Of a stretch of DNA of 64,000 bases, positions 1 through 64,000 are shown in pieces. Position numbers and translations under genes: made by a program. Every line of letters begins with the position of its first letter. The stretch's first letter is position 1. Below the pieces are notes generated by a model that searched no databases, was not told the origin of the DNA, and was given only the letters and a program-made list of their open reading frames with translations. The stretch comes from Candidatus Omnitrophota bacterium (lineage in GTDB: Bacteria; CAIJMQ01), in contig JAHJCU010000008.1 in assembly GCA_018812925.1 (NCBI GenBank), positions 100,970-164,969 on the forward strand, given 5' to 3'.

Positions 1-824
1 ACGCTGATATAGTGAAACTACTCATTGAAAATGGTGCAGATATCAATGTGAAAGCAAAAAAGGATGGTTGGACAGCATTAACTGTAGCTTCCTTTGATGG
101 ACATCTAGATATGGTAAAAGTGCTCGTCGAAAATGGGGCTGATATCAACGCGAAAGATAATGAACAAGCTACTGCACTAATACAAGCTTGCCGAAATGGA
201 AAAATTAATATAGTTAAATTGCTGATTGAAAAGGGAGCGGATATTGATACAACAGACAATGAAGGTTATACCGCATTAATGACAGCTTTCGAAAACGGAT
301 GGACCGACATAGCAAGCCTTCTTAAACAGGCAGGAGCAAACATGAAGATAGGCATAAAGGAAGAATTGTTGATAGCATTGAGAGAAGGAAATGTAGAAAA
401 CATCCTATCTCTTCTCGAAAAAGGAGCAGATGTGAATACAAGATATCATAGCGGCAGGACTGCATTAATGCAAACATATCAAATTGAAGTAATTAAACTG
501 CTTATTGATAAAGGGGTGGATGTCAACGCGAAAACAAATAACGGCAGTACTGCACTAATAGGAACTTCCATGAATGGACAAAATGATATAGTAAAACTGC
601 TTATTGAAAAAGGGGCAGACATTGATGCAATGAACAATAACGGCTATAGCGCGTTAATTATAGCTTCTTCAATGGGACATACCGATTTAGTTGAATTGCT
701 TATTGATAAGGGCGCATATGTCAATGCAAAACCCAAGAATGGCTGGACTGCGTTAAAGTGGGCTTCCCAAGACGGACACGCAGATATAGTAGCACTACTT
801 AAACAAGCAGGGGCAAAAGAATAA
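1..824 (+). CDS. Ankyrin-repeat protein, 5' end outside the window
   Basis: The reading frame is already open at base 3 and encodes ankyrin consensus (A-D-I-V-K-L-L-I-E-N-G-A-D) before the first possible start, a GTG at 12, so that GTG is an internal valine and the gene begins upstream. About eight ankyrin units follow, with the usual G-x-TAL and LLxxGAD signatures; one unit near residue 150 is shortened. Two blocks each end with a similar LLKQAGA segment, suggesting internal duplication. Ankyrin arrays bind proteins; the partner cannot be told from sequence. No signal peptide can be judged because the start is missing. The stop at 822-824 is followed at once by a relic of the proA 5' end. 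Confidence 0.9.
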   Translation, partial: ADIVKLLIENGADINVKAKKDGWTALTVASFDGHLDMVKVLVENGADINAKDNEQATALIQACRNGKINIVKLLIEKGADIDTTDNEGYTALMTAFENGWTDIASLLKQAGANMKIGIKEELLIALREGNVENILSLLEKGADVNTRYHSGRTALMQTYQIEVIKLLIDKGVDVNAKTNNGSTALIGTSMNGQNDIVKLLIEKGADIDAMNNNGYSALIIASSMGHTDLVELLIDKGAYVNAKPKNGWTALKWASQDGHADIVALLKQAGAKE

Positions 825-829
825 AGAAA

Positions 830-930
830 ATGAATACTAAATCTCAAATTCTGAAAATAGCTCAAGAGGCGAATACACTCCACCACTATAAAACATTGAT
901 ACAGCATATATAAGCTGGGCTATGCTATAA
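830..930 (+). pseudogene. Relic of the proA 5' end
   Basis: From 830 the sequence matches the first 44 bases of intact proA (2859 onward) at about 39 of 44 positions, including the ATG. It encodes M-N-T-K-S-Q-I-L-K-I-A-Q-E-A before drifting into a stop at 911-913. A further short match (aagctgg-ctatg) occurs at 913-924 compared with about 2919-2930. It is too short to be functional and is best read as a leftover of a duplication or rearrangement. The four genes between this relic and intact proA may have entered or been moved here by that event. Confidence 0.75.
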
Positions 931-931
931 T
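923..931 (+). promoter_or_regulatory. Extended -10 promoter for the dapB-like gene
   Basis: TG at 923-924, one base, then TATAAT at 926-931 gives an extended -10 element. No good -35 is seen at normal spacing, which extended -10 promoters can tolerate. Transcription would start near 938, about 68 bases before the dapB-like start. The element lies in the degenerate tail of the proA relic. Confidence 0.5.
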
Positions 932-1005
932 ATAGAAGTTTATTAGGACATCCGAAGTGCATTCCGCTTAAATCAATTGACACAAAGTTCTCAGGAGGCT
1001 AAATC

Positions 1006-1773
1006 ATGGAAAAAATTCGCGTTGGACTATTTGGGTTCGGAAGAACCGGCAAAATCGTTGCCAATGAATATTTACAAGACAGCATTTTCTCTTTAGAATG
1101 GGTCGTCCGCAAAACCCACCGAGACAAGCACAAATTCGCTTCAGACCTTCTTGGGTATGAATATGAAGCCGGAAAAATATTTTCCATTGCCGAAATAGAT
1201 GATTCCTTTTTCAAAAATAATCCCGTAGATATAATTGTTGATTTTGCCAGTTCCAAAGCTGTAAACTATTATGAAAAAGCCGCATTTTTAGGCATTAAAA
1301 TAATTTCGGCAATTTCTAACTATAAAAAGCAAGATCTAGACAAACTCTTGTCGTTAAAATCGCGGACAGCTGTACTTTATTCACCCAATATAACCCTCGG
1401 TATCAATTTCCTCCTTATTGCATCTCAAGTCCTTCAGGAGATAGCTCCTCACGCAGATATAGAAATTGTAGAAGAACACTTTAGGGAAAAACAAGGTGCA
1501 TCCGGCACTGCAAAAAAACTCGCTTCTATCCTAAATCTTAATGAAAAGACAAATGTTAATTCAATCCGTGTCGGTGGAATTGTCGGAAAACACGAGATAA
1601 TTTTCGGTTTACAGAACCAAACCATAAGATTGGCGCATGATAGTATAAGCAGAGCAGCGTTTGGTCAAGGAGCCATTTTTGCGTCAAAATGGCTTATAAA
1701 AAAACATAAAGGTTTATACTCAATGGAACAGGTAATTACAGAAATGTTCAAAAAACATCTGCCTGTTTACTAA
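1006..1773 (+). CDS. dapB: 4-hydroxy-tetrahydrodipicolinate reductase-like protein
   Basis: The 255-residue protein has the DapB layout: an N-terminal Rossmann nucleotide site (VGLFGFGRTGKIVA, residues 5-18), then the catalytic/substrate motif EEHFREKQGASGTA near residues 157-170, then a C-terminal HEIIFGLQNQTIRLAH strand region. DapB uses NAD(P)H to make tetrahydrodipicolinate in lysine and diaminopimelate synthesis. The motif keeps the first His, the Arg, the Lys and the SGTA loop, but the second His of the usual HHR is Phe and the usual DAP before SGT is altered, so substrate preference could differ. A strong ribosome site, AGGAGG at 993-998, fixes the start. It stands alone, not with dapA. 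Confidence 0.8.
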   Translation: MEKIRVGLFGFGRTGKIVANEYLQDSIFSLEWVVRKTHRDKHKFASDLLGYEYEAGKIFSIAEIDDSFFKNNPVDIIVDFASSKAVNYYEKAAFLGIKIISAISNYKKQDLDKLLSLKSRTAVLYSPNITLGINFLLIASQVLQEIAPHADIEIVEEHFREKQGASGTAKKLASILNLNEKTNVNSIRVGGIVGKHEIIFGLQNQTIRLAHDSISRAAFGQGAIFASKWLIKKHKGLYSMEQVITEMFKKHLPVY

Positions 1774-1934
1774 AAACGCTCTTTATAATAAAAATCGTAA
1801 TCTATCCACCTTCCTCAAATTCTCTGCAAAATAACATTTCAATAAGTATAAATACTCGTTGGAATCATCTTGGAATCCGTGATATTATTAGTTTGAAATA
1901 GTGAGGGTAAACAGAAAAACTACGACGAAGTTAT

Positions 1935-1961
1935 CCATTGAGATAATTTGGTTGTGTTGTA
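1935..1961 (+). repeat. Upstream repeat, copy 1 (promoter-like)
   Basis: This 27-base stretch recurs at 2225-2251 with only two differences, each copy lying just ahead of a small gene. It contains a -35-like TTGAGA at 1938-1943 and, 16 bases on, a -10-like TAGGAT at 1960-1965. It may be a shared promoter or operator, or a small duplicated segment. Confidence 0.5.
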
Positions 1962-1982
1962 GGATAAAGGAAGAGGTATTTT

Positions 1983-2216
1983 ATGCGATGGATAGATGAT
2001 GTAAAAAATGCTCTTGTTGAATTGGGAGGAGAAGCACATCTCTCACAAATATATGAAATAGTAGAGAAAAATCGATCTAAACGAGGTGATACAATGGGAA
2101 AACTCAAATCGTGGGTACGTAATACCCTACAACAAAATTCGAGAGAAAAAGGAAAGAACATTTTTAAGTCTGTCTATCCAGTTGAGATGAGAAAAGGGAT
2201 ATGGAGGTTATTGTAA
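1983..2216 (+). CDS. Small winged-helix-like DNA-binding protein (hypothetical)
   Basis: This is a 77-residue basic protein. The pattern W-x-D-D-V-K-N-A-L-x-x-L-G-G-x-A-H-L-S-Q-I-Y-E-I-V, then a basic K-S-W-V-R-N-T-L segment and a final G-I-W-R-L, resembles the small winged-helix domains often attached to or near restriction endonucleases. That is inference from pattern only. A purine-rich ribosome site (ggaagagg, 1970-1977) precedes the ATG. It is followed by an unknown gene with the same 27-base upstream repeat, so the two may be co-regulated. Confidence 0.6.
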   Translation: MRWIDDVKNALVELGGEAHLSQIYEIVEKNRSKRGDTMGKLKSWVRNTLQQNSREKGKNIFKSVYPVEMRKGIWRLL

Positions 2217-2224
2217 CGTTAGAA

Positions 2225-2251
2225 CCATAGAGATAATTTGGTTGTTTTGTA
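2225..2251 (+). repeat. Upstream repeat, copy 2 (promoter-like)
   Basis: Second copy of the 27-base repeat found at 1935-1961. Here the -10-like hexamer is TAAAAT at 2250-2255, 16 bases after TAGAGA. It lies about 20 bases before the start of the 196-residue unknown protein. Confidence 0.5.
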
Positions 2252-2271
2252 AAATATAAAGAGAAATCCTT

Positions 2272-2862
2272 ATGCAATCCGATTTCATTGATACATATTT
2301 TCAACGAGTCTCACGGTTACCTTTTACTGAGGATCAAATGAAAACTCAATTTGGGTTGAAAGAAGATGAGATCAAAACTTTTATCAGTCTTAGAGAAGGT
2401 ATCAACAGTATTCTTAAATTAGTTGTAGACCAATGGAAACTGATTGACCCTAATGCACAAAAAATTGATCCCAATGAAATTTCTCAGAAGTATATTGAGA
2501 TTCGACTCGGCGGATTGAAAGATATGTCAGCGGAACTTGCTGATTTCATACAACAATCAGCTTTACAGTACTTCGGTCTTCTTGCAGATGCCAATAAGCC
2601 GGGATGGTTGCCAAAACAAATGATAAGAATATGTCCAGATTTGGAGAAAGATATTAGACTGTTCATAAAGCAGATAGCAAAATTGGAAAGTTTTATGCGA
2701 ACATTTCCAGTACTTATCCAAGCAATAAGACAGAGCAAGCCAAGCGAGAAACAATATTTAATCAACTATACACTCGATGAATTAAAATATGGCATCAAGA
2801 ATGCTGACAAAAAACCTGCGTTCTGGCGCAAAATTGAACGACAATTCAAAATTACTAAATGA
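2272..2862 (+). CDS. Hypothetical protein, 196 residues
   Basis: I do not recognise this protein. It is soluble-looking, rich in charged and helical stretches, with no signal peptide, membrane segment or metal motif. Its stop overlaps the proA start by four bases (ATGA at 2859-2862), so translation may be coupled to proA. Because a proA 5' relic lies at 830, upstream of this gene and its neighbours, the overlap may have been created by rearrangement rather than by an old functional link. The shared upstream repeat ties it to the winged-helix gene before it. A DNA-modification or defence role is possible but nothing in the sequence shows one. Confidence 0.6.
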   Translation: MQSDFIDTYFQRVSRLPFTEDQMKTQFGLKEDEIKTFISLREGINSILKLVVDQWKLIDPNAQKIDPNEISQKYIEIRLGGLKDMSAELADFIQQSALQYFGLLADANKPGWLPKQMIRICPDLEKDIRLFIKQIAKLESFMRTFPVLIQAIRQSKPSEKQYLINYTLDELKYGIKNADKKPAFWRKIERQFKITK

Positions 2863-4115
2863 ATATAAAAACTGAAATTCTGAAAATAGCTAAAGAGGCG
2901 AAAAAAGCTTCGTATAAGCTGGCTATGGCTTCTACCAAAGATAAGAATAAAGCTTTGGAGAAAATGGCTGATGGACTGTTAAAAGAAAAAGACGCCATTA
3001 TCAAGGTTAACAAACAAGATGTAGCAAATGCCAAAAAGAAAGGACTTTCGTCCGCACTTATTGACCGGCTCACTCTTAATGAAGAAAGAATTGAGAAGAT
3101 GGCATCCGATATAAGAGACATCGTTAAACTTGAAGACCCAGTTGGCGTTATTATAAAAACTTGGGAAAGACCAAACGGCCTTAAGATAAGCAAAAAAAGA
3201 GTTCCGATTGGTGTAATTGGGATAATATATGAATCAAGACCGAATGTTACAAGTGATGCTGCAACGCTGTGCTTAAAAGCAGGCAATGCCGTAATTCTAA
3301 GAGGCGGTAGTGAATCTTTTAATTCTAATAAAAAGATAGCGGAAATACTGAGGTTATCATTGAAAGGAACAGCAATACCCGAAGAAGCTATTCAGTTTAT
3401 CCCGACAATAGACAGAAAAGCTGTAGATGAACTTCTTAAACTAAACGCTCATATAGACCTCATAATTCCAAGAGGCGGCGAAGAATTAATAAGAAAAGTT
3501 ACGGAAAATTCCTACATTCCGGTAATCAAACATTATAAAGGTGTATGCCACGTATATGTTGACAGATTCGCCAACTTAAAAATGGCAGAAGATATATGCT
3601 TTAATGCTAAAGTACAAAGACCGAGCGTATGCAACGCTATGGAAACAATGCTTGTTGATGAGAAAATTGCCAAAGAATTTTTGCCGTCGATGTTCAAGAA
3701 ATTCAAGTCAGCAGGAGTTGAGATTAGAGGATGCGCTAAGACAAGAAAAATAGTTAAAGGCATAAAATCCGCAAACGAATCCGACTGGTATGCAGAATAT
3801 CTTGACCTTATTCTTGCTGTTAAAATAATTCCGGGGGTAGATGACGCGATTGAACACATCAATACTTACGGCACGCATCTTTCGGATTCTATAGTAACAG
3901 AAGATTACTCGAAATCAATGAAATTCCTGAATGAAGTGGATTCTGCTTGCGTATATGTAAATGCTTCCACAAGATTTACCGACGGCGGCGAGTTTGGTCT
4001 CGGCGCAGAGATTGGTATATCAACCGATAAAATCCATGCGCGCGGCCCGATGGGGCTTGAGGAACTTACGACTTATAAGTATATCGTGTTTGGCGATGGA
4101 CAAGTAAGGAAATAA
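2859..4115 (+). CDS. proA: Gamma-glutamyl phosphate reductase
   Basis: The 418-residue protein is a full-length ProA of the aldehyde dehydrogenase superfamily. ProA reduces gamma-glutamyl phosphate with NADPH to glutamate semialdehyde in proline synthesis. Visible hallmarks are the [16 protein letters not shown] segment near residue 116, the dinucleotide-binding LRGGSES, the catalytic cysteine at residue 258 in RPSVCNAME, and a C-terminal [28 protein letters not shown] signature. Its start overlaps the previous stop by four bases. No proB is next to it. A strong hairpin with a T run follows at 4138-4202. The first 44 bases are nearly duplicated at 830, showing local rearrangement. Confidence 0.95.
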   Translation: [418 protein letters not shown]

Positions 4116-4119
4116 CCGA

Positions 4120-4194
4120 TTCTAGATACTTGATGCTGGATACTAGTAGAAACATAATAAAAAAGTTTTAACTAGAATCAAGAATCTAGTATCC
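4120..4194. repeat. Heptamer-period repeat pair (class CTAGATA)
   Basis: Degenerate 7-base units (gattcta, gatactt, gatgctg, gatacta) form a left arm, and an inverted right arm (actagaa, tcaagaa, tctagta) follows after a short AT-rich loop. The same heptamer class recurs at 6870-6955. Confidence 0.65.
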
Positions 4195-4202
4195 TTTTTT
4201 TT
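4138..4202 (+). terminator. Rho-independent terminator after proA
   Basis: GGATACTAG at 4138-4146 pairs perfectly with CTAGTATCC at 4186-4194, and eight T follow at 4195-4202. The stem is formed by the ends of a heptamer-type inverted repeat, so the repeat seems to serve as the terminator. The long loop makes efficiency uncertain. Confidence 0.65.
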
Positions 4203-4216
4203 AGGTAACCAAATCC

Positions 4217-5317
4217 ATGAAAAAATTAATTCTGCCCACGCACCAGTATCACCATTACCACAATGGCAAACGATGTGGGGTTTCGCCACAATATAAAACA
4301 ACACATAAAAAAACACTGTGTATCTTAAACCTTGTGGCTACACTTTTACTGCTTCCTATCATCCTATTAGGATTTGGATTCTCTAAAAAGACATATCTTC
4401 TTATGGGAACTTTTGTGGAAATAACTCTTCCGCAGAAAAACAACAAAGTCATCAATGAAACCTTAGAAGCAATGCATGCACTGGAAGATGAGCTAAGCAT
4501 TTATAATAAGGAAAGCCAAATAAACCGCATAAATTCTCTGAAAAAAGACAACCTGCAGAAAACTTCTCCCGAAGTTTATGAAGTTATCCAAAAAGCCATT
4601 TATTTCAGTAAACTGACAAACGGCGCCTTTGACATAACGGTTTCCCCTCTTCTTAAACTCTGGGATTTTGAAGGAGGAGAATTAAAAGAAATACCATCAC
4701 AGGAAAAAATAGACGAAGCGCTAAGAAATATCGGCTGGCAAAACCTAATATTTACTAAAGACGGGAAAATTGGTTTTGCAAAAGATAATATGAGCATAAA
4801 CCTCGGCGGAATTGCAAAAGGGTATATTGTGGATAAGGCTATATCCTATTTAAATGCAAAAGGAATAAAATCAGCACTCATAAATGCGGGAGGAGATGTT
4901 TATTGTCTCGGCGAAAAAGAAAATGGGGAATCTTGGAATGTCGGCATACGTCATCCAAGAAAAAAGAAGGGAGTTATAGGAATATTAAAACTAAAAAATA
5001 AAGCAGTAGCCACTTCAGGCGATTACGAAAAATTTTTCACTTTGAAAGGAAAAAAGTTTTGTCATATAATTAACCCTCAAACTGGCTATCCTGTAGATAG
5101 CGCCATAATTCAAGTCACAGTAGTTGCGGAAACTTGCATCGATGCAGACGCGTTGGCAACGGCTTTAATGGTTATGGGAAAAGAAAAAGGAATAGAATTG
5201 ATAGAAAAACTCGCCAATACCGAGGTCGTTATAATAGAGGAAAAGGAAGGAAAACTCGATATAAGTTATACTAAAGGGTTGGAAGAAATTATTGAAATAA
5301 ACAAGGGTAATTGGTAA
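4217..5317 (+). CDS. apbE: FAD:protein FMN transferase (ApbE)
   Basis: ApbE proteins attach FMN covalently to threonine residues of flavoproteins, including subunits of Rnf and Nqr complexes, on the outer face of the inner membrane. The 366-residue protein has a hydrophobic N-terminal segment (residues 34-54) after an unusually long His-rich start, then LMGTFVEITL, a DAFDITVSP-like segment (GAFDITVSPLLKLWDF), INLGGIAKGY and INAGGDVYCLG, and a C-terminal IINPQTGYPVDS with ADALATALMVMG. These are the family hallmarks. It sits directly before a solo rnfC, consistent with flavin loading of an Rnf-type complex. The last few codons are made by the start of a heptamer repeat. No strong ribosome site is seen. 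Confidence 0.9.
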   Translation: MKKLILPTHQYHHYHNGKRCGVSPQYKTTHKKTLCILNLVATLLLLPIILLGFGFSKKTYLLMGTFVEITLPQKNNKVINETLEAMHALEDELSIYNKESQINRINSLKKDNLQKTSPEVYEVIQKAIYFSKLTNGAFDITVSPLLKLWDFEGGELKEIPSQEKIDEALRNIGWQNLIFTKDGKIGFAKDNMSINLGGIAKGYIVDKAISYLNAKGIKSALINAGGDVYCLGEKENGESWNVGIRHPRKKKGVIGILKLKNKAVATSGDYEKFFTLKGKKFCHIINPQTGYPVDSAIIQVTVVAETCIDADALATALMVMGKEKGIELIEKLANTEVVIIEEKEGKLDISYTKGLEEIIEINKGNW

Positions 5318-5512
5318 CTTGTAAATTGCCCCGTGGAATCTACAAGATTCCCGGGACCAAAGTCCTTGAGATTGCTCAGCAATCTCTAAGGGTAATCCGT
5401 AATTTTTCTATTGTTAGTTATTTGTTTATTACTATTTATGAATTACTGATTACTGTTTACGATTCTTGAATTACCATTTACCAATTACTATTTACGCTTT
5501 ACGATAAATACT
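5305..5512. repeat. Heptamer-period repeat region (class TTACCAA) before rnfC
   Basis: A left arm (gggtaat, tggtaac, ttgtaaa) overlaps the apbE stop. A long right arm is read as gaattac, catttac, caattac, tatttac, gctttac in strict steps of seven, and runs to the rnfC start codon without a ribosome site. The arms are inverted copies of each other. Between them lie three small hairpins (separate entry). Confidence 0.7.
5335..5386. other. Three consecutive perfect small hairpins
   Basis: GGAATC/GATTCC (5335-5340 with 5346-5351), GGAC/GTCC (5354-5357 with 5362-5365) and GAGATTGC/GCAATCTC (5368-5375 with 5379-5386) follow one another almost without gaps, inside the apbE-rnfC heptamer region. They may be an RNA structure or a separate palindromic element. 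The function is unknown. Confidence 0.5.
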
Positions 5513-6814
5513 ATGTTTAAATTACGTCCTTTTATAGGCGGTGTTCATCCGCCGGAAAACAAACATTTAAGTTGTGATAAAGAAATAATACCCATTCCCG
5601 CGCCTGAAATATTGTTTTTTCCTTTAAGCCAACATACAGGCGCACCGTGCCAGCCCGTAGTTCAAAAAGGCGACAAAGTAAAAAGAGGAACCTTAATAGG
5701 AACTTGTGAAAAACTTATATCAAGCCCTATTCATTCGTCTGTTTCGGGAACTGTAAAATCTATAGAGAATAGTTCGCATCCCGTAATCGGAAGATTTCAA
5801 TCCATTGTAATAGAAAACGATAAACAGGATTTAACCGAAGAATCTATTTCTCCTAAAAAAAACACCGAGAATCTTTCGGCAGATGAAATAATAAAAATCG
5901 TAAGAGATGCCGGCATAGTCGGACTCGGAGGCGCGGCATTTCCCACACACGTTAAGTTGTCCCCGCCAAAAGAAAAGGTTATCAAAACCTTCATAGCAAA
6001 CGGTGCTGAATGCGAACCATATTTAACCTGCGACCAACGCCTTATGCAGGAAATGGGGAAAGAAATAGTCGAAGGCATCAAGTTAGTAAGAAAGATTCTA
6101 AACTCCGAAAGATGCATTATTGCAATAGAAAACAATAAACCTGACGCAATAGAACAGATAAAAGAATTAACTCGAAACGAGAATATAGAAGTAATAGCCA
6201 TAAAAGTGAAATATCCTCAAGGCGGAGAAAAACAACTTATTAAGACGGTTTTAGGCAAAGAAGTCCCGTCGGGTGGACTACCTATGGATGTGGGTGTTGT
6301 AGTTCATAATGTCGGAACTCTGTTGGCTATTTACGAAGCTGTTAACTTTGGTAAACCATTATATGAAAGGGCAATAACCGTAACAGGCGCAGTAAAAAAT
6401 CCAGGCAATTATTTAGTTAGAATTGGAACACCCGTAAAAGATATTCTTGATTTCTGCCAAGTAGATTGGGATAACATAGGTAAAATAATTTTAGGCGGGC
6501 CAATGATGGGCATATCCCAACAAGACATCCAAACTCCCATAATAAAAGGAACAAGCGGAATACTTGTCCAAACTAAAGACGAAATAACGCAAGACGAAGA
6601 GTTTTCGTGCATAAGATGCGCAAAATGCATAGAAGTTTGCCCCGCATATCTTCTTCCCACACAGATTGCAAAAGTGGTAAAAGCCGAAAAATGGGAAAGA
6701 TTAAGCCAGTTACATATAAAAGATTGTATAGAATGCGGTTGCTGCACTTATGTATGTCCTTCCAAAATCCCCCTAGTTCAATATATTAAATTAGGAAAAA
6801 TCAAGACAAAATAA
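5513..6814 (+). CDS. rnfC: RnfC-like electron transport complex subunit
   Basis: RnfC is the peripheral NADH/ferredoxin-linked iron-sulfur subunit of the Rnf membrane complex. The 433-residue protein starts with the RnfC N-terminal F-x-GGVHPPxxK segment, carries the FMN/NADH-fold glycine loop GLGGAAFPTHVK near residue 141, the conserved NGAECEPYLTCD near residue 164, then two C-terminal 4Fe-4S motifs, CIRCAKCIEVCP (from residue 366) and CIECGCCTYVCP (from residue 405). It is full length. The other Rnf genes do not follow: the next gene is ribD. They must lie elsewhere, or this subunit works with another partner. The neighbouring apbE fits Rnf maturation. No ribosome site is visible. Confidence 0.88.
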   Translation: MFKLRPFIGGVHPPENKHLSCDKEIIPIPAPEILFFPLSQHTGAPCQPVVQKGDKVKRGTLIGTCEKLISSPIHSSVSGTVKSIENSSHPVIGRFQSIVIENDKQDLTEESISPKKNTENLSADEIIKIVRDAGIVGLGGAAFPTHVKLSPPKEKVIKTFIANGAECEPYLTCDQRLMQEMGKEIVEGIKLVRKILNSERCIIAIENNKPDAIEQIKELTRNENIEVIAIKVKYPQGGEKQLIKTVLGKEVPSGGLPMDVGVVVHNVGTLLAIYEAVNFGKPLYERAITVTGAVKNPGNYLVRIGTPVKDILDFCQVDWDNIGKIILGGPMMGISQQDIQTPIIKGTSGILVQTKDEITQDEEFSCIRCAKCIEVCPAYLLPTQIAKVVKAEKWERLSQLHIKDCIECGCCTYVCPSKIPLVQYIKLGKIKTK

Positions 6815-6869
6815 TCCCCTATCCACTTCTTTTGATGTTTAACGAGTTTTTAGATAAACTTATAAATAA

Positions 6870-6955
6870 TAAACCGATTCTAGATGATAGATACTCGTAG
6901 AAACAAATAATTTATTAACAAGCATCAAGAATCTAGAATCAAGTATCTAGTATTC
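6870..6955. repeat. Heptamer-period repeat pair (class CTAGATA), second locus
   Basis: GATTCTAGAT at 6876-6885 is a perfect inverted copy of ATCTAGAATC at 6931-6940, and TAGATACT at 6888-6895 of AGTATCTA at 6942-6949. Units step by seven bases. The region closely resembles the repeat after proA (4120-4194). It lies between rnfC and ribD. Confidence 0.65.
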
Positions 6956-6976
6956 TATTTTCAAATTCCAGATTAT

Positions 6977-8119
6977 ATGAAGAATAAAACGGACACCAAA
7001 TTCATTAAAGAGGCATTGGCTCTCGCAGTAAAAGCCGAAGGGCTCACGTCCCCCAATCCTTTGGTCGGCGCTGTTATCGTAAAGGGGAACAAAATTATCG
7101 GAAGAGGTTATCATAAAAGAGCAGGTTCTAAGCACGCTGAAATCCTTGCCCTTGAATCAGCAGGAAAGCCTGCCCACCAGCCCGCTACGAAGCTGGCAGG
7201 CAACCGAAAGGCAGGCGGGAAAACAAAAGGAGCTACTCTGTATATCAACCTTGAGCCATGCGCTCATTACGGTAAAACACCGCCCTGCGCTCCCGAAATA
7301 ATAAAAGCAGGTATAAAAAGAGTTGTAATAGCTATGCCGGACCCAAATCCTTTGGTCAATGGTAAGGGGATAAAGAAACTTAAATCCGAAGGGATAGATG
7401 TACAAGTCGGTATCCTTGAACAGGATGCTAGAAAAATAAACGAAACATATATCAAATATATGACTAAAAAAATGCCGTTTGTAGTTTTGAAATGGGCTAT
7501 GAGCTTAGACGGTAAAATAGCCACTCGTAAAGGCAATTCAAAATGGATTTCAGGGAAGGCTTCCAGAGAATTCACACAAAAATTAAGAGGTAAATTCGAT
7601 GCGGTTCTAATAGGGATAGAAACACTTCTTAAAGATAACCCTCAACTTAACACTCACGGTTTGGAAATAAAAGAACCAAAAAGAATAATTATTGACAGTA
7701 AAGGAAGAATCCCTTTGGATTGCAATCTGTTAAAAACTAAAGGTGGACAGATTATAATTACCACAACAGATAAAATAAGCAAAAAGAAAATAAGAGATTT
7801 GAAGGAAAAAGGAGCAGAGATTATAGTTATTTCTTCAAAAGAAGGCAGAGTCGACTTAAAGAAACTTATGATAGAATTAGCCAAACGAGAAATTACATCT
7901 ATATTGGTTGAAGGCGGCGGAACAATAAATGCTTCATTTATAGAAAATGCCTTGGCAGATAAATTTGTGGCATTTTTATCTCCTATGATAATCGGCGGTA
8001 AAAACGCAATTTCCCCTGTAGAAGGAAAAGGAATAGAAAAAATAGCCAATGCTGTAAGAATCCGCGACTTATCTATAAGGAAAATGGGAGAAGATGTAGT
8101 AATGGAAGGATATTTATAA
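6977..8119 (+). CDS. ribD: Bifunctional pyrimidine deaminase/reductase RibD
   Basis: RibD catalyses the second and third steps of riboflavin synthesis. The N-terminal deaminase domain has the zinc site HAE (residues 53-55) and PCAHYGKTPPC (94-104). The C-terminal reductase domain has KWAMSLDGKIATRKGNSKWISG near residues 170-190 and the VEGGGTINASF loop near 312. The 380 residues are slightly long because about 20 residues (64-83, rich in A, G, K and P) are inserted between the two deaminase motifs. The inserted DNA is a GC-rich palindromic repeat (7168-7219). First gene of ribD-ribE-ribBA-ribH; no ribosome site is visible. Confidence 0.95.
   Translation: MKNKTDTKFIKEALALAVKAEGLTSPNPLVGAVIVKGNKIIGRGYHKRAGSKHAEILALESAGKPAHQPATKLAGNRKAGGKTKGATLYINLEPCAHYGKTPPCAPEIIKAGIKRVVIAMPDPNPLVNGKGIKKLKSEGIDVQVGILEQDARKINETYIKYMTKKMPFVVLKWAMSLDGKIATRKGNSKWISGKASREFTQKLRGKFDAVLIGIETLLKDNPQLNTHGLEIKEPKRIIIDSKGRIPLDCNLLKTKGGQIIITTTDKISKKKIRDLKEKGAEIIVISSKEGRVDLKKLMIELAKREITSILVEGGGTINASFIENALADKFVAFLSPMIIGGKNAISPVEGKGIEKIANAVRIRDLSIRKMGEDVVMEGYL
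7168..7219 (+). repeat. GC-rich palindromic repeat inserted in frame in ribD
   Basis: GCCTGCC (7168-7174) is inverted as GGCAGGC (7195-7201), with a second copy GGCAGGCGGG at 7210-7219; CCAGC/GCTGG (7177-7181 with 7192-7196) forms an inner stem. It is far more GC-rich than the flanks and adds about 20 residues without breaking the frame. A similar sequence is inserted in the alkyltransferase gene (18511-18559). Confidence 0.65.
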
Positions 8120-8135
8120 ATCGTCAGAAAAATAA

Positions 8136-8199
8136 CGGTTATAGGTTATCGGTTATCGTAAAAAAACGAAAACCGAATACCGAAAACCGCTAACCGATT
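8136..8199. repeat. Heptamer-period repeat pair (class GGTTATC)
   Basis: Left arm ggttata, ggttatc, ggttatc; right arm ccgaata, ccgaaaa, ccgctaa, ccgatta; both step by seven bases and are inverted relative to each other around an A-rich loop. It fills the gap between ribD and ribE. The same class is at 16838-16904. Confidence 0.7.
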
Positions 8200-8208
8200 A
8201 GTTGAAAC

Positions 8209-8841
8209 ATGTTCACCGGAATAATTGAAGAAATAGGTAAAATATCTAAAATAGAAAAGAGCGGCAATGTTTGGACCTTTACCGTTAACGCGCCCAAGAT
8301 ATGCAAAGACGGTAAAAACGGTGACAGCATATCCGTTGACGGAGTTTGTCTTTCCGTAACGGATATACAAAAGAACACGTTCAAAGTGCAAGCTATACGC
8401 GAAACATTAGAAAAAACTACGCTTTTAAGTTTTAAAGAAAACAGGAGCGTAAACCTTGAAAGAGCGGTAAAACCTACAGACAGATTGGGAGGACATATTC
8501 TCACAGGACATATTGACGCGATAGGAGAAATAATTGAAAAAAGCAAAGGGGAAACTTTTAGTTTGAGAATAGAATCTCCCCTACCCCTAATGAAATATAT
8601 AGTCCCAAACGGCTCTATAGGAGTCGACGGAATAAGCTTAACCATAAAAGAAGTAGAGACTTCTTCGTTCAAAATTACTATAATTCCATATACAACATCT
8701 TTTGCTACGATAGGAATAAAAAAGATAAACGATAAAGTAAACCTCGAAGTAGATATACTGGCAAGATATGTAGAAAAGGCCATATCTGAGAAAAGAGAAA
8801 TAATTACATCTGAATTTCTAAAAGAAAAAGGATTTCTATGA
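8209..8841 (+). CDS. ribE: Riboflavin synthase alpha chain
   Basis: Riboflavin synthase turns two molecules of dimethylribityl-lumazine into riboflavin and a pyrimidinedione. The 210-residue protein begins with the invariant MFTGIIEE and consists of two lumazine-binding barrels; the second starts near residue 97 with GGHILTGHIDAIGEI. Length and motifs are normal. The start is clear from MFTGII although no ribosome site precedes it, only the heptamer repeat. The stop overlaps ribBA by four bases (ATGA, 8838-8841), indicating coupled translation. Confidence 0.96.
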   Translation: MFTGIIEEIGKISKIEKSGNVWTFTVNAPKICKDGKNGDSISVDGVCLSVTDIQKNTFKVQAIRETLEKTTLLSFKENRSVNLERAVKPTDRLGGHILTGHIDAIGEIIEKSKGETFSLRIESPLPLMKYIVPNGSIGVDGISLTIKEVETSSFKITIIPYTTSFATIGIKKINDKVNLEVDILARYVEKAISEKREIITSEFLKEKGFL

Positions 8842-10046
8842 AATTTACAAAGGTTAAAGACGCGGCAGAGCAACTCAAAAAAGGCAACTTCGTTATCATT
8901 GTAGATGATGAGGACAGAGAAAATGAAGGAGACCTTATAATAGCCGCAGAGTTTGCGACAGCTGAAAAGATAAATTTCATGACAAAGTACGGCAGAGGTA
9001 TGATATGCATGCCAATAACAAAACAGAGGGCGACAGAGCTGAATCTGCACCAGATGGTTCCAGAAGACAAGAACACAGAAGTCACCCGGTGTAAGTTTAC
9101 TGTTTCTGTTGATGCAAAAAAAGATACAACTACAGGCATATCTGCACATGACAGAGCAACAACTATAAAAACAATTCTAAATCCAAAAACAAAACCGGAT
9201 GACCTTGCAAGACCCGGACATATATTCCCTCTTCAAGCAGAAGATGGAGGAGTTCTAAAAAGAGCAGGCCATACAGAAGCAACAATTGACCTTGCCAAAC
9301 TACTCGGGCTTAAACCAGCAGGGGTTTTGTGCGAAATTATGAACGACAATGGCACAATGGCGCGCCTGCCACAGCTTCAGAAATTTTCCGAACAATTTAA
9401 TATTCCATTATGCACAATAAAAGATTTAATAGCATTCAGAATAAAGGAAGAAAAATTAATAAAAGAAGTGCTTACGACTAATCTGCCGACACCACATGGA
9501 GACTTTAAACTTGTCCTTTATGAATCTCTCATTAATCAGGAAAATTATCTTGCACTTATAAAAGGAGATGTAAAAGGCAAACAAGATGTTCTTGTAAGAG
9601 TTCACTCACAGTGTCTTACAGGAGACGTTTTTGAGTCATTAAGATGCGATTGTGGCAACCAACTTCGAGATGCTCTGACAATGATATCCAAAGAAGGCAA
9701 AGGCGTTTTACTTTATATGCCGCAGGAAGGAAGAGGTATAGGATTAGCCAACAAATTAAAAGCCTATGTTCTGCAGGATAAAGGAAGAGATACAGTAGAA
9801 GCAAATGAAGATTTGGGTTTTAAAGACGATTTAAGAGATTATGGTATGGGTGCGCAAGTTCTGGTAGACTTGGGGCTTTCTACTATAAGACTCTTAACAA
9901 ATAACCCGAAGAAAATTGTGGGTTTACAGGGGTATAAATTAAAAGTTACACAAAGAGTTCCAATAGAAACACCCATTAACAAACGCAATATTTCCTATCT
10001 CAAAACAAAAAAAGAAAAAATGGGACACTTATTGAAAAAGATATAG
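8838..10046 (+). CDS. ribBA: Bifunctional DHBP synthase / GTP cyclohydrolase II
   Basis: The 402-residue fusion supplies both riboflavin precursors. The N-terminal half (to about residue 200) is 3,4-dihydroxy-2-butanone-4-phosphate synthase with [11 protein letters not shown] near residue 23 and the GHxFPL-type segment [12 protein letters not shown]. The C-terminal half is GTP cyclohydrolase II with the zinc cysteines in [20 protein letters not shown] (near 256-275) and the catalytic GRGIGL near 300. Both active-site sets look complete. It overlaps ribE by four bases and is followed by ribH after 40 bases. Confidence 0.96.
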
Positions 10047-10086
10047 TAAAATAACTAAAAACGAGTATAAAAAAAGGGAGGTTAAA

Positions 10087-10554
10087 ATGATTAAAACATA
10101 TAAAGCTGATTTAGTGGTTAAAGGTAAAAAAATTGCTCTGATATGTTCTCGTTTCAACGAATTTATTACGGGCAAACTCCTTGACGGCGCAATAGACACA
10201 CTTACACGACATGGCGCAAAAGAAAACGAGCTCGAAGTGTTTTGGGTCCCGGGTTCATTTGAAATCCCATATCTCGCCAGCAAACTTGCACAGAAGAAAA
10301 AATACGATGCGATTATCTGCTTAGGCACAGTAATAAAAGGTGACACATCACACTGGGAACACATAGCGAAAGAAGTGACTAAAGGCATAGCTCAAATTTC
10401 TCTTGCAACAGGTATACCTGTGATTTACGGAATACTCACTCCTGATACACTCGAGCAGGCAATTGAAAGAGCAGGAACAAAATCTGGCAACAAAGGCAGA
10501 GACGCCGCATTAGCAGCTATTGAGATGGTTAATTTGTTCGGACAGATAAAGTAA
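10087..10554 (+). CDS. ribH: 6,7-dimethyl-8-ribityllumazine synthase
   Basis: RibH condenses the butanone phosphate from RibB with the ribitylamino-pyrimidine from RibD to give lumazine. The 155-residue protein shows the family segments [32 protein letters not shown] near residue 56 and [25 protein letters not shown] near residue 78, including the catalytic His in the TSHWEH segment. A strong ribosome site (GGGAGG, near 10076-10081) supports the start. It is the last structural rib gene; nusB follows, as in many bacteria. Confidence 0.96.
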
Positions 10555-10556
10555 AG

Positions 10557-10610
10557 CAGTTTTAAGTCATAAGTAATAAGTTTTAAGTAACTGATAAAAA
10601 ACTGTTAATA
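10557..10610. repeat. Heptamer-period repeat (class TAAGTTT)
   Basis: Units ttttaag, tcataag, taataag, ttttaag, taactga step by seven. CAGTTTT at 10558-10564 is inverted as AAAACTG at 10598-10604, closing the array into a hairpin between ribH and nusB. Confidence 0.6.
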
Positions 10611-10637
10611 AACGGTCTTTGATTTGATGGGAAACAT

Positions 10638-11084
10638 ATGAGCTCAAGACGAAAAGCAAGAGAATTGGCTTTGAAGGTTCTTTATCAGAATGATTCTATG
10701 CCCCATGATGGGACAGAACCACTTTCTACTTGGAAAGACACATTCAAGTATCTGACTGATATTATGGATATTGATAAAGAAGAGAAGAAGTTTGCAAAAG
10801 AACTGGTAGAAGGAACTTTAAAAAACATTGAGTTGATTGATCCCAAAATCTCCGAATTTTCTAAACATTGGAAAATCTCGAGAATTTCCGTAGTTGACCG
10901 AAACATTATGCGTATTGCCTGTTACGAGATGCTATTTTCAGAAAAAGTCCCCCATGCAGTATCTATCGACGAAGCAATAGAGCTAAGCAAAAAATATTCT
11001 GCAACAGAAAGTAAATCATTCATAAACGGCGTTTTGGATGGGATATGTAAGGACTTACAAAAAAAATCAAAAATAAAAAATTAA
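10638..11084 (+). CDS. nusB: Transcription antitermination factor NusB
   Basis: NusB is a small all-helical RNA-binding protein acting with NusE in rRNA antitermination. The 148-residue protein has the typical start SSRRKARELALKVLYQ, the central DRNIMRIACYEMLF and the C-terminal IDEAIELSKKYSATESKSFINGVLDGI, all diagnostic. It follows the rib genes, a common arrangement. A weak purine-rich stretch (gatggga) precedes the ATG. The stop lies inside an AT-rich inverted repeat that runs to mutS. Confidence 0.95.
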   Translation: MSSRRKARELALKVLYQNDSMPHDGTEPLSTWKDTFKYLTDIMDIDKEEKKFAKELVEGTLKNIELIDPKISEFSKHWKISRISVVDRNIMRIACYEMLFSEKVPHAVSIDEAIELSKKYSATESKSFINGVLDGICKDLQKKSKIKN

Positions 11085-11124
11085 AATGTAAAATGACAAA
11101 TTAAAATTCAAAATTTTACATTTT
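11083..11124. repeat. AT-rich inverted repeat with 7-base period
   Basis: AAAATGTAAAAT (11083-11094) is a perfect 12-base inverted copy of ATTTTACATTTT (11113-11124). The units aaaatgt, aaaatga, caaatta, aaattca step by seven. It occupies the nusB-mutS gap and could act as a weak bidirectional terminator. Confidence 0.6.
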
Positions 11125-11136
11125 GATATGTAATTT

Positions 11137-13752
11137 ATGGAAGATAAAAACTTCACCCCCATGATTCAGCAGTATCTTACGCTGAAGAGTAAATATCCAA
11201 GCGCCATACTTTTTTTCCGTCTTGGGGACTTCTACGAAACATTCTTTGAAGACGCTAAAATCGCTTCAAAAACCCTGCAAATTGTCCTCACAGCAAGAGA
11301 CGGAGGCAATAAAAAAAAGGTTCCAATGGCCGGTATTCCACACCACGCAGTTGAAGGATATCTGGCAAAACTCATACGAGCCGGGCATAAAGTTGCAATA
11401 TGCGAACAGATGGAAGACCCCAGAAAAGCAAAAGGATTGGTCAAAAGAGAAGTAGTGCGAGTTATTACTCCCGGAACAATAGTCGAATCGTCTCTGTTGG
11501 AAGATAAAGGCAATAATTACATTCTTTCTTTCCGCCCCGACAAAGATAAAGTAGGTTTCTCTTTTCTTGATTGTTCCACAGGCGAATTCAAAGTTTCCGA
11601 AGTTTCACTTGATGAATTCATAATAGAAGTTTCCCGTCTTTCTCCGTCAGAATGTCTACTACCTGAATCGATCGCAAAAGATAATGATTGGCAAAACAAT
11701 CTCAATCATAAAATACGCACCTTTACACCCTACCCCGATTATAATTTTTCACCCGATGTCGCCACACAAACACTAAAAGAACATTTCAACGTTTATTCTT
11801 TGGACGGACTTGGACTCCGCGGGTTTAATTTAGGCATCGCTTCGGCAGGCGCGCTTTTGGATTATGTAAAAGAGATGGAGAAAACAAAACTGGAACATAT
11901 AACAAATATAGAACTTTATTCTCCTTCTGACTTTATGCTTCTTGACGAAGACACACAACGTAATTTAGAACTTTTAAGAACATTTGCGGGAGAAGAACGC
12001 AAAGATACCCTTTATTCAATACTCGACTCCACACTCACGCCAATGGGAGGACGGCTCTTAAAAAGATGGATGCTTAATCCTTTACTGGATGTAAGAACCA
12101 TAAACAAGAGACTGGAGAGTGTAAAAACTTTTACAAAAAATACACCACTATTAGAAGAATTAAGACAGAACCTAAAAGAAGTATACGACCTGGAACGTAT
12201 CATAAGCCGTCTTGATACAAATGTAGCAAAAGGTAAGGACCTTATCGCATTAAAACAATCGTTAAATAAAATCCCGCAAATCAAACAAGTACTTAAAGAA
12301 TGCAAGTTGCCACCGTTGTTAAAGGAACTTGCTTCTAATCTTGACGATGTTAAGGAAATCCGCGAACTCATAGAAAAAGCAATCGTTGATAATCCGCCAT
12401 ATATTTTGACCGAAGGCGATGTCATAAAAGAAGGATATGACAGCGAATTGGACAAGTTAAAAATTGCATCCCGAGAAGGCAAAACCTGGATTGCAGGGCT
12501 TCAGACAAAAGAAAGAGAACGGACAGGAATCAAATCACTAAAAGTAGGTTTTAATAAAATTTTCGGATATTACATCGAGATAACATCATCAAATATTTCA
12601 CAAGCACCATCTGATTATATCCGCAAACAAACTTTAGTTAACTGCGAAAGGTTCATAACTGAAGAACTCAAAGACAAAGAATCCCTCATTATCGGCGCAG
12701 AAGAAAAAATGAGAGAGCTGGAGTATGAAATTTTTCTACAGGTCCGGCTTCTAATCTTAAAAGAATTAAGCAGAATAAAAAATACTGCATCGAACATAGC
12801 AAATTTGGATGTTCTTTCTTCACTCGGAGATATTGCGTTAAAAAATGATTACTGCTGTCCCGAAATAACCGAAACAGGAAAAATCCAGATAAAAGACGGC
12901 AGACACCCCGTGCTGGAAAAAGTTATGCCCAACAACCCTTTTATTCCAAATAACACACTACTTGATGGCAAAGACCATCAGTTGATTATCATCACGGGAC
13001 CCAATATGGCGGGAAAATCTACATACATACGCCAGATTGCTTTAATAGTTTTAATGGCGCAGATGGGCAGTTTCATTCCCGCAAAAGAAGCATCAATTTC
13101 TGTTGTAGATAGATTATTCACAAGAGTCGGCGCAACCGACGATTTAGCAAGGGGCAGGTCAACATTTATGGTCGAAATGAACGAGACCGCGCAGATACTG
13201 CGAAATGCCACACCTAAAAGTTTAATAATACTTGATGAAGTCGGCAGGGGCACATCTACCTATGACGGCGTATCAATAGCGTGGGCTGTTGCCGAATATA
13301 TTCATAATAACCCGAAAATTGCCTGCAAAACATTATTTGCCACACACTATCACGAACTCACCGGTTTGGTTGATTTCTTAAAGAAAGCCCAAAACTACAA
13401 TATTGGTGTAAAAGAATCGGGAGGGAAAATAACATTCATAAGAAAAATACTTCCCGGCGCGCAGGATAAAAGTTACGGAATTCACGTGGCCGCTTTGGCA
13501 GGAATGCCAGACGAGGTTATAAACAGAGCAAACGATATCTTGAAGAGTTTAGAAAGAGAAAAATTTATATCTTCAAAGAAAGGTTCGACAAGAACACCGA
13601 AAATTAAAATAGACCAACTGACATTCTTCTCTCCTAAAGAAACAAGTCATCCTATAATTGAAGAGATTAGAAATTTAAAAGTTGAAGAACTCACCCCGCT
13701 GGAAGCCCTGAACAAGTTGAGCGAACTAAAGAAAAAAGCAAAAGAATCGTAA
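11137..13752 (+). CDS. mutS: DNA mismatch repair protein MutS
   Basis: MutS recognises mispairs and small loops and recruits MutL. The 871-residue protein is full length: the mismatch-binding domain has FFRLGDFYETF (residues 27-37, the F-x-E motif), followed by the connector, lever and clamp domains, and the C-terminal ABC ATPase with Walker A GPNMAGKSTYIRQ near residue 621, STFMVEM, the Walker B region LIILDEVGRGTSTYDG and the FATHYHEL switch. No domain is missing. It has no mutL neighbour. The start is placed at the ATG at 11137; no ribosome site is seen, only the AT-rich inverted repeat. Confidence 0.97.
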   Translation: MEDKNFTPMIQQYLTLKSKYPSAILFFRLGDFYETFFEDAKIASKTLQIVLTARDGGNKKKVPMAGIPHHAVEGYLAKLIRAGHKVAICEQMEDPRKAKGLVKREVVRVITPGTIVESSLLEDKGNNYILSFRPDKDKVGFSFLDCSTGEFKVSEVSLDEFIIEVSRLSPSECLLPESIAKDNDWQNNLNHKIRTFTPYPDYNFSPDVATQTLKEHFNVYSLDGLGLRGFNLGIASAGALLDYVKEMEKTKLEHITNIELYSPSDFMLLDEDTQRNLELLRTFAGEERKDTLYSILDSTLTPMGGRLLKRWMLNPLLDVRTINKRLESVKTFTKNTPLLEELRQNLKEVYDLERIISRLDTNVAKGKDLIALKQSLNKIPQIKQVLKECKLPPLLKELASNLDDVKEIRELIEKAIVDNPPYILTEGDVIKEGYDSELDKLKIASREGKTWIAGLQTKERERTGIKSLKVGFNKIFGYYIEITSSNISQAPSDYIRKQTLVNCERFITEELKDKESLIIGAEEKMRELEYEIFLQVRLLILKELSRIKNTASNIANLDVLSSLGDIALKNDYCCPEITETGKIQIKDGRHPVLEKVMPNNPFIPNNTLLDGKDHQLIIITGPNMAGKSTYIRQIALIVLMAQMGSFIPAKEASISVVDRLFTRVGATDDLARGRSTFMVEMNETAQILRNATPKSLIILDEVGRGTSTYDGVSIAWAVAEYIHNNPKIACKTLFATHYHELTGLVDFLKKAQNYNIGVKESGGKITFIRKILPGAQDKSYGIHVAALAGMPDEVINRANDILKSLEREKFISSKKGSTRTPKIKIDQLTFFSPKETSHPIIEEIRNLKVEELTPLEALNKLSELKKKAKES

Positions 13753-13817
13753 GAGAATTAGACAAATATTTTCTTATTCAAAAGTAAAAAACTTTTTATT
13801 GTAGTTCTTGAATATTT

Positions 13818-14153
13818 TCAACTATGTATTTCGGGAATTTTCTTATTCTGTGCCTTAACCACACCAACAACAAGAACCCTATCACCAAACCAAATTTTAT
13901 CCTTCCCGATTTTTTCCATCATTGTTGATCCATTGAATTTCAATAGTACAATATTACGAGTATTACCAACGGTATGGCTGGTAACTTCTAATACGGGCTC
14001 AGCATATTCAAGATAAATACCTTCGATTTTAATCTTGTGTCCCTCAAAATCTTCGATAGCACTTTTAGTTACTAAGGTTTTCGGACTATTATTCTCACGA
14101 ATACAGCCACTAACCAAAATAGAAAAGGCAATTAATGAGAATAGATATTTCAT
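13818..14153 (-). CDS. Small putative lipoprotein
   Basis: The 111-residue protein has a short hydrophobic signal with a lipobox ending L-V-S-G-C (Cys17), so it should be lipid-anchored in the envelope. The rest is a small beta-rich domain (GHKIKIEGIYLEYAEPVLEV ... GDRVLVVGVV) resembling OB-fold nucleic-acid or ligand-binding lipoproteins; this is inference. It is convergent with mutS and lies downstream of the TauE/SafE gene. A short inverted repeat, AAAAGT/ACTTTT (13780-13785 with 13791-13796), lies between it and mutS. Confidence 0.7.
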   Translation of the reverse strand: MKYLFSLIAFSILVSGCIRENNSPKTLVTKSAIEDFEGHKIKIEGIYLEYAEPVLEVTSHTVGNTRNIVLLKFNGSTMMEKIGKDKIWFGDRVLVVGVVKAQNKKIPEIHS

Positions 14154-14225
14154 TTATATTTTATTCATTAATATTCTCTTACAACTTCTTCAAAACCAAT
14201 TCAGTTGTTATTTTACCTCAACTAC

Positions 14226-14588
14226 TCACCTGGCAAATATCATCTTTAACGCAATCAACAATAACGCCACACCGAATACCTTTTCTAAAACTACACTTGG
14301 TAAATTGGTTGCTATTTTTGCGCCGAATAAACCGCCGATAAAAAAACCCATACAAATAAAGGATGCTATTTTAAGGTCGACATATCCGTGTTTGTAATAT
14401 GTCCATGCGGCGAGTATACCGATTGGAGGAACAAGCAAGGCAAGTGTTGTGCCTTGTGCTTGATGCTGGGAAAGTCCGAATAGAAAAATTAAAGCTGGAA
14501 CAATAATTACTCCACCGCCTATTCCGATTACTCCGCTTAAAGCTCCTGCAAATAACCCTAAAGCAATATAAAGTAAAATATTATTCAT
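14226..14588 (-). CDS. TauE/SafE-type half-size membrane exporter
   Basis: The 120-residue protein has about four transmembrane helices and the family signature GVIGIGGGVIIVPALIFLFGLSQHQAQGTTLALLVPP near the start. TauE/SafE proteins move sulfur-containing or other organic anions across the inner membrane. It is half the size of the usual protein (about 250 residues), so it probably works as a dimer or with a second half encoded elsewhere; an intact N-half and a clean stop argue against a simple truncation. It lies directly after thi4 and cysE, consistent with a sulfur-related role. Confidence 0.8.
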   Translation of the reverse strand: MNNILLYIALGLFAGALSGVIGIGGGVIIVPALIFLFGLSQHQAQGTTLALLVPPIGILAAWTYYKHGYVDLKIASFICMGFFIGGLFGAKIATNLPSVVLEKVFGVALLLIALKMIFAR

Positions 14589-14591
14589 ATT

Positions 14592-15365
14592 TTATAATTT
14601 CTTCAAAACTAATTCTGCAACTTTTTTACCCGATAGAAGCATTCCGCCGAAGATAGGACCCATTCTTGGACCACCGAATACAGCGTTGACCGCCATACCC
14701 GTAACCCAAAGGCCGGGATATACTTCTTTTGTATTTTCTACGATAAGTTTTTCGCCGACTTCCGCCCACATTGGTTTTTCACCGAGCATACCGCCGGTGG
14801 AAGTGTTGAGTTTTACACCCATTTTCTTTTCCATACCTCTTACCACTTCGCAAGGGTGTCCTGTTGCGTCTATGATTATTTTTGCGCCGATTGTTATAGG
14901 GTCAATATGCAGTTTTGCCATTTCTACGGGAGACCAGTTAATTACAATCCCCGTAATTTTGTTTTCCCGTATCATTACATCTTCGCAGGAGATAAGATTA
15001 AAAATCATAGCGCCTGCTTTCTTTGCATTGAAACATAAACCCGATGCCATTTCTACGCAATCAACAATATAATAGTTTTCCTTATATTTCTTTAACCGGA
15101 TATTCTGTTCTTCAAGGATTGGCTTTGCTTCTTCCTGAATGACCGCTTTGTTGAACATCATACCACCGCCCCACATACCGCCGCCGATGGAAAGTTTTCT
15201 TTCAAACAGGGCGACTTTTTTGCCGGCTTTAGCCAGATAATATGCGGCGATAAGACCAGAAGGGCCGCCGCCAACAATAGCGACATCAAGTTCTGTTGCA
15301 GTTCTTAGTTCTTTTGAGTATTCTTCAATAATCGCTTGGGAAATCAGGATTTCGTTCAGTTCCAC
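14592..15365 (-). CDS. thi4: Sulfide-dependent ADP-thiazole synthase (Thi4 family)
   Basis: Thi4 makes the thiazole half of thiamine from NAD and glycine. The protein has the FAD/NAD-fold loop [47 protein letters not shown] and a C-terminal [19 protein letters not shown]. At the position where the yeast enzyme has its suicidal sulfur-donor cysteine, this one has His in KLHIDP, as in the archaeal enzymes that use free sulfide catalytically. I start it at the GTG at 15365 ([16 protein letters not shown], like archaeal homologues), which has AAGGAG seven bases upstream; a TTG 18 bases earlier is less likely. It overlaps the cysE end by 41 bases. Confidence 0.88.
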
Positions 15366-16332
15366 GCTTCTTCTCCTTCTCAAGTTGTTCGATACGATAG
15401 TTTAAATCCTTTATTTCATCCTGCAGGGAATTAACTTCTTGCGAAGGAGCAACTTCCTGCCCTGTTACTTCCTTCTTATCGTTTTCTATTTTTTCGATGT
15501 GTTCTTTTAAGCCCTTTATTTCATCTTTCAGGGAATTAGTTGTTTGTGAGAACTCAACCTCCTGTTCTGTCTGGCCCTTTTTATCTTCCTGCGCCTGCTT
15601 GATGTATACCTTTAATTGTTTTATTTCACCTTTCAGCGAATCGATTGTCTGTGTGAAATCTACTTGGGATGGGTTTTTCTTATCTTCTTCGGACTGTTCC
15701 AATTTGTTGCTCAAACCTTTTATTTCGTCTTTTAGAGCATTAATGGTTTGCAATACCGGGTCAGGAAGTTTCCCGTGTTCCAGGTCAATTGTTGCTTTTG
15801 CGTGTTTCTTATGTTCCTCGACTGTTCTTCCTGGAACACCCACTACAGTACTATCGGGAGGAACGGATTTTATTACAACAGAGCCCGCACCTATTTTAGA
15901 ACCTTCGCCTATATTAATTGGGCCAAGAATTTTTGCGCCTGTGCCGATTACAACGTTATCTTCAATAGTCGGATGTCTCTTTCCTTTCTTAAGACTTGTG
16001 CCGCCAAGAACAACTCCCTGATACAGAAGAACATCATCACCTATATCAGTCGTCTCACCGATAACCACACCCATACCATGGTCTATAAAAAATCTTCTGC
16101 CGATTTGAGCGCCCGGATGAATTTCAATTCCGGTCATAAATCGGTTAAAGTGGGAAAGAAGCCGCGCCAAAAATAAATAACCATGCTCCCACATAATATG
16201 GGCGATTCTGTGCAGCCATAAAGCGTGCAGTCCCGGATAGCAAAGTACAACTTCCATAGTTGACCTTGCTGCTGGGTCCTCTGCAAAAACGGTTCTTATA
16301 TCTTCTTTTAACAAAGATTTTAAATCTATCAT
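15325..16332 (-). CDS. cysE: Serine O-acetyltransferase with repetitive coiled-coil tail
   Basis: CysE makes O-acetylserine, the acceptor of sulfide in cysteine synthesis. Residues 1-175 are a complete short-form enzyme: [27 protein letters not shown], then left-handed beta-helix hexapeptides with [19 protein letters not shown] and [20 protein letters not shown]. The remaining 155 residues are unusual: four tandem units of about 35 residues, each with (N/D)-(S/A)-L-K-D-E-I-K-G-L and E-x-D-K-K, predicted to form a long coiled coil. Such a tail could mediate oligomer or partner binding. A ribosome site GGAGG precedes the ATG. It shares its end with thi4, and both consume or direct sulfide. Confidence 0.9.
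15335..15760 (-). repeat. Four tandem ~105-bp repeats in the cysE 3' part
   Basis: The C-terminal half of CysE consists of four consecutive units of 33, 35, 35 and 35 residues with the shared core SLKDEIKGL and a distal DKK. The DNA copies have diverged but keep length and phase, indicating tandem duplication followed by drift. Confidence 0.7.
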
Positions 16333-16383
16333 TTAGGATACCTCCGATTTGATATGTTATACGGTTGTCGGGTTTAATTCAAC

Positions 16384-16486
16384 CCCCGTTAGAAATTTAA
16401 AAAACGCTAAAATAATTATTAACCAGATAAGCACCCATTGTTCTGCATAGCATCTTAAAAGCAAGTCATTAAATTTCTTTACGGGG
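16384..16486 (-). mobile_element. CCCCGTTAG-type small mobile element, copy 1
   Basis: A 103-bp element begins CCCCGTTAGAAATTTAA (16384 on) and ends TTTCTTTACGGGG (to 16486), giving imperfect inverted ends of about 18 bases. It is flanked by a perfect 5-bp direct repeat, TCAAC, at 16379-16383 and 16487-16491, as expected for transposition. On the minus strand it aligns over its whole length with 41653-41752. It has no coding capacity. It lies between cysE and the B-box-like gene. Confidence 0.75.
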
Positions 16487-16494
16487 TCAACCCT

Positions 16495-16818
16495 TTATAT
16501 CTTTAATTTTAGCAGACCCAAAAGTTCCTTTATACTCTCAATAATATCTATTTTCAGTATAAAACGGGCTACAATCCATAAAACAACAAACCAGATAATA
16601 AGTTTAACAATTGTCGGAATTCTTTTTTGTTTAATAATAGGTCTTTCTTCGTCTATTTCCTTGATTCTCTCAACGTGCGACTCCATCTTTTTGCCGCATT
16701 CTTCCGAACAGAATATTCCGCTGGGAGCTGATATACCGCAATCCTCGCAAATCGGCCTATGGCACATCTTGCAGCGCAAAGTAGCTTCTTTTTTAAGACA
16801 CTTTGTACAGGTGGACAT
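16495..16818 (-). CDS. B-box-like zinc-binding membrane protein
   Basis: The 107-residue protein has an N-terminal zinc ribbon of B-box type, C-x2-C-x7-C-x2-C-x5-C-x2-C, followed by a second Cys pair (FCSEEC), in residues 4-40. A basic linker follows and then one transmembrane helix (residues 68-86, IVKLIIWFVVLWIVARFIL). Topology suggests a cytoplasmic zinc domain tethered to the membrane; the function is unknown. The ribosome site AAAGGAGGTG directly before the ATG is very strong. The gene is on its own transcript between namZ and cysE. Confidence 0.75.
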   Translation of the reverse strand: MSTCTKCLKKEATLRCKMCHRPICEDCGISAPSGIFCSEECGKKMESHVERIKEIDEERPIIKQKRIPTIVKLIIWFVVLWIVARFILKIDIIESIKELLGLLKLKI

Positions 16819-16837
16819 ATTTCACCTCCTTTAAAAC

Positions 16838-16904
16838 TCGGTGTTCGGTTATCGTAAATAATTTTTAACGCAAACCGAAAACCGTTTTATCTTTACGCTA
16901 ACCG
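16838..16904. repeat. Heptamer-period repeat pair (class GGTTATC), second locus
   Basis: The left arm carries ggtgttc, ggttatc; the right arm aaccgaa, aaccgtt and cgctaaccg, inverted around taaataatttttaacg. It closely resembles the repeat between ribD and ribE and lies between namZ and the zinc-binding membrane protein gene. Confidence 0.6.
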
Positions 16905-16908
16905 TCTT

Positions 16909-18189
16909 TTATTTATATATCAGATACTTCTCTCTTTTTTCATTAAATTCGTTTAATTCTATTTCCCATTTTTTTATAATTTCGTCAACATTTTTACCTT
17001 CTCTTATTTCATCTAATATATAATCTACCCCCCAGATTTCATTAAAATCTTTGGACGGAATATATTTGCCGGGATATAATGATTCCAATGAAGTTAAAAT
17101 CTCCAATGCCGTTTTAACAGGCTTAAAAGTTCTTTTGTCAGTAAGCACTAACCTTATGCCTCCAAGCTCCTTATCTTTAAACGAAAAATAAAACGGTTTA
17201 AACCAGTAGGGCTGGAATTTTACACCGGGAATATTCTTAGCATTTAATTTTTCCGCAAATTTATTCGGGTCAATCCATTCGCTGCCAATCAACTCAAACG
17301 GGAGAGTATATCCCACACCGTTACACAAATTAGCGCTACCGATAGTTCCTGTCGTAGCGTATAGAAAAGCGGACTCAACTGTGGGAATATGCGGAGAAGT
17401 TGGAACCCAATCAAGACTGGTATCATCCCAAATCATATTTCTCGTCCAGACTTTCATAGGCACAACAGTCAGTTTAAGTTCAATTTTATATTCTTCTCTT
17501 ATAAATTTCGCCATCTCGCCTATAGTCATACCATGAACCAAAGGAATATCGAACAAACCAATGAAACTTTTATGCTCTTCTTTTATTATGGGTCCTTCTA
17601 TATTAAACCCGCCCAAGGGATTTGGCCTATCTAAAACCACAAATTCCTTTCCATATTTTGCGGCTGATTCCATAGCATAAAACAATGTTGAAATATAAGT
17701 ATATGTTCTGGCGCCTATATCCTGAATGTCAAAAAGTAAAACATCTATTTCGGATAACATCTCTTCGGTAGGGCAACGGGTCTTTCCATAAATTGAATAT
17801 ACCGGCAGTTTTGTTTTTTCATCTACAATTTTACTTACATGTTTTCCGGCTAATACTTCGCCTCTTATACCGTGTTCGGGAGCAAAAAGAGCAACAAGAT
17901 TGAAGGCAGGATTTTCATAAAGAATATCGGTTGTTGATTTTAAATTTGAATCTACGCCCGTGGGATTGGTTATAAGTCCTAATCTTTTATTTTTGAGAAT
18001 TTCCACATAGCCTGTGTCTTCCTTCAACACTTCTATGCCTAATTTTACCCCGTTAGAAGTTTTCAACACAATTTCTTTAGTATCATTCAAACTTTCCGTA
18101 TTACTTCTAACGGGGCAAAAAACAGAATTAACGAATAGAAAAAAGGGCATAATCGCAATTACAATGAAGAGTCGTCTTGATAAACGCAT
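16909..18189 (-). CDS. namZ: Exo-beta-N-acetylmuramidase NamZ-like (DUF1343) protein
   Basis: NamZ-family proteins remove terminal MurNAc from peptidoglycan fragments during cell-wall recycling. The 426-residue protein has a signal peptide (residues 1-24) and the family hallmarks GLITNPTG, LFAPEHGIRGE near residue 104, SIYGKTRCPT, DVLLFDIQDIGARTYTYISTL, FVVLDRPNPLGG and NLCNGVGYTLPFELIG. Between the signal and the enzyme domain, residues 25-48 are encoded by an inverted repeat with ends CCCCGTTAGAAGT (18048-18115), which looks like an in-frame insertion. The promoter lies so close that the mRNA may be leaderless. Confidence 0.9.
   Translation of the reverse strand: MRLSRRLFIVIAIMPFFLFVNSVFCPVRSNTESLNDTKEIVLKTSNGVKLGIEVLKEDTGYVEILKNKRLGLITNPTGVDSNLKSTTDILYENPAFNLVALFAPEHGIRGEVLAGKHVSKIVDEKTKLPVYSIYGKTRCPTEEMLSEIDVLLFDIQDIGARTYTYISTLFYAMESAAKYGKEFVVLDRPNPLGGFNIEGPIIKEEHKSFIGLFDIPLVHGMTIGEMAKFIREEYKIELKLTVVPMKVWTRNMIWDDTSLDWVPTSPHIPTVESAFLYATTGTIGSANLCNGVGYTLPFELIGSEWIDPNKFAEKLNAKNIPGVKFQPYWFKPFYFSFKDKELGGIRLVLTDKRTFKPVKTALEILTSLESLYPGKYIPSKDFNEIWGVDYILDEIREGKNVDEIIKKWEIELNEFNEKREKYLIYK
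18048..18115 (-). repeat. CCCCGTTAG-type inverted repeat inside namZ
   Basis: CCCCGTTAGAAGT (18048-18060) and ACTTCTAACGGGG (18103-18115) are perfect 13-base inverted copies around 42 bases. The ends match the small mobile elements at 16384, 40188 and 41653. It is read in frame as about 23 residues just after the signal peptide. No flanking direct repeat is obvious. Confidence 0.7.
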
Positions 18190-18195
18190 AGCTTA

Positions 18196-18224
18196 ATTTT
18201 ACACGCAAGATACTTATGTAGCAA
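18196..18224 (-). promoter_or_regulatory. Promoter of namZ
   Basis: On the minus strand, -35 TTGCTA (18219-18224), 17-base spacer, -10 TAAAAT (18196-18201). Only six bases separate the -10 from the ATG at 18189, so transcription should begin at or beside the start codon, giving a leaderless mRNA. Confidence 0.6.
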
Positions 18225-18242
18225 TAGGTGGATTTTTCCGCA

Positions 18243-18251
18243 TGATATAAT
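18243..18251 (+). promoter_or_regulatory. Extended -10 promoter of the alkyltransferase gene
   Basis: TG at 18243-18244, one base, TATAAT at 18246-18251; the ATG is at 18260. The expected start of transcription (18257-18260) falls at the start codon, again suggesting a leaderless mRNA. It is divergent from the namZ promoter. Confidence 0.55.
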
Positions 18252-18259
18252 TATAAGTT

Positions 18260-18811
18260 ATGTCAAATATAATTTTTTATACTTTCCTTGACTCATTTTT
18301 AGGAACAATAGGGCTCGCTTCGTCTTCTTCGGGCGTGGTATATGTGGATATGGGAATAAAAAAAAGAGCTTTTTTATGTAAACTAAAGCAAAAATTCCCG
18401 ACCTGTAAACTAATAAAATCGGAAAAGAAAAACTCTAAAGCGATATGTGAATTAAACTCTTATCTGAAAGGAAATATGAAATCGTTTGAAAGTAAGCTGG
18501 ATTTAAAAGGCCCGCCCAAATCATGTCGGGCAGGTCCTCCAAAATCTCGGCGGGCAGGCACGCCTTTTCAGATTAAAGTATGGAATTGTTTAAGAAAAAT
18601 TCCTTACGGTAAAATGTATTCATATAAATTTATTGCCTGTAAAATAGCAACATGCTCCCATTCGCGCGCGGTCGGCAATGCTGTCGCTAAAAATCCTGTT
18701 GCGATATTTATTCCCTGTCATAGAGTAATCAATTCCAACGGGGATTTGGGGAATTATGGCCCCGGCAAGAACTTCAAGAAAATGTTATTAAAGATTGAAA
18801 AAGCAATATAA
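18260..18811 (+). CDS. ogt: Methylated-DNA--protein-cysteine methyltransferase
   Basis: These suicide enzymes move alkyl groups from O6-alkylguanine to their own cysteine. The 183-residue protein has the catalytic IPCHRVI with the acceptor at Cys153, preceded by the DNA-binding helix region (SYKFIACKIATCSHSRAVGNAVAKNP) and followed by GDLGNYGPG. Between the N-terminal domain and this part lies an insertion (residues 84-100) made of two copies of an eight-residue unit, PPKSCRAG PPKSRRAG, encoded by a GC-rich repeat. It sits in the interdomain linker, so the enzyme is probably active. Start set by the ATG after a leaderless-type promoter. Confidence 0.93.
   Translation: MSNIIFYTFLDSFLGTIGLASSSSGVVYVDMGIKKRAFLCKLKQKFPTCKLIKSEKKNSKAICELNSYLKGNMKSFESKLDLKGPPKSCRAGPPKSRRAGTPFQIKVWNCLRKIPYGKMYSYKFIACKIATCSHSRAVGNAVAKNPVAIFIPCHRVINSNGDLGNYGPGKNFKKMLLKIEKAI
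18511..18559 (+). repeat. GC-rich palindromic repeat inserted in frame in the alkyltransferase gene
   Basis: CCCGCC (18511-18516) is inverted as GGCGGG (18549-18554), and CGGGCAGG occurs twice (18527-18534 and 18551-18558), as two tandem units of about 24 bases. It is markedly more GC-rich than the gene and resembles the insertion in ribD. Confidence 0.65.
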
Positions 18812-18845
18812 TAGAACAAAACCGCGTAAAGAAAATGGAATGGGT

Positions 18846-18874
18846 TTGATAGAGCTGAATTGCTATGGTAGAAT
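18846..18874 (+). promoter_or_regulatory. Promoter of hsp20-lon
   Basis: -35 TTGATA (18846-18851), 17-base spacer, -10 TAGAAT (18869-18874) with an upstream TGG that makes it extended. Transcription would begin near 18881, with AAGGA ahead of the hsp20 ATG. It looks like a housekeeping-type promoter; no CIRCE operator is visible. Confidence 0.6.
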
Positions 18875-18903
18875 TTTTTAACTAAAAGATATAAGGAATA
18901 ATT

Positions 18904-19362
18904 ATGCCATTATTTAAGGATAAAATTTCCAAAAATATAAAGCAAATGGAAGATGAGATGGAAAAGGTCTTCCGTCATCTTTCTACTTTTCGCAATTGCT
19001 TCTTTCCCTCTCCACTTCACAAACCCTGGCATCCGTATACCGATGTATATGAAACCAAGACAGATTTAGTAATAAAAGTGGAATTAGCCGGAGTTAAAAA
19101 AGAGGATATTAAAATTTTCACCCGAGAAGACAATATTATAATCCACGGAACCAGAAAAGAAACTTGTACAGAAGGAAAAACTGCCTATAGGCAAATGGAA
19201 ATAAATTACGAAGCTTTTGAAACGATCATTTCTCTTGGTATCCCCGTTGATGCAAAAAAACCGTTAAAAGCTACCGCAACCAACGGGATTTTGGAAATTA
19301 GATTGCCGAAAACAAAGAAAAATCAAGTTAAGAATATAAAAATAAAAATTAAGGGAGAATAG
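18904..19362 (+). CDS. hsp20: Hsp20/alpha-crystallin small heat-shock protein
   Basis: Small heat-shock proteins hold unfolding proteins in a refoldable state. The 152-residue protein has the alpha-crystallin domain from about residue 40 (WHPYTDVYETKTDLVIKVELAGVKKEDIKIFTREDNIIIHGTRKE), ending with TNGILEIRLPKTK and a short basic tail with the I-x-I-type motif (IKIKIK). Length is typical. A ribosome site AAGGA precedes the ATG. lon follows after 49 bases, so chaperone and protease are probably co-transcribed. Confidence 0.95.
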   Translation: MPLFKDKISKNIKQMEDEMEKVFRHLSTFRNCFFPSPLHKPWHPYTDVYETKTDLVIKVELAGVKKEDIKIFTREDNIIIHGTRKETCTEGKTAYRQMEINYEAFETIISLGIPVDAKKPLKATATNGILEIRLPKTKKNQVKNIKIKIKGE

Positions 19363-19411
19363 AATCGTTTAATCCGGGTAAAGTAAGACACTTATATCCG
19401 AACAAAAAATT

Positions 19412-21739
19412 ATGGATATAGAATTGAAAACTCCGAAGGAAATTCCGGTCCTGCCTTTAAGGGATACGGTTGTTTTTCCGGGTATGACCGTCCCTATAAC
19501 CATAGGCAAACCCGCCAGTATAAAACTCGTAGACGATGTGTCTATCGGGGATAAATTCTGCTGCTTAGTCCTGCAGAAGAAAAAATTGGATGAAGACCCC
19601 CAGCCTGAAAATTTATATAGAGTCGGGACTTTGGCGCGGATCGTAAAAATGTTTAAACTGCCAACAAATACCGTCTACCTATTGGCGCAGGGAATCGAAA
19701 GAATAGAGATAAAAAATTTCACTCAAAAAGAACCCTATATAAAAGCTCACGTAAATAATATACAAGAAGAAAGCAGCGGAAAGACTCCGGAAATAGAAGC
19801 CCGGATGAGAAACCTATTGCACCAATTTAAAAAAGCGGTGTCTTTATCGCCCAAAATTCCGGAAGAAGAAAGTTATATCACCGCAATTAACATTAAAGAA
19901 CCCGGGAGATTGGCTGATTTTATTATCGCAAATCTTTCTCTTAGCCCCAAAGAACAACAAGACATATTGGAAACTTTGGACCCAATAGAAAGATTAAATA
20001 AAGTAGCCAAATTCTTAAACAATGAATTGGAAGTTCTCATGTTGCAGTCCAAAATCCAAGAAGAAACAAAATCGAAACTCGGCAAAGCGCAGCGTGAATA
20101 TTTCTTGAGGCAACAGCTTGAATCTATAAGAAAGGAGCTGGGAGAAGGGGACGAAAATGCGATAGAAATAAAGGAACTAAGAAAAAAGATAGAAGAAGTG
20201 GGAATGAGCCAAGAAGCGATGAAAGAAGCAAAGAGGGAACTCAACAGATTAGACAAGTTGCCTCCGCAAGCCGCAGAATATCACGTTATACGCACATATT
20301 TAGATTGGCTCGTTTCTGTTCCTTGGAACAAAAGTACAAAAGATAATCTCGATATTAATCAGGCGGCAAAAGTATTAGACGAAGACCATCACGATTTGGA
20401 AAAAGTAAAAGACAGAATTTTAGAATTTTTAGCCGTAATGAACCTAAAGAAAGATGCAAAGGGACCAGTTCTATGTTTTGCGGGTCCGCCAGGAGTGGGG
20501 AAAACATCCCTAGGTCAATCTATTGCCAGAGCGTTAGGCAGAAAATTTGTCCGGTTGTCTCTTGGGGGCATAAGAGATGAAGCAGAGATAAGAGGACACA
20601 GAAGAACATATATAGGAGCCCTACCCGGCAGAATAATACAAGGATTAAGAAGAGCAGGAACAAACAACCCCGTGTTTATGTTAGATGAAGTAGACAAGAT
20701 TGGTACCGATTTTAGAGGCGACCCGTCATCTGCCCTATTGGAAGTTTTAGACCCCGAACAAAATAATTCTTTCAGCGACCATTATTTAGATGTTTCCTTC
20801 GACCTTTCAAAAGTAATGTTTATTACCACGGCAAATATCTTAGACACTATTCCGCACGCTTTACGCGATAGGATGGAAGTTTTGGAATTACCCGGCTACC
20901 CGCAAGAAGAAAAACTTATAATTTCCAAAAAATTCTTGTTACCTCGTCAGATAAAAGAGAACGGTTTAAAGCCGGAAAATGTAAAAATAACTGATCCTGC
21001 CATTAGGAAAATAATCCGAGAATATACTCGTGAAGCGGGTGTAAGAAATGTAGAAAGAGAAATTGCCAATATTCTTCGCAAAGTTGCAAAAAAGTTCGTT
21101 AAAGGTAAAAAAGATTCTTTTGAAATCAATGAAAAAAATATTGCTTTATATCTAGGTCCTATTAAGTTTTTCTCCGAAACAGCTGAACGCACATCTGAAC
21201 CGGGAGTAGCAACTGGACTGGCATGGACGCCGCAAGGCGGAGAAATTCTCTTCATAGAAGCAAATAAAATGAGCGGAAAAAAGGACCTTACTTTAACAGG
21301 CCAGTTAGGTCAAACGATGCAAGAATCTGCTAAAGCCGCTTTATCTTATGTGCGTTCCAAAGCAAAGAAACTAAAAATTGATGAAGGATTTTTTGAAAAA
21401 TATGACATACATATACATGTTCCGCAGGGAGCAGTACCGAAAGATGGTCCTTCGGCAGGAGTTGCCATAGCTACCGCGCTGGTATCTCTATTAACCAATA
21501 GACTGGTAAAATACAATGTGGCTATGACAGGGGAAATCACATTAAAGGGGAAAATTTTGCCTGTGGGTGGTATTAAAGAAAAAGTGCTTGCCGCTTCCCG
21601 CGCAGGAATAAAAGAGATAATTCTACCTGCAAGAAACAAAAAGGATTTGGAAGAGATTCCTGCTCATGTCAAAAAGAGTTTGAAATTTACATTTGTCAAA
21701 ACACTGGACGAAGTTTTTGCGCACGCCCTTAAAAAATAG
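19412..21739 (+). CDS. lon: ATP-dependent protease Lon
   Basis: Lon degrades misfolded and regulatory proteins in the cytoplasm. The 775-residue protein is full length: an N-terminal substrate domain (PVLPLRDTVVFPGMTVPITIG), a coiled linker, the AAA+ module with Walker A GPPGVGKTSLGQSIA near residue 355 and Walker B region VFMLDEVDKIG, and a C-terminal protease domain with the Ser-Lys dyad, Ser681 in PKDGPSAG and Lys724 in GGIKEKVLAA. It follows hsp20 and has no clear ribosome site of its own. Confidence 0.97.
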   Translation: MDIELKTPKEIPVLPLRDTVVFPGMTVPITIGKPASIKLVDDVSIGDKFCCLVLQKKKLDEDPQPENLYRVGTLARIVKMFKLPTNTVYLLAQGIERIEIKNFTQKEPYIKAHVNNIQEESSGKTPEIEARMRNLLHQFKKAVSLSPKIPEEESYITAINIKEPGRLADFIIANLSLSPKEQQDILETLDPIERLNKVAKFLNNELEVLMLQSKIQEETKSKLGKAQREYFLRQQLESIRKELGEGDENAIEIKELRKKIEEVGMSQEAMKEAKRELNRLDKLPPQAAEYHVIRTYLDWLVSVPWNKSTKDNLDINQAAKVLDEDHHDLEKVKDRILEFLAVMNLKKDAKGPVLCFAGPPGVGKTSLGQSIARALGRKFVRLSLGGIRDEAEIRGHRRTYIGALPGRIIQGLRRAGTNNPVFMLDEVDKIGTDFRGDPSSALLEVLDPEQNNSFSDHYLDVSFDLSKVMFITTANILDTIPHALRDRMEVLELPGYPQEEKLIISKKFLLPRQIKENGLKPENVKITDPAIRKIIREYTREAGVRNVEREIANILRKVAKKFVKGKKDSFEINEKNIALYLGPIKFFSETAERTSEPGVATGLAWTPQGGEILFIEANKMSGKKDLTLTGQLGQTMQESAKAALSYVRSKAKKLKIDEGFFEKYDIHIHVPQGAVPKDGPSAGVAIATALVSLLTNRLVKYNVAMTGEITLKGKILPVGGIKEKVLAASRAGIKEIILPARNKKDLEEIPAHVKKSLKFTFVKTLDEVFAHALKK

Positions 21740-21741
21740 CG

Positions 21742-21808
21742 GTCAATTATCAGTGACCAGAGTTTAGCAAAAACCAACTGACCACTCATCACTATCCACT
21801 AGGAACTA
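21742..21808. repeat. Heptamer-period repeat (class GACCACT)
   Basis: Units ccaactg, accactc, atcacta, tccacta step by seven from about 21777 to 21804; a shorter related arm (ggtcaat, tatcagt, gaccaga) lies at 21742-21762. It separates lon from the minus-strand genes. Confidence 0.5.
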
Positions 21809-21811
21809 TTC

Positions 21812-21916
21812 TTACGATACTTTGCTCATTCCGGGGAGTTTGCGATGGCTTGCCTTTTTGGAACTCCATCTCAATTTATTTTTTCTCTTCTTGCGATTTC
21901 TATTTTTTCTTCCCAT
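21812..21916 (-). CDS. Very small basic protein (possible gene)
   Basis: A 34-residue frame downstream of groEL on the same strand. It is extremely basic at the start (M-G-R-K-N-R-N-R-K-K-R-K-N-K) and ends ASHRKLPGMSKVS, which resembles the composition of tiny ribosome-associated proteins, but I recognise no family. There is no ribosome site, and the 25 bases before it contain a short 7-base-period stretch. It could be chance. Codon use fits the neighbours. Confidence 0.3.
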   Translation of the reverse strand: MGRKNRNRKKRKNKLRWSSKKASHRKLPGMSKVS

Positions 21917-21941
21917 TTTAGTATTGGTTGTTAGTTATTGT

Positions 21942-23540
21942 TTATTTTTTCTTGTCTTCTTCCTCTTCTTTTACTTTTTCGGTTATTAAAGTTTCGGTAG
22001 TAAGTATGAGAGAAGAAATCGAAGCCGCATTTCTTAAAGCCGAATGCGTAACTTTTACCGGGTCAATTATACCAGCTTTTATCATATCCACAAATTCGCC
22101 TTTTTCAGCATCAAAGCCTTCATTAGCTTTAGAATTTTTAATTTTGTTGACAATAACAGAGCCGTCAAATCCGGCATTAACAGCTATTTGCCTTATAGGT
22201 TCTTCCAAGGCTCTTTTTATTATATTTAATCCGATAGCTTCATCGCCTTTAAGCGTCATTTTTTCCAAAGCGGGAATACATCTTAAAAGAGCCACTCCGC
22301 CGCCTGGAACAATGCCTTCTTCGACAGCCGCTCTTGTTGCATGTAACGCGTCCTCTATCAACGCCTTTTTGGATTTCATCTCTATTTCCGTCGCAGCGCC
22401 CACCCTAATTACCGCGACTCCGCCCGCTAATTTTGCAAGACGCTCTTCTAATTTTTCCTTGTCATAATCCGATTTTGTATCTTTAATTTCTTTTCTTATC
22501 CGCTCAATTCTTGATTTTATATCTTTTGTATTGCCTTTACCTTCTATGATAGTGGTATTATCCTTATCTATTCGCACACTCTTTGCTCCACCGAGATTTT
22601 TTATACCGACAGATTCAAGTTTTATACCCAAATCACCCGATACAAATTCACCTCCAGTCAGAACAGCAATGTCTTCCATCATAGCTTTTCTCTTATCGCC
22701 ATATCCCGGCGCCTTAACTGCGCAACATTGGATAACCCCTTTTAACTTATTGACAACTAATACAGCCAAAGCTTCTCCTTCAATATCCTCCGCTATTATA
22801 AACAACGGTTTTTTCGCATTGCCTATTTTTTCAAGCAAAGGAACAAGGTCTTGAACAGAAGAAATCTTGGATTCATGAATCAGAATATAAGGGTCATTCA
22901 ATAAAACTTCCATGTTTTCCGGGTCATTGATAAAATAAGGCGAAAGATATCCTCTGTCAAACTGCATACCTTCCACAACGTCCAATTGCGTTTCGAGTTT
23001 CTCTCCTTCCTCTACTGTAATTACACCTTCTTTGCCAACCTTTTCCATAGCATCGGCAATAAGTTCTCCCACCTTTTTATCGTTATGAGCCGAAATAGAA
23101 GCAACCTGAACCATTTCGTCCTTTTTTTCCACTTTTTGGGCAATTTTTTTAAGTTCGGATGCAACCGTATCAACCGCTTTTTCAATACCTCTTTTCAAAA
23201 TCATAGGATTTGCGCCCGCTGTAATATTCTTCATACCTTGCTTGAATATTGCCTGCGCCAAAACAACTGCGGTAGTGGTTCCATCCCCTGCAATATCAGA
23301 AGTCTTTTCTGCAACTTCTTTAAGCAACTGCGCTCCCGCATTTTCATAAGGGTCTTTTAAATCGATTTCTTTGGCAATGGTAACTCCGTCGTTTGTAATA
23401 GTAGGCGAACCCCATTTCTTTTCAAGGACTACATTCCTTCCTTTAGGACCAAAACTTGCCTTAACCGCTTTTGCCAGAAGATTAATTCCTCTTTCTAACG
23501 CTTGTCGTGCTTCTTCTTTATAAATTAATTGTTTAGCCAT
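21942..23540 (-). CDS. groEL: Chaperonin GroEL
   Basis: GroEL forms the folding chamber for cytoplasmic proteins. The 532-residue protein is full length, with [36 protein letters not shown], the ATP-site [13 protein letters not shown] near residue 86, and [13 protein letters not shown] near 404. The C-terminal tail is acidic/basic (KEEEEDKKK) rather than the usual Gly-Met repeats. The ribosome site AAAGGAGG is strong and the promoter is consensus. No groES precedes it, which is unusual; the co-chaperonin must be encoded elsewhere. No CIRCE inverted repeat is seen upstream. Confidence 0.97.
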
Positions 23541-23651
23541 ATAAAACTACCTCCTTTATAATCCGGCGAATGACGAATTTACTACATTAAAATATGTACC
23601 TGCCTGCATAAACAGACGGAAATAATAGGAAAATTCTGAATTTGGATGTGT

Positions 23652-23680
23652 ATTATAAGCAGTTGACTATGTAATGTCAA
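23652..23680 (-). promoter_or_regulatory. Consensus promoter of groEL
   Basis: On the minus strand: TTGACA (23675-23680), exactly 17 bases, TATAAT (23652-23657). This is a perfect housekeeping-sigma promoter. It predicts a 5' leader of about 105 bases before the groEL ATG. Confidence 0.8.
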
Positions 23681-23724
23681 AAATCATTTTAATACGGATG
23701 GAAATTTTAACAGGGATGTATATT

Positions 23725-23792
23725 AAAAAAACACCCCGCCAGAAGTCAGTGCCACAAGGACAGCACATCTCAAACACTAACTTCTAACGGAG
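23725..23792 (-). terminator. Terminator of the pilin gene, CCCCGTTAG-like
   Basis: On the minus strand, an 18-base arm (23775-23792) pairs fully, counting G-U pairs, with the arm 23734-23751, followed by seven T (23725-23731). The arms (CTCCGTTAGAAGTTAGTG) closely resemble the ends of the repeat inside namZ and of the small mobile elements, so this terminator may be derived from one of them. Confidence 0.75.
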
Positions 23793-23825
23793 TCTATACT
23801 TTTTATTCTATCCCAAACTTATAAA

Positions 23826-24227
23826 CTATAATCCAGCTACAACTATAGTTCCAGCCTGGTTAATAGATACAGTAATACCTGCCGCATCTCCTCCTGCAGC
23901 TGCTGTTACTGTAGCAGTGAATGTAGCCGCTGCACCAGTTCCAGCCGCTACAAGCACGGGAGCTGTAGTAAAGTATCTGTTTCCAGTAAGGTCTATGCTT
24001 CCGCTTATATCAGCCCAAACAGCTGTATATGCATTAGTTTCAGCAAAAACTAATCGCTCAGCCGTTCTAATAGAACCGACTAGGGCCTGTCCTTCGCTCG
24101 ACATCGCTCTTCGGACATTGGCTCTATAAAGCGGAACTGCAACTGCTGCTAAAATACCTACGATAATGACTACCACCATCAACTCAACTAGGGTAAAACC
24201 CTTTTTACTATGCAATCGCTTTCTCAT
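23826..24227 (-). CDS. pilA: Type IV major pilin-like protein
   Basis: The 133-residue prepilin has a short basic leader (residues 1-9) ending in KKG, then the conserved FTLVELMVVVIIVGILAAVAVPLY helix; cleavage should follow Gly9, leaving Phe1 and Glu5. The C-terminal head is short and rich in Ala, Thr and Gly and has no disulfide-forming cysteines. It is likely the major subunit of the pili assembled by the operon at 43.5-54.9 kb. Strong ribosome site (GGGAGG), consensus-like promoter and strong terminator suggest a highly expressed single-gene transcript. Confidence 0.92.
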   Translation of the reverse strand: MRKRLHSKKGFTLVELMVVVIIVGILAAVAVPLYRANVRRAMSSEGQALVGSIRTAERLVFAETNAYTAVWADISGSIDLTGNRYFTTAPVLVAAGTGAAATFTATVTAAAGGDAAGITVSINQAGTIVVAGL

Positions 24228-24300
24228 TATTCATTCACCTCCCTTTTATTTAGGCCAGAACTTCTTATAGACATTCCGACCTTTCTATCCTTGTATTGTA

Positions 24301-24328
24301 ATTATACCCCTGCTTACTGAGAAGTCAA
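24301..24328 (-). promoter_or_regulatory. Promoter of pilA
   Basis: On the minus strand: -35 TTGACT (24323-24328), 16-base spacer, -10 TATAAT (24301-24306). The predicted leader is about 65 bases. Confidence 0.65.
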
Positions 24329-24493
24329 TACCCTGACTGCTTCTAATACATATTTTTAAAATTCAAATTGGAAACGAAAAAGTATCCATTCATGCGGAAA
24401 ATCGCCGCACATAACAAAACTTATAATAGCCCATTTCTTTATAAATTTAAAAGTGATAGAATAATTTTGTTTGACAAATTATGTCAGGCGATA

Positions 24494-24509
24494 TGGCATA
24501 AAACTTGCC
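24494..24509 (+). promoter_or_regulatory. Sigma-54-type promoter of the OmpA-LysM gene
   Basis: TGGCATAAAACTTGCC matches the -24/-12 consensus (TGGCACR-N4-TTGCW) at 14 of 16 positions, with the essential GG and GC ten bases apart. It lies 50 bases before the start of the OmpA-LysM gene. If real, expression needs RpoN and an enhancer-binding activator. A TTGACA at about 24469-24474 could be a competing sigma-70 -35, but no good -10 follows. Confidence 0.6.
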
Positions 24510-24558
24510 GTGTTACTGGTGTCTACTTAAAAAGTTTTTAAAATAGGAGGAATGAAGC

Positions 24559-25554
24559 ATGAAGAAAAATAGTTTTGTTGGGAGAGTCGCTTTTCTTTTA
24601 TTAATCGCTTTGTCTGTTATACTTTTAGCAAATTCAAGTTATGCTTTCGATTTCAATATTGATAAAAGAGCCCCTAAAGAAGAAAGAAAAAAACAAGAAT
24701 TAGAAGAGCTTCAAGAACAATTTCAGTGGTGGCCAACCGACGCTATGCCTGGTCCCGTTCAAGACCAAAAACGCGGCGGTTACTGGTGGTGGCCTACAGA
24801 ACCCGGAGAAACGGAAACAGAACTTTGGGGTAACAGAGGTTATGTTTATGTGTATAAAATGATTTTCGATTATAAAGAAGAAGAACTTGCTCCTCCTCAA
24901 CCGAAAGAATTAAGACCGTCTCTGCTTATAAAGAAAATAATAAGAAACGTAAAGATTCACTTTGACTTTGATAAATCAGATTTACGTGAGGACGCTCAAG
25001 TTATTTTAAAAGATGCCGTTAGAGTATTAAATAGAAATCTTGAAGCAAGCATCCTAATTACCGGTAATTGCGATATACGCGGACAGGAATCCTATAATGA
25101 AAAATTAGGAAGAAACCGCGCTGAATCCGTGAAAAAATTCATGCTCGAAAACGGTATTGCCGAAAACCGCATAAAAATAGTAAGCCGAGGTAAACTTGAC
25201 GCAATAGCCCCGATTACTGACCTCGTAGGTATGCAGAAAGATAGGAACGCTCAATTTATGATTGCCGAAGTCCAGGAGGTAATGCTCCAATATTCAGGAA
25301 AACCAAAAGGAATGCAAACAGAACAAATCGAAGAAGGCAAATTTTTAATAGAGACGGAAGAAGAAATAGAATCGGAAATTAAGGTTTCAATCAGAGAATA
25401 TGTTGTTCAAAAAGGCGATACGCTTTCCAAAATTGCGCAGGAACAACTTGGTAGAGCATCCCGTTGGAAATATCTTTATGAACTTAACAAAGACCGAATA
25501 AAAGACCCGAATAAACTAAAAGTAGGACAAAAAATAATTATACCAATTGAATAG
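24559..25554 (+). CDS. OmpA-family protein with C-terminal LysM domain
   Basis: The 331-residue secreted protein should tether the outer membrane to peptidoglycan. It has a signal peptide (residues 1-30, ending SSYA), a Trp-rich region with two WWPT segments, an OmpA C-terminal peptidoglycan-binding domain (residues 135-245: IHFDFDKSDLREDA ... GNCDIRGQESYNEKLGRNRAESVKKFM) and a LysM domain at the end (YVVQKGDTLSKIAQEQLG ... LKVGQKIIIP). Two different peptidoglycan-binding modules in one protein is notable. The ribosome site AGGAGG is strong, and it stands behind a sigma-54-like promoter with two more peptidoglycan-binding genes following. Confidence 0.9.
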   Translation: MKKNSFVGRVAFLLLIALSVILLANSSYAFDFNIDKRAPKEERKKQELEELQEQFQWWPTDAMPGPVQDQKRGGYWWWPTEPGETETELWGNRGYVYVYKMIFDYKEEELAPPQPKELRPSLLIKKIIRNVKIHFDFDKSDLREDAQVILKDAVRVLNRNLEASILITGNCDIRGQESYNEKLGRNRAESVKKFMLENGIAENRIKIVSRGKLDAIAPITDLVGMQKDRNAQFMIAEVQEVMLQYSGKPKGMQTEQIEEGKFLIETEEEIESEIKVSIREYVVQKGDTLSKIAQEQLGRASRWKYLYELNKDRIKDPNKLKVGQKIIIPIE

Positions 25555-25585
25555 CATATACAAGTTTAGGAATCCTAAAACGAAT

Positions 25586-25948
25586 ATGTCAAAACCGTTT
25601 ATCGCCATATTAAAAGTTTTTATAATAATAAGTTTAATTTTAGCGATAATCGTATCATTTACTATTCTTATAAAACATCGCATAAATACTCCCAACACCA
25701 CAGAATTTGCGGATAAAATTCCGATAGAAGAAGAACAGATAATAGGAATAGTTATTGGATATAATTCTCAAGTAAAAGAGATTCAGCAAATTTTAAAAAA
25801 CTCTAATTTTGACCCCGGTCCTATTGATGGAAGAATGGGCAACAGAACACGCCAAGCAATAAAAAAATTTCAAGAAGCAAAAGGGTTGCAACCCACCGGC
25901 AAGATAGATGAAGAAACTATGCTTGCATTAAATAAAGAAAAAACATAA
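25586..25948 (+). CDS. Membrane-anchored peptidoglycan-binding protein
   Basis: The protein has one N-terminal transmembrane helix (IAILKVFIIISLILAIIVSFTILI) and, in the second half, a peptidoglycan-binding helical repeat (PG_binding_1): IQQILKNSNFDPGPIDGRMGNRTRQAIKKFQEAKGL. It should reach from the inner membrane into the periplasm. I start it at the ATG at 25586 (120 residues); an earlier TTG at 25547 would overlap the previous gene and lacks support. The binding module is very like that of the following lipoprotein, suggesting duplication. Confidence 0.82.
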   Translation: MSKPFIAILKVFIIISLILAIIVSFTILIKHRINTPNTTEFADKIPIEEEQIIGIVIGYNSQVKEIQQILKNSNFDPGPIDGRMGNRTRQAIKKFQEAKGLQPTGKIDEETMLALNKEKT

Positions 25949-26015
25949 ACATGAAAAACAATTTTACATATCAATTAACAATTCAAATAATATCCAATAA
26001 AGGAGGAAGGAAAAG

Positions 26016-26441
26016 ATGTTTCAGAAAATTATAATAACGCTATTTCTTGTTTTGCTCTTATCAGGTTGCGCAACAACTACTCCGACTCCCCAAACCCAAA
26101 GGCAACAACTTCAGGAACAAGTAAACGAATTGCAGGGCAAAATATATTTTCTCGAACAAGAATTACAGGCAAAAGGAAAAGAAATCAGCGAATTGGGAAG
26201 AGAACTTGAAAGCATTAAAAATATCAAACAAAAAACAAACAATACTTCCGTAAAACAGTTGTCTTATAGACAAATGCAAACGGCTTTAAAAAATGCCGGA
26301 TTCTATAAAGGCCCAATTGACGGCAAATTGGGGAAACAGACCCAAAAGGCAATAGTACAATTCCAAAAGGCAAACGGACTTAAAGCCGACGGAGTTATAG
26401 GCGAAAAAACGACTGCTGCATTGAGCCAGTACTTGAAATAA
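26016..26441 (+). CDS. Peptidoglycan-binding lipoprotein with coiled coil
   Basis: The 141-residue protein has a lipoprotein signal (LLLSGC, Cys18), a coiled-coil stretch (residues 30-70, QRQQLQEQVNELQGKIYFLEQ) and a C-terminal PG_binding_1 module (MQTALKNAGFYKGPIDGKLGKQTQKAIVQFQKANGL). It should be lipid-anchored and bind peptidoglycan, in the style of Lpp or Pal spacers. A strong ribosome site (GGAGGAAGG) precedes the ATG. It is third in a row of envelope-tethering genes. Confidence 0.88.
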   Translation: MFQKIIITLFLVLLLSGCATTTPTPQTQRQQLQEQVNELQGKIYFLEQELQAKGKEISELGRELESIKNIKQKTNNTSVKQLSYRQMQTALKNAGFYKGPIDGKLGKQTQKAIVQFQKANGLKADGVIGEKTTAALSQYLK

Positions 26442-26508
26442 ATTTAACTACTATATAAATTTCAAGTTTAAATCGGGCAAGATATTTCTATTCTTTAATT
26501 TTGTAATT

Positions 26509-26841
26509 ATGAAAAGTAAAAAACTCAATTTAAAAGAAAATAGAAATAATTTGTCATCACTATTAAAATATCAGAATAATGCCGTTGTCAGCAGGGAAAT
26601 CATAAAAAAAGAAACAGGGACAGTTACATTGTTTGCATTCGATAAGGGGCAAGGACTGAGTGAACACACCGCACCTTTTGATGCTTTAGTTTACATAATT
26701 GACGGCGCCGCCGAAATTGTCATTTCGGGCAAATCCCACACAATAAAAAAAGGCGAAATGATTATTATGCCTGCAAACAAGCCACATGCACTAAAAGCAA
26801 TTAAAAAGTTCAAGATGTTGTTAGTTATGATAAAAGATTAA
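26509..26841 (+). CDS. Small cupin-domain protein
   Basis: The 110-residue protein is a single cupin barrel with the first motif region GLSEHTAPFDALVYIIDGAAEIVISG and the second GEMIIMPANKPHALKAIKKFKMLLVMI. One His in each motif could bind a metal. Such proteins bind small molecules or have oxygenase or isomerase roles; the substrate cannot be told. It is followed after 26 bases by an iron-sulfur membrane protein. Confidence 0.82.
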   Translation: MKSKKLNLKENRNNLSSLLKYQNNAVVSREIIKKETGTVTLFAFDKGQGLSEHTAPFDALVYIIDGAAEIVISGKSHTIKKGEMIIMPANKPHALKAIKKFKMLLVMIKD

Positions 26842-26867
26842 TATTAAATATTTCGTAAGGATAACAA

Positions 26868-27332
26868 ATGAAGAAATCTCAACTGATAATGTTTTGGCTA
26901 CTGCCGATTATTGTAATAGGTGGTTTATTCATACCAGTTTTGGGCTATTTAGTTATAGCAATGATGGCCTTCTTCCTTATACTCTCATTCTTTAGGGGTC
27001 GATATTGGTGCTGGAACCTGTGTCCAAGAGGCGCTTTCCTAGACGGTGTATTATCAAAAATCAGCACCGAAAAAACTGTGCCCCTATTTTTCACCAAGCA
27101 ATGGTTCCGCTGGTTCATATTCGTTTTACTTATGGGTTTTTTAGTGTTTCGCATAATCTCTACAGGGGGCAACCTTCTTGCGATAGGTGTCGTTTTCGTA
27201 ACAATGTGTCTGGTAACAACTATCATTTCAATTATTCTAGGAACAACAATGAAACACCGCGCCTGGTGCACAATATGTCCTATGGGCATGCTTCAGGAAA
27301 AAATAGGTAAAATAAAACATAAAAAAAAGTAA
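26868..27332 (+). CDS. Membrane protein with two CxxCP iron-sulfur motifs (NapH/CcoG-like)
   Basis: The 154-residue protein has four to five transmembrane helices with two cytoplasmic cysteine motifs, YWCWNLCPRGAFLD near residue 46 and WCTICPMGMLQ near residue 136. Each is of the membrane-linked 4Fe-4S type seen in NapH, NosR and CcoG, but each has only two or three cysteines and the protein is short. It may be an electron-transfer partner or a metal-handling protein. The following PEBP gene starts four bases after its stop, so they are probably co-transcribed. Confidence 0.72.
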   Translation: MKKSQLIMFWLLPIIVIGGLFIPVLGYLVIAMMAFFLILSFFRGRYWCWNLCPRGAFLDGVLSKISTEKTVPLFFTKQWFRWFIFVLLMGFLVFRIISTGGNLLAIGVVFVTMCLVTTIISIILGTTMKHRAWCTICPMGMLQEKIGKIKHKKK

Positions 27333-27336
27333 GAAT

Positions 27337-27771
27337 ATGAAAATAAAAAGCTCAACTTTCCAAAACAATCAACTTATGCCCAGCAAATTTACTTGTGACG
27401 GAGACAACATTAATCCTGCTTTAGTCATTGAAAATATTCCTGATGGAACAAAAAGCTTGGCTTTGATTATGGATGACCCGGATGCGACAATCGGCACTTT
27501 TGTGCATTGGGTAGTATTTGATATGCCTGTAATTTCAGAAATTAAAGAAAACAGTATCCCCCAAGGAAAACAGGGAAATAATAGCGCCGGTCAAAAGAAA
27601 TATCACGGTCCCTGCCCGCCCTCTGGAACACACCGTTATTTCTTCAAAATATATGCGCTTGATACAATGTTAAATTTAAACGAGAATACAAATAAAGCAC
27701 AATTAGAACAAGTAATGGCAAATCATATAATTGACAACGCAGAATTGATTGGGTTATATAAGAGAAGATAA
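27337..27771 (+). CDS. YbhB/YbcL-family (PEBP) protein
   Basis: The 144-residue protein belongs to the phosphatidylethanolamine-binding protein family: FTCDGDNINPALVIENIPDGTKSLALIMDDPDA near residue 19, FVHWVVFDMP near residue 54 and YHGPCPPSGTHRYFFKIYALD near residue 89, with the ligand-site Asp, His and PPSGxHRY residues all present. No signal peptide is present, so it acts in the cytoplasm; bacterial roles are poorly known. It lies four bases after the iron-sulfur membrane protein gene. Confidence 0.92.
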   Translation: MKIKSSTFQNNQLMPSKFTCDGDNINPALVIENIPDGTKSLALIMDDPDATIGTFVHWVVFDMPVISEIKENSIPQGKQGNNSAGQKKYHGPCPPSGTHRYFFKIYALDTMLNLNENTNKAQLEQVMANHIIDNAELIGLYKRR

Positions 27772-27796
27772 GAAAGGGAAAAAGAGAGGTGGAAAA

Positions 27797-28555
27797 ATGA
27801 AAAAATTAGGCATAGTAATTTTAATTATATTAGTTTTATTGATTGCTGTTGTTCTTGCCAGAAACACCATAGCCAAAAATGTAATATCAGCAGGTGTCAA
27901 AGCAATAACGGGATTGGATTTAAATATTGGAAGTATGGATGTGGGAATATTAAAAAGTATAGTCAGTATAAAAGAAATAAAGTTATACAATCCGCCCGAA
28001 TTCAGCGATAAACTAATGGTAGTTCTGCCGGAAATTTATGTTGATTATGATTTGGGCGCATTCCTTAAGAAAATTGTGCACATTGAAGAAATGAAACTTA
28101 ACTTGAAAGAATTTGTTGTCGTGAAAAATGAAAAAGGCGCGCTTAACCTTGATTCTTTAAAAGTGGTAAAAGACAAAAAAGGAGCCCCATCTCAAGAAGA
28201 AAAGACAAAAAAAGGAGAATTTAAAATCGATGTTCTCCAATTAAAAATAGGAAAAGTTATATTTAAAGATTATTCTCAAGGCAAAAACCCCAAAACAATA
28301 GAGGTTAAATTGGATATTGACGAAAAATACGAAAATATAACCGATGCCAATAAACTTGTGAGTTTGATTGTAACCAAGGCGCTTATGAACACCGCAATCA
28401 CAAAACTTGCCGATTTTGATTTGGGTTCCTTGCAGACAGAAGCAGGCAACCTTCTAAAAGACGCAAATAAATCGGCTCAAGATGTCTTTGATAAGGCAAA
28501 AGAAGAAGGCGAAAAAGCTATGGATAAAATAAAGGATATCTTACAACCTAAATAG
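27797..28555 (+). CDS. AsmA-like envelope protein
   Basis: The 252-residue protein has one N-terminal transmembrane helix followed by an AsmA-type start (NTIAKNVISAGVKAITGLDLNIGSMDVGILKSIVSIKEIKLYNPPEF) and beta-rich periplasmic sequence. The C-terminus is an amphipathic helix rich in Lys, Asp and Ala. AsmA-like proteins are implicated in lipid transport between membranes; this one is short, so only one repeat of the groove is present. I place the start at 27797, which has a GAGAGGTGG ribosome site. Confidence 0.75.
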   Translation: MKKLGIVILIILVLLIAVVLARNTIAKNVISAGVKAITGLDLNIGSMDVGILKSIVSIKEIKLYNPPEFSDKLMVVLPEIYVDYDLGAFLKKIVHIEEMKLNLKEFVVVKNEKGALNLDSLKVVKDKKGAPSQEEKTKKGEFKIDVLQLKIGKVIFKDYSQGKNPKTIEVKLDIDEKYENITDANKLVSLIVTKALMNTAITKLADFDLGSLQTEAGNLLKDANKSAQDVFDKAKEEGEKAMDKIKDILQPK

Positions 28556-28601
28556 AAAGACCAATGTACGGTCTCATTTCTTGGGAAAAGGAGAGTTTAT
28601 T

Positions 28602-28790
28602 ATGAAGCCTAAAGTTATTTTTGCGCTTGTCTTAGCAGGTTTATTCTTGATTCTTTTGATTCAAAATACGCAGGTTGTTGACGTAAAACTTTTCTTTTGG
28701 ACAATCAGTATGTCACGGATTATCTTATTACCTCTAATGATACTTATTGGTTTTATAATCGGATTCTTTGTAGGAAGAAAATACTGGTAA
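28602..28790 (+). CDS. LapA-domain small membrane protein
   Basis: The 62-residue protein has two hydrophobic helices with the LapA (DUF1049) pattern: FLILLIQNTQVVDVKLFFWTISMSRIILLPLMILIGFIIGF. In enterobacteria LapA helps regulate LPS synthesis. The start at 28602 is preceded by a ribosome site (AAGGAG); an earlier in-frame TTG at 28581 is less likely. A short hairpin (AGACC/GGTCT, near 28558-28575) lies before it. Confidence 0.8.
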   Translation: MKPKVIFALVLAGLFLILLIQNTQVVDVKLFFWTISMSRIILLPLMILIGFIIGFFVGRKYW

Positions 28791-28825
28791 ATAGCTACTA
28801 TTGTATCCCCTAGTATGAGTACAGA

Positions 28826-29551
28826 ATGGAAATCAAAACTATAGAATCGTTTGATAAAACGAAAATCGCTCTAAATCATTTCAAAAAAGACGGTAGAGAT
28901 ACCGTCTTAATTATTTGTCACGGGTTTGCGATGTCAAAAGATTCGAAACCTTTTATAGACCTATCAAATGACTTTTTTAAATCATACGATATTATTGTGA
29001 TGGACCAGCGCGGACACGGAGATAGTGAAGGTGTTTTTACTTTTTCTGCAAAAGAACACGAAGATATCAAAGCAGTCGTTGAATACGCCAAAGAAAATTA
29101 TACCTGTATTTACCTAATGGGCTTTTCACTGGGAGCGGCTTCTTGCATAATCGAGGTAGCTATTAATAAAAACGTCAATGGGTTGATTGTCATAAGCGCG
29201 CCAATTAGTTTCGAGAAGATAGAAAACCGATTCTTGTATAAAGACGCTCTTATACCGGGAATTCAAAAGTTTGGTGAACATACCCTTAAAATGCGCTTGG
29301 GTAACATCTTTGAAAAAAAAGAAAAACCTATTGACCTCATTGATAAAATCTCTCCTATCCCGACTTTATTAATACAAGGAGAAAATGACCCGATTATTTT
29401 CAAACATCATGCAGAAGAACTTTACGAAAAAGCCAAAGACCCCAAAAAATTAATAATGATAGACAAAGGATTGCACGCAGAAGATTTGTATATAAATAAC
29501 CCTAAGGAATTTGTTTCTTTGTGCAGTTCGTGGTTAAGTGGATTGTTGTAA
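28826..29551 (+). CDS. Alpha/beta-hydrolase (esterase/lipase-like)
   Basis: The 241-residue cytoplasmic protein has an oxyanion-type HGFAMS near residue 32, the strand IIVMDQRGHGDS, the nucleophile elbow GFSLGAAS (Ser near residue 100), a late Asp in GENDPIIF and a catalytic His in KGLHAEDLY. All three catalytic residues are present. The substrate is unknown. Its end overlaps the convergent aroB end by 18 bases. Confidence 0.88.
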   Translation: MEIKTIESFDKTKIALNHFKKDGRDTVLIICHGFAMSKDSKPFIDLSNDFFKSYDIIVMDQRGHGDSEGVFTFSAKEHEDIKAVVEYAKENYTCIYLMGFSLGAASCIIEVAINKNVNGLIVISAPISFEKIENRFLYKDALIPGIQKFGEHTLKMRLGNIFEKKEKPIDLIDKISPIPTLLIQGENDPIIFKHHAEELYEKAKDPKKLIMIDKGLHAEDLYINNPKEFVSLCSSWLSGLL

Positions 29552-30619
29552 TACTTCAAATATAATTTTTTCTTTTACGGAAACGTCAATTGCAACTTTA
29601 CCAACCTTCAACGGAAGAACATAATTGGTTTTTCCTGCCGTATTTTTCTTATCAAAAAGAGTGTTTTTAACAATGTCTCTTATATCGACATCCGAAAACT
29701 TTATTTTTATATCAAGTTTTGTTAGTAAATCAATAATCCTTTGACTTTCAATAGAAGAAATCATATTTAGCCTTTCTGCAATTTTAGTTTCTACAACGAG
29801 TCCCATACCTACAGAAATACCGTGACTAAATTTATATCCCGACGCTTTTTCTATCGCATGTCCTATGGTGTGCCCCAAGTTAAGCATCTTTCTGATATTT
29901 TTTTCTTTCTCATCTTTTTCAACAACCTCTTTTTTTATCTGGCAGCTGCGTTTGATTGCTTTAATTAATATCTTTTCTTCAAGTTTATAGATCCTGTCTA
30001 TATTATCCCGCATAAAAAGAAAATATTTTTTGTCCGCAATAATACCGTGTTTTACCATTTCGATAATGCCGTTAAGCATTTCTTTTCTGTCAAGAGATTT
30101 AAGCAATTCAACGTCTATGAAAACGGTTTCGGGCTGGTAAAACGCTCCTATAAGATTTTTACCGTAGGCAGTATCAATTCCTGTTTTACCTCCTGTACTG
30201 CTGTCCACCATAGCAAGCAAGGTTGTCGGAATCTGAATAAACGGCACTCCCCGCATATAAGTAGACGCAACAAATCCCGCCAAATCGCCCACAACACCAC
30301 CGCCCAGAGCAATAACAACACAATCCCTCTTAAATCCTTTAAGAGTTAATGCATCTTCTATTTTCGCTTTTACTTCCCGCGTCTTGCTTGCTTCCCCCGC
30401 CCTAAAACTGAAGAGTTCTGCCGGAACTTTTTTAGCTTTAAGAATTGAAAGGAGTTTTTTTCCGTAAAGTTTGCTTACATTTGTATCTGTTATTACGGCT
30501 ACTTTTCCGTAGTTAGAATCTGCAATATATTTTACTATCTGCGGAAAAAGCCCCTTGCCAATTGTTATACGGTAGGAATTATCCACTTTTTTAAGGAGTT
30601 CTACTTTGACTGTTTCCAT
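29534..30619 (-). CDS. aroB: 3-dehydroquinate synthase
   Basis: AroB closes the ring from DAHP to 3-dehydroquinate in the shikimate pathway, using NAD and zinc. The protein shows GGGVVGDLAGFVASTYMRGVPFIQIPTTLLAMVDSSTGGKTGIDT near residue 95, KNLIGAFYQPETVFID, and the metal-site NLGHTIGHAIE with a later HGISVGMG. I start it at 30619 (M-E-T-V-K-V-E-L), which has AGGGA nearby and fits homologues; an ATG 24 bases earlier overlaps the upstream gene. It is in tandem with an aldolase-family gene, so it could also serve a specialised pathway. Confidence 0.93.
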   Translation of the reverse strand: METVKVELLKKVDNSYRITIGKGLFPQIVKYIADSNYGKVAVITDTNVSKLYGKKLLSILKAKKVPAELFSFRAGEASKTREVKAKIEDALTLKGFKRDCVVIALGGGVVGDLAGFVASTYMRGVPFIQIPTTLLAMVDSSTGGKTGIDTAYGKNLIGAFYQPETVFIDVELLKSLDRKEMLNGIIEMVKHGIIADKKYFLFMRDNIDRIYKLEEKILIKAIKRSCQIKKEVVEKDEKEKNIRKMLNLGHTIGHAIEKASGYKFSHGISVGMGLVVETKIAERLNMISSIESQRIIDLLTKLDIKIKFSDVDIRDIVKNTLFDKKNTAGKTNYVLPLKVGKVAIDVSVKEKIIFEVLQQST

Positions 30620-30629
30620 ATATTCCCTA

Positions 30630-31601
30630 TCACTCAATTTCATCTGCTGTTATCTTTTTATAAAAATCCAGATAATCATATTTTTCTTTGGAATCATCCG
30701 GCAAATCCATAAGTTCCATTGCTATTTTAGGATGTAAATTAAGTATACCCGTTATCATATAGGGAATAGAATATCCCCAGGTAATCTCTTTTGTAAGCGG
30801 TAATATATCCTTACCGATAACTTTCAGTAACGGCATAATATTGAATTTCGGATTTTTCAGGAAAGATACCAGTAGTTCCAGAGGACAATTTCCAGCCGCT
30901 CTGCCAAACCCGTAAAGCGTCCCGTCAAGATAATTGGCTCCTCTTATTATGCCCGTAATTGTATTCGCAAACCCCAGCTGTTGATGGTTATGAGCATGCA
31001 CGCCTATTTCCTTAGTCTTAAGAAATTTTTTATATTTATCAACATAAAAATTAATGTCGTCACTGTATAAAGCGCCGAAACTATCTACGATATATACAGC
31101 CATTACTTTCGTTTCATTTTCAATCTGCTGGAGCGCTTCGTCCAATTCCCATTCAATAGTCTGTGAAATAGACATTATATTTATAGTCGCTTCATAACCC
31201 TTCTCAGTGGCGTTATTTGCGAGTTTAATTGCTTTATCGATATCTTTTACATAAGTAGCTACTCTTATGACATCAACGACACTGTCTTTTTTGGGCAGGA
31301 TATCTTCCGCTACGGCTTTATGTGAATCCTGCATTATAGCTATTTTGGTTTTAGTGTCCTTTGTTTTGATTCCTTCCGTAACTTTTCTTAGATTTTCTTC
31401 ATCGCAAAAACGCCATGCTCCGTATTCTTTTACCGAGAACATCTCTTTACTGTTTCTATATCCTAACTCTACAATATCTACCCCTGAATCACATACGGCC
31501 TTGTAAACTTTGCGGACAAGGTCAATTGAAAACCGGGATTTATTCATTAATCCGCCGTCGCGGATAGTACAATCGATAACTTTTATTTCAGGTCTATACA
31601 T
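30630..31601 (-). CDS. DRE-TIM metallolyase (4-hydroxy-2-oxovalerate aldolase-like)
   Basis: The 323-residue TIM barrel has the family signature VIDCTIRDGG at the start, a catalytic metal pair in GVHAHNHQQLG near residue 203 and GFGRAAGNCPLELLV near residue 231. These belong to the HMG-CoA lyase/4-hydroxy-2-oxovalerate aldolase superfamily, closest in pattern to the aldolases. The C-terminus lacks the DmpG communication domain, so it is probably a stand-alone lyase with an uncertain substrate. A ribosome site (AAGGAG) precedes the ATG. Its end runs into the aroB start region, so both are probably one operon. Confidence 0.82.
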   Translation of the reverse strand: MYRPEIKVIDCTIRDGGLMNKSRFSIDLVRKVYKAVCDSGVDIVELGYRNSKEMFSVKEYGAWRFCDEENLRKVTEGIKTKDTKTKIAIMQDSHKAVAEDILPKKDSVVDVIRVATYVKDIDKAIKLANNATEKGYEATINIMSISQTIEWELDEALQQIENETKVMAVYIVDSFGALYSDDINFYVDKYKKFLKTKEIGVHAHNHQQLGFANTITGIIRGANYLDGTLYGFGRAAGNCPLELLVSFLKNPKFNIMPLLKVIGKDILPLTKEITWGYSIPYMITGILNLHPKIAMELMDLPDDSKEKYDYLDFYKKITADEIE

Positions 31602-31691
31602 TTATAACTCCTTTGTAAATTTGATATGCATTATACCAAAACAAAAAAATATTCTGTAAGTTTTTGCCTACCTCACAAACTCATAAGATAT

Positions 31692-31700
31692 TGTTATAAT
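31692..31700 (+). promoter_or_regulatory. Extended -10 promoter before the GIY-YIG gene
   Basis: TG (31692-31693), one base, TATAAT (31695-31700). The predicted start near 31707 leaves about a dozen AT-only bases before the ATG at 31720, with no ribosome site. Confidence 0.45.
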
Positions 31701-31719
31701 AATTTATTATTTTAAAAAA

Positions 31720-31992
31720 ATGAAGAAACGCACCGGTAAATATTACGTTTATATTGTTAAATGTCAGAAAGGGACATATTACATCGGTTATACAAATGAT
31801 ATTAAAAATCGGCTTAAACTACATAACAGGGGCCTTGGCGCTAGATACTTAAGAGGTAAATCGCCTATAGAATTAGTCTATGTTAAAAAATATAAGTATT
31901 ATAAGAGTGCGATTAATAAAGAAATATCACTTAAAAAACTAACAAGGAAACAGAAAGAGGAATTGATTAAAACTTATGAAAAAACAAAATAG
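31720..31992 (+). CDS. GIY-YIG nuclease-domain protein
   Basis: The 90-residue protein is a single GIY-YIG domain: YYVYIVKCQKGTYYIGYTNDIKNRLKLHNRGLGARYL, with the second tyrosine block, the conserved Arg and the late Glu (NKEISLKKL) present. Similar stand-alone proteins (YhbQ type) are common and their role is unclear. It overlaps the miaB start by 17 bases. A decayed frame of the same type is found inside the small element at 40188-40314. Confidence 0.9.
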   Translation: MKKRTGKYYVYIVKCQKGTYYIGYTNDIKNRLKLHNRGLGARYLRGKSPIELVYVKKYKYYKSAINKEISLKKLTRKQKEELIKTYEKTK

Positions 31993-33448
31993 TAAGTTAT
32001 CCCCCCTTGATTCTGCTCATTGCATTCGCAAAATCAAAACAGGGGGGACGGCACCGAAAGTTTTCATTCAAACTTTCGGGTGCCAGATGAATAAATACGA
32101 CTCAGAGATTATGAAGTCGCTTCTCTTACAAGAAGGATATGAATTTACCGACAATTGGCAAAAGGCAGATGTAATACTGGTTAATACCTGTAGTGTAAGA
32201 CAACATGCGGAAGAAAGGGTATATGCGCATTTATGGAAATGGAGCAGATATAAGCAAGAATCAAAACCCAATTTGATAATCGGTATATGCGGATGTATGG
32301 CGCAGAAAGAAGGAATAAATATTCTAAACAAAATACCTCATTTAAATCTTGTATGCGGAACTTACAGTATTCCTAAAATTCATGAATTTGTAAGGGATTT
32401 ACTTAAAACCGGCGGCAGGCGCATTGAAACTTCAGAAGATTACACTGATTTCCCTGCGCCTATTTATGAGATAAGAGACAGCAAAATTTCTGCGTGGGTG
32501 GCAATTATGAGGGGATGTAATAACTATTGCGCCTATTGTGTCGTGCCGTATGTCAGAGGTAAAGAAATAAGCCGTCCTGTAGAAGAAATAGAAACGGAAA
32601 TCAAGGAACTTGCCCGCAAAGGCATAAAAGAAGTAACGCTTTTGGGGCAGAATGTTAACTCATACGCATCTCAGAAGACAGAAAACAGAAGACAGAGGAC
32701 AGAAAAAAATAAAAATGATTTTGCACACTTGCTGAAAAGAATAAATGACATAAAGGGGATTGAACGGATAAGATTCACAACTTCGCATCCGAAAGACATG
32801 TCTATCGTTACTATTGAAGCTATAAGAGATTTGCCAAAAGTTTGCGAGCATATTCATCTGGCATTACAGTCTGGTTCCGACAGGATTTTGAAACTGATGA
32901 ATAGAAAATATACAAGGAGCCAGTATAAAGAGCTTGTTGACAGAATCAGAGCGACTATTCCAGATGTAAGCATTACTACCGACATAATGGTTGGATTTCC
33001 TACCGAAACCAAAGATGACTTTATGGATACTTATAATCTTGTCAAAGAAATAGGATTTGATGCGTCTTATATATTCAAATATTCGACAAGACCCGGAACA
33101 AAAGCCGCCGATATGGAAGATGATATACCTGAAGAAATAAAAAAAGAACGACTCAACAAGCTTCTTTCTCTTCAAAAAAGAATAGTACAGAAGAAAAACG
33201 AAAAATTAATCGGTAAAGAAGTTGAAATCCTCGTTGAGGGAATTAATAAAAGAGGAAGTAAATTGTTAAGTGAAACCACGTGCATTTCCGAACCCGACGG
33301 AGTTCGGAAATGTTACGTGGGGAAGACTCGTAATTTCAAGTATGTCTCTTTCCAAAGCGATAAAAACTTAATCGGAAAACTGGTAAAAGTGAAGGTTGTA
33401 AAAGTAAGAGGTGGGTTGTTTGAGGGAATTTTAGTTGACAAAAGTTGA
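31976..33448 (+). CDS. miaB: tRNA-2-methylthio-N6-dimethylallyladenosine synthase MiaB
   Basis: MiaB is a radical-SAM methylthiotransferase acting on i6A37 of tRNAs. The 490-residue protein has the N-terminal cluster domain (FGCQMN, NTCSVR, GCMAQ), the radical-SAM motif CNNYCAYCVVP near residue 182, RIRFTTSHPKDMS and a C-terminal TRAM domain. Two odd stretches are encoded by repeats: residues 9-24 by a C6/G6-ended palindrome (32000-32048), and residues 233-245 (QKTENRRQRTEKN) by a 7-base-period array (32671-32706) in a loop after NVNSY. Core motifs are intact, so the enzyme is probably active. It overlaps the GIY-YIG gene. Confidence 0.95.
   Translation: MKKQNSKLSPLDSAHCIRKIKTGGTAPKVFIQTFGCQMNKYDSEIMKSLLLQEGYEFTDNWQKADVILVNTCSVRQHAEERVYAHLWKWSRYKQESKPNLIIGICGCMAQKEGINILNKIPHLNLVCGTYSIPKIHEFVRDLLKTGGRRIETSEDYTDFPAPIYEIRDSKISAWVAIMRGCNNYCAYCVVPYVRGKEISRPVEEIETEIKELARKGIKEVTLLGQNVNSYASQKTENRRQRTEKNKNDFAHLLKRINDIKGIERIRFTTSHPKDMSIVTIEAIRDLPKVCEHIHLALQSGSDRILKLMNRKYTRSQYKELVDRIRATIPDVSITTDIMVGFPTETKDDFMDTYNLVKEIGFDASYIFKYSTRPGTKAADMEDDIPEEIKKERLNKLLSLQKRIVQKKNEKLIGKEVEILVEGINKRGSKLLSETTCISEPDGVRKCYVGKTRNFKYVSFQSDKNLIGKLVKVKVVKVRGGLFEGILVDKS
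32000..32048 (+). repeat. Palindromic repeat in frame at the miaB N-terminus
   Basis: TCCCCCCT (32000-32007) is inverted as AGGGGGGA (32041-32048), with TTGATT/AATCAA inside the arms. It encodes about 16 residues that are not part of usual MiaB starts. Confidence 0.55.
32671..32706 (+). repeat. Heptamer repeat in frame inside miaB (class CAGAAGA)
   Basis: cagaaga, cagaaaa, cagaaga, cagagga, cagaaaa step by seven and are read as QKTENRRQRTEKN. The same heptamer class forms intergenic arrays at 34700-34797 and 53023-53094. Confidence 0.7.
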
Positions 33449-33460
33449 TAAAATCTGCTT

Positions 33461-34048
33461 CTAAAACTTATTAATAATTTTACAAATCTTTGGCCTTTTA
33501 GAAAACACACGGGAATTATTGGATGTAATATTTTTCAGAGAAAAAATTTGCTTCCACTTAAGCCCGTTACCACCACGAATAATCACATTTATCTCATCAC
33601 TATGACTCAACTCTTTACCATGGTAATAACCATCTTTTTTACCGAACCACCATCCATCAAAAACAAAATATTTATTTTCAGCATCTTTAACTACTACTGG
33701 AACTTTATATTTTCTTTTTAGAAAAAGATTTTGGTAGAAAGTCGCCGGAACTAATTCAGGAATAAATTCATTAATATTATCACGTTTTAAAGGATTAGGT
33801 TTTTCATCCCATTTAGCAAAAGTTGAATAATCTTTGGCTAATATTTCTATAGAACATATTCCTGGGTCAAAATAGCCCGTTAGTGTAAAACATAATTTAT
33901 ACAAATACCCAAAATTAACTTCTGTTTTTTCTGTCCCTTTAAACGATAATCTAACTTCTCTGGACCAATCAGATATCCTCACAAGAAAAAAACCAACAAG
34001 CCCACCTACCAATGCTCCTATAACTATATTTATCCAATTGATTGACAT
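33461..34048 (-). CDS. Hypothetical membrane-anchored protein
   Basis: The 195-residue protein has one N-terminal transmembrane helix (IVIGALVGGLVGFFLVRI) and a beta-rich domain with the aromatic segment NKYFVFDGWWFGKKDGYYHGKELSHSDEINVIIRGGNG. I recognise no family. It is convergent with miaB and follows the CC0125-type lipoprotein gene by three bases, so the two are probably co-transcribed. Localisation is the inner membrane with most of the chain on one side; orientation is uncertain. Confidence 0.65.
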   Translation of the reverse strand: MSINWINIVIGALVGGLVGFFLVRISDWSREVRLSFKGTEKTEVNFGYLYKLCFTLTGYFDPGICSIEILAKDYSTFAKWDEKPNPLKRDNINEFIPELVPATFYQNLFLKRKYKVPVVVKDAENKYFVFDGWWFGKKDGYYHGKELSHSDEINVIIRGGNGLKWKQIFSLKNITSNNSRVFSKRPKICKIINKF

Positions 34049-34051
34049 GAA

Positions 34052-34555
34052 TTATTTTAATTTATATTTTTCTGATAGATTTTGTTTAATCTGACTTGCA
34101 TCATAAACAATACCATCCACATCTGGTTTTTCTTTATAACACTTTATAGTAATTGTTGAGCGTGGTTTATGATAGATATATGTTTGCCCCCCTGAAACAT
34201 GTGTGGTCCCAGTATAACTTCCTGTAGTTCCATATGAAGATACATTTCCATAAGTATTTGTTTGAACTGGTGTTGTATAGGTAGAAGTTTTAACATAATC
34301 TTGATTTTCCAAAATTATAAAATATTTATAACCATTTTCTATTGCTATTTCGGAAGCCCTGAGCAAACTATAATTTCTAACCTTTTCAGAACTAATATAC
34401 GAATTTCCTCTAAATGAGACCTGATAAATATCATCTTGTAATTTCAGATCTTCATATCCACCAGTAAGACCAGAAGGCTTATAAACAGTAGCACATCCCA
34501 TGATAAATATTAACATGAAGGATAAAATCATGAATTTCACAAATCCTCCTTTCAT
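34052..34555 (-). CDS. CC0125/CC1285-type lipoprotein
   Basis: The protein has a lipoprotein signal ending IFIMGC, then the family pattern YKPSGLTGGYEDLKLQDDIYQVSFRGNSYISSEKVRNYSLLRASEIAIENGYKYFIIL, seen in small lipoproteins of proteobacteria and other diderms, followed by a Ser/Thr/Tyr/Gly-rich low-complexity segment. The function of the family is not known. I start it at the ATG at 34555 (167 residues), preceded by GGAAGGGGA; an earlier GTG at 34573 is possible. Confidence 0.8.
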   Translation of the reverse strand: MKGGFVKFMILSFMLIFIMGCATVYKPSGLTGGYEDLKLQDDIYQVSFRGNSYISSEKVRNYSLLRASEIAIENGYKYFIILENQDYVKTSTYTTPVQTNTYGNVSSYGTTGSYTGTTHVSGGQTYIYHKPRSTITIKCYKEKPDVDGIVYDASQIKQNLSEKYKLK

Positions 34556-34619
34556 CCTATTTTCCCCTTCCACTAAAATAGCTCAAAGCTGCCTCTGAAC
34601 CAGAACGAAATTCGGTTCA

Positions 34620-34694
34620 TGGCTGCCCAGCCTGGACTCGAACCAGGAAAACAAGATCCAGAATCTTGCGTGTTACCAATTACACCACCGGGCA
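34620..34694 (-). tRNA. tRNA-Gln (anticodon CTG)
   Basis: On the minus strand the acceptor stem TGCCCGG pairs with CTGGGCA, the anticodon stem CAAGA/TCTTG encloses TTCTGGA with anticodon CTG, and the T arm has GGTTCGAGTCC. The 3' CCA is encoded (34620-34622). A heptamer repeat begins a few bases upstream of its 5' end. Confidence 0.93.
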
Positions 34695-34699
34695 ATTAT

Positions 34700-34797
34700 T
34701 AAACAGAGGACAGAATACAGACAACAGAATACAGAAAAATTTAAAATCTTCTATTTTGCATATCTGACATCTGTCTTCTGACTTCTGTCGTCTGGTT
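34700..34797. repeat. Heptamer-period inverted pair (class CAGAAGA)
   Basis: Left arm cagagga, cagaata, cagacaa, cagaata, cagaaaa; right arm ctgacat, ctgtctt, ctgactt, ctgtcgt, ctggttt; the two are inverted copies around an AT-rich loop. It separates tRNA-Gln from the small gene next to the zeta-like kinase. Confidence 0.75.
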
Positions 34798-34805
34798 TAT
34801 AACTG

Positions 34806-34958
34806 TCATTTTACAGTATTGGGCGAAACATGAACGACTTTGCCGTCTTGCCATATAGCCAAAGGACGACCTGTTTTTTTGTGCCGTTTTACCACATCTC
34901 GGACAGCTTCTTTCATTGCGGCTTCTGCTTTATCCTGTATAGACATTCTTTTTTTCAT
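34806..34958 (-). CDS. Small protein partner of the zeta-like kinase
   Basis: A 50-residue frame starts three bases after the stop of the zeta-like gene: AEAAMKEAVRDVVKRHKKTGRPLAIWQDGKVVHV. Small proteins with this R-D-V-V-x-x-H-K-K-T-G-R-P-L-A-I-W-x-D-G-K-V-V-H pattern are frequently found beside zeta-type kinases, and an antitoxin role is often suspected but not established. The spacing indicates one operon with the kinase first. Confidence 0.7.
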   Translation of the reverse strand: MKKRMSIQDKAEAAMKEAVRDVVKRHKKTGRPLAIWQDGKVVHVSPNTVK

Positions 34959-34961
34959 ATA

Positions 34962-35537
34962 TTACCTCGTCATTTTTTGAATTATAGCAAATTGCTCCTC
35001 ATTTAATGTTTCCCTATGACTATTCCGTCTTTTTGCTATTAAAATTGGTTTTGTTTTAGAATTGTCAAAGAACATCCATAAATCGACTATCGGCTCATAT
35101 AAATTAAAAAAGTTGCTGATACTGCGACCGAAACGTCTTCGAACATCATTTGCTGGAACATTATGTCCACCCTCTAAAACTCTTTCCTTAATACGACCAA
35201 TGGCTAAGTTGGAATTAGGCACCCAAAGAAAAAAAAGATGCAAAGTATAACCTTTTTTCTTTAATTCGGAGAATAAGTTCACATATAACTTACCTGAAAG
35301 GGTTGTTTCAAAGGCAAAATCGACGCCGCTTTCGGCAAACTCTTCAATCTGCTGTAACACCAATTTCCCAGCTTTTATAGCGGCAATACGCGGCTCAAAT
35401 GGTGATAATCCTTGAGCAATAAGGTCGGCATTAACAAAGTTTGGACATTTTACATAGTCAGGCAAAAACTTCGTTGCAAATGTAGTTTTACCCGAGCCAT
35501 TAGGACCAGCAATTATATAAACATTCTTGTTTTTCAT
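34962..35537 (-). CDS. Zeta-toxin-like P-loop kinase
   Basis: The protein has a Walker A motif GPNGSGKTTFATKFL at the very start, NADLIAQGLSPF, FETTLSG (the substrate-loop Asp/Glu-Thr-Thr region) and a late R-I-K-E-R-V-L-E-G-G-H-N-V-P basic region. Zeta kinases phosphorylate UDP-N-acetylamino sugars and poison cell-wall synthesis, but many chromosomal members have unknown substrates. About 191 residues, shorter than epsilon/zeta toxins. Start taken at the ATG at 35537; an ATG nine bases earlier is possible. The gene after it encodes a small putative partner. Confidence 0.8.
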   Translation of the reverse strand: MKNKNVYIIAGPNGSGKTTFATKFLPDYVKCPNFVNADLIAQGLSPFEPRIAAIKAGKLVLQQIEEFAESGVDFAFETTLSGKLYVNLFSELKKKGYTLHLFFLWVPNSNLAIGRIKERVLEGGHNVPANDVRRRFGRSISNFFNLYEPIVDLWMFFDNSKTKPILIAKRRNSHRETLNEEQFAIIQKMTR

Positions 35538-35601
35538 AAAACACATTTATTCAATCAATTTATGCAAAGATTATAACAATCCCCTATTCAGTAATCAATT
35601 T

Positions 35602-35630
35602 TTGCAATCACTGATAAGTTCTGATAAAAT
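35602..35630 (+). promoter_or_regulatory. Promoter of asd (leaderless type)
   Basis: -35 TTGCAA (35602-35607), 17-base spacer, -10 TAAAAT (35625-35630) with a TGA just ahead. Only eight bases lie between the -10 and the ATG at 35639, so the transcript should start at the start codon. Confidence 0.6.
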
Positions 35631-35638
35631 TCGGCGCT

Positions 35639-36673
35639 ATGATTAGAAAAGAAAAATACAATGTGGCTGTCGTAGGCGCAACCGGTGTGGTTGGCATTGA
35701 GATGGCTAAAGTGCTTGAGCAAAGGAATTTTCCTGTGGATAAATTCCTTCCTCTTGCTTCTGAACGTTCCGAAGGAAAAGCTGTATCTTTCAGGAATGAA
35801 GAAATACCGGTCAGTGTTCTTGATGAAAATTCTTTTGAAGGGGTTGATATTGCCCTGTTTTCGGCAGGCGCAACTATAAGCAAGAAATTTGCTCCGATAG
35901 CCGCTAAAGCCGGTGCAGTCGTCATAGACAATTCAAGCGCATGGAGAATGGACACTGAAGTGCCATTGGTAGTTCCTGAAGTAAATCCTGAAGAAGCGGC
36001 AAATCATAAAGGAATAATAGCTAATCCTAATTGCTCTACCATCCAAATGGTTGTTGCTTTAAAACCCATTCACGATGCGGCTAAAATAAAAAGAGTTGTA
36101 GTTAGCACTTACCAATCCGTCTCGGGATGGGGAAAAGAAGCTGTTGAACAGTTGATTGAAGAGACAAAAGATATAGCATCAAGAGATTGCAAGAATTATA
36201 ATAATACTAAAGATATCAAGAAAGTTTTACCTGCTCAAATAGCGTTTAACGTTATTCCGCATATAGATGTATTTGAAAACAACGATTACACCAAAGAAGA
36301 GCTCAAATGCGTTAACGAGACCAGGAAAATTATGAAAGAGCCCGAACTTCCTATTACCGCAACTTGTGTGAGAGTTCCCGTATTTAGATGCCATTCGGAG
36401 GCGGTAAACATCCAAACCGAGAATAAACTATCTGTGCAGGAAGTAAAAGAGCTTTTAAGTAATGCTCCAGGAGTTAAAGTTGTAGACAACCCTTCATCGG
36501 GAGTTTATCCATTGGCACTTGATGCAGACGGTAAAGATGAGGTCTTTGTGGGCAGAATTCGAGAAGACAAGTCAATTGAGAACGGCTTGAACTTGTGGAT
36601 TGTCTCGGATAATCTGCGCAAAGGCGCGGCATTGAATGCCGTTCAGATAGCGGAATTGTTAATAAAAAGATAA
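35639..36673 (+). CDS. asd: Aspartate-semialdehyde dehydrogenase
   Basis: Asd reduces aspartyl phosphate to the semialdehyde, the branch point to lysine/diaminopimelate, threonine and methionine. The 344-residue protein has the NADP loop VVGATGVVGIEMAKVLEQR, the phosphate-site FSAGATISK, the catalytic Cys132 in NPNCSTIQMV, TYQSVSGWGKEAVEQL and the later RVPVFRCHSEAVNI. It is full length and belongs to the monofunctional bacterial group. No ribosome site is present and the promoter is only eight bases from the ATG. Confidence 0.96.
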   Translation: MIRKEKYNVAVVGATGVVGIEMAKVLEQRNFPVDKFLPLASERSEGKAVSFRNEEIPVSVLDENSFEGVDIALFSAGATISKKFAPIAAKAGAVVIDNSSAWRMDTEVPLVVPEVNPEEAANHKGIIANPNCSTIQMVVALKPIHDAAKIKRVVVSTYQSVSGWGKEAVEQLIEETKDIASRDCKNYNNTKDIKKVLPAQIAFNVIPHIDVFENNDYTKEELKCVNETRKIMKEPELPITATCVRVPVFRCHSEAVNIQTENKLSVQEVKELLSNAPGVKVVDNPSSGVYPLALDADGKDEVFVGRIREDKSIENGLNLWIVSDNLRKGAALNAVQIAELLIKR

Positions 36674-36674
36674 C

Positions 36675-36805
36675 TTGGAAATATATAGAAATACAATGGA
36701 GATACATGGAAACACTTAGTAGACAGGCAATATATATCAACATATTTCCATGTATTTCGACTTATATCAAAGTGTTATTTCTGTGTATTTCCGTTCATTT
36801 CTAAA
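36675..36805. repeat. Inverted degenerate repeat with 10-base period
   Basis: The left arm repeats tggaaatata/tagaaataca/atggagatac/atggaaacac in steps of about ten bases. The right arm (catatttccatgtatttcg, then ttctgtgtatttccgttc) is inverted. It lies between asd and tRNA-Glu and resembles the 7-base arrays in architecture but not in period. Confidence 0.6.
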
Positions 36806-36808
36806 ATT

Positions 36809-36884
36809 GGCGCTATCGTCTAGCGGCCTAGGACAGATGGTTCTCAGCCATCAGACCGGGGTTCGACTCCCCGTAGCGCCACCA
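36809..36884 (+). tRNA. tRNA-Glu (anticodon CTC)
   Basis: The acceptor stem GGCGCTA/TAGCGCC is perfect, the anticodon stem GATGG/CCATC encloses TTCTCAG with anticodon CTC, the T arm is GGGGTTCGACTCCCC and CCA is encoded at 36882-36884. A protein gene starts five bases after it. Confidence 0.95.
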
Positions 36885-36889
36885 GAACA

Positions 36890-37582
36890 ATGCATTTAAG
36901 TAAAATTTTTGGGTTAGCCCTGATTCTTTCTGTCGGTTGGCATCTTTTCTGGGGATTGTTATTTGATTTATCATTAGATGAAAAACAATTAGATTCCGGC
37001 AAACAGATTGTTCCAGTATATTATATCGGCAAGAGTTCGATTCTAAAAAATAAAACAATACGCGGAATTGGAACTGCCAGCTCCGTTTTTCCTTCGCCCA
37101 ATCTACCCGAAATAGATATTATTCGTCCACCCCTTCCTTCAAGAAAATTGCCGCAAACAGAAGAAGACATGTTAGCTCAAAGAACAAAAGAAATAACAGA
37201 ATATAAAACGGAAATTCCTTTCAAGGAAGACCTTGAACCAATCATAGATAGAAAATTTCTTCCTGATTGGGTTCTTCCCGAAGAATCTTTAAAAGAGAAA
37301 AAACAGCCAATCAAGTGGAAAACGGAAAAAAGAGAAGTTATACAAAGTTATTATCCGCCAATGCCCCAATGGGCGCAGGAAGCAGGCATAATATCTAATG
37401 TAACACTTCAGTTTTCCGTTTCAGCAAAAGGCGAAGTAAAAGAAATTCAAACGGAAAAATCATCCGGCGAAGCAAAGTTGGACCTTTTAGCAATAAACTA
37501 TCTAAGAAGATGGCAATTTTTACCATCCGATAAAAATGAAGAATCTAAAGGATTGATAACTATAGATTTTGGGAGGGAATAA
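36890..37582 (+). CDS. TonB-like energy-transducing protein
   Basis: The 230-residue protein has an N-terminal transmembrane helix (IFGLALILSVGWHLFWGLLF), a Pro/Glu-rich periplasmic region and a C-terminal TonB domain (YYPPMPQWAQEAGIISNVTLQFSVSAKGEVKEIQTEKSSGEAKLDLLAINYLRRWQF). TonB proteins couple the proton gradient to outer-membrane receptors; without exbBD next to it the role is inferred. The start lies five bases after tRNA-Glu, with no ribosome site, so its mRNA would be almost leaderless after tRNA 3' processing. The PfkB kinase gene overlaps its stop by one base. Confidence 0.82.
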   Translation: MHLSKIFGLALILSVGWHLFWGLLFDLSLDEKQLDSGKQIVPVYYIGKSSILKNKTIRGIGTASSVFPSPNLPEIDIIRPPLPSRKLPQTEEDMLAQRTKEITEYKTEIPFKEDLEPIIDRKFLPDWVLPEESLKEKKQPIKWKTEKREVIQSYYPPMPQWAQEAGIISNVTLQFSVSAKGEVKEIQTEKSSGEAKLDLLAINYLRRWQFLPSDKNEESKGLITIDFGRE

Positions 37583-38490
37583 TGAACAACAAAATATTGA
37601 TTTTCGGCTCTTTAGCGCTGGACAGCGTGGAAACGCCCTTCGGCAAAAGAAAAAATATTCTCGGCGGTTCGGCGACACATGCCGCTTTATCAGCAAGCTA
37701 CTTTGCAACTCCAATAATAGTTTCCGTAATAGGAGAAGATTTTCCGGATGAACATACGGCCTTCCTGAAGAAAAATAAGATTAATATAAAAAATGTGGAG
37801 ATTAAAAAGGGAAAGACTTTTGCATGGGAAGCAAAATATGGGGATAATCCTAATGAATGCGAGGTTCTGGCAACCTATGTGAATGTGCTTCAAGGTTATT
37901 CACCATCTCTTTTGCCGGAGCATCAGGATATCAAATATGTGTTTTTGGCTAATAATTCTCCTTCTTCTCAAATAGACCTTCTTAACCAACTTAAAGCTAC
38001 CGAACTTATCGTTTGGGACACCATGACCTTTTGGATAGACAAGTATAATGACCAGATACTTAAAATCCTTCCAAGAGTGGATATTGCTCTTTTTAATGAC
38101 TTGGAAGCAAGACATTTCTCAAGAGAAACCAACCTTATGAAAGCAGGCAAAAAAATTCTGTCTAAAGGAGTTAAAAAAGGAGTCATAATTAAGAAAGGTG
38201 AGCACGGGGCTGTTTTGTTTACACGCTCTTTTACAATGCATTTGCCCGCATATCCGTTGGAAGAAGTAAAAGATCCTACAGGAGCAGGAGACAGCTTCGC
38301 AGGAGGCTTGATTGGCTTCCTGGCTAAAACCGGCGAAGTGAACGATAAGAGTTTGAAGAAGGCTATGGCGTATGGTACAATCACGGCGTCTCTAACCGTT
38401 GAAGAATTTGGCGCAGACAGGTTTAAAAAATTAAAAAAAGAGGATATACAAAAAAGATTTCTTGAACTTAAAAAATTAACGGGATTTTAA
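37582..38490 (+). CDS. PfkB-family sugar/nucleoside kinase
   Basis: The 302-residue protein is a ribokinase-type kinase: the N-terminal IFGSLALDSVETPFG and GGSATHAALSASYF, and the catalytic C-terminal DPTGAGDSFAGGLIGFLA near residue 233 with the conserved Asp base and anion hole. A short insertion loop (NNSPSSQIDLL) is in the usual place. The substrate is unknown; similar genes are sometimes annotated as PfkB family adenosine or sugar kinases. A strong ribosome site (GGAGGGA) overlaps the tonB end, and the stop of tonB overlaps its ATG. Confidence 0.9.
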   Translation: MNNKILIFGSLALDSVETPFGKRKNILGGSATHAALSASYFATPIIVSVIGEDFPDEHTAFLKKNKINIKNVEIKKGKTFAWEAKYGDNPNECEVLATYVNVLQGYSPSLLPEHQDIKYVFLANNSPSSQIDLLNQLKATELIVWDTMTFWIDKYNDQILKILPRVDIALFNDLEARHFSRETNLMKAGKKILSKGVKKGVIIKKGEHGAVLFTRSFTMHLPAYPLEEVKDPTGAGDSFAGGLIGFLAKTGEVNDKSLKKAMAYGTITASLTVEEFGADRFKKLKKEDIQKRFLELKKLTGF

Positions 38491-38562
38491 GCAACGATTT
38501 TGAAATTTCTCACCTGCAAACAAATAAATATACTCCCAAAGACAATAAAATATGGATTTAGT

Positions 38563-38634
38563 GCGGGTGTAGTTCAATGGTAGAGCGCAAGCTTCCCAAG
38601 CTTGATGTTGGGGGTTCGAATCCCCTCGCCCGCT
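38563..38634 (+). tRNA. tRNA-Gly (anticodon CCC)
   Basis: The acceptor stem GCGGGTG/CGCCCGC, the anticodon stem CAAGC/GCTTG around TTCCCAA (anticodon CCC) and the T arm GGGGGTTCGAATCCCCT are clear. The 3' CCA is not encoded (CCT follows the discriminator), unlike the other tRNAs in the window. Confidence 0.93.
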
Positions 38635-38706
38635 CCTAAAATGAGAAAAGCATTATGTGTTTTAACTATCATATTTCTTTCGTGAGGAAAATAGAGATAT
38701 AAAAAA

Positions 38707-39687
38707 ATGAAAAAAATAATTTTTCTAACGTTATTCATCGGCATTTGCTGTATGTTTTTTGTCGGTAAAATTTTTGCTTATTGGGAATGGACGCCAGAGA
38801 CCAATAAATGGACAAACCCAAAATATTACGTTGCCGAGACTTCTTTAGAACAATGGACATTAGCAATGGATGTTTACAAAACAGGCGACTATGAAAGCGC
38901 ATTAAGAGAATTTCAGAAAATACTGGAAAACTTCCCTACGAGTCAAGAAGCATCTGAATCACAATTCATGCTTGGGGACTGTCAGGAAAAACTAGGGCTT
39001 CCGTATGAAGCCTGCCAAAGTTACCAAAAAGTAATTGATAAATTTCCTTCTACGAACAAACTAAAAGAAATTATAGAAAGACAGAAAAAAATTGCCGATT
39101 ACTTTTACAACAAAAAATCAGAGAATATGTCTATAACAGAAAAAGCCAAAGGAATTTTTGCTATCAGCAATTGGGAAAAAGCCGCAAATATTTACCAAAT
39201 GGCTATTAAAAATTATCCTTATTATGAAAAAGTCGATGAAATGCAGTTTAGAATAGCCGACTGTTATATGAAACTTGGCAAATACGAAACAGCCAGAGCT
39301 GAATTTGGAAAACTTTCCATACAATATCCCGATTCTGCATGGATTGAAGAAGCCGAATATCTAAAAGCCATATGTTGGTTAAAAGAATCTATAAAATTTC
39401 CCAACAGTGAACAAATTTTTGAAAATGCAATAAAAAATCTTGAAGAGTTTATCAACAGATATCCTGAAAGCGAATTTGCCAATGCCACAAAAGCCGAACT
39501 AAAAAAGCTAAACGACCGAAAAATCGAAAGAATTTATGAGATTGCGAGGTTTTATGAAAAAAACGAAGAGCCAAGCGCGGCAAAAATATATTATCTGCAA
39601 ATTATAGAAAAATCCCCCGATTCAACCTGGGCAAAATATTCCAAGTCCCGTCTAGACAATATTCTCAAGAATGAAAACAAAAATTAG
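38707..39687 (+). CDS. BamD/YbgF-like TPR envelope protein
   Basis: The 326-residue protein has a signal peptide (residues 1-24, ending KIFA) and five or more tetratricopeptide repeats with the outer-membrane-assembly pattern GDYESALREFQKILENFPTSQEASESQFMLGDCQEKLG and later KAANIYQMAIKNYPYYEKVDEMQFRIADCYMKLG. BamD-type proteins help insert outer-membrane beta-barrels, but there is no lipobox cysteine, so a periplasmic TPR scaffold is equally likely. The stop overlaps lptE by 17 bases, so the two envelope-assembly genes are coupled. Confidence 0.8.
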   Translation: MKKIIFLTLFIGICCMFFVGKIFAYWEWTPETNKWTNPKYYVAETSLEQWTLAMDVYKTGDYESALREFQKILENFPTSQEASESQFMLGDCQEKLGLPYEACQSYQKVIDKFPSTNKLKEIIERQKKIADYFYNKKSENMSITEKAKGIFAISNWEKAANIYQMAIKNYPYYEKVDEMQFRIADCYMKLGKYETARAEFGKLSIQYPDSAWIEEAEYLKAICWLKESIKFPNSEQIFENAIKNLEEFINRYPESEFANATKAELKKLNDRKIERIYEIARFYEKNEEPSAAKIYYLQIIEKSPDSTWAKYSKSRLDNILKNENKN

Positions 39688-40186
39688 ATTCACAACTTGC
39701 TGTGTTTTTGTTGCCATAGTCGCATTATTTTCAACCGGATGCGGATATAAACCTTTTTCCCCGATAAGAGGAGACCTGAAAACTATCTATGTACCAACAT
39801 TTAAAAACTCAACTTATTATCCCGGTATTTCTGCCATCGTAACCGACGCAATGAGGAGAGAAATTATCCTTGACGGCACTTTTAAACTTACTAATGAAGA
39901 AAATGCTCAAGCCAGCTTAATTGGCGAGGTGAAAGATTTCAAAAGATCTCCATTGATTTATGACGAAGAGGATAACGTCATAGGAGGAAGTTTAACTATA
40001 GAAATCAGTGTCCGCTTTGAGTCTATACCTAAAAAAGAAATATTATGGAAAGGGGATTTTAAAGAAAGCGAATCGGTTAACTATTTTCTCGCCGGTAGTC
40101 TGGCAAAAACGGAAGATGAGGTAACTAAATGGGTAGCGGAAAAAACAGCTCGCAGCATAATCGAAAGAATTACAGAGCCATGGTAA
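39671..40186 (+). CDS. lptE: LPS-assembly lipoprotein LptE-like
   Basis: LptE plugs the LptD barrel that delivers lipopolysaccharide to the cell surface. The 171-residue protein has a lipoprotein signal (ALFSTGC, Cys24) followed by GYKPFSPIRGDLKTIYVPTFKNSTYYPGISAIVTDAMRREIILDGTFKLTNEENAQASLIGEVKDF, a typical LptE/RlpB pattern, and a terminal helix (VAEKTARSIIERI). It overlaps the upstream TPR gene. Its stop codon is part of the 4-bp direct repeat flanking the small element at 40188. Confidence 0.82.
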   Translation: MKTKIRFTTCCVFVAIVALFSTGCGYKPFSPIRGDLKTIYVPTFKNSTYYPGISAIVTDAMRREIILDGTFKLTNEENAQASLIGEVKDFKRSPLIYDEEDNVIGGSLTIEISVRFESIPKKEILWKGDFKESESVNYFLAGSLAKTEDEVTKWVAEKTARSIIERITEPW

Positions 40187-40187
40187 A

Positions 40188-40314
40188 CCCCGTTAGGAAT
40201 TAATGGGAAATTTTTACACTTATATTATTCAAAACAAAAAAAGCTGGAAAGTGGTATCTATACATTAACGAGAATTTGCGTTTCTATTTAACATTGGAGT
40301 TATCTCTAACGGGG
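40188..40314 (+). mobile_element. CCCCGTTAG-type small mobile element, copy 2, with decayed GIY-YIG frame
   Basis: CCCCGTTAG at 40188-40196 and CTAACGGGG at 40306-40314 are perfect inverted ends of a 127-bp element flanked by TAAA (40184-40187 and 40315-40318). From the ATG at 40203 it reads N-F-Y-T-Y-I-I-Q-N-K-K, and after a one-base slip in an A run A-G-K-W-Y-L-Y-I-N-E-N-L-R: a decayed GIY-YIG start. The distal part aligns with the other two elements. Confidence 0.7.
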
Positions 40315-40320
40315 TAAAAA

Positions 40321-41292
40321 ATGAAAATAGATGAAATTTTGGAAGAATTTGAAAATAAAAATTTCGCAAAAATTTATTTCCTGGAGGGAGAAGAAGAAGT
40401 ATTTAAAAATGAATTTTTACAAAGTTTAAAGAAAAAAATAAATTATCCGGATTTTAACTGGAGTATTCACTACGCTGAAGAAATAGACTCTAAAGAATTT
40501 TTTCATTCCCTTTTTTCACTGCCGTTTTTATCGCAATTAAAAATAATAGTAATAAAAAACGCCGAAGAATTACCTTCGAAAATTATAACGCAATTGAGTA
40601 AAAATACGGACAAAATCCCATCAACAAATTGTTTTATTCTTTCCGGTTCTAAAATTTCAGCATCACTAAGGCAGCTTATATCAAAAAATGGCAGAGTAGT
40701 TATTTTCAGAAAACCTACTCGACCTCAAATCAAAGAATGGGCGGCAAGACGGCTAAAAGAAGATAACAAACGCATAGATTCAGATGCATTTTCTCTGCTT
40801 CTGGAAAATACCGGAGCAAACTTTTCGCTTCTTGCAAGAGAATTAGATAAATTAATCGCCTATGCCAAAGACAAAGAAATCATAGGGCTTAAAGATATAA
40901 AAGAAGTTGGAATAGACATTAAAACATACGATATTTTCGCATTAATAGACAATATAAGCAAAAAAAATACGCATCGCAGTTTAAACATATTGAGGATGCT
41001 ATTATCCGGACAAACCTCTCCGCAACAGATTATAGGGATGTTGAGATGGCAATTCGCAAAACTATGGGAAACAAAAGCTCTGATTTTAAAGGGTGTTAAT
41101 AATTACAAGGCATTAGAGCAGGCAAAAATTCCATATTTCAAAAGAAATGAATTCCTCGCCCATACAAAAGCTTTCAGTTGGGAAGATTTGAAAACATGTT
41201 TTAATCTTTTACTTGATACGGATATCCGAATCAAAAGAGGCGGTGAACCGGAATTGAGTATGGAATTACTGTTATTTAGGATTACAAAATAG
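40321..41292 (+). CDS. holA: DNA polymerase III delta subunit
   Basis: HolA opens the sliding clamp as part of the clamp loader. The 323-residue protein shows the expected non-ATP-binding AAA+ layout: IYFLEGEEEVFKNEFL at the start, SLPFLSQLKIIVIKNAEELP near residue 65, and a C-terminal GQTSPQQIIGMLRWQFAKLWETKALIL and DIRIKRGGEPELSMELLLFRI. It lacks a Walker A, as usual for delta. It begins six bases after a mobile element whose terminal GGGG may act as a weak ribosome site. It is convergent with rpsT, the classical partner neighbour. Confidence 0.92.
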   Translation: MKIDEILEEFENKNFAKIYFLEGEEEVFKNEFLQSLKKKINYPDFNWSIHYAEEIDSKEFFHSLFSLPFLSQLKIIVIKNAEELPSKIITQLSKNTDKIPSTNCFILSGSKISASLRQLISKNGRVVIFRKPTRPQIKEWAARRLKEDNKRIDSDAFSLLLENTGANFSLLARELDKLIAYAKDKEIIGLKDIKEVGIDIKTYDIFALIDNISKKNTHRSLNILRMLLSGQTSPQQIIGMLRWQFAKLWETKALILKGVNNYKALEQAKIPYFKRNEFLAHTKAFSWEDLKTCFNLLLDTDIRIKRGGEPELSMELLLFRITK

Positions 41293-41310
41293 ATTTTTGG
41301 TATGTTTTTG

Positions 41311-41580
41311 CTATTTAGCCAAATGTTTTTTGATTTTTTTACTAATCAGAGATTTCTTTCTTCCTGCGGTATTTTTATGAAGAACTCCTTTTTTAGCAGC
41401 TTTGTCTATCAAAGAAATAGCCTTAGTAAGAAGAGGAGTTAATTCTTGGATGCCTTTTTTTTCTTTTATCCCAAGTTCAAGCTTCTTGATTGCCGTTTTA
41501 AAAGATTTTTTCACCCTTTTATTCCTGACATTTCTTTCTCTTATCTGCCTTGCTCTTTTTAAAGAAGATTTCGTAGACAT
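41311..41580 (-). CDS. rpsT: 30S ribosomal protein S20
   Basis: bS20 is an early-binding 16S rRNA protein. The 89-residue basic protein has the family pattern SSLKRARQIRERNVRNKRVKKSFKTAIKK at the start and KGVLHKNTAGRKKSLISKKI near the C-terminus. It is convergent with holA. No close ribosome site precedes the ATG. A possible promoter with TTGACA lies at 41623-41651, partly in the end of a small mobile element. Confidence 0.95.
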   Translation of the reverse strand: MSTKSSLKRARQIRERNVRNKRVKKSFKTAIKKLELGIKEKKGIQELTPLLTKAISLIDKAAKKGVLHKNTAGRKKSLISKKIKKHLAK

Positions 41581-41622
41581 TTTTTTATTTTGTTATATTT
41601 ATCTCCAATTACATCGGAGGCT

Positions 41623-41651
41623 ATGCTACTATATTATCGTATTTGTGTCAA
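41623..41651 (-). promoter_or_regulatory. Possible promoter of rpsT
   Basis: On the minus strand: TTGACA (41646-41651), 17-base spacer, TAGCAT (41623-41628). The -35 lies at the border of the small element 41653-41752. Confidence 0.4.
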
Positions 41652-41652
41652 T

Positions 41653-41752
41653 CCCATGAAGAAATTTAATAAGTTGTTTATCAAATATTATACAGTGCAA
41701 TGGTTACTTATCCGGTTAATGAATATTTAGCGTTAAAAAATTTCTAACGGGG
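41653..41752 (+). mobile_element. CCCCGTTAG-type small mobile element, copy 3
   Basis: A 100-bp segment that aligns over its full length with the minus-strand reading of 16384-16486, with long shared stretches such as AAGAAATTTAAT, CTTATC-GGTTAAT, TTTAGCGTT and TTTCTAACGGGG. The left end is degenerate (CCCATG) and no direct repeat flanks it, so it is an older copy. It lies in the rpsT-sigma factor gap. Confidence 0.7.
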
Positions 41753-41783
41753 TAAACTTTTTATCATCAGTCACGTCTAAAGA

Positions 41784-42335
41784 ATGAAAACTAAATTGGA
41801 TACTTTCGGCGAATTGCAAAAAAGAATCATAGGGGGAGATAAAAAAGCAATGACGAAATTCGTAAAACTTACATATTCTGGAGTATTTCAAACTGCGTTT
41901 AGAATAACACGCAACATTGAAGATGCAGAAGACACCTGCCAAGATGCTTTTGCGCGTTTTTTCAGTTCTCTGGAAAACTTCCAAGAGAAGTCCTCGTTGA
42001 AGACATGGCTATATAGGATTACAGTTAATCGCGCAATAGACGCCATAAGAGCGCGTAAAACAAAGACCATAGAGTTAAACGAAGAATTAATAAATATTGA
42101 AAAACTCACTTCCTTTAAAACTATTGAGAATAAAGAATTATCCCAAAAAATTCAGGATGTTATAAAAGAATTGGGACCACAACAAAGAACGGTCTTTACT
42201 TTGAAACATTTTGACGGATTGAGATTCGACCAAATAGCGGAAATTATGAAAATCTCTCCCAGCACGGCGAAAACCCACTTTTACAGAGCAATTATGAATT
42301 TTAAAAAATCCTTACGAGATTATGTGGAGAAATAA
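41784..42335 (+). CDS. ECF-type RNA polymerase sigma factor
   Basis: The 183-residue protein has sigma region 2 (FVKLTYSGVFQTAFRITRNIEDAEDTCQDAFARFFSSLENFQEKSSLKTWLYRITVNRAIDAIR) and region 4 (LGPQQRTVFTLKHFDGLRFDQIAEIMKISPSTAKTHFYRAI) with no region 3, so it belongs to the ECF group. It is followed after three bases by a zinc-finger anti-sigma gene and then a periplasmic protein gene, a typical envelope-stress module. The promoter region contains a small mobile element; no autoregulatory site could be identified by eye. Confidence 0.93.
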   Translation: MKTKLDTFGELQKRIIGGDKKAMTKFVKLTYSGVFQTAFRITRNIEDAEDTCQDAFARFFSSLENFQEKSSLKTWLYRITVNRAIDAIRARKTKTIELNEELINIEKLTSFKTIENKELSQKIQDVIKELGPQQRTVFTLKHFDGLRFDQIAEIMKISPSTAKTHFYRAIMNFKKSLRDYVEK

Positions 42336-42338
42336 AAT

Positions 42339-42863
42339 ATGAACTGCGAATCCGTAAAAAAGTTCCTTCCTTTTTACTACTATAATGATTTGGACAAAAC
42401 AACGACATTGGAAATAAAATCTCACATAAAAAATTGCCCGGATTGCCGGAAAGAATTCAATTGTTTTAAAAAGACTATAAAGTTGGTAGACAAAGAAGAG
42501 AAAATAAAATTGCCATTTGTATATAGACGGGCATTATTAAATAAAATCCTTGGAACTTCTAACTTAAAAGAAGCAAAAGGAATTTTTCGAACCAGACGCG
42601 TTTTTGCTTTCGGCTCTGGTTTTGCAGCCGCCATATTTTTATTCTTTTTCTTATTTTTAAGCATTAGAACTACGGACATAAACCTAAAATGGCAGGATGA
42701 TTCTTTTACATATAAAACAGAACAATTAGAGGAATCAATAGCAGATATACATAAAATTATTGCAGGAGAAACAATCCAATCAGCAGAAGGGCATAGTATA
42801 GATGTAGAAATTAACAGTATATACGAAGATATAGAAGAAATAACAGTTTTTTTATCAATATGA
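42339..42863 (+). CDS. Zinc-finger anti-sigma factor
   Basis: The 174-residue protein begins with the anti-sigma zinc motif (MNCESVKKFLPFYYYNDLDKTT ... HIKNCPDCRKEF, i.e. H-x3-C-x2-C), has one transmembrane helix near residues 90-108 (FGSGFAAAIFLFFFLFLSI) and a periplasmic tail. It should bind and hold the adjacent ECF sigma factor at the inner membrane until a signal releases it. Spacing to the sigma gene is three bases. Confidence 0.88.
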   Translation: MNCESVKKFLPFYYYNDLDKTTTLEIKSHIKNCPDCRKEFNCFKKTIKLVDKEEKIKLPFVYRRALLNKILGTSNLKEAKGIFRTRRVFAFGSGFAAAIFLFFFLFLSIRTTDINLKWQDDSFTYKTEQLEESIADIHKIIAGETIQSAEGHSIDVEINSIYEDIEEITVFLSI

Positions 42864-42879
42864 GAGGAGGTGAAGAAAA

Positions 42880-43353
42880 ATGAGAAAGTTAATAGTTACC
42901 ACACTGGTTCTTCTTTTGGCATTAAGCTTTACACTATATGCACAGCCGATGGAAAGACGCTTTGCAGAAGCAGGGTCTAAAGGAATGCTGGGCGGAGAAT
43001 ATTCGGGAGGAGGACAGAATAAAGGAATGTTCCAAAAAAAAGACATGGACCCCGAAATGCAGAAAATGATGAAACAGATGCAAGAGCTGAATCAAGAAGC
43101 CATGGAATTAGCCAAAGAGTATAAGGAGGAAACTTCCCAAAGAAACAAAGAAAAAATAAAGAGTAAAATGGAGGGTATCCTTGACAAAGCATTCGATTTA
43201 AGACTGGAAATAGGGGAAAAAGGTGTCGAAAAGCTTAAAGATAAAGTTGACGAACTTGAAGAATCACTTCAGAAACGAAAATCTTCCAAAGATGAAATTA
43301 TAGAAAACCATCTCAAGAAACTTTTGGGAGAAGAAAAACATCTCGAGTGGTAA
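42880..43353 (+). CDS. Periplasmic helical protein (CpxP/Spy-like in form)
   Basis: The 157-residue protein has a signal peptide ending LYAQ (cleavage after about residue 21), then a Gly/Met-rich segment and a long charged helix region (QKMMKQMQELNQEAMELAKEYKEETSQRNKEKI). It has no cysteine or obvious enzyme motif. The layout recalls periplasmic stress chaperones of the CpxP/Spy type that are often co-encoded with ECF sigma/anti-sigma pairs; the similarity is in form only. A very strong ribosome site (GAGGAGGTGA) precedes it. A perfect terminator follows. Confidence 0.7.
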   Translation: MRKLIVTTLVLLLALSFTLYAQPMERRFAEAGSKGMLGGEYSGGGQNKGMFQKKDMDPEMQKMMKQMQELNQEAMELAKEYKEETSQRNKEKIKSKMEGILDKAFDLRLEIGEKGVEKLKDKVDELEESLQKRKSSKDEIIENHLKKLLGEEKHLEW

Positions 43354-43382
43354 TCAATACCGTCGAAGAATTGTTATATCAC

Positions 43383-43423
43383 GAAAACTCTATTCCCTAT
43401 TTTAAAAAGGGAATAGAGTTTTC
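43383..43423. terminator. Bidirectional terminator between sigma module and pil operon
   Basis: A perfect 16-base stem (43383-43398 with 43408-43423) with a 9-base loop; the arms begin GAAAACTC and end GAGTTTTC, so each strand has a T-rich 3' side. It lies between the convergent sigma module and pilQ. Confidence 0.8.
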
Positions 43424-43522
43424 AGTCTAACCAAGAATAGTACGAACATAAAATTCTACTTTAATTCCTTATATAACTAATTATTTGAGCAACATTGTTC
43501 CATTACTTCTTGAGAAGACTAT

Positions 43523-44926
43523 TTACTTATACTTTAGATATCCTTTGTTCTCGCCTTTTTTGGATTTAGACGGCAATACTGTTTCCTCTAAATTTCTTAT
43601 TGTCGTCCTGTCTTCCTGCAAAACTCTTGCCGCTTTTTCTTCTGTAAGTATTATAGGAGATATGAATACCACCAAATCAGTTCTTTCTTCCGATTCCTCT
43701 GTAGACCTAAACAGAAGTCCAAGTAAGGGTATATTACCCAAAAAGGGGACTTTCGTTATTGTTGTTGTATTTTCGCTGCGCAGTAATCCCCCTATAACTA
43801 TCGTCCCTTCGTCTCTGACTGTTATAATTGTTTTAGCCGAGCGTTTTGTCGTATCCACTGCCTCCGCAAAATACGGAGAAGGGTCTGCAGAGATTACTGA
43901 AGGTTCTACTTCCAAGATAACATTTCCCTCGTCGGTAATATGGGGAGTTGCCTTCAACTCTACGCCGATATCACCGTATAAAGGTTCTCTACTTACTATA
44001 TTACCTGCATCGTCATAAGTAACCTTCATAGCCAAAGCTATATGATTCGTGATATTGATACTGGCCGCATGGTCATTTTGAACAGCGATGCGAGGTTGAG
44101 CTAATATTTTAGCTAATCCTTTTGTTTCAAGCGCTTTTATAGAAGCGCTCAATGCGGCAAAAGAAAGCTGTCCGAATGAAAAGGTCGGTATTGCGCCTTC
44201 GCTTCCAGCCCATCCACCGCTTTCATTGTAAACTTGTTCTAATTTCTTAAATGTTGTCGCTTTATCTGTATAAAAAGGGAATGCAGTCTGTTGGACTGCT
44301 CCCGAAGCAGTAATACCCACCCCCCACTCGACACCTAATTCTTTTGTTGCCTGTGTGGATAATTCCACTATATCCGCGCGGATTAAAACTTGGGGAAGGG
44401 AATGGTCTAATTTGCTTATAAGGTCTTTTACTTCTGCCATATTTCTCGGCAAGTCCTTAATGACCACGGTATTTGTTCGAGTATCTACACTTACCTGTCC
44501 GTGTTGAGAAAGATTATTCTTTATTATTTCTCCCATATCTTTTGCTTTTGCATATCTTAACTTAATAGCCTCAATCTCAAGAGGCAACGTTTCAGGCATT
44601 TCTTCAACAATATATATGTCCGTATCTTTTCTACGTGTGTAATCCAAACCATGCATGCTTAAGATAGCATCAAGAGCGTCTTTACCTTCAACGTCAGGTA
44701 AATATATCGAAACCAATTTCTCGGATAAAGCCGCCTTCATTACAAATTTCATCCCCGTCTTTTCGGTTATCAACCTTAAAGCATCCTCTAATTTCACGTC
44801 TTTTAAATCTAAAGTAATCATACCTTCAGAAGATGATTCAATTTCATCTGTCTGATTTTGCGCAAAAACTTGGAAAGATAAGATTAATATAATACTAATG
44901 CATAAAAACGGGAATATCTTTTTCAT
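43523..44926 (-). CDS. pilQ: Type IV pilus secretin PilQ
   Basis: PilQ forms the outer-membrane ring through which the pilus passes. The 467-residue protein has a signal peptide (ending FAQ), a short STN-like N-terminal domain (ITLDLKDVKLEDALRLITEKTGMKF), a NolW domain (IKLRYAKAKDMGEII ... VSVDTRTNTVVIKD) and the C-terminal secretin barrel with VTVRDEGTIVIGGLLRSENTT-like sequence, KVPFLGNIPLLGLLFRS and DLVVFISPIIL. It is shorter than proteobacterial PilQ because the N-terminal AMIN region is missing. It is the last gene of the operon and its start lies within the pilP end. Confidence 0.92.
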   Translation of the reverse strand: MKKIFPFLCISIILILSFQVFAQNQTDEIESSSEGMITLDLKDVKLEDALRLITEKTGMKFVMKAALSEKLVSIYLPDVEGKDALDAILSMHGLDYTRRKDTDIYIVEEMPETLPLEIEAIKLRYAKAKDMGEIIKNNLSQHGQVSVDTRTNTVVIKDLPRNMAEVKDLISKLDHSLPQVLIRADIVELSTQATKELGVEWGVGITASGAVQQTAFPFYTDKATTFKKLEQVYNESGGWAGSEGAIPTFSFGQLSFAALSASIKALETKGLAKILAQPRIAVQNDHAASINITNHIALAMKVTYDDAGNIVSREPLYGDIGVELKATPHITDEGNVILEVEPSVISADPSPYFAEAVDTTKRSAKTIITVRDEGTIVIGGLLRSENTTTITKVPFLGNIPLLGLLFRSTEESEERTDLVVFISPIILTEEKAARVLQEDRTTIRNLEETVLPSKSKKGENKGYLKYK

Positions 44927-45434
44927 CTGTTATGCCCTCCGATTTGAGTTTTTTATCTTTTTCCTTTTCTATACTTTTAACACCTTCAATAAAAAGAAAT
45001 TTTTCCTCTCCTTCAACTTCCAGCACAACATAATTAGGTTCTATTCTTTTTATTTCTATGCCTTTTATAATACTTCCTTTCCTCACTACCTCCCCATTTA
45101 TGATTGCCAACGGTCTTTTAGAATCCCAAAGAATACCTTTTAGGGTTAATTCCTTTAAAAACTTAGAAGCGATTTCTTTTTCTCCAAGAACTTTTCTTCT
45201 TTCCAAAGAAAAAGGGTCTTTGTCTTCTTCATAAGAAAATCTCTGCACGCCTTCTTTATCCTTAAAATACTTCTCAGCCGTTTCAAGTATAATTTTAAAT
45301 TCCAACCCGTTTTCTTCTTCCGATGCATTCATTTTATCCAGATTCTCTTTAGGCGGATGCAAGACAAAAATCCATACCAGAATAAGCATTACCAGCAATC
45401 CAACTATAATAATTATCTGTTTCTTTTCGTTCAT
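44895..45434 (-). CDS. pilP: PilP-like pilus assembly protein
   Basis: The 179-residue protein has an N-terminal hydrophobic helix (IIIIVGLLVMLILVWIFVL) and a C-terminal beta domain (LTLKGILWDSKRPLAIINGEVVRKGSIIKGIEIKRIEPNYVVLEVEGEEKFLF) of the PilP/GspC type, which links the inner-membrane platform to the secretin. It is anchored by a helix rather than a lipid. Position between pilO and pilQ supports the call. It overlaps pilO by four bases and pilQ by 32. Confidence 0.78.
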   Translation of the reverse strand: MNEKKQIIIIVGLLVMLILVWIFVLHPPKENLDKMNASEEENGLEFKIILETAEKYFKDKEGVQRFSYEEDKDPFSLERRKVLGEKEIASKFLKELTLKGILWDSKRPLAIINGEVVRKGSIIKGIEIKRIEPNYVVLEVEGEEKFLFIEGVKSIEKEKDKKLKSEGITDEKDIPVFMH

Positions 45435-45982
45435 TTTTTAATTTTCAACTTATAAGTGGAAAGCAAAAAATCGGCTTTATGTTTTTTAGTCAGTCTCTCT
45501 GCTTCCGATAGAATAGTAGGAGACTCTATGCACAAAAACAAGGGGCTTCTTTCTATCTCGTTAAAGAACGCCCCTAACGCGGGATAATCGGCATAACAAC
45601 TAATTTTCCAGGAATATTTAGCTATCGTGTCTCCAAAATCTTCTTCTTCCAATGGTTCAGTTTTTTCTACGTTTACGCCAAAATCACGGCTTATCTGGAA
45701 GAACTTAGACAAAATAGCATCCTTCTCATATTCTTTTTGTTGGAATAAGTCAATGATTTCCAAAATTTCTTCCTTTTCCTGCTCCCATTTTTTTGCATAT
45801 TCACTCTTCAACTGTTCAACCGTTTGTTCTAACCCCGTTGTCTTTTGCTCCATGAAACCAAGTTGCTTCTTTATAGGCATTATTGCGGAAAAATAAAAAC
45901 ATGCTACGGCAAAGAAATATATTAACAATCCACAACCCATTATGTGCCTAATATGTGTTTTTATTATTTTAAAATCTGACAT
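45431..45982 (-). CDS. pilO: PilO-like inner-membrane alignment protein
   Basis: The 183-residue protein has one N-terminal transmembrane helix (MGCGLLIYFFAVACFYFSAIM), a coiled coil (residues 40-75, EQTVEQLKSEYAKKWEQEKEEI) and a ferredoxin-like periplasmic domain, the layout of PilO. PilN and PilO form a heterodimer that aligns the pilus motor. It overlaps pilN by 19 bases and pilP by four. Confidence 0.82.
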   Translation of the reverse strand: MSDFKIIKTHIRHIMGCGLLIYFFAVACFYFSAIMPIKKQLGFMEQKTTGLEQTVEQLKSEYAKKWEQEKEEILEIIDLFQQKEYEKDAILSKFFQISRDFGVNVEKTEPLEEEDFGDTIAKYSWKISCYADYPALGAFFNEIERSPLFLCIESPTILSEAERLTKKHKADFLLSTYKLKIKK

Positions 45983-46593
45983 GCGATCTTAAACTCCATA
46001 ACGTTTTCCAAAGGTTCCGATTGGGGCTTGGAAATAGAAGAAAGTTTGATGCTTTCTATATCTCTTGCAAAGAGCGGTTCGGTCTCCAAGTCTCTTATAA
46101 AAGATTGAATCCTTACAAAAGCTTCTTCCTGCTCAGCCATTACAAAACCAAACAAATATAGCACTTTTGTTTTTTCCGAATCTTTTTTACCCTTCTTCCG
46201 GATAGATTCCTCAGCAATATTGAACCTATAAATCCAGACATTGTCGGGTATAATTGCGGAAAGACCTTTAAGTTTGTGAGAAAGGAGAATCCTGTTTTTT
46301 GTTAATTCGTTTATTGTAGATAGTTGTGCAGTTATTTCCGCGTATTTCTTGTTTATCTCTCTCAAGTTTCCAAGCGTTGCGCCTTCTTTAGAAAGGAATA
46401 TAACATCTTCATTCAACATAGTCAGTTTTCTTTGAGTAGTTTCGAGTTTATAATACAGAGTCATACGATATGAGCCAAGAATAATAAAAGTAAGAAGGAA
46501 TAAAGATAATTCCACATACATGATTGTTCTTAGAAAACTCTTTCTCTTTTGCAATCTTACTCTGTCTTTTAAAAGATTTATCTCGAAAATCAT
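45964..46593 (-). CDS. pilN: PilN-like inner-membrane protein
   Basis: The 209-residue protein begins with the PilN N-terminal motif I-N-L-L, the cytoplasmic site bound by PilM, followed by a transmembrane helix (YVELSLFLLTFIILGSY), a coiled coil and a periplasmic domain with VWIYRFNIAEESI. It is the partner of PilO. It overlaps pilM by four bases. Confidence 0.85.
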   Translation of the reverse strand: MIFEINLLKDRVRLQKRKSFLRTIMYVELSLFLLTFIILGSYRMTLYYKLETTQRKLTMLNEDVIFLSKEGATLGNLREINKKYAEITAQLSTINELTKNRILLSHKLKGLSAIIPDNVWIYRFNIAEESIRKKGKKDSEKTKVLYLFGFVMAEQEEAFVRIQSFIRDLETEPLFARDIESIKLSSISKPQSEPLENVMEFKIACQILK

Positions 46594-47669
46594 GCTATTC
46601 TCATCCCTAACCCGATAGCTATCGGAAATAAATAACCATTGTCTTTTAAAGAATCTTCTATGGAGCTACTTAGCTGAAGTTTCTCGAGTGGATTCCATTT
46701 TACTACTTCTATGCCCAAATTTTTAGATAAAAAACTATCCATTCCAGGAAGAAGGCCTCCACCTCCTGTAAGAAACATCTTTTTAATGCGAGGATCCGTT
46801 ACTGTTTTATTTTTATCTTCTTCCGATTCGCCTGTTCTTTTATGAGTATATTCTACTGAACTCCTTACTTCATTTATTAATGAAATGGTTTGCTTTTCGA
46901 ACATCTGAAAAACATCTATGCCTTTGCGCTTCAATTTTTCCGGTTCTTTTTTAAGGTTCTCCGCCTCTTTAAAAGAAAGTTTGGTCTCTTTGGCAATAAA
47001 ATTGCTGAACTTCTCCCCTCCAAAATTTATATTTCTTATCGTAGGGAAATTATCTTTCGATATTATGCTAAGATTGGTAATGTTTGAACCTATATTTAAT
47101 ATACCTATGCTTTCATTTTCTTTTCTGGAATCATCTGCTAAAGCTATAAGACAATTCAAAAGGGCAAGAGGCTCAACATCCATAACTAAGGGATCTAATC
47201 CGGCCTTTTCAGCAATGTCAACTTTTTTGCGGGTTATCCCTTTGGGAACAGCTACCAATAGAATGTTTTCTTGACCGTTTCCGTCTTTGACTCCCAATCT
47301 TTTATAATCGATGCTTACCTCATTTATATCCGAAGAAATTCGTTGTTCGGCTTCCAACTTTACCGCATTTGCCAATTCTTTTTCATTAAGGACAGGAAAT
47401 TTTAGGTAATCAAAGATAACATCCGAAGTTCCCAAAGCTATAGCAACAGATTTATTTTTTATGTTGAATTTTCTATAGGCGTCTTTGATAGATTCGGCTA
47501 TAGCATCTTCTGCTTCAGGAATATTTTTTTCTTTCCAATCTTTGATAGGATTATCGACTAAACCGGCAGATAAAATTTTTATTCCATTAGAATCTTTGCT
47601 TAATTCTAATAGTTTTATAGTAGAAGAACCAATATCCAATCCTACTAAGTTCTTACTAGTTTCAAACAT
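46590..47669 (-). CDS. pilM: PilM, actin-like pilus assembly ATPase
   Basis: The 359-residue cytoplasmic protein has the actin-fold phosphate motifs VGLDIGSSTIKLLEL at the start and IGILNIGSNITNLSI in the middle, and the adenosine motif KMFLTGGGGLLPGMDSFL at the end. PilM binds the PilN tail and links it to the motor. The family pattern KLEAEQRISSDINEVSIDYKRLG (residues 107-130) is also present. First gene of pilM-N-O-P-Q, after a gap of 84 bases. Confidence 0.93.
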   Translation of the reverse strand: MFETSKNLVGLDIGSSTIKLLELSKDSNGIKILSAGLVDNPIKDWKEKNIPEAEDAIAESIKDAYRKFNIKNKSVAIALGTSDVIFDYLKFPVLNEKELANAVKLEAEQRISSDINEVSIDYKRLGVKDGNGQENILLVAVPKGITRKKVDIAEKAGLDPLVMDVEPLALLNCLIALADDSRKENESIGILNIGSNITNLSIISKDNFPTIRNINFGGEKFSNFIAKETKLSFKEAENLKKEPEKLKRKGIDVFQMFEKQTISLINEVRSSVEYTHKRTGESEEDKNKTVTDPRIKKMFLTGGGGLLPGMDSFLSKNLGIEVVKWNPLEKLQLSSSIEDSLKDNGYLFPIAIGLGMRIA

Positions 47670-47753
47670 TGAAATTATTTTAACACATTCAATCTTTCAA
47701 CACCACGATTTTGCAGATTTTTAAAATTTTGTTATTTGGGTATTCTAATAATG

Positions 47754-48308
47754 TTACTTTTCAATATTACTTTTTTCCCCATAAATAGTTATTAGGAGAG
47801 CTTTGAATTTTCGCCAATTTTCGAGCTTTTCTTCTGAATACTTATCACCAGGATTAGCATTCAATTCTTCTTCGTACTCTGCTATCCTTCCCTCTATACG
47901 AACTCTATTTGTTTCTATTTCTTCTAAATCTGCTTCGTCCAATTGTTTATATAGATTGGGACCAAATTCATCGGAATAGGTCTGCTCAAACTCTCTTCTG
48001 TTTTTCTGATATGATTCTCTCATAAGAGTATTCCACTCTTCCTGTGTCTTTGGCCTGTTGTCTTCATAATAAACAGTGATACCTAAATCTTCGGGTCTTG
48101 AAGGCTTAAGTTCTTTTTTCTCGGGCAATTCTACTTTAAATAAAAGAGGTGCAGCCTCCTTTTTAAATGGTGTACTATTCCGTAAAATTTCAGGATTTAG
48201 TGCTTTATTGGAATTATATGTTCTGAACAAAATTATACCTAAACCTGCAATAATTAACATTGCCAATAAGGAGATTACAACTTGGGATATTTTTATTTTG
48301 TTGTTCAT
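47754..48308 (-). CDS. Hypothetical protein of the pil operon
   Basis: The 184-residue protein has one N-terminal transmembrane helix (VVISLLAMLIIAGLGIILF) and a highly charged periplasmic part with E/K-rich helical segments. I recognise no family. It lies between the PilX-like and pilM genes, six bases after the upstream gene, so it is probably co-transcribed and may take part in pilus assembly or in retaining the minor pilins. Confidence 0.65.
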   Translation of the reverse strand: MNNKIKISQVVISLLAMLIIAGLGIILFRTYNSNKALNPEILRNSTPFKKEAAPLLFKVELPEKKELKPSRPEDLGITVYYEDNRPKTQEEWNTLMRESYQKNRREFEQTYSDEFGPNLYKQLDEADLEEIETNRVRIEGRIAEYEEELNANPGDKYSEEKLENWRKFKALLITIYGEKSNIEK

Positions 48309-48313
48309 TCGGT

Positions 48314-49486
48314 TTAATCCTCCCAGGAAATTATTTCCCCCAGATAGTAATTGTTACCACATAAAGGTTTAAGTCCGGGGGGAACATCTCCCGTATTTAA
48401 TCTGCTGTCATGCCAAAAGTTCACCAGAACTACTGCTTCTCGAATATCAATACCCTCATTGGCAAATATACTTCCCGTCACATTTGCTAAGGTGAGAAGA
48501 TAGGTAAAATCAGCCGTGCCTTGTGTGCCTATAACACTGGTATGAGAAGAATAAATGATTGCACCTTCGGCATAATCACCCCAAGAAATCACACTTAACC
48601 TGCTATTGTCGGGGTTTTGTAATGGTTGAATATAAATAACTTCTCCTGTGGATACAATTGTTAAATCCTGATTTGCCCCCCAACTCGCACCAAAAAATAT
48701 TTCCACATCTCCTGCGCCCGGAGCCGAACCCTCCACAAAAATTATTTTTTTACCTGAATATTGGGCGCCTGAAGGCCATATCTGCACGGTTCCATCTGTC
48801 TGCAGCCAAACAACTTCACTTGGATCATACTGTTGAACTTCATTTTGAAAGAAAAGGACAAAATCATTAAATTCATTGATAGTTCCGTTATTATCCATGT
48901 CTGGAAATCTTAAAGTAGTTTGATCAGCACTCACCCCTTCTACCTTCGTATCAAATCCCATACTTAGAAACCAGCCGTGACGGTCATATTGACCTGTCAG
49001 CCAGGTTGTACCATGAGCATAAGCGGCTGCAAAAATTCCGTAAAAATCCAAATCTCCACCAGAGGAGAATGTATTTTTAAAAAAAGCAGGCAATAGCTGT
49101 ATTTCTACGGTTATTGTCTTTTGTTCACCTGCAAAATTTCCGGTAGAAGTAACAATCTTAACACCTCTCGCAATATCATCTGCAACTGTTACTGAATAAG
49201 TGCCACTTCCAAATGATTGGTTTAGATATAATACCCCCGTAAAATATTCATTCCCAGCTACTTTCAAATGTGCAAGTGCTCTTTGTACACCTGCCTCCGC
49301 CAAATAAAAAGATTGAGCACGTTGGACATCATTATTAGCCAATATGCGTTCGTCAGTAGCTAACTTTAAGAATGCTGCTCCAAGTATAAGAAGAATAACA
49401 GTAAAAATCATTACCGCCGCTAACGCCATCCCAGAATTTCCTACTAATCTCATAACAACCTTTGAAAATTCAAATTGTTTTTTCAT
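48314..49486 (-). CDS. PilX-like minor pilin with large C-terminal domain, copy 2
   Basis: The protein has a class-III-like pilin helix after a short leader (SGMALAAVMIFTVILLILGAAFLKLATDE) and the PilX_N signature FYLAEAGVQRAL. After this comes a large beta-rich domain (to about residue 390). I start it at 49486, where GGGAG precedes the ATG; an earlier start would overlap the upstream gene. With its upstream paralogue it probably forms part of a tip or priming complex with the PilV/PilW-like proteins. Confidence 0.8.
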   Translation of the reverse strand: MKKQFEFSKVVMRLVGNSGMALAAVMIFTVILLILGAAFLKLATDERILANNDVQRAQSFYLAEAGVQRALAHLKVAGNEYFTGVLYLNQSFGSGTYSVTVADDIARGVKIVTSTGNFAGEQKTITVEIQLLPAFFKNTFSSGGDLDFYGIFAAAYAHGTTWLTGQYDRHGWFLSMGFDTKVEGVSADQTTLRFPDMDNNGTINEFNDFVLFFQNEVQQYDPSEVVWLQTDGTVQIWPSGAQYSGKKIIFVEGSAPGAGDVEIFFGASWGANQDLTIVSTGEVIYIQPLQNPDNSRLSVISWGDYAEGAIIYSSHTSVIGTQGTADFTYLLTLANVTGSIFANEGIDIREAVVLVNFWHDSRLNTGDVPPGLKPLCGNNYYLGEIISWED

Positions 49487-49491
49487 TTTTT

Positions 49492-50724
49492 TTACTCCCA
49501 TATAGCCGGTTCTTCTTCCCAAGAAATCATTTTGTAACCGCTTCCAATAGAATCCGTCTCATCAGCCAATGCTTCATCATAATGGACTCTTGCATTTGAC
49601 GCTAAATCCACCGTATTAGCAATAATAGAGCCATATATTTCAGCATTACTGTGTAATTCTACGTCCGCATTAGGCGCATAAAATGCGCCATAAAAATCAC
49701 TATTTGACGCCCAATCGACAGATGTAAGGGTATCAGTTCCATAAATGGAAAGCGTGGTAGGGTCTTCTGACAAATTGTTAATCTGGGAATTGCTTGATTG
49801 CGAAAAAGAACCAGCAAGATATATAGTGACATCAGAGCCTTCTGTAATTATTATTTGACTGTTACTATTTAACGAAAGCGCTCCGGTTATATATATTGTC
49901 AGGTCTCCATCCAAAGTTAAATGAGAATTATTGTTCAATTGTATAGAAGAATATTCGCCGCTAGTATTTACAGTTAAATTGCTACTTCCGGTTAAAGTAA
50001 TTGAACCTTGGTCTGTAAGCCCAGTAGGAGCTATTACCTCAGGCAGGTCTTGCGGACTACTTGCAGACGATTGCGTGCCCGTTATCTCAGAACTATTTTG
50101 AAGCTCAATAGCGTCATCAGTATTACCACCAGGACCGATCGTAGCATTACCGTTTATCTGTGCATTGTTGCTTAAATAAATAGAATAAGGGTCAACTGTA
50201 GCGATAGCATTAGTTCCAACATTTCCATCCGAATTTACATTTCCTCCGCCATAATTACCGTCTCTTGAATCATAACTGTCAATTCTAGCATTGCCTCTTA
50301 AACTTACATTTTCATCGCCAAAAACAGCATATACAAAAATAGACTGAATCTGCATTATAATATTTAATGTCTTGGCTATCGTTGGATTACCAAACTTACC
50401 CGTAGAAGATACCTTATACTGATTAGCTGCAAGAGGAGCAATTGTTACCTGATAAGTTCCACCGCCATATGACTGTATGCCACTAAACGGGTCAATAGAT
50501 GAACTAGGCGGCGTACTTGCAGAATTAAGCCATGTCTTTCCTCTTTCGGTTCCTGCTTCTGCCAAATAAAAGGCTTGATTTAAATTCAAGCTTTCATTAG
50601 ATGACAAACGTTCCAGAGTAGCTAATTTCAAAAAAACTGCTCCTAAAATAAGCAGGATGAAAGTAAAGACCATTACCGCAACAATGGCTATACCTTTGTG
50701 ATCTAAAAGAGATTTTTCTATCAT
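49492..50724 (-). CDS. PilX-like minor pilin with large beta-rich domain, copy 1
   Basis: The 410-residue protein has the same start as the next gene (KGIAIVAVMVFTFILLILGAVFLKLATLERLSSNESLNLNQAFYLAEAGTERGKTWL), then a repetitive beta-rich region with many N-S-N/S-N-A steps (for example LSNNAQINGNATIGPGG, GAFYAPNADVELHSNAEIYG), likely a beta-helix. Such large heads are unusual for pilins and could be adhesive. It overlaps pilW by four bases and is paralogous to the following gene over the first 90 residues. Confidence 0.82.
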   Translation of the reverse strand: MIEKSLLDHKGIAIVAVMVFTFILLILGAVFLKLATLERLSSNESLNLNQAFYLAEAGTERGKTWLNSASTPPSSSIDPFSGIQSYGGGTYQVTIAPLAANQYKVSSTGKFGNPTIAKTLNIIMQIQSIFVYAVFGDENVSLRGNARIDSYDSRDGNYGGGNVNSDGNVGTNAIATVDPYSIYLSNNAQINGNATIGPGGNTDDAIELQNSSEITGTQSSASSPQDLPEVIAPTGLTDQGSITLTGSSNLTVNTSGEYSSIQLNNNSHLTLDGDLTIYITGALSLNSNSQIIITEGSDVTIYLAGSFSQSSNSQINNLSEDPTTLSIYGTDTLTSVDWASNSDFYGAFYAPNADVELHSNAEIYGSIIANTVDLASNARVHYDEALADETDSIGSGYKMISWEEEPAIWE

Positions 50725-51245
50725 AATGCATTCCTTAAAAAAATTGTTGTTCTAAAATTCACATTAGAACTACCATCCGTTAGGGTAAGAGTAACAGACA
50801 CAGTATTTCCGGAAGTTGAAAAATTTATACTCTGGACTCCGCTCACGATCTCTTCGACATTACCCCCTTCAATTAACTGAAGGGTGCCTCCTCCGGATTG
50901 AAAAATTTGAGTCCCGTTTCTTATTACCTGCAAACCCGTACCTCCGCTTAAAACAGTTACGCTACTTCCTCTTCGCACAACTTTTTCTATTCTCGCAAAT
51001 GCATAAGATGCGTCTCTTTGTAATAGCACCTGTTGCCAACCATCATTCCAAAATCCCCATGAACTAGTCAATATCATCCCAACAGCAACGATAAATATTG
51101 AAAGGATAATCACTGCAACCATCATTTCTACTAAAGTAAAACCCTTCCTGCCAACTAAGGACCTATTCATCAAATTAAACAGAGTTTTACTTTTAATATT
51201 TCCTTGCCCCTTTACGAAAATATTTAAATCACTATAGATACTCAT
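50721..51245 (-). CDS. PilW-like minor pilin
   Basis: The 174-residue prepilin has a long leader (32 residues) and the cleavage motif RKGFTLVEMMVAVIILSIFIVAVGMIL, followed by a small head with a PilW/GspJ-like pattern (FARIEKVVRRGSSVTVLSGGTGLQVIRNG). The start at 51245 has a GAGGA ribosome site overlapping the upstream stop; a later ATG at 51170 lacks one. Confidence 0.85.
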   Translation of the reverse strand: MSIYSDLNIFVKGQGNIKSKTLFNLMNRSLVGRKGFTLVEMMVAVIILSIFIVAVGMILTSSWGFWNDGWQQVLLQRDASYAFARIEKVVRRGSSVTVLSGGTGLQVIRNGTQIFQSGGGTLQLIEGGNVEEIVSGVQSINFSTSGNTVSVTLTLTDGSSNVNFRTTIFLRNAL

Positions 51246-51248
51246 TTT

Positions 51249-51623
51249 TTAATCCTCTGCTATGATAGTAGTAAGTTGGACGTCATAGGCATTGCCTCTT
51301 TCCTGCCAATTTGTCGTGACCGTTAATTCTCTGTATGTGCCACCTATATCTACTGAAGCAGTACTTCTGTTAAACTGGATGCCCCCAAGAGATATAGTAG
51401 CTTCATTTTGCGCGTCCGGGATAGAGGTATAACCAGATTCTTTCCACAATTCTATTTTTTCTTTAGTCAACTCCAAAGCCATTCTCTGATGATTAGCATT
51501 AACAATATGAACCCTGCCATAGAAAAAGAACACAAATCCACCTATCATTACAATTGCAAAAATAACGATAGCAACCATCACTTCTACAAGCGTAAAACCT
51601 CGTCTTCTATTTTTTCTATTCAT
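51249..51623 (-). CDS. PilV-like minor pilin
   Basis: The prepilin (124 residues from the ATG at 51623) has the motif RRRGFTLVEVMVAIVIFAIVMIGGFVFF, then a small head (MALELTKEKIELWKESGYTSI ... RELTVTTNWQERGNAYDVQLTT) of PilV/GspI type. It is the first of four minor-pilin genes after pilC. GGAG lies nine bases before the ATG; an in-frame GTG at 51638 is possible. Confidence 0.87.
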   Translation of the reverse strand: MNRKNRRRGFTLVEVMVAIVIFAIVMIGGFVFFFYGRVHIVNANHQRMALELTKEKIELWKESGYTSIPDAQNEATISLGGIQFNRSTASVDIGGTYRELTVTTNWQERGNAYDVQLTTIIAED

Positions 51624-51734
51624 TTGGCCCATCTCCACTGGTTATTATACCACCAGGTGCAAGTCCTCGCGTCGGTATCCATGAAATTCAATAGGAAAAA
51701 GTGAAATTCTGACATTATTTCTACACTATATTTT

Positions 51735-51795
51735 ACTCGTTAGAGAGATATCTCCGCCTGCCTTGCGGAAGCGGGCAGGTCTTTACGGGTCTAAC
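51735..51795. repeat. Intergenic palindrome: CCCGT-type ends around a CCTGCC/GGCAGG core
   Basis: GTTAGA (51739-51744) is inverted as TCTAAC (51790-51795), with outer ends like those of the small mobile elements. Inside, CCTGCC (51757-51762) is inverted as GGCAGG (51774-51779), the GC-rich palindrome found in ribD and the alkyltransferase gene. It lies between pilC and pilV. Confidence 0.55.
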
Positions 51796-51799
51796 AAGA

Positions 51800-53014
51800 T
51801 TATTTCATACCTGAAGCAAGTGTGAATATAGGGAAATAGATTGCAATTACTACAATACCCACTACTCCACCCAATAAAACAATGAGCAATGGCTCTATTA
51901 TAGAAGTAAGAGCCGCCACCGCGACTTTCACCTCTTCGCTGTAGAATCCTGAAAGGCGTATAAGCATTTGCGGAACGGTTCCTGAATTCTCTCCCACCTG
52001 AATCATCTTCACCATCATTTTGGGGAAAAGAAAACTTTTTGCCAATTCATCCGATATAGTAGAACCTTTTTCTATTCCGGAAATGGTTCGTTGGGTAAAA
52101 TCTTCCAGTAAAATGCTTCCAGCCGCTTTAGAAGCGATAGTTAAAGAATATATTACGGCAACACCGCCGTCTAATAGCGTAGCTAGCGAACGGCAAAACC
52201 TGCTTAAAATAACTTTGTGAAAAAGTTTTCCAAAAAGAGGCGCTTTTATTTTCACATTAGCATATATATGTTTACCTTTATCGGTCTTACCAAAAGCCAA
52301 TACGGAAAAAATAGCTCCGCCTACAAACACAATTTCGTAAAGTATATTTCTTATCATAAATTCGGAAAATCCCAGAACCATACTAGTAATGGGAGGAAGG
52401 GTGGCTCCAAACGAAGCAAAAATATCTTTGAACTTGGGGATTAAGATAAAAACTACGATGCCAACACAGATAACAAAAAATGAGGCAATAAACGCAGGAT
52501 AAGCAATGGCTCCTTGAACCTGTTTTATTAAAGCGACTTCGTCTTCTGTATAAGAAGCAAGTTCAGCCATAACTTTTGGTAAATTTCCTGATTCTTCTCC
52601 TGTAGCCGCCATATTTATAACTAAAGAAGAAAAAGTGTCGGGATATTTTTTCAAAGCTTCAGAAAAGCTGTTTCCACCCTCTATCTGACTTGCTATATTC
52701 GTTACAATTGCGCTTAAATTTATACTTTCGGATTGGTCGGAAAGGTCTTTTATAGCAGTTACTATCGGAACACCCGCGTCTAGCATCGTTGCAAGTTGTC
52801 TGTAAAAAACCGATAATTGGCCTAATTTAACTTTTCCATATTTAACATTCTGCTGGTTTGCTTTTGTTTGTTCTTTTCCTTTCGCCCTCACAGATATTAC
52901 TGTAAGCCCTTTTCCTCTTAATAAACGCACTACTTCGTAGGAAGACGCTGATTCAACCGTCCCGTCTACTTTTTTACCTGATACATCTTTTGTGGAATAA
53001 TTAAATATTGGCAT
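51800..53014 (-). CDS. pilC: Type IV pilus platform protein PilC
   Basis: PilC/GspF is the inner-membrane platform on which the motor acts. The 404-residue protein starts with FNYSTKDVSGKKVDGTVESAS, has two GspF domains (GQLSVFYRQLATMLDAGVPIVTAIKDL and HKVILSRFCRSLATLLDGGVAVIYSL) and three transmembrane helices (IASFFVICVGIVVFILIP, the central NILYEIVFVGGAIFSVLAF and the terminal PLLIVLLGGVVGIVVIAIYFPIF). It follows pilB with a heptamer repeat in the gap. Confidence 0.95.
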   Translation of the reverse strand: MPIFNYSTKDVSGKKVDGTVESASSYEVVRLLRGKGLTVISVRAKGKEQTKANQQNVKYGKVKLGQLSVFYRQLATMLDAGVPIVTAIKDLSDQSESINLSAIVTNIASQIEGGNSFSEALKKYPDTFSSLVINMAATGEESGNLPKVMAELASYTEDEVALIKQVQGAIAYPAFIASFFVICVGIVVFILIPKFKDIFASFGATLPPITSMVLGFSEFMIRNILYEIVFVGGAIFSVLAFGKTDKGKHIYANVKIKAPLFGKLFHKVILSRFCRSLATLLDGGVAVIYSLTIASKAAGSILLEDFTQRTISGIEKGSTISDELAKSFLFPKMMVKMIQVGENSGTVPQMLIRLSGFYSEEVKVAVAALTSIIEPLLIVLLGGVVGIVVIAIYFPIFTLASGMK

Positions 53015-53022
53015 ATTAGTAC

Positions 53023-53094
53023 CCAGAGCTCAGATGACAGAAGTCAGAAATCGGAAAAAATAAATTTCCTATCAACTGTCTTCTGTTTTCTGTT
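53023..53094. repeat. Heptamer-period inverted pair (class CAGAAGA), third locus
   Basis: Left arm gagctca, gatgaca, gaagtca, gaaatcg; right arm caactgt, cttctgt, tttctgt; inverted copies of each other with steps of seven. It fills the pilB-pilC gap inside the operon. Confidence 0.7.
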
Positions 53095-53096
53095 GT

Positions 53097-54908
53097 TTAT
53101 TCATAAGTTAGCGTAGAAGTTAAAACTTCTTCCAATGAAGTTATACCTGCAAGGGCTTTTTTAATGCCAGCTTCTCTTAATGTAACCATTTTTTGTTGTT
53201 CTTTTGCTATGATTTTTATTTCTTCTTCGGATTTACCGTCATTAATAGCTTTTCTCACTTCGGGGGTAATCTGGAACAATTCATATAGCCCTACTCTGCC
53301 TCGATACCCTTTATTGTTACAATCCGGGCATCCTTCTCCTTTATAAAATGTTACATCCTTGCCCTTTACATTAACATCTTCTGCTATTCTTTTAAGAACT
53401 TCTTCCGATATTTTCTCGGGTACTTTACATTTTGGGCAAATCCTTCTGACTAACCTCTGGGCAATACTCAATCTTAAAGCCGACGATATTAAAAAAGGCT
53501 CTATGCCCATATACGCCAATCTCGTAATTACAGAAACTGCATCATTTGTATGAAGAGTGGAAAAAACCATGTGCCCTGTAAGAGCTGACTGTATCGAAAT
53601 CTCTGCGGTTTCCTTGTCTCTAATTTCCCCTACCATGATAACATCGGGGTCCTGTCTTAAAATAGTTCTTAAACAACTGGCGAAAGTAAGTCCGATGTGT
53701 GCCCTTACTTGAATCTGATTTATACCCCGCAATTCATATTCTACCGGGTCTTCTACCGTAATAATATTTTTCTCGGGAGAATTTATATAGTTCAAAGCCC
53801 CGTAAAGTGTAGTTGATTTTCCGCTTCCCGTAGGACCGGTAAGAAGAACCATTCCATACGGAGAAGATACCGCATCTTTGAATTTTTCCAATTCACTTTT
53901 GTCAAAACCCAATTCTTCAAGACCCATCAGCATAGTGGTTTTGTCCAATAATCGCATTACTACTTTTTCGCCATAAATAGTAGGAATAATTGAAACACGA
54001 ATATCGACTTCTTTCGAGCCTATTTTTGCTTTAGTCCTGCCGTCTTGAGGAAGTCTTCTTTCGGCAATATCCAGATTAGAAATAATTTTTATACGAGAAA
54101 CAATTGCAGGATATGTTTTCTTTGGAGGAGGAGGCAAGTTTCTCAAAACACCGTCCACACGGTTACGGACAAAAACTTCCGTTTCCGCCGCTTCCAAATG
54201 TATATCACTGGCTCTTTCCTCAATTGCTTTTAAAAGAATAGAATTAACATATCTGACAACGGGCGGGTCTTTAACTTGAACTTTTAATTGAGCCAAATCT
54301 ATATTTTCTTGTTCTTTGGCCTCTTCGGCCTCGGCAGAAAAACTTATATCTTTTAAATCGGGGATGCTATTTGCCATATCGCTCTCCCCATAATATTTTT
54401 CAATGGCATCGTTTATTTCTTTTCTTGTCGATAACAGCGGAATTATTTCGTATCCCGTGTTACTCCTTATATTATCTATAGCAACTATATTTGCAGGGTC
54501 GGACATTACCAAATTGATATAAGAGCCCTCATGTGAAATGGCAATAACACAAAAATGTCGTGCCAGTTTTTCAGGCACAAGCCTTACTATTTCCTTTTCA
54601 ATCTCTTTGCTATGTTCGGATAAAAAGATAAACGGGGACCTTCTTACCAACGAAAAAACTTCTTCCACATCCCTAGGAGAAGCCAACTTCATTTCCAATA
54701 TTACTTCCTGCAGTTTTTTGTTTTGTTTTTTGCTTTCTTCTTGGGCTTTCTTAATATTTTTTACGTTGATAATATCTCGGTCTATGAACAACGCCTGGAC
54801 ATAACTGTCTTCTATTTCCGATTGGATTTCAAGCGCTTCCTTAAGTTGTTCGGAAGTGATAAGCTTGCGGTTTACAAGAATTTCACCTAACTTCTGTTTT
54901 TCTTTCAT
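53097..54908 (-). CDS. pilB: Type IV pilus extension ATPase PilB
   Basis: PilB powers pilus extension from the cytoplasm. The protein has an N-terminal MshEN domain (LGEILVNRKLITSEQLKEAL), a second N-terminal domain, then the GspE core with SDIHLE-type EERASDIHLEAAE, Walker A GPTGSGKSTTLYGAL, Walker B region QDPDVIMVGEIRDKETAE, the His box HMVFSTLHTNDA and a tetracysteine zinc site (CPKC and CPDC). I start it at the ATG at 54908 (603 residues) because the region before it holds a good promoter; a TTG at 54944 lies inside that promoter. It is the first gene of the pil operon. Confidence 0.94.
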   Translation of the reverse strand: MKEKQKLGEILVNRKLITSEQLKEALEIQSEIEDSYVQALFIDRDIINVKNIKKAQEESKKQNKKLQEVILEMKLASPRDVEEVFSLVRRSPFIFLSEHSKEIEKEIVRLVPEKLARHFCVIAISHEGSYINLVMSDPANIVAIDNIRSNTGYEIIPLLSTRKEINDAIEKYYGESDMANSIPDLKDISFSAEAEEAKEQENIDLAQLKVQVKDPPVVRYVNSILLKAIEERASDIHLEAAETEVFVRNRVDGVLRNLPPPPKKTYPAIVSRIKIISNLDIAERRLPQDGRTKAKIGSKEVDIRVSIIPTIYGEKVVMRLLDKTTMLMGLEELGFDKSELEKFKDAVSSPYGMVLLTGPTGSGKSTTLYGALNYINSPEKNIITVEDPVEYELRGINQIQVRAHIGLTFASCLRTILRQDPDVIMVGEIRDKETAEISIQSALTGHMVFSTLHTNDAVSVITRLAYMGIEPFLISSALRLSIAQRLVRRICPKCKVPEKISEEVLKRIAEDVNVKGKDVTFYKGEGCPDCNNKGYRGRVGLYELFQITPEVRKAINDGKSEEEIKIIAKEQQKMVTLREAGIKKALAGITSLEEVLTSTLTYE

Positions 54909-54930
54909 CTTGTTAAATTCCCTGATTTGT

Positions 54931-54958
54931 ATTATACCATTCAATTTCCCGATTTCAA
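54931..54958 (-). promoter_or_regulatory. Promoter of the pil operon
   Basis: On the minus strand: -35 TTGAAA (54953-54958), 16-base spacer, -10 TATAAT (54931-54936). The predicted leader before the pilB ATG at 54908 is about 16 bases. Confidence 0.6.
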
Positions 54959-55228
54959 GAAATTTAATTTCACAGTAATAAAATCAAAAGCATAAATAAT
55001 AAGTTTAGAATTCCAAAATAAATATTTATTACCTACGCTTGAGCTTTGGATAGGCAATTGCACACAACAAGACCTTGATAAATATGGGATAGAAAAACCT
55101 TAGCCTTTCTCTACTTGCTTTAATTTGCAGTAAATTGTTTTTTCAGGTAAAATTTCCGCATCTATGTGTACATTATATATAATAATGTAAGGTTCTCCAT
55201 TGTTATACATACCTTTCTATATTTATTA

Positions 55229-55306
55229 CGGGGCGTAGCGCAGCCTGGCTAGCGCACTTGGTTTGGGACCAAGGGGTCGGTGGTTCGAATCCACTCGCCC
55301 CGACCA
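55229..55306 (+). tRNA. tRNA-Pro (anticodon TGG)
   Basis: The acceptor stem CGGGGCG/CGCCCCG is perfect, the anticodon stem CTTGG/CCAAG encloses TTTGGGA (anticodon TGG), the T arm has GGTTCGAATCC and CCA is encoded at 55304-55306. The 284 bases before it (54945-55228) contain no gene I can support; an AT palindrome near 55170-55190 may hold its -10. Confidence 0.95.
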
Positions 55307-55316
55307 GAACTAAAAA

Positions 55317-55348
55317 AAGGGTAACCAGTTACTATCAACTGATTACTT
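55317..55348. repeat. Heptamer-period repeat (class GGTTACC-like)
   Basis: ggtaacc, agttact, atcaact, gattact, tatagtc step by seven bases between tRNA-Pro and the giant gene. It is related in heptamer sequence to the array before rnfC. No inverted second arm is seen. Confidence 0.5.
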
Positions 55349-55400
55349 ATAGTCTGTTATGTCTAATAAAAAGTAGAATCTATCGAGGGTGAAATTCGGA

Positions 55401-58400
55401 ATGAGTGAATGCTATCTTAGAAATCGACTGAATCGCTTCCTGTCTAAAAAATCAGCCCTTATAATCACGCTGGTGCTAATCGTATTTTTTGTGGGTTCTC
55501 AGGAAGCGTTTGCTGATATAACATACGGTACCGGAAACTACTCCGGATATTATGGCAACTCGGGAGTAATTACTATCGCAGCCGGTGCAGTAATCACCTT
55601 AACCGGAAGTGTCATTTTTGCTGCCGGTAGCTCTTTTATTATGGACAGCGGTTCGAGTATTGTCTGCGGCAGCAACTATCCTCTGACCATAACCTCAGGG
55701 GGTGCCTCTACGCTCCGGACAATTACCCTTGGAGCTGGAGGAGGAATATTTTTGGGTCGAGCGTCAGCCGCTCCTACTTATACCACTAATAATACCATAA
55801 CTTGCGGTGGTGCTCTCACGGTAAACGCCGGCGGATTCCCCCTGAATTTAAATAACGACCTAAATTGCGGGGGGATTTCTATCAACAGCGGCAGTAGCGT
55901 GACGGTAACTGGCAGCCCCACAATTACGGTAAACGGCAACTGGACGAATATGGGAGGCACCTTTAATGCCGGTTCAAGCACGGTTATCTTTAACAGCACA
56001 ATTACCGGAAGAACCATCAGGACCAATAATTCGGCGTTTTCTACCCTTACTATCAACGGAAGCGGCGGTTACTGGACATTAAATACGAATAACCTCACGG
56101 CGGCAACTCTCAATGTTACAGCGGGAACACTCGACACGGCCGCGTTAAATCTAACTATAACTGGCACCGCCACTCTTAATGGTGGAAACCTCACAGGAGG
56201 CGCGGGGACGATGAATTTTGGCGGCGGCGGTGCAGGCGGCCTGACAATATCTAACACCTCCAGCACATTTACAGCTTCTGCTACGGTAAATATAAACGAT
56301 ACCGCTGGTTATGTGCGTAGCGCCGGCATAGCCAACTGGACCACCAACAGTTCTACCTTAAACCTTATGGCCTGGACATATGGGAACCTACCCGCTGATA
56401 CGTACTATAATTTTATACTCACGGGTGAACTCTTTACCTTTTCGCTCGTAGGCACTACAAATGTGAATGGATATTTGACTATAAATACATTGCTCCAAAC
56501 AACACTGGCTGTCGGTGCCAATACTCTCACTGTAGGTGGAACTATCACCATCAACAGCTCTTGCATTCTCTCCGCAACCTCCGGCATCATCAATGTCGGC
56601 GGTAACTGGACCAATTCCGGCACCTTTACTTGCGGCACAGGCACGGTTACCTTTAACGGCACCGGTGCTCAAGCAATAAACGGCACTGCTGTCTCGCAAA
56701 CATTCAATAACTTAACCATAGCCAAGACCGCGGGCACAACCTTGAGTGTCTCAGGGAGCACCACCACTTTAACCGTCAACGACTTAACCGAAACCACCGG
56801 CAACTTCACAGCGCCGGCTACCTTAAATATTGAAGGTACGGTTACCTTAACCGCAGGCACTTTTACTTCCGGCGCCAATACCAATGTAACCGGCGACTGG
56901 ACGAATAACGGAGGCACCTTTACCCCCGGTTCAAGCACGGTTACCTTTAACGGCACCGGTGCTCAAGCAATAAACGGCACTGTTGCCTCGCAAACATTCA
57001 ATAACTTAACCATAGCCAAGACCGCAGGCACGACCTTGAGTGTCTCAGGGAGCACCACCACTTTAACCGTCAACGACTTAACCGAAACCACCGGCAACTT
57101 CACAGCGCCGGCTACCTTAAACATTGCAGGTACGGTTACTTTAACTGATGGCACCTTCGACCAGGCGACAAGCACTTTAAATATCGGTGGCGGACTTACA
57201 ATTGGTGTAAGTGGCACCTTTACAAAAGCTGATAATGACGAAGCCCTCACCTTTGATGGTGCAGGTACCATTACAGATAACGCCGGAAGCCAGGATTTAG
57301 GGAATGTTACGGTTACAGATAATGTGCAGTTAGGGACTAATATCAAATTTGAAGGACTTACTATTGATGCTGGATATTTGACTTCGAATGGGTATGCGAT
57401 TGATATTGGTGAGGATGGTTTCACCGTCACGAATGGCGGAGGAATTGATTGGACTGGTTCTACAGTGAACGTAGCCGGCGTATGGAATATGGCAGGTCCC
57501 GATGAAATTATCGGGGCTAGCACGGTGATTTTTGATGCAGGTGCTACGGGTAATATGATTACTTCGAATAGCATTCAATTCCAAAACGTCGAATTCGACA
57601 ATGCATCAGGTGGCTGGACGCTTCAGGATACAATGGTGGTATGGAACAATTTCACGGTAACCAACTCAGATACTTCAGGTAACGGTGTTGACATAAACGG
57701 CCAGACACTAACAGTAGGAAATGATTTTGATGTAAACGGCGGCGAGGTTACTTTTGGAGCCGCAGCAGTTACCATTGGCCACGATGCTTTCTTTGATAAC
57801 GGCATAATTAACGGCAATACTGCAACTATTGCATTGGATGCATCCAAAGATGGGACGAGCGACTGGGCGCATGGCGTCAGCGGGTGGAACTGTAATACCA
57901 GTGCTGTGAAGATTCAAGGTGACGGTACGTTGAGCGACGGCAAAATAAGTGCTGACTTTTACTACCTTGAACTTGCCTGGCCCGGCAAAACCGTCACTCT
58001 CGGAGGAAGTGATACCTATACGGATGCGGATAGAATCATAGCACAAGGGGGAACCATAAATGCCGGTGCTACGAATAAAGAGCTTATTGTTATGGCTGTG
58101 GACGGCGCGCCCTATTTTGAGACCTCTGGAACCGGTACTGACACGATCAATTGTGATTTACACTTTAATATCGGAGGTGTGGCTGAGACGATTACCATTC
58201 CGCTGGCTACTTACGGAGATATGGAATTGCAGGATTACGGTAGCGCGACTGGCAAGAAGTTTACCTTTGCTGACGGAGTTGTGATCACGAACCTGGGATT
58301 AGGGTCAAACACCGGGTTTATGGATAGCAAGAGCTATCCCGCACATGCCAACTTTGAAGTCGAGTTTCCCGCAAGCGGAACGGTTACGATAACCGACGAG

Positions 58401-61400
58401 TTCCGTATACAGTCTACCGACATCGGCTCAAGCACAATTACCGTGAATGGTGCCGATGGTGCTACGCTCAATGTCGGCACGTTTACGTTAAACTACAGCG
58501 CTGGTACGGTTGACATGACTGACGATACCCAGGCAATTAACATATCTGCTAACTGGACCAACTCATCCGGGACCTTTACGGCGGGGGATTCAACCGTTAC
58601 CTTCAACGGCACGGCATCGGGCCAGACCGTTACTACGGGCACAAGCAATTTCGCCACCGTCCAGATTACAAATAGCCACGTAAATGGCGTAAGCTTTGCT
58701 GATGGTTTTACCTGCACAAACTTTACCGACACCCAGTCCGACTCAAAAATAACCTTTGATGACGCATCTGAAGTTATCGTAACAAACGCTCTTACCCTAA
58801 CCGGAGGCGCAAACCCCAACCAGATAATTATTGTCTCTGACAATCCTGGCACCAAGGCGCAACTTACCCTTCAGGCAGGAGGAACGCAAAACATCTCACA
58901 GGTTGACGTAACAGATAATGATGCATTGAACGGTCTTGAACTCGTAGCCAAGGGTGGAGATTCATCTATTACCAATACTTCTAACTGGGCATTAGCAGGC
59001 ACTACAATTAACTGGCAGGGTGATGTTTCGGATAGCTGGGATACTGCCGAGAATTGGGACTTAGGCTATGTGCCTAATTCCAGTGACAGCGTTATTCTGC
59101 CAACAGGGGTTCTTAGCAATGAGCCAACCCTTGCCAGCAGCGTTATCATTGCCAACCTCACAATACAAAATGCGCGAACCCTCACCCTCGCCGGCAACAA
59201 CCTTACCGTCTCCAGCATATTCTCCAATGATAACGGCACACTGAAGCTTAACGGTGATGAGACTGTTAACCTAATTAATGACTCAACCCATGGAACCATA
59301 GAATATGCGGGCATTGTAGGACCGTATGATTTAAAGAACTGGACTTATAATAACTTAAAGATTAACGGAGGTGCAGCTGTTACATTCCGCCTTTACGCTA
59401 CAGCCATAACTACTGTTAACGGCACTCTGAATATTGACTCAGGCATATTAAATACCCAGGATGTAGGCACTGTTGACCGTAACCTTAGTGTTACAGGCGA
59501 CGTAACCATTGCAGGGACACTTATTGCTAATAGCTCAACCATTAACGCTGCCGGCAGCTGGACTAACTCCGGGACTTTTACTTGCGGCAGCTCAATTGTT
59601 ACCTTTGACGGCACCGGCGATCAGGCTATAAACGGTACCGCCACTTCGCAGACATTCAATAACCTGATTATTGCCAAAACCGCAGGCACAACCTTAAGCG
59701 TCTCAGGCAGCACTACCACGTTGACCGTCAATAACCTCACTGAAACCACCGGTAACTTTACCTGCACAGCAGTTCTGGCTACCTTAAACATTAACGGCTC
59801 TATGACGTTAACTGCAGGCACCTTTAATCCTAACTTCAATACCAATATTTATCTCTCGGGCGACTGGACCAATAACGGGGGTGCAGTTAGTTATTACAGC
59901 GGGCCCACGGTGATTTTTAATGGTAGCGGCGCCCAGGCGATAAACGGCAGTGCTGCCACGCAGACCTTTGGTTTTATAACCGTTGCCAAAACCGCAGGCA
60001 CTACTTTAACCGTGAGCGGCAGCACGACAACACTTAACTGTAACAATACCCCTGCTGGCGGCAGGGTTACCTTGACCAGCGGCATCTTTGATGCCGGAAC
60101 AAACACGACCATCAATGTCGGTGGCAACTGGACCAATAACGGTGGAACATTTACCCCGAACACAGGCACAGTAAACTTTGACGGTACCTGCGAGATAAAT
60201 GGCACAGCCGTAAGCCAGACATTTTACAATCTCACGGTGACGCTAAATATCGGAGGGAAAAGATTAACCGTTTCAGGCAGCACTACAATACTCAACATAA
60301 ACGAAACCCTTACCTTAACTTATGGCATAGGCCCGTTCTCAGCAGGCACTGCCACAACTATCAATGTAGCCGGCAACTGGACCAATAACAGCCTTACTGG
60401 CGGGTCCTTTGCGCCCGGCTCAGGCACAGTGGTCTTTAACGGCACCGGTGCTCAGGCTATAAACGGCACTGTTGCCTCGCAAACATTTAATAACTTAACC
60501 ATAGCCAAGACCGCGGGCACAACCTTGAGTGTCTCAGGGAGCACCACCACTTTAACCGTCAACGACTTAACCGAAACCACCGGCAACTTCACAGCGCCGG
60601 CTACCTTAAACATTAACGGTAATGTTACTTTATCCGCAGGCACTTTTACTGCCGGCGCCAATACCAATGTAACCGGCAACTGGACGAATAACGGAGGCAC
60701 CTTTACCCCCGGCTCAGGCACGGTTACCTTTGACGGCACCGGAAGCTACACGATCACTTCAGGCACTGAGTCCTTCTACAACGTCGTGTTCAACGATGCG
60801 ACGAGCGCCGCCACGTGGGACATTGGTGACAACATGGATGTAACGCATGACCTTACCTTTACAGACGGCCAGTGGTTTTGGACATACAGCGACGCAGCCT
60901 ATAATCTTACCGTCGGCAATGACCTCACTGTTACCGGCGGTAGTGACGGTTTCTACCTTACCAAAGGGACGACCCTTAATGTTGGAAACGACCTCATCGT
61001 GAACGGCGGTACATTTGACGATGGTGCTATAGGTCCAGGGGTTGTGGCCACCATAAACGTAAGCGGTGACGTCAAGATTTTGAGCGGCTCACTTATCGCA
61101 AGGAAAAGCGATATCAATGTAGCAGGTGACTGGACCAATAACGATACGTTTACATCAAATGACCCCAACCACGTTATCTTTAACGGCACCGGTGCTCAGG
61201 CTATTAACGGTACCGTCGCTTCTCAGACCTTTAATAATCTCACCACTGCCTCTACCAGCGCTTTGACTGTCGGCGGCTCCACGACAACCTTGACCTTGAA
61301 TGGCACTTTGACTCTTGGCTTGGGTACAAGCTTCACGGCCGGCACTGCCGCGACCATCAATGTTGCCGGCAACTGGACGAATAACGGAGGCACTTTTACC

Positions 61401-64000
61401 TCCGGCTCAGGCATGGTTACCTTTGACGGACTTACGAGCACAACCTTTAAAGCCGGCGGCTCTAATTACAACAATATCCAAATCAACAAAACCAATGGCA
61501 TTGATGCTAATGACAACGTCACTTTCCAGACCGATGCAGTAACCATCAACGGCACGTTAACAATAACCGACGGTGAACTTATTCAAGAGATTGCACTTAC
61601 AACAGGCGCAGTTACATTGGTTGATCCTTCAAGTGTATGGAGAAATGAGACTGATAATGCAAATGTAACATTATCAGGCGCTGTCGCAAATACAGGAACA
61701 ATAAGTTTTGATGCGCCGACAGACGATTTAATACAGATACGTTCTTCCGCCTCACCTACTCAACGCAATTGGCAAGGCGCAGGCACATTCAATATGACAG
61801 ACGTAAATGCGCAAGACCAAATTTGTACCGGCGGCACCCCTGCCAACATCGCAGTAACCTCAGGCACCGACTCAGGCAATAATATCAACTGGTTGTTTGG
61901 GGATGGTGATACAGTCAGCGGTGTCGTATATCAAAATAACAGAACAACAAATGTAGGGGCTGGTGTAACAGTTGGTATGTATATTTATTATACAGGCGGA
62001 AGCACTGTAACAGACACCACTACAACTGGAGCAGGCGGAGCATTCTCATTTACGAGTCTTAATCTATCAGCAGGGGATTTGGTCACATTATATATAGACG
62101 ATGACGGAACATATGAAGGCACAACAGTAATAGAATCAAATGGAGGAGATGCCCTAACTGTAAACTTGAGCGATACTTATGTGAACCTTGTTTCTCAGAA
62201 TGACAACATAACCAACACTGAACTGGGCAATGCCGATTCGGGAGATGCTGATATACATTATTTGATTTCATTGGGAGAATTTATAGTTGACAGCGGTTAC
62301 AATCTTTATACTACTACAGGCGGAACTTTTACTCCCGGCGGCAATGTAACAATAGACACCGCCAACTGCCAGATAGTAGGAATACTTACTTTAGGCGGGG
62401 CATATACACTCGCAATAAATGCTTCAGGTACTTTAGATATAGACGGCACACTAAACCTTGACGATAACGGCAGTGCCATAGACCTTGTGGGTGCACTTGA
62501 TTTAGACGGTATATTGGATGCTACCGGTTTTAGTCCAAATATCAATGTCGGCGGTGGTTGGGACAACGCAGGAACTTTTACTGCTGGAAACTCTACGGTA
62601 ACATTAGATGGTGTAAGCGCCCAGACAATAACCTCAACAATATTTTATGACTTGGTAATTGCTAATACCCACGCTACGGCAGAAGTAACTATTACAAGCG
62701 GAACGGTAACAGCAAGTAATACGCTTGCGGTCAATGACGGTATCTTCAATATAGATACAGGCAAAACCTTAGACATTAATATCAATAGTTTAACTGCTTT
62801 CATTATTGCCAGCGGAGCAACATTAGAAGTCGATGGCGGAACGGTCACAGTAAATGCGGGGTTTCAGGCAACCACTACTGTCAACTCTGGAGCTATCCTT
62901 AATATAGTATCAGGAAGTTTTACTTCCTCGCGCATACTGCTTTACGGTAAACTACAAATGGCCGCTGGAACATTGACAGCAGGCCATACAGCAGGAACTC
63001 TTGCATCCTTAATTATAGGTGCCTCCGGTGGTGCCGATACTGGAGATATCACGGGAGGAACGATATATATTCTTACTAATATTGCAACTGCTCCTTTAGA
63101 CATTGCCGATGGCGGCAAATTCCTGCCTGCAATAACCTCTAATGACACTGGCAATTTAGTCATATTGGGAAAAATAACCGCCGGCATTAGTACTATTAGA
63201 AACACATCAACAGCACCTAATTTTTCCAATGTTATCTTTAACCGTCTACAGATTGGAGATGCTGGATATGTGGGAACATTTGCGTTTTATCTAGATAACA
63301 CTGCTCCGCTTAATGTCTATAACAAGTTAACCATTTTTACGGGAGCTACCTTTGACCATAGCAGTAACTCCGACCCCATCTATGTGGACAAATTTGACTG
63401 TGACGGAACATATACCAAGACAGCTACAGCCAATATGTTTTTTATGATTAACGGCGATGGAATAGCCGCTAATGGTTCTATCTCCGGCGATACTGACCCC
63501 GCCTTCGGGAATTTAGATATCGGCAATGGCAGTGCTGTAACCTCAACTCTTGCAAGAGCCATTACAGCGGATTCTTTGGATATCGCAGCTAACGGTGTGT
63601 TAGATACCGGAGCAGACCAAACCCTCACTGCAAACGGTGCAGTTACAAATGCCGGCACATTAACATTAAACAACTCTACTATGAGCGTAAGTGGGAATTT
63701 CACGAATTCCAACACAATAAATGCAGGTTCATCAACACTTATCTTTAATGGAGCTGCCCTACAGACAGTAACAAGTATTTCTGAAACCTATAATATTATT
63801 ACTGTTACAAATGCTTCTGGTGCTGGTGTTGTATTTGCAGATGATTTTACTGCAGCAACCCTTAACGACATCACACCAAACAGTAAACTCACTTTTAACG
63901 ACGGCGATACATATACAATAACAGGTGCTGCAGGATTAAACCTTGACGGACAAGCGTTAGGCACAGAGGTAATCATACTTAGTGATAACCCAGGCACACA
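55401..64000 (+). CDS. Giant secreted repetitive beta-solenoid adhesin-like protein, 3' end outside the window
   Basis: One frame stays open from the ATG at 55401 to the window end, at least 2,866 codons; I followed it through without meeting a stop. Residues 1-38 are a signal peptide (basic start, hydrophobic ALIITLVLIVFFVG, cleavage after AFA). The rest is rich in Thr, Gly, Asn, Ala and Val with hardly any Cys, in short beta-strand repeats typical of filamentous adhesins. Recurrent is N-W-T-N-x-G-T-F-T-x-G-x-x-T-V-x-F-N-G-T-G-A-Q-A-I-N-G-T, in units of about 98 residues. A W-Q-G-D-x-x-x-x-W-x-x-x-x-N-W-D motif lies near residue 1205 and an Ig-like carboxypeptidase-regulatory-type domain near 2173-2233. 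Anchoring cannot be judged. Confidence 0.9.
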   Translation, partial: MSECYLRNRLNRFLSKKSALIITLVLIVFFVGSQEAFADITYGTGNYSGYYGNSGVITIAAGAVITLTGSVIFAAGSSFIMDSGSSIVCGSNYPLTITSGGASTLRTITLGAGGGIFLGRASAAPTYTTNNTITCGGALTVNAGGFPLNLNNDLNCGGISINSGSSVTVTGSPTITVNGNWTNMGGTFNAGSSTVIFNSTITGRTIRTNNSAFSTLTINGSGGYWTLNTNNLTAATLNVTAGTLDTAALNLTITGTATLNGGNLTGGAGTMNFGGGGAGGLTISNTSSTFTASATVNINDTAGYVRSAGIANWTTNSSTLNLMAWTYGNLPADTYYNFILTGELFTFSLVGTTNVNGYLTINTLLQTTLAVGANTLTVGGTITINSSCILSATSGIINVGGNWTNSGTFTCGTGTVTFNGTGAQAINGTAVSQTFNNLTIAKTAGTTLSVSGSTTTLTVNDLTETTGNFTAPATLNIEGTVTLTAGTFTSGANTNVTGDWTNNGGTFTPGSSTVTFNGTGAQAINGTVASQTFNNLTIAKTAGTTLSVSGSTTTLTVNDLTETTGNFTAPATLNIAGTVTLTDGTFDQATSTLNIGGGLTIGVSGTFTKADNDEALTFDGAGTITDNAGSQDLGNVTVTDNVQLGTNIKFEGLTIDAGYLTSNGYAIDIGEDGFTVTNGGGIDWTGSTVNVAGVWNMAGPDEIIGASTVIFDAGATGNMITSNSIQFQNVEFDNASGGWTLQDTMVVWNNFTVTNSDTSGNGVDINGQTLTVGNDFDVNGGEVTFGAAAVTIGHDAFFDNGIINGNTATIALDASKDGTSDWAHGVSGWNCNTSAVKIQGDGTLSDGKISADFYYLELAWPGKTVTLGGSDTYTDADRIIAQGGTINAGATNKELIVMAVDGAPYFETSGTGTDTINCDLHFNIGGVAETITIPLATYGDMELQDYGSATGKKFTFADGVVITNLGLGSNTGFMDSKSYPAHANFEVEFPASGTVTITDEFRIQSTDIGSSTITVNGADGATLNVGTFTLNYSAGTVDMTDDTQAINISANWTNSSGTFTAGDSTVTFNGTASGQTVTTGTSNFATVQITNSHVNGVSFADGFTCTNFTDTQSDSKITFDDASEVIVTNALTLTGGANPNQIIIVSDNPGTKAQLTLQAGGTQNISQVDVTDNDALNGLELVAKGGDSSITNTSNWALAGTTINWQGDVSDSWDTAENWDLGYVPNSSDSVILPTGVLSNEPTLASSVIIANLTIQNARTLTLAGNNLTVSSIFSNDNGTLKLNGDETVNLINDSTHGTIEYAGIVGPYDLKNWTYNNLKINGGAAVTFRLYATAITTVNGTLNIDSGILNTQDVGTVDRNLSVTGDVTIAGTLIANSSTINAAGSWTNSGTFTCGSSIVTFDGTGDQAINGTATSQTFNNLIIAKTAGTTLSVSGSTTTLTVNNLTETTGNFTCTAVLATLNINGSMTLTAGTFNPNFNTNIYLSGDWTNNGGAVSYYSGPTVIFNGSGAQAINGSAATQTFGFITVAKTAGTTLTVSGSTTTLNCNNTPAGGRVTLTSGIFDAGTNTTINVGGNWTNNGGTFTPNTGTVNFDGTCEINGTAVSQTFYNLTVTLNIGGKRLTVSGSTTILNINETLTLTYGIGPFSAGTATTINVAGNWTNNSLTGGSFAPGSGTVVFNGTGAQAINGTVASQTFNNLTIAKTAGTTLSVSGSTTTLTVNDLTETTGNFTAPATLNINGNVTLSAGTFTAGANTNVTGNWTNNGGTFTPGSGTVTFDGTGSYTITSGTESFYNVVFNDATSAATWDIGDNMDVTHDLTFTDGQWFWTYSDAAYNLTVGNDLTVTGGSDGFYLTKGTTLNVGNDLIVNGGTFDDGAIGPGVVATINVSGDVKILSGSLIARKSDINVAGDWTNNDTFTSNDPNHVIFNGTGAQAINGTVASQTFNNLTTASTSALTVGGSTTTLTLNGTLTLGLGTSFTAGTAATINVAGNWTNNGGTFTSGSGMVTFDGLTSTTFKAGGSNYNNIQINKTNGIDANDNVTFQTDAVTINGTLTITDGELIQEIALTTGAVTLVDPSSVWRNETDNANVTLSGAVANTGTISFDAPTDDLIQIRSSASPTQRNWQGAGTFNMTDVNAQDQICTGGTPANIAVTSGTDSGNNINWLFGDGDTVSGVVYQNNRTTNVGAGVTVGMYIYYTGGSTVTDTTTTGAGGAFSFTSLNLSAGDLVTLYIDDDGTYEGTTVIESNGGDALTVNLSDTYVNLVSQNDNITNTELGNADSGDADIHYLISLGEFIVDSGYNLYTTTGGTFTPGGNVTIDTANCQIVGILTLGGAYTLAINASGTLDIDGTLNLDDNGSAIDLVGALDLDGILDATGFSPNINVGGGWDNAGTFTAGNSTVTLDGVSAQTITSTIFYDLVIANTHATAEVTITSGTVTASNTLAVNDGIFNIDTGKTLDININSLTAFIIASGATLEVDGGTVTVNAGFQATTTVNSGAILNIVSGSFTSSRILLYGKLQMAAGTLTAGHTAGTLASLIIGASGGADTGDITGGTIYILTNIATAPLDIADGGKFLPAITSNDTGNLVILGKITAGISTIRNTSTAPNFSNVIFNRLQIGDAGYVGTFAFYLDNTAPLNVYNKLTIFTGATFDHSSNSDPIYVDKFDCDGTYTKTATANMFFMINGDGIAANGSISGDTDPAFGNLDIGNGSAVTSTLARAITADSLDIAANGVLDTGADQTLTANGAVTNAGTLTLNNSTMSVSGNFTNSNTINAGSSTLIFNGAALQTVTSISETYNIITVTNASGAGVVFADDFTAATLNDITPNSKLTFNDGDTYTITGAAGLNLDGQALGTEVIILSDNPGT
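56600..61430 (+). repeat. Long in-frame repeats of the giant gene (about 294 bp)
   Basis: Copies of the G-T-G-A-Q-A-I-N-G-T unit begin near 56655, 56949, 59607, 59919, 60438 and 61182, with a weaker one near 60180. The copies at 56661, 56955 and 60444 are almost identical in DNA over more than 150 bases, and spacing is exactly 294 bp between the first two and between the third and its successor. Identity at the DNA level indicates recent duplication or gene conversion. Confidence 0.85.

Follow-up and report, generated by a model that had tools for sequence, protein, structure and literature searches.

Heptad hairpins in the gene spacers of an uncultured Omnitrophota bacterium: small dispersed DNA repeats of a largely undescribed kind

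Arrays in the window and the architecture of their units

The 64-kb stretch of DNA analysed here (the window) carries a series of short arrays of seven-base units, located within protein genes, in the gaps between them or next to tRNAs (Table 1). When the window was searched with Rfam at gathering thresholds, only four tRNAs were returned. The MiaB-type gene that holds one of the arrays encodes UPF0004, radical SAM and TRAM domains, and the arm sits in the linker that follows LLGQNVNSY. The hairpin at 34700, one of 18 paired CAGA elements, adjoins a tRNA gene (34623-34694), and MutS domains were found in the gene downstream of the array at 11056. In named genomes the relatives of this MutS reach no more than 52% identity and are spread over many phyla.

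Table 1. Heptad arrays and related elements located in the window (positions are those of the window).
Feature	Coordinates	Strand	Parts and setting	Basis
Heptad hairpin, class GATWCTN/ATCNAG (initially read as CTAGATA)	4119..4194		arms ~4119-4146, 4172-4194	lag-7 segment 4117-4146
Composite GTAA-class element	5305..5506		left arm 5305-5329; nested 64-base hairpin module ~5329-5392 (CCCCGTGG...CTAAGGG; copy C4:106298); then GTAANNN units, loop, TTAC arm to 5506	lag-7 segments 5433-5506
Heptad hairpin, class as at 4119	6876..6956		arms ~6876-6901, 6919-6953	lag-7 segment 6913-6956
Heptad hairpin, CGGT/ACCG class	8136..8200		arms 8136-8158, 8162-8197; ribD to next gene	lag-7 segments 8130-8164, 8159-8201; Tandem Repeats Finder period 7; RibD domains in neighbour
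Single arm, AAGYNNT class (TTTTAAG)	10557..10591	+	operon spacer	lag-7 segment
AAAATNN-class array, short inverted right end	11056..11125		directly upstream of mutS	lag-7 17/21
Short CGGT/ACCG-class inverted site, weak alone	16842..16905		below window lag-7 threshold	sequence
Short AGTGNNN/NNNCACT inverted site, weak alone	21736..21806		class also at C10:72082	sequence
Single CAGANNN arm	32667..32715	+	in frame inside MiaB-type gene 31976-33448	lag-7 18/21
Heptad hairpin, CAGA class	34700..34798		arms 34702-34736, 34763-34794	lag-7 segments
Decamer hairpin, GGAAATACAT-like units, period 10, inverted arms	36676..36803		related kind	Tandem Repeats Finder period 10 at 36676-36712 and 36776-36802
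Heptad hairpin, CAGA class	53022..53104		between T2SS-F-like and T2SS-E-like genes	lag-7 segments
Short GTAA-class inverted site, weak alone	55318..55352		after tRNA gene 55229-55303	sequence

An initial annotation had named twelve sites of strict 7-base period, nine of which (4120, the right part of 5305, 6870, 8136, 10557, 11083, 32671, 34700 and 53023) were recovered independently, whereas those at 16838, 21742 and 55317 are too short-armed to pass alone and were accepted because their units fall in classes that recur at other places in the genome (ACCG, AGTG and GTAA, respectively). The inverted arms claimed for these sites are the usual design; 32671, inside the MiaB gene, has one arm only, and 5305 is a composite with a nested module. 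The additional site of 10-base period that had been placed at 36675 is real, and decamers of its class are frequent in the congener G001.

Each unit was found to consist of four fixed letters, the core, together with two or three free letters, and each element of two arms, roughly 60-150 bases in all, with the 4-base cores at strict 7-base spacing. Several core classes coexist in a genome, GTAA (113 arms) and CAGA (67 arms) among them. The polarity is strict, the core arm preceding its reverse complement in 35/35 GTAA and 18/18 CAGA neighbour pairs, and no fewer than 95 sites are hairpins in which a 4-base core recurs every 7 bases and pairs between the two arms, in agreement with the mostly inverted design described at the outset. 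That description had also given each site its own heptamer, with some classes recurring; the recurrence holds genome-wide, but the site-specificity does not, a class being common to many sites and its variable part differing from unit to unit. The distinction from plain short tandem repeats was upheld, since a heptamer is repeated exactly, in a run of at least three copies, only 9 times in the genome. In the GTAA and CAGA classes, the triplets that face each other across the hairpin are complementary less often than expected by chance and the units avoid repeating; for CAGA this was repeated weakly in G001 (z of -1.7 and -2.3, 9 hairpins). A class-agnostic scan gave a small effect only, so an anti-pairing rule for all classes was rejected and the avoidance is claimed for these two classes.

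Genome-wide occurrence and turnover between relatives

The window holds 12 stretches with at least 16/21 matches at lag 7, compared with 0.3 expected from Markov shuffles, and 7 at lag 14 (0.2 expected), with 0-1 stretches at each of lags 3-6 and 8-13. In the intergenic DNA of the host genome (G000) the lag-7 match rate was 0.318 against a background of about 0.284, the signal recurring at lags 14 and 21, and the same test gave no lag-7 excess in host coding DNA; the excess was repeated in the intergenic DNA of G001 (0.310 at lag 7). Strong arrays, defined by a score of 12 or more, numbered 273 genome-wide versus 18 in shuffled DNA. The 7-base period first reported is thereby substantiated, its excess over shuffled intergenic DNA being strong, and a chance origin is ruled out by the Markov-shuffle controls together with the restriction of the signal to intergenic DNA. 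The heptad arrays are real and genome-wide, not confined to the window. Gene gaps bearing hairpin-like arrays of seven-base units number in the hundreds in this uncultured bacterium, and among gene spacers 25 bases or longer about one in four holds an array, at similar rates in tandem (25%), convergent (23%) and divergent (20%) spacers. The same kind of array is also present in independent genomes, including the unrelated G179.

Conservation by descent at orthologous sites, which the initial annotation had set against mobility, does not hold for most arrays. Between the host and G001, which are 91% identical in nucleotide sequence, 34/88 arrays (~39%) in conserved gene order are retained, some of them nearly unchanged, and of the bases in arrays 44% are aligned, compared with 74% in the remaining non-coding DNA and 94% in coding DNA. 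Arrays occur in both genomes in 39 spacers, nearly always of different class, in a count taken from gaps between alignments that excludes same-class conserved arrays by construction. One gain could be polarised: the same junction is empty in G000, G002 and G003, and only in G001 does it hold an insert, of 120 bases and with AGACCNN arms. In the MiaB linker the array consists of CAGANNN units in G000 and is of the AATATCA class in G002 and G003; none was found there in G004 or G005. In G001, the spacer orthologous to the decamer hairpin at 36676 holds a heptad hairpin (L255), and the CAGA hairpin at 53022 is aligned by descent with a decamer hairpin inserted in its loop (L199). The GTAA pattern was counted 135 times in G000, 20 times in G001 and 0 times in G002. 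Because a given gap often carries different sets of units in sister species, the heptad hairpins are regarded as small, fast-moving dispersed repeats of a kind that is for the most part undescribed.

In gap-free alignments between species, core letters changed in 2.0% of cases versus 6.7% for free letters (p 0.02). A first comparison had suggested in-place hypermutation, but the faster change of free positions was not upheld as strong in these alignments, and the earlier signal likely reflects misregister by one unit. One conserved array differs between species by exactly one 7-base unit (L197:18182).

Copying, persistence and alternative origins

Relatedness between elements was observed at several levels. 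The loci C4:87701 and C14:109107 share 116 bases at 94.8%, four C11 loci share an array and its nested hairpin, with the loop also shared in three of the four, and some elements are nested in the loops of others. GTAA arrays share 3-unit runs far more often than expected (27 vs 3), and CAGA arrays share no more than chance, so simple copying fails to explain the CAGA class. Each of the 10 copies of the 64-base module lies within a GTAA array; in pairwise comparison the copies are on average 96.5% identical, and the triplets of the ten composites that bear it are only 48% alike. Candidate movers were sought by domain: no Y1 transposase of the RAYT type (PF01797) was found in G000 (92% complete), with 4 in G001 and 2 in G002, and no reverse transcriptase (PF00078) was found in three genus members, and both were rejected as movers. 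A diversity-generating retroelement, considered since the free letters vary between copies, was rejected likewise for want of a reverse transcriptase in those three genomes. Regarding the features of MITEs, 18 insertion junctions showed no constant target-site duplication, and the terminal letters vary by class.

The reading favoured here, with a probability of roughly 0.5, is that the arrays are short, non-autonomous, quasi-palindromic elements dispersed in spacers, gained, lost and swapped quickly, and tolerated as mostly selfish DNA. The elements would spread by copying between spacers, as is suggested by those clearly related over more than 100 bases, and would persist as tolerated spacer DNA and not as gene-specific regulators. 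Units that repeat exactly or form exact palindromes may be purged by replication slippage and hairpin-provoked deletion, which would leave arrays with pairing cores but with free letters that avoid repeats and pairing. Against this reading, about 39% of syntenic arrays are conserved by descent, which could mean selection, neither a transposase-like mover nor a constant target-site duplication was found, and the CAGA arrays lack the excess of shared unit runs.

Birth as plain tandem repeats (STRR or LSSR) by 7-base slippage, followed by decay through point mutation and with the inverted arm made by template switching, is unlikely. Heptamers are the favoured period of long simple repeats in bacteria, for which polymerase slippage has been proposed (in the part of PMC4679880 that cites Mrazek 2007), and both the nine exact runs and the one-unit difference at L197:18182 are of the expected kind. 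Neighbouring units, however, are no more alike than random units of the genome (4.5% identical vs 6.7%), an adjacency result on which simple slippage repeats were rejected; the free positions are saturated with the cores intact, and the polarised 120-base insert of G001 already holds unlike units. Copying by template switching would make the facing free positions complementary, the opposite of the below-chance pairing observed.

A selected role as RNA hairpins in mRNA spacers, which would set mRNA stability or translation and withstand RNase III through their interrupted helices, was judged improbable. The folds are far stabler than dinucleotide shuffles (mean z of -3.9 for GTAA and -4.1 for CAGA), the cores covary as whole classes and change less than the free letters, and arrays in tandem spacers start a median of 8 bases past the stop. 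Against such a role, arrays are almost as frequent in divergent and convergent spacers as in tandem ones, the folds become stabler still when triplets are permuted within an element, and in orthologous operons the hairpin is swapped, lost or absent. The GTAA triplets show no sense-strand preference for G-U over A-C (26 vs 35); with 22 vs 10 for CAGA, the test gave no consistent signal across the two classes, and selection on the RNA structure of the triplets was rejected.

It is also rather doubtful that the elements were diversified at their making, by a copying that would keep the cores and the 7-base spacing and fill the free letters nearly randomly. The contrast between module copies and triplets (96.5% vs 48% alike), along with the small change of in-place arrays between species, points to it; a simpler reading would be that the module inserts itself into pre-existing, varied GTAA arrays at one core phase. 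Units made unlike at birth would, if true, represent a new way of producing DNA, and units made unlike by the purging of exact repeats would be a clean natural record of the repeats that a bacterial chromosome cannot keep.

Two-sided arrays of protein-binding sites, in which the core would be read at 7-bp intervals from both strands, would agree with the invariant 4-base cores, free spacers and strict polarity, but are very unlikely: the 1.5 Mb genome holds many core classes that are unrelated to one another, and the repertoires shift between congeners, as in the GTAA counts, so that many different proteins would be needed. An assembly or composition artefact of metagenome-assembled genomes is hardly credible, since, although several G001 contigs end in arrays and repeats thus do break assemblies, it is contradicted by the shuffled controls, the in-frame MiaB arrays of three genomes and the occurrence in independent genomes such as G179.

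Comparison with known repeats

The STRR and heptameric LSSR of cyanobacteria and other bacteria are intergenic, have a 7-base period and occur in many copies, as do the arrays described here, but they are runs of identical or near-identical units, whereas here the units differ and the arrays are short and inverted (9 exact runs vs 273 degenerate arrays). A short STRR-like query matched only three cyanobacterial plasmids. The TAACTGA repeats of Beggiatoaceae are likewise intergenic heptamers, patchy in distant phyla and often near start codons (PMC4679880), a distribution similar to the present one; they are built from one heptamer and arranged as direct repeats, apart from a single indirect set in the genome concerned (PMC4679880), in place of inverted arms of many core classes, and no tandem TAACTGA pair was found on either strand of G000. 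REP and REPIN elements, short extragenic palindromes that form dispersed, imperfect hairpins and are mobilised by RAYT transposases (PMC3116915, PMC3733652), resemble the arrays in their dispersed palindromic copies and imperfect hairpins. The arrays differ from them in their internal 7-base periodicity, in having no single tagged sequence and in occurring in G000 without a Y1 transposase gene.

The nearest described architecture is the P6b stem of the Nostoc trnL intron, in which degenerate heptanucleotide units form two base-pairing arms (a 2002 study, as summarised in PMC3488679), with varying copy number and insertion of other sequence elements (in the same summary, PMC3488679). Degenerate heptamers on two pairing arms are common to both. 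The P6b stem is a single locus in the group I intron of tRNA-Leu, a setting other than that of the window sites, whereas the arrays occupy hundreds of intergenic sites, with many core classes that are swapped. The 7-base period, already known from cyanobacterial simple repeats and one intron hairpin, can build a whole population of dispersed hairpins with exchangeable sequence class, and the array content of spacers differs even between species with 91% of their nucleotides in common.

Seven-base periodicity and unit design

The excess of lag-7 autocorrelation anticipated by the initial annotation was found throughout the intergenic DNA of the host genome (G000; metagenome-assembled, 1.47 Mb, 14 contigs, 92% complete), in which the window spans C4:100970-164969. 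Identity was 0.318 at lag 7 versus about 0.284 at adjacent lags, with harmonics at lags 14 (0.306) and 21 (0.303); coding DNA displayed the codon period alone, with no lag-7 signal in the same analysis. At score 12, 273 lag-7 arrays were counted versus 18 in Markov shuffles, covering nearly the whole genome (969 bases of contig C4 left out), and the same scan at other periods (4–6 and 8–13) gave between 8 and 44. A class-agnostic hairpin scan, requiring four units with paired 4-base cores and scored out of 16, found 95 hairpins at 14 or more; no shuffled site reached 14.

The single heptamer per site described at first was not borne out, as units consist of a core of four, sometimes five, letters and two to three free letters. 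The classes in G000 are GTAANNN, CAGANNN, GATWCTN, AGACYNN, AAGYNNT, CGGTNNT and further ones. The comparison set comprised two congeners (G001 and G002), a family member (G003) and class members (G004–G006). The GTAA pattern matched 135, 20 and 0 times in G000, G001 and G002, respectively, and the CAGA pattern 59, 97 and 89 times, with one match in G003 and none in G004 and G005; the class repertoire therefore shifts at genus level. The reversed control pattern, AGACNNN, gave 126 matches in G004 and 273 in G005. Among distant genomes GTAA was patchy, with at least one match in 36 of 290. Some of these (G070 and G009, unrelated to G000) present classical tandem runs, with long near-identical GTAACCT, GTAACAG and GTAAAGG tandems at L225 and adjoining loci in the former and at L222 and L234 in the latter, in contrast to degenerate inverted arrays; others (G179) present degenerate inverted arrays resembling those of G000.

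Pairing cores and free triplets

Where opposite arms lay at most 80 bases apart, the core always preceded its reverse complement (GTAA, 35/35; CAGA, 18/18), and most paired GTAA arms had five cores. RNA folds of the elements were much better than those of dinucleotide shuffles (mean z −3.9 for GTAA and −4.1 for CAGA), and permuting the triplets of free letters within an element led to more stable folds on average. Sharing between facing triplets was 0.284 versus 0.394 expected for GTAA (z −4.5) and 0.302 versus 0.406 for CAGA (z −2.9), a deficit that persisted with arm and position held fixed. For GTAA it was localised to the final free position; opposing letters there were complementary in 11 of 108 cells and mostly C-C, C-T, G-G and A-G. 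Identical adjacent units made up 4.5% (GTAA) and 6.4% (CAGA), versus 6.7% and 7.0% for random genome unit pairs, and identical units inside one element were two to three times below expectation (19 versus about 50 and 9 versus about 26 in the two largest classes). Taken together, the cores form pairs and the order of the triplets looks as though it avoids pairing and repetition, a pattern shown only in the two largest classes; a repeat of the test in G001 was weak.

Copies, nested modules and related elements

Sequence comparison shows that a subset of the GTAA elements have clear relatives among the others. Two, on contigs C4 and C14, were 94.8% identical over 116 bases, and four loci on contig C11 had a common nested hairpin at an identical place, the loop also being common to three. 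Common 3-unit runs numbered 27 versus 3 by chance among GTAA arms, and 3 versus 1, no excess, among CAGA arms. The 64-base module occurred in ten copies in G000, all within GTAA arrays and in one core phase. Identity among the ten composites bearing it was 96.5% in the module, 90% in core letters and 48% in triplet letters; either whole elements were copied with altered triplets or the module targets pre-existing arrays. Related modules (CCCCTAG...CCAGAGGG and others) go with other heptamer classes, one of them lying within the MiaB linker of G002. In four homologous GTAA composites on C11, the 5' arm triplets were almost unchanged and the 3' ones divergent, so that 5' and 3' arms may evolve at unequal rates.

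The decamer hairpins resemble the heptad elements in behaviour. They are far scarcer in G000 than in G001, which also contains decamers of a GTTAA type. Decamer hairpins and an AGTG hairpin were nested inside CAGA hairpin loops of that genome, where GTCATTGCGAG...GCAATCTC type elements are frequent, dispersed and nested with heptad arrays. Insertions of the 25-base hairpin occur both in arrays and within apparent coding sequence. A recurring leader with a Shine-Dalgarno-like GAGG lies 3' of arrays and before start codons in several G001 spacers, and new inserts also bear similar sequence.

Positions of the elements and loci discussed
Feature	Position in window or G000	Other loci
64-base multi-hairpin module, CCCCGTGG...CTAAGGG	window ~5329-5392	G000 copies in L031-L108
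MiaB-type gene, array in linker after LLGQNVNSY	window 31976-33448	
Decamer hairpin, GAAATACATN-like units, inverted arms	window 36676-36803	G001 L191, L201, L205, L275
Related GTAA elements	C4:87701; C14:109107	
Homologous GTAA composites	C11:573700-573950, 155600-155800, 385080-385290, 554500-554740	
25-base hairpin, CCTGCCCGCTTCGCAGCAGGCGGG	C11 ~527108 (L075); C14 ~105981 (L094)	
GTCATTGCGAG...GCAATCTC type elements		L193:1974-2225, L203, L252, L261
Leader, CGAACRAAGYGAGG		L191:160-182, L192, L201

Turnover, mechanism and known systems

G000 and G001 (0.77 Mb of the latter used) were 91% identical across 515 kb of alignments, which took in 94% of coding, 74% of other non-coding and 44% of array bases. 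Of the 88 non-coding arrays that G000 has where gene order is preserved, 34 were covered. The class nearly always differed in the 39 spacers with an array in both species (for example, CAGA versus AATCTT, or decamer hairpin versus GTAA), a list that excludes same-class conserved arrays by construction. One near-empty junction could be polarised: uninterrupted in G000, G002 and G003, it had 120 extra bases with AGACCAA/AGACCGA arms in G001 alone. No constant target duplication was found across the 18 near-empty junctions inspected. Fast in-place change is unsupported, because retained arrays in gap-free alignments altered little between species (2.0% in cores and 6.7% in free letters; n = 11, a small sample biased toward well-conserved sites). 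In the linker of the MiaB-type gene, the units were of the CAGA class in G000 and AATATCA-type in G003; G002 had the latter type, broken by a CCCC...GGG module, whereas G004 and G005 had no array. All versions compared stay in frame.

The arrays are best read as non-autonomous, quasi-palindromic elements that populate the spacers and are probably gained, lost and swapped quickly. Arrays occupied 25% of tandem, 23% of convergent and 20% of divergent spacers, their positions relative to genes being approximate under a simple ORF caller; since spacer types are occupied about equally, most elements would be tolerated DNA and not regulators. The scarcity of identical and of complementary units matches the trace expected from slippage and hairpin-provoked deletion, which may account for it. 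No Y1 transposase was found in G000, some being present in congeners, and no reverse transcriptase was found in genus members.

According to earlier work as summarised in PMC4679880, whose subject is TAACTGA direct repeats, heptamers dominate long bacterial simple repeats and slippage has been proposed. Multi-class, dispersed, class-swapping heptad hairpins appear in neither PMC3488679 nor PMC4679880; because the literature covered was open-licence only, they may already have been described elsewhere. In the Nostoc trnL intron, degenerate heptanucleotide repeats base pair into a hairpin that varies in copy number and insertions (PMC3488679); its architecture is that of the G000 elements, yet it occupies one locus.
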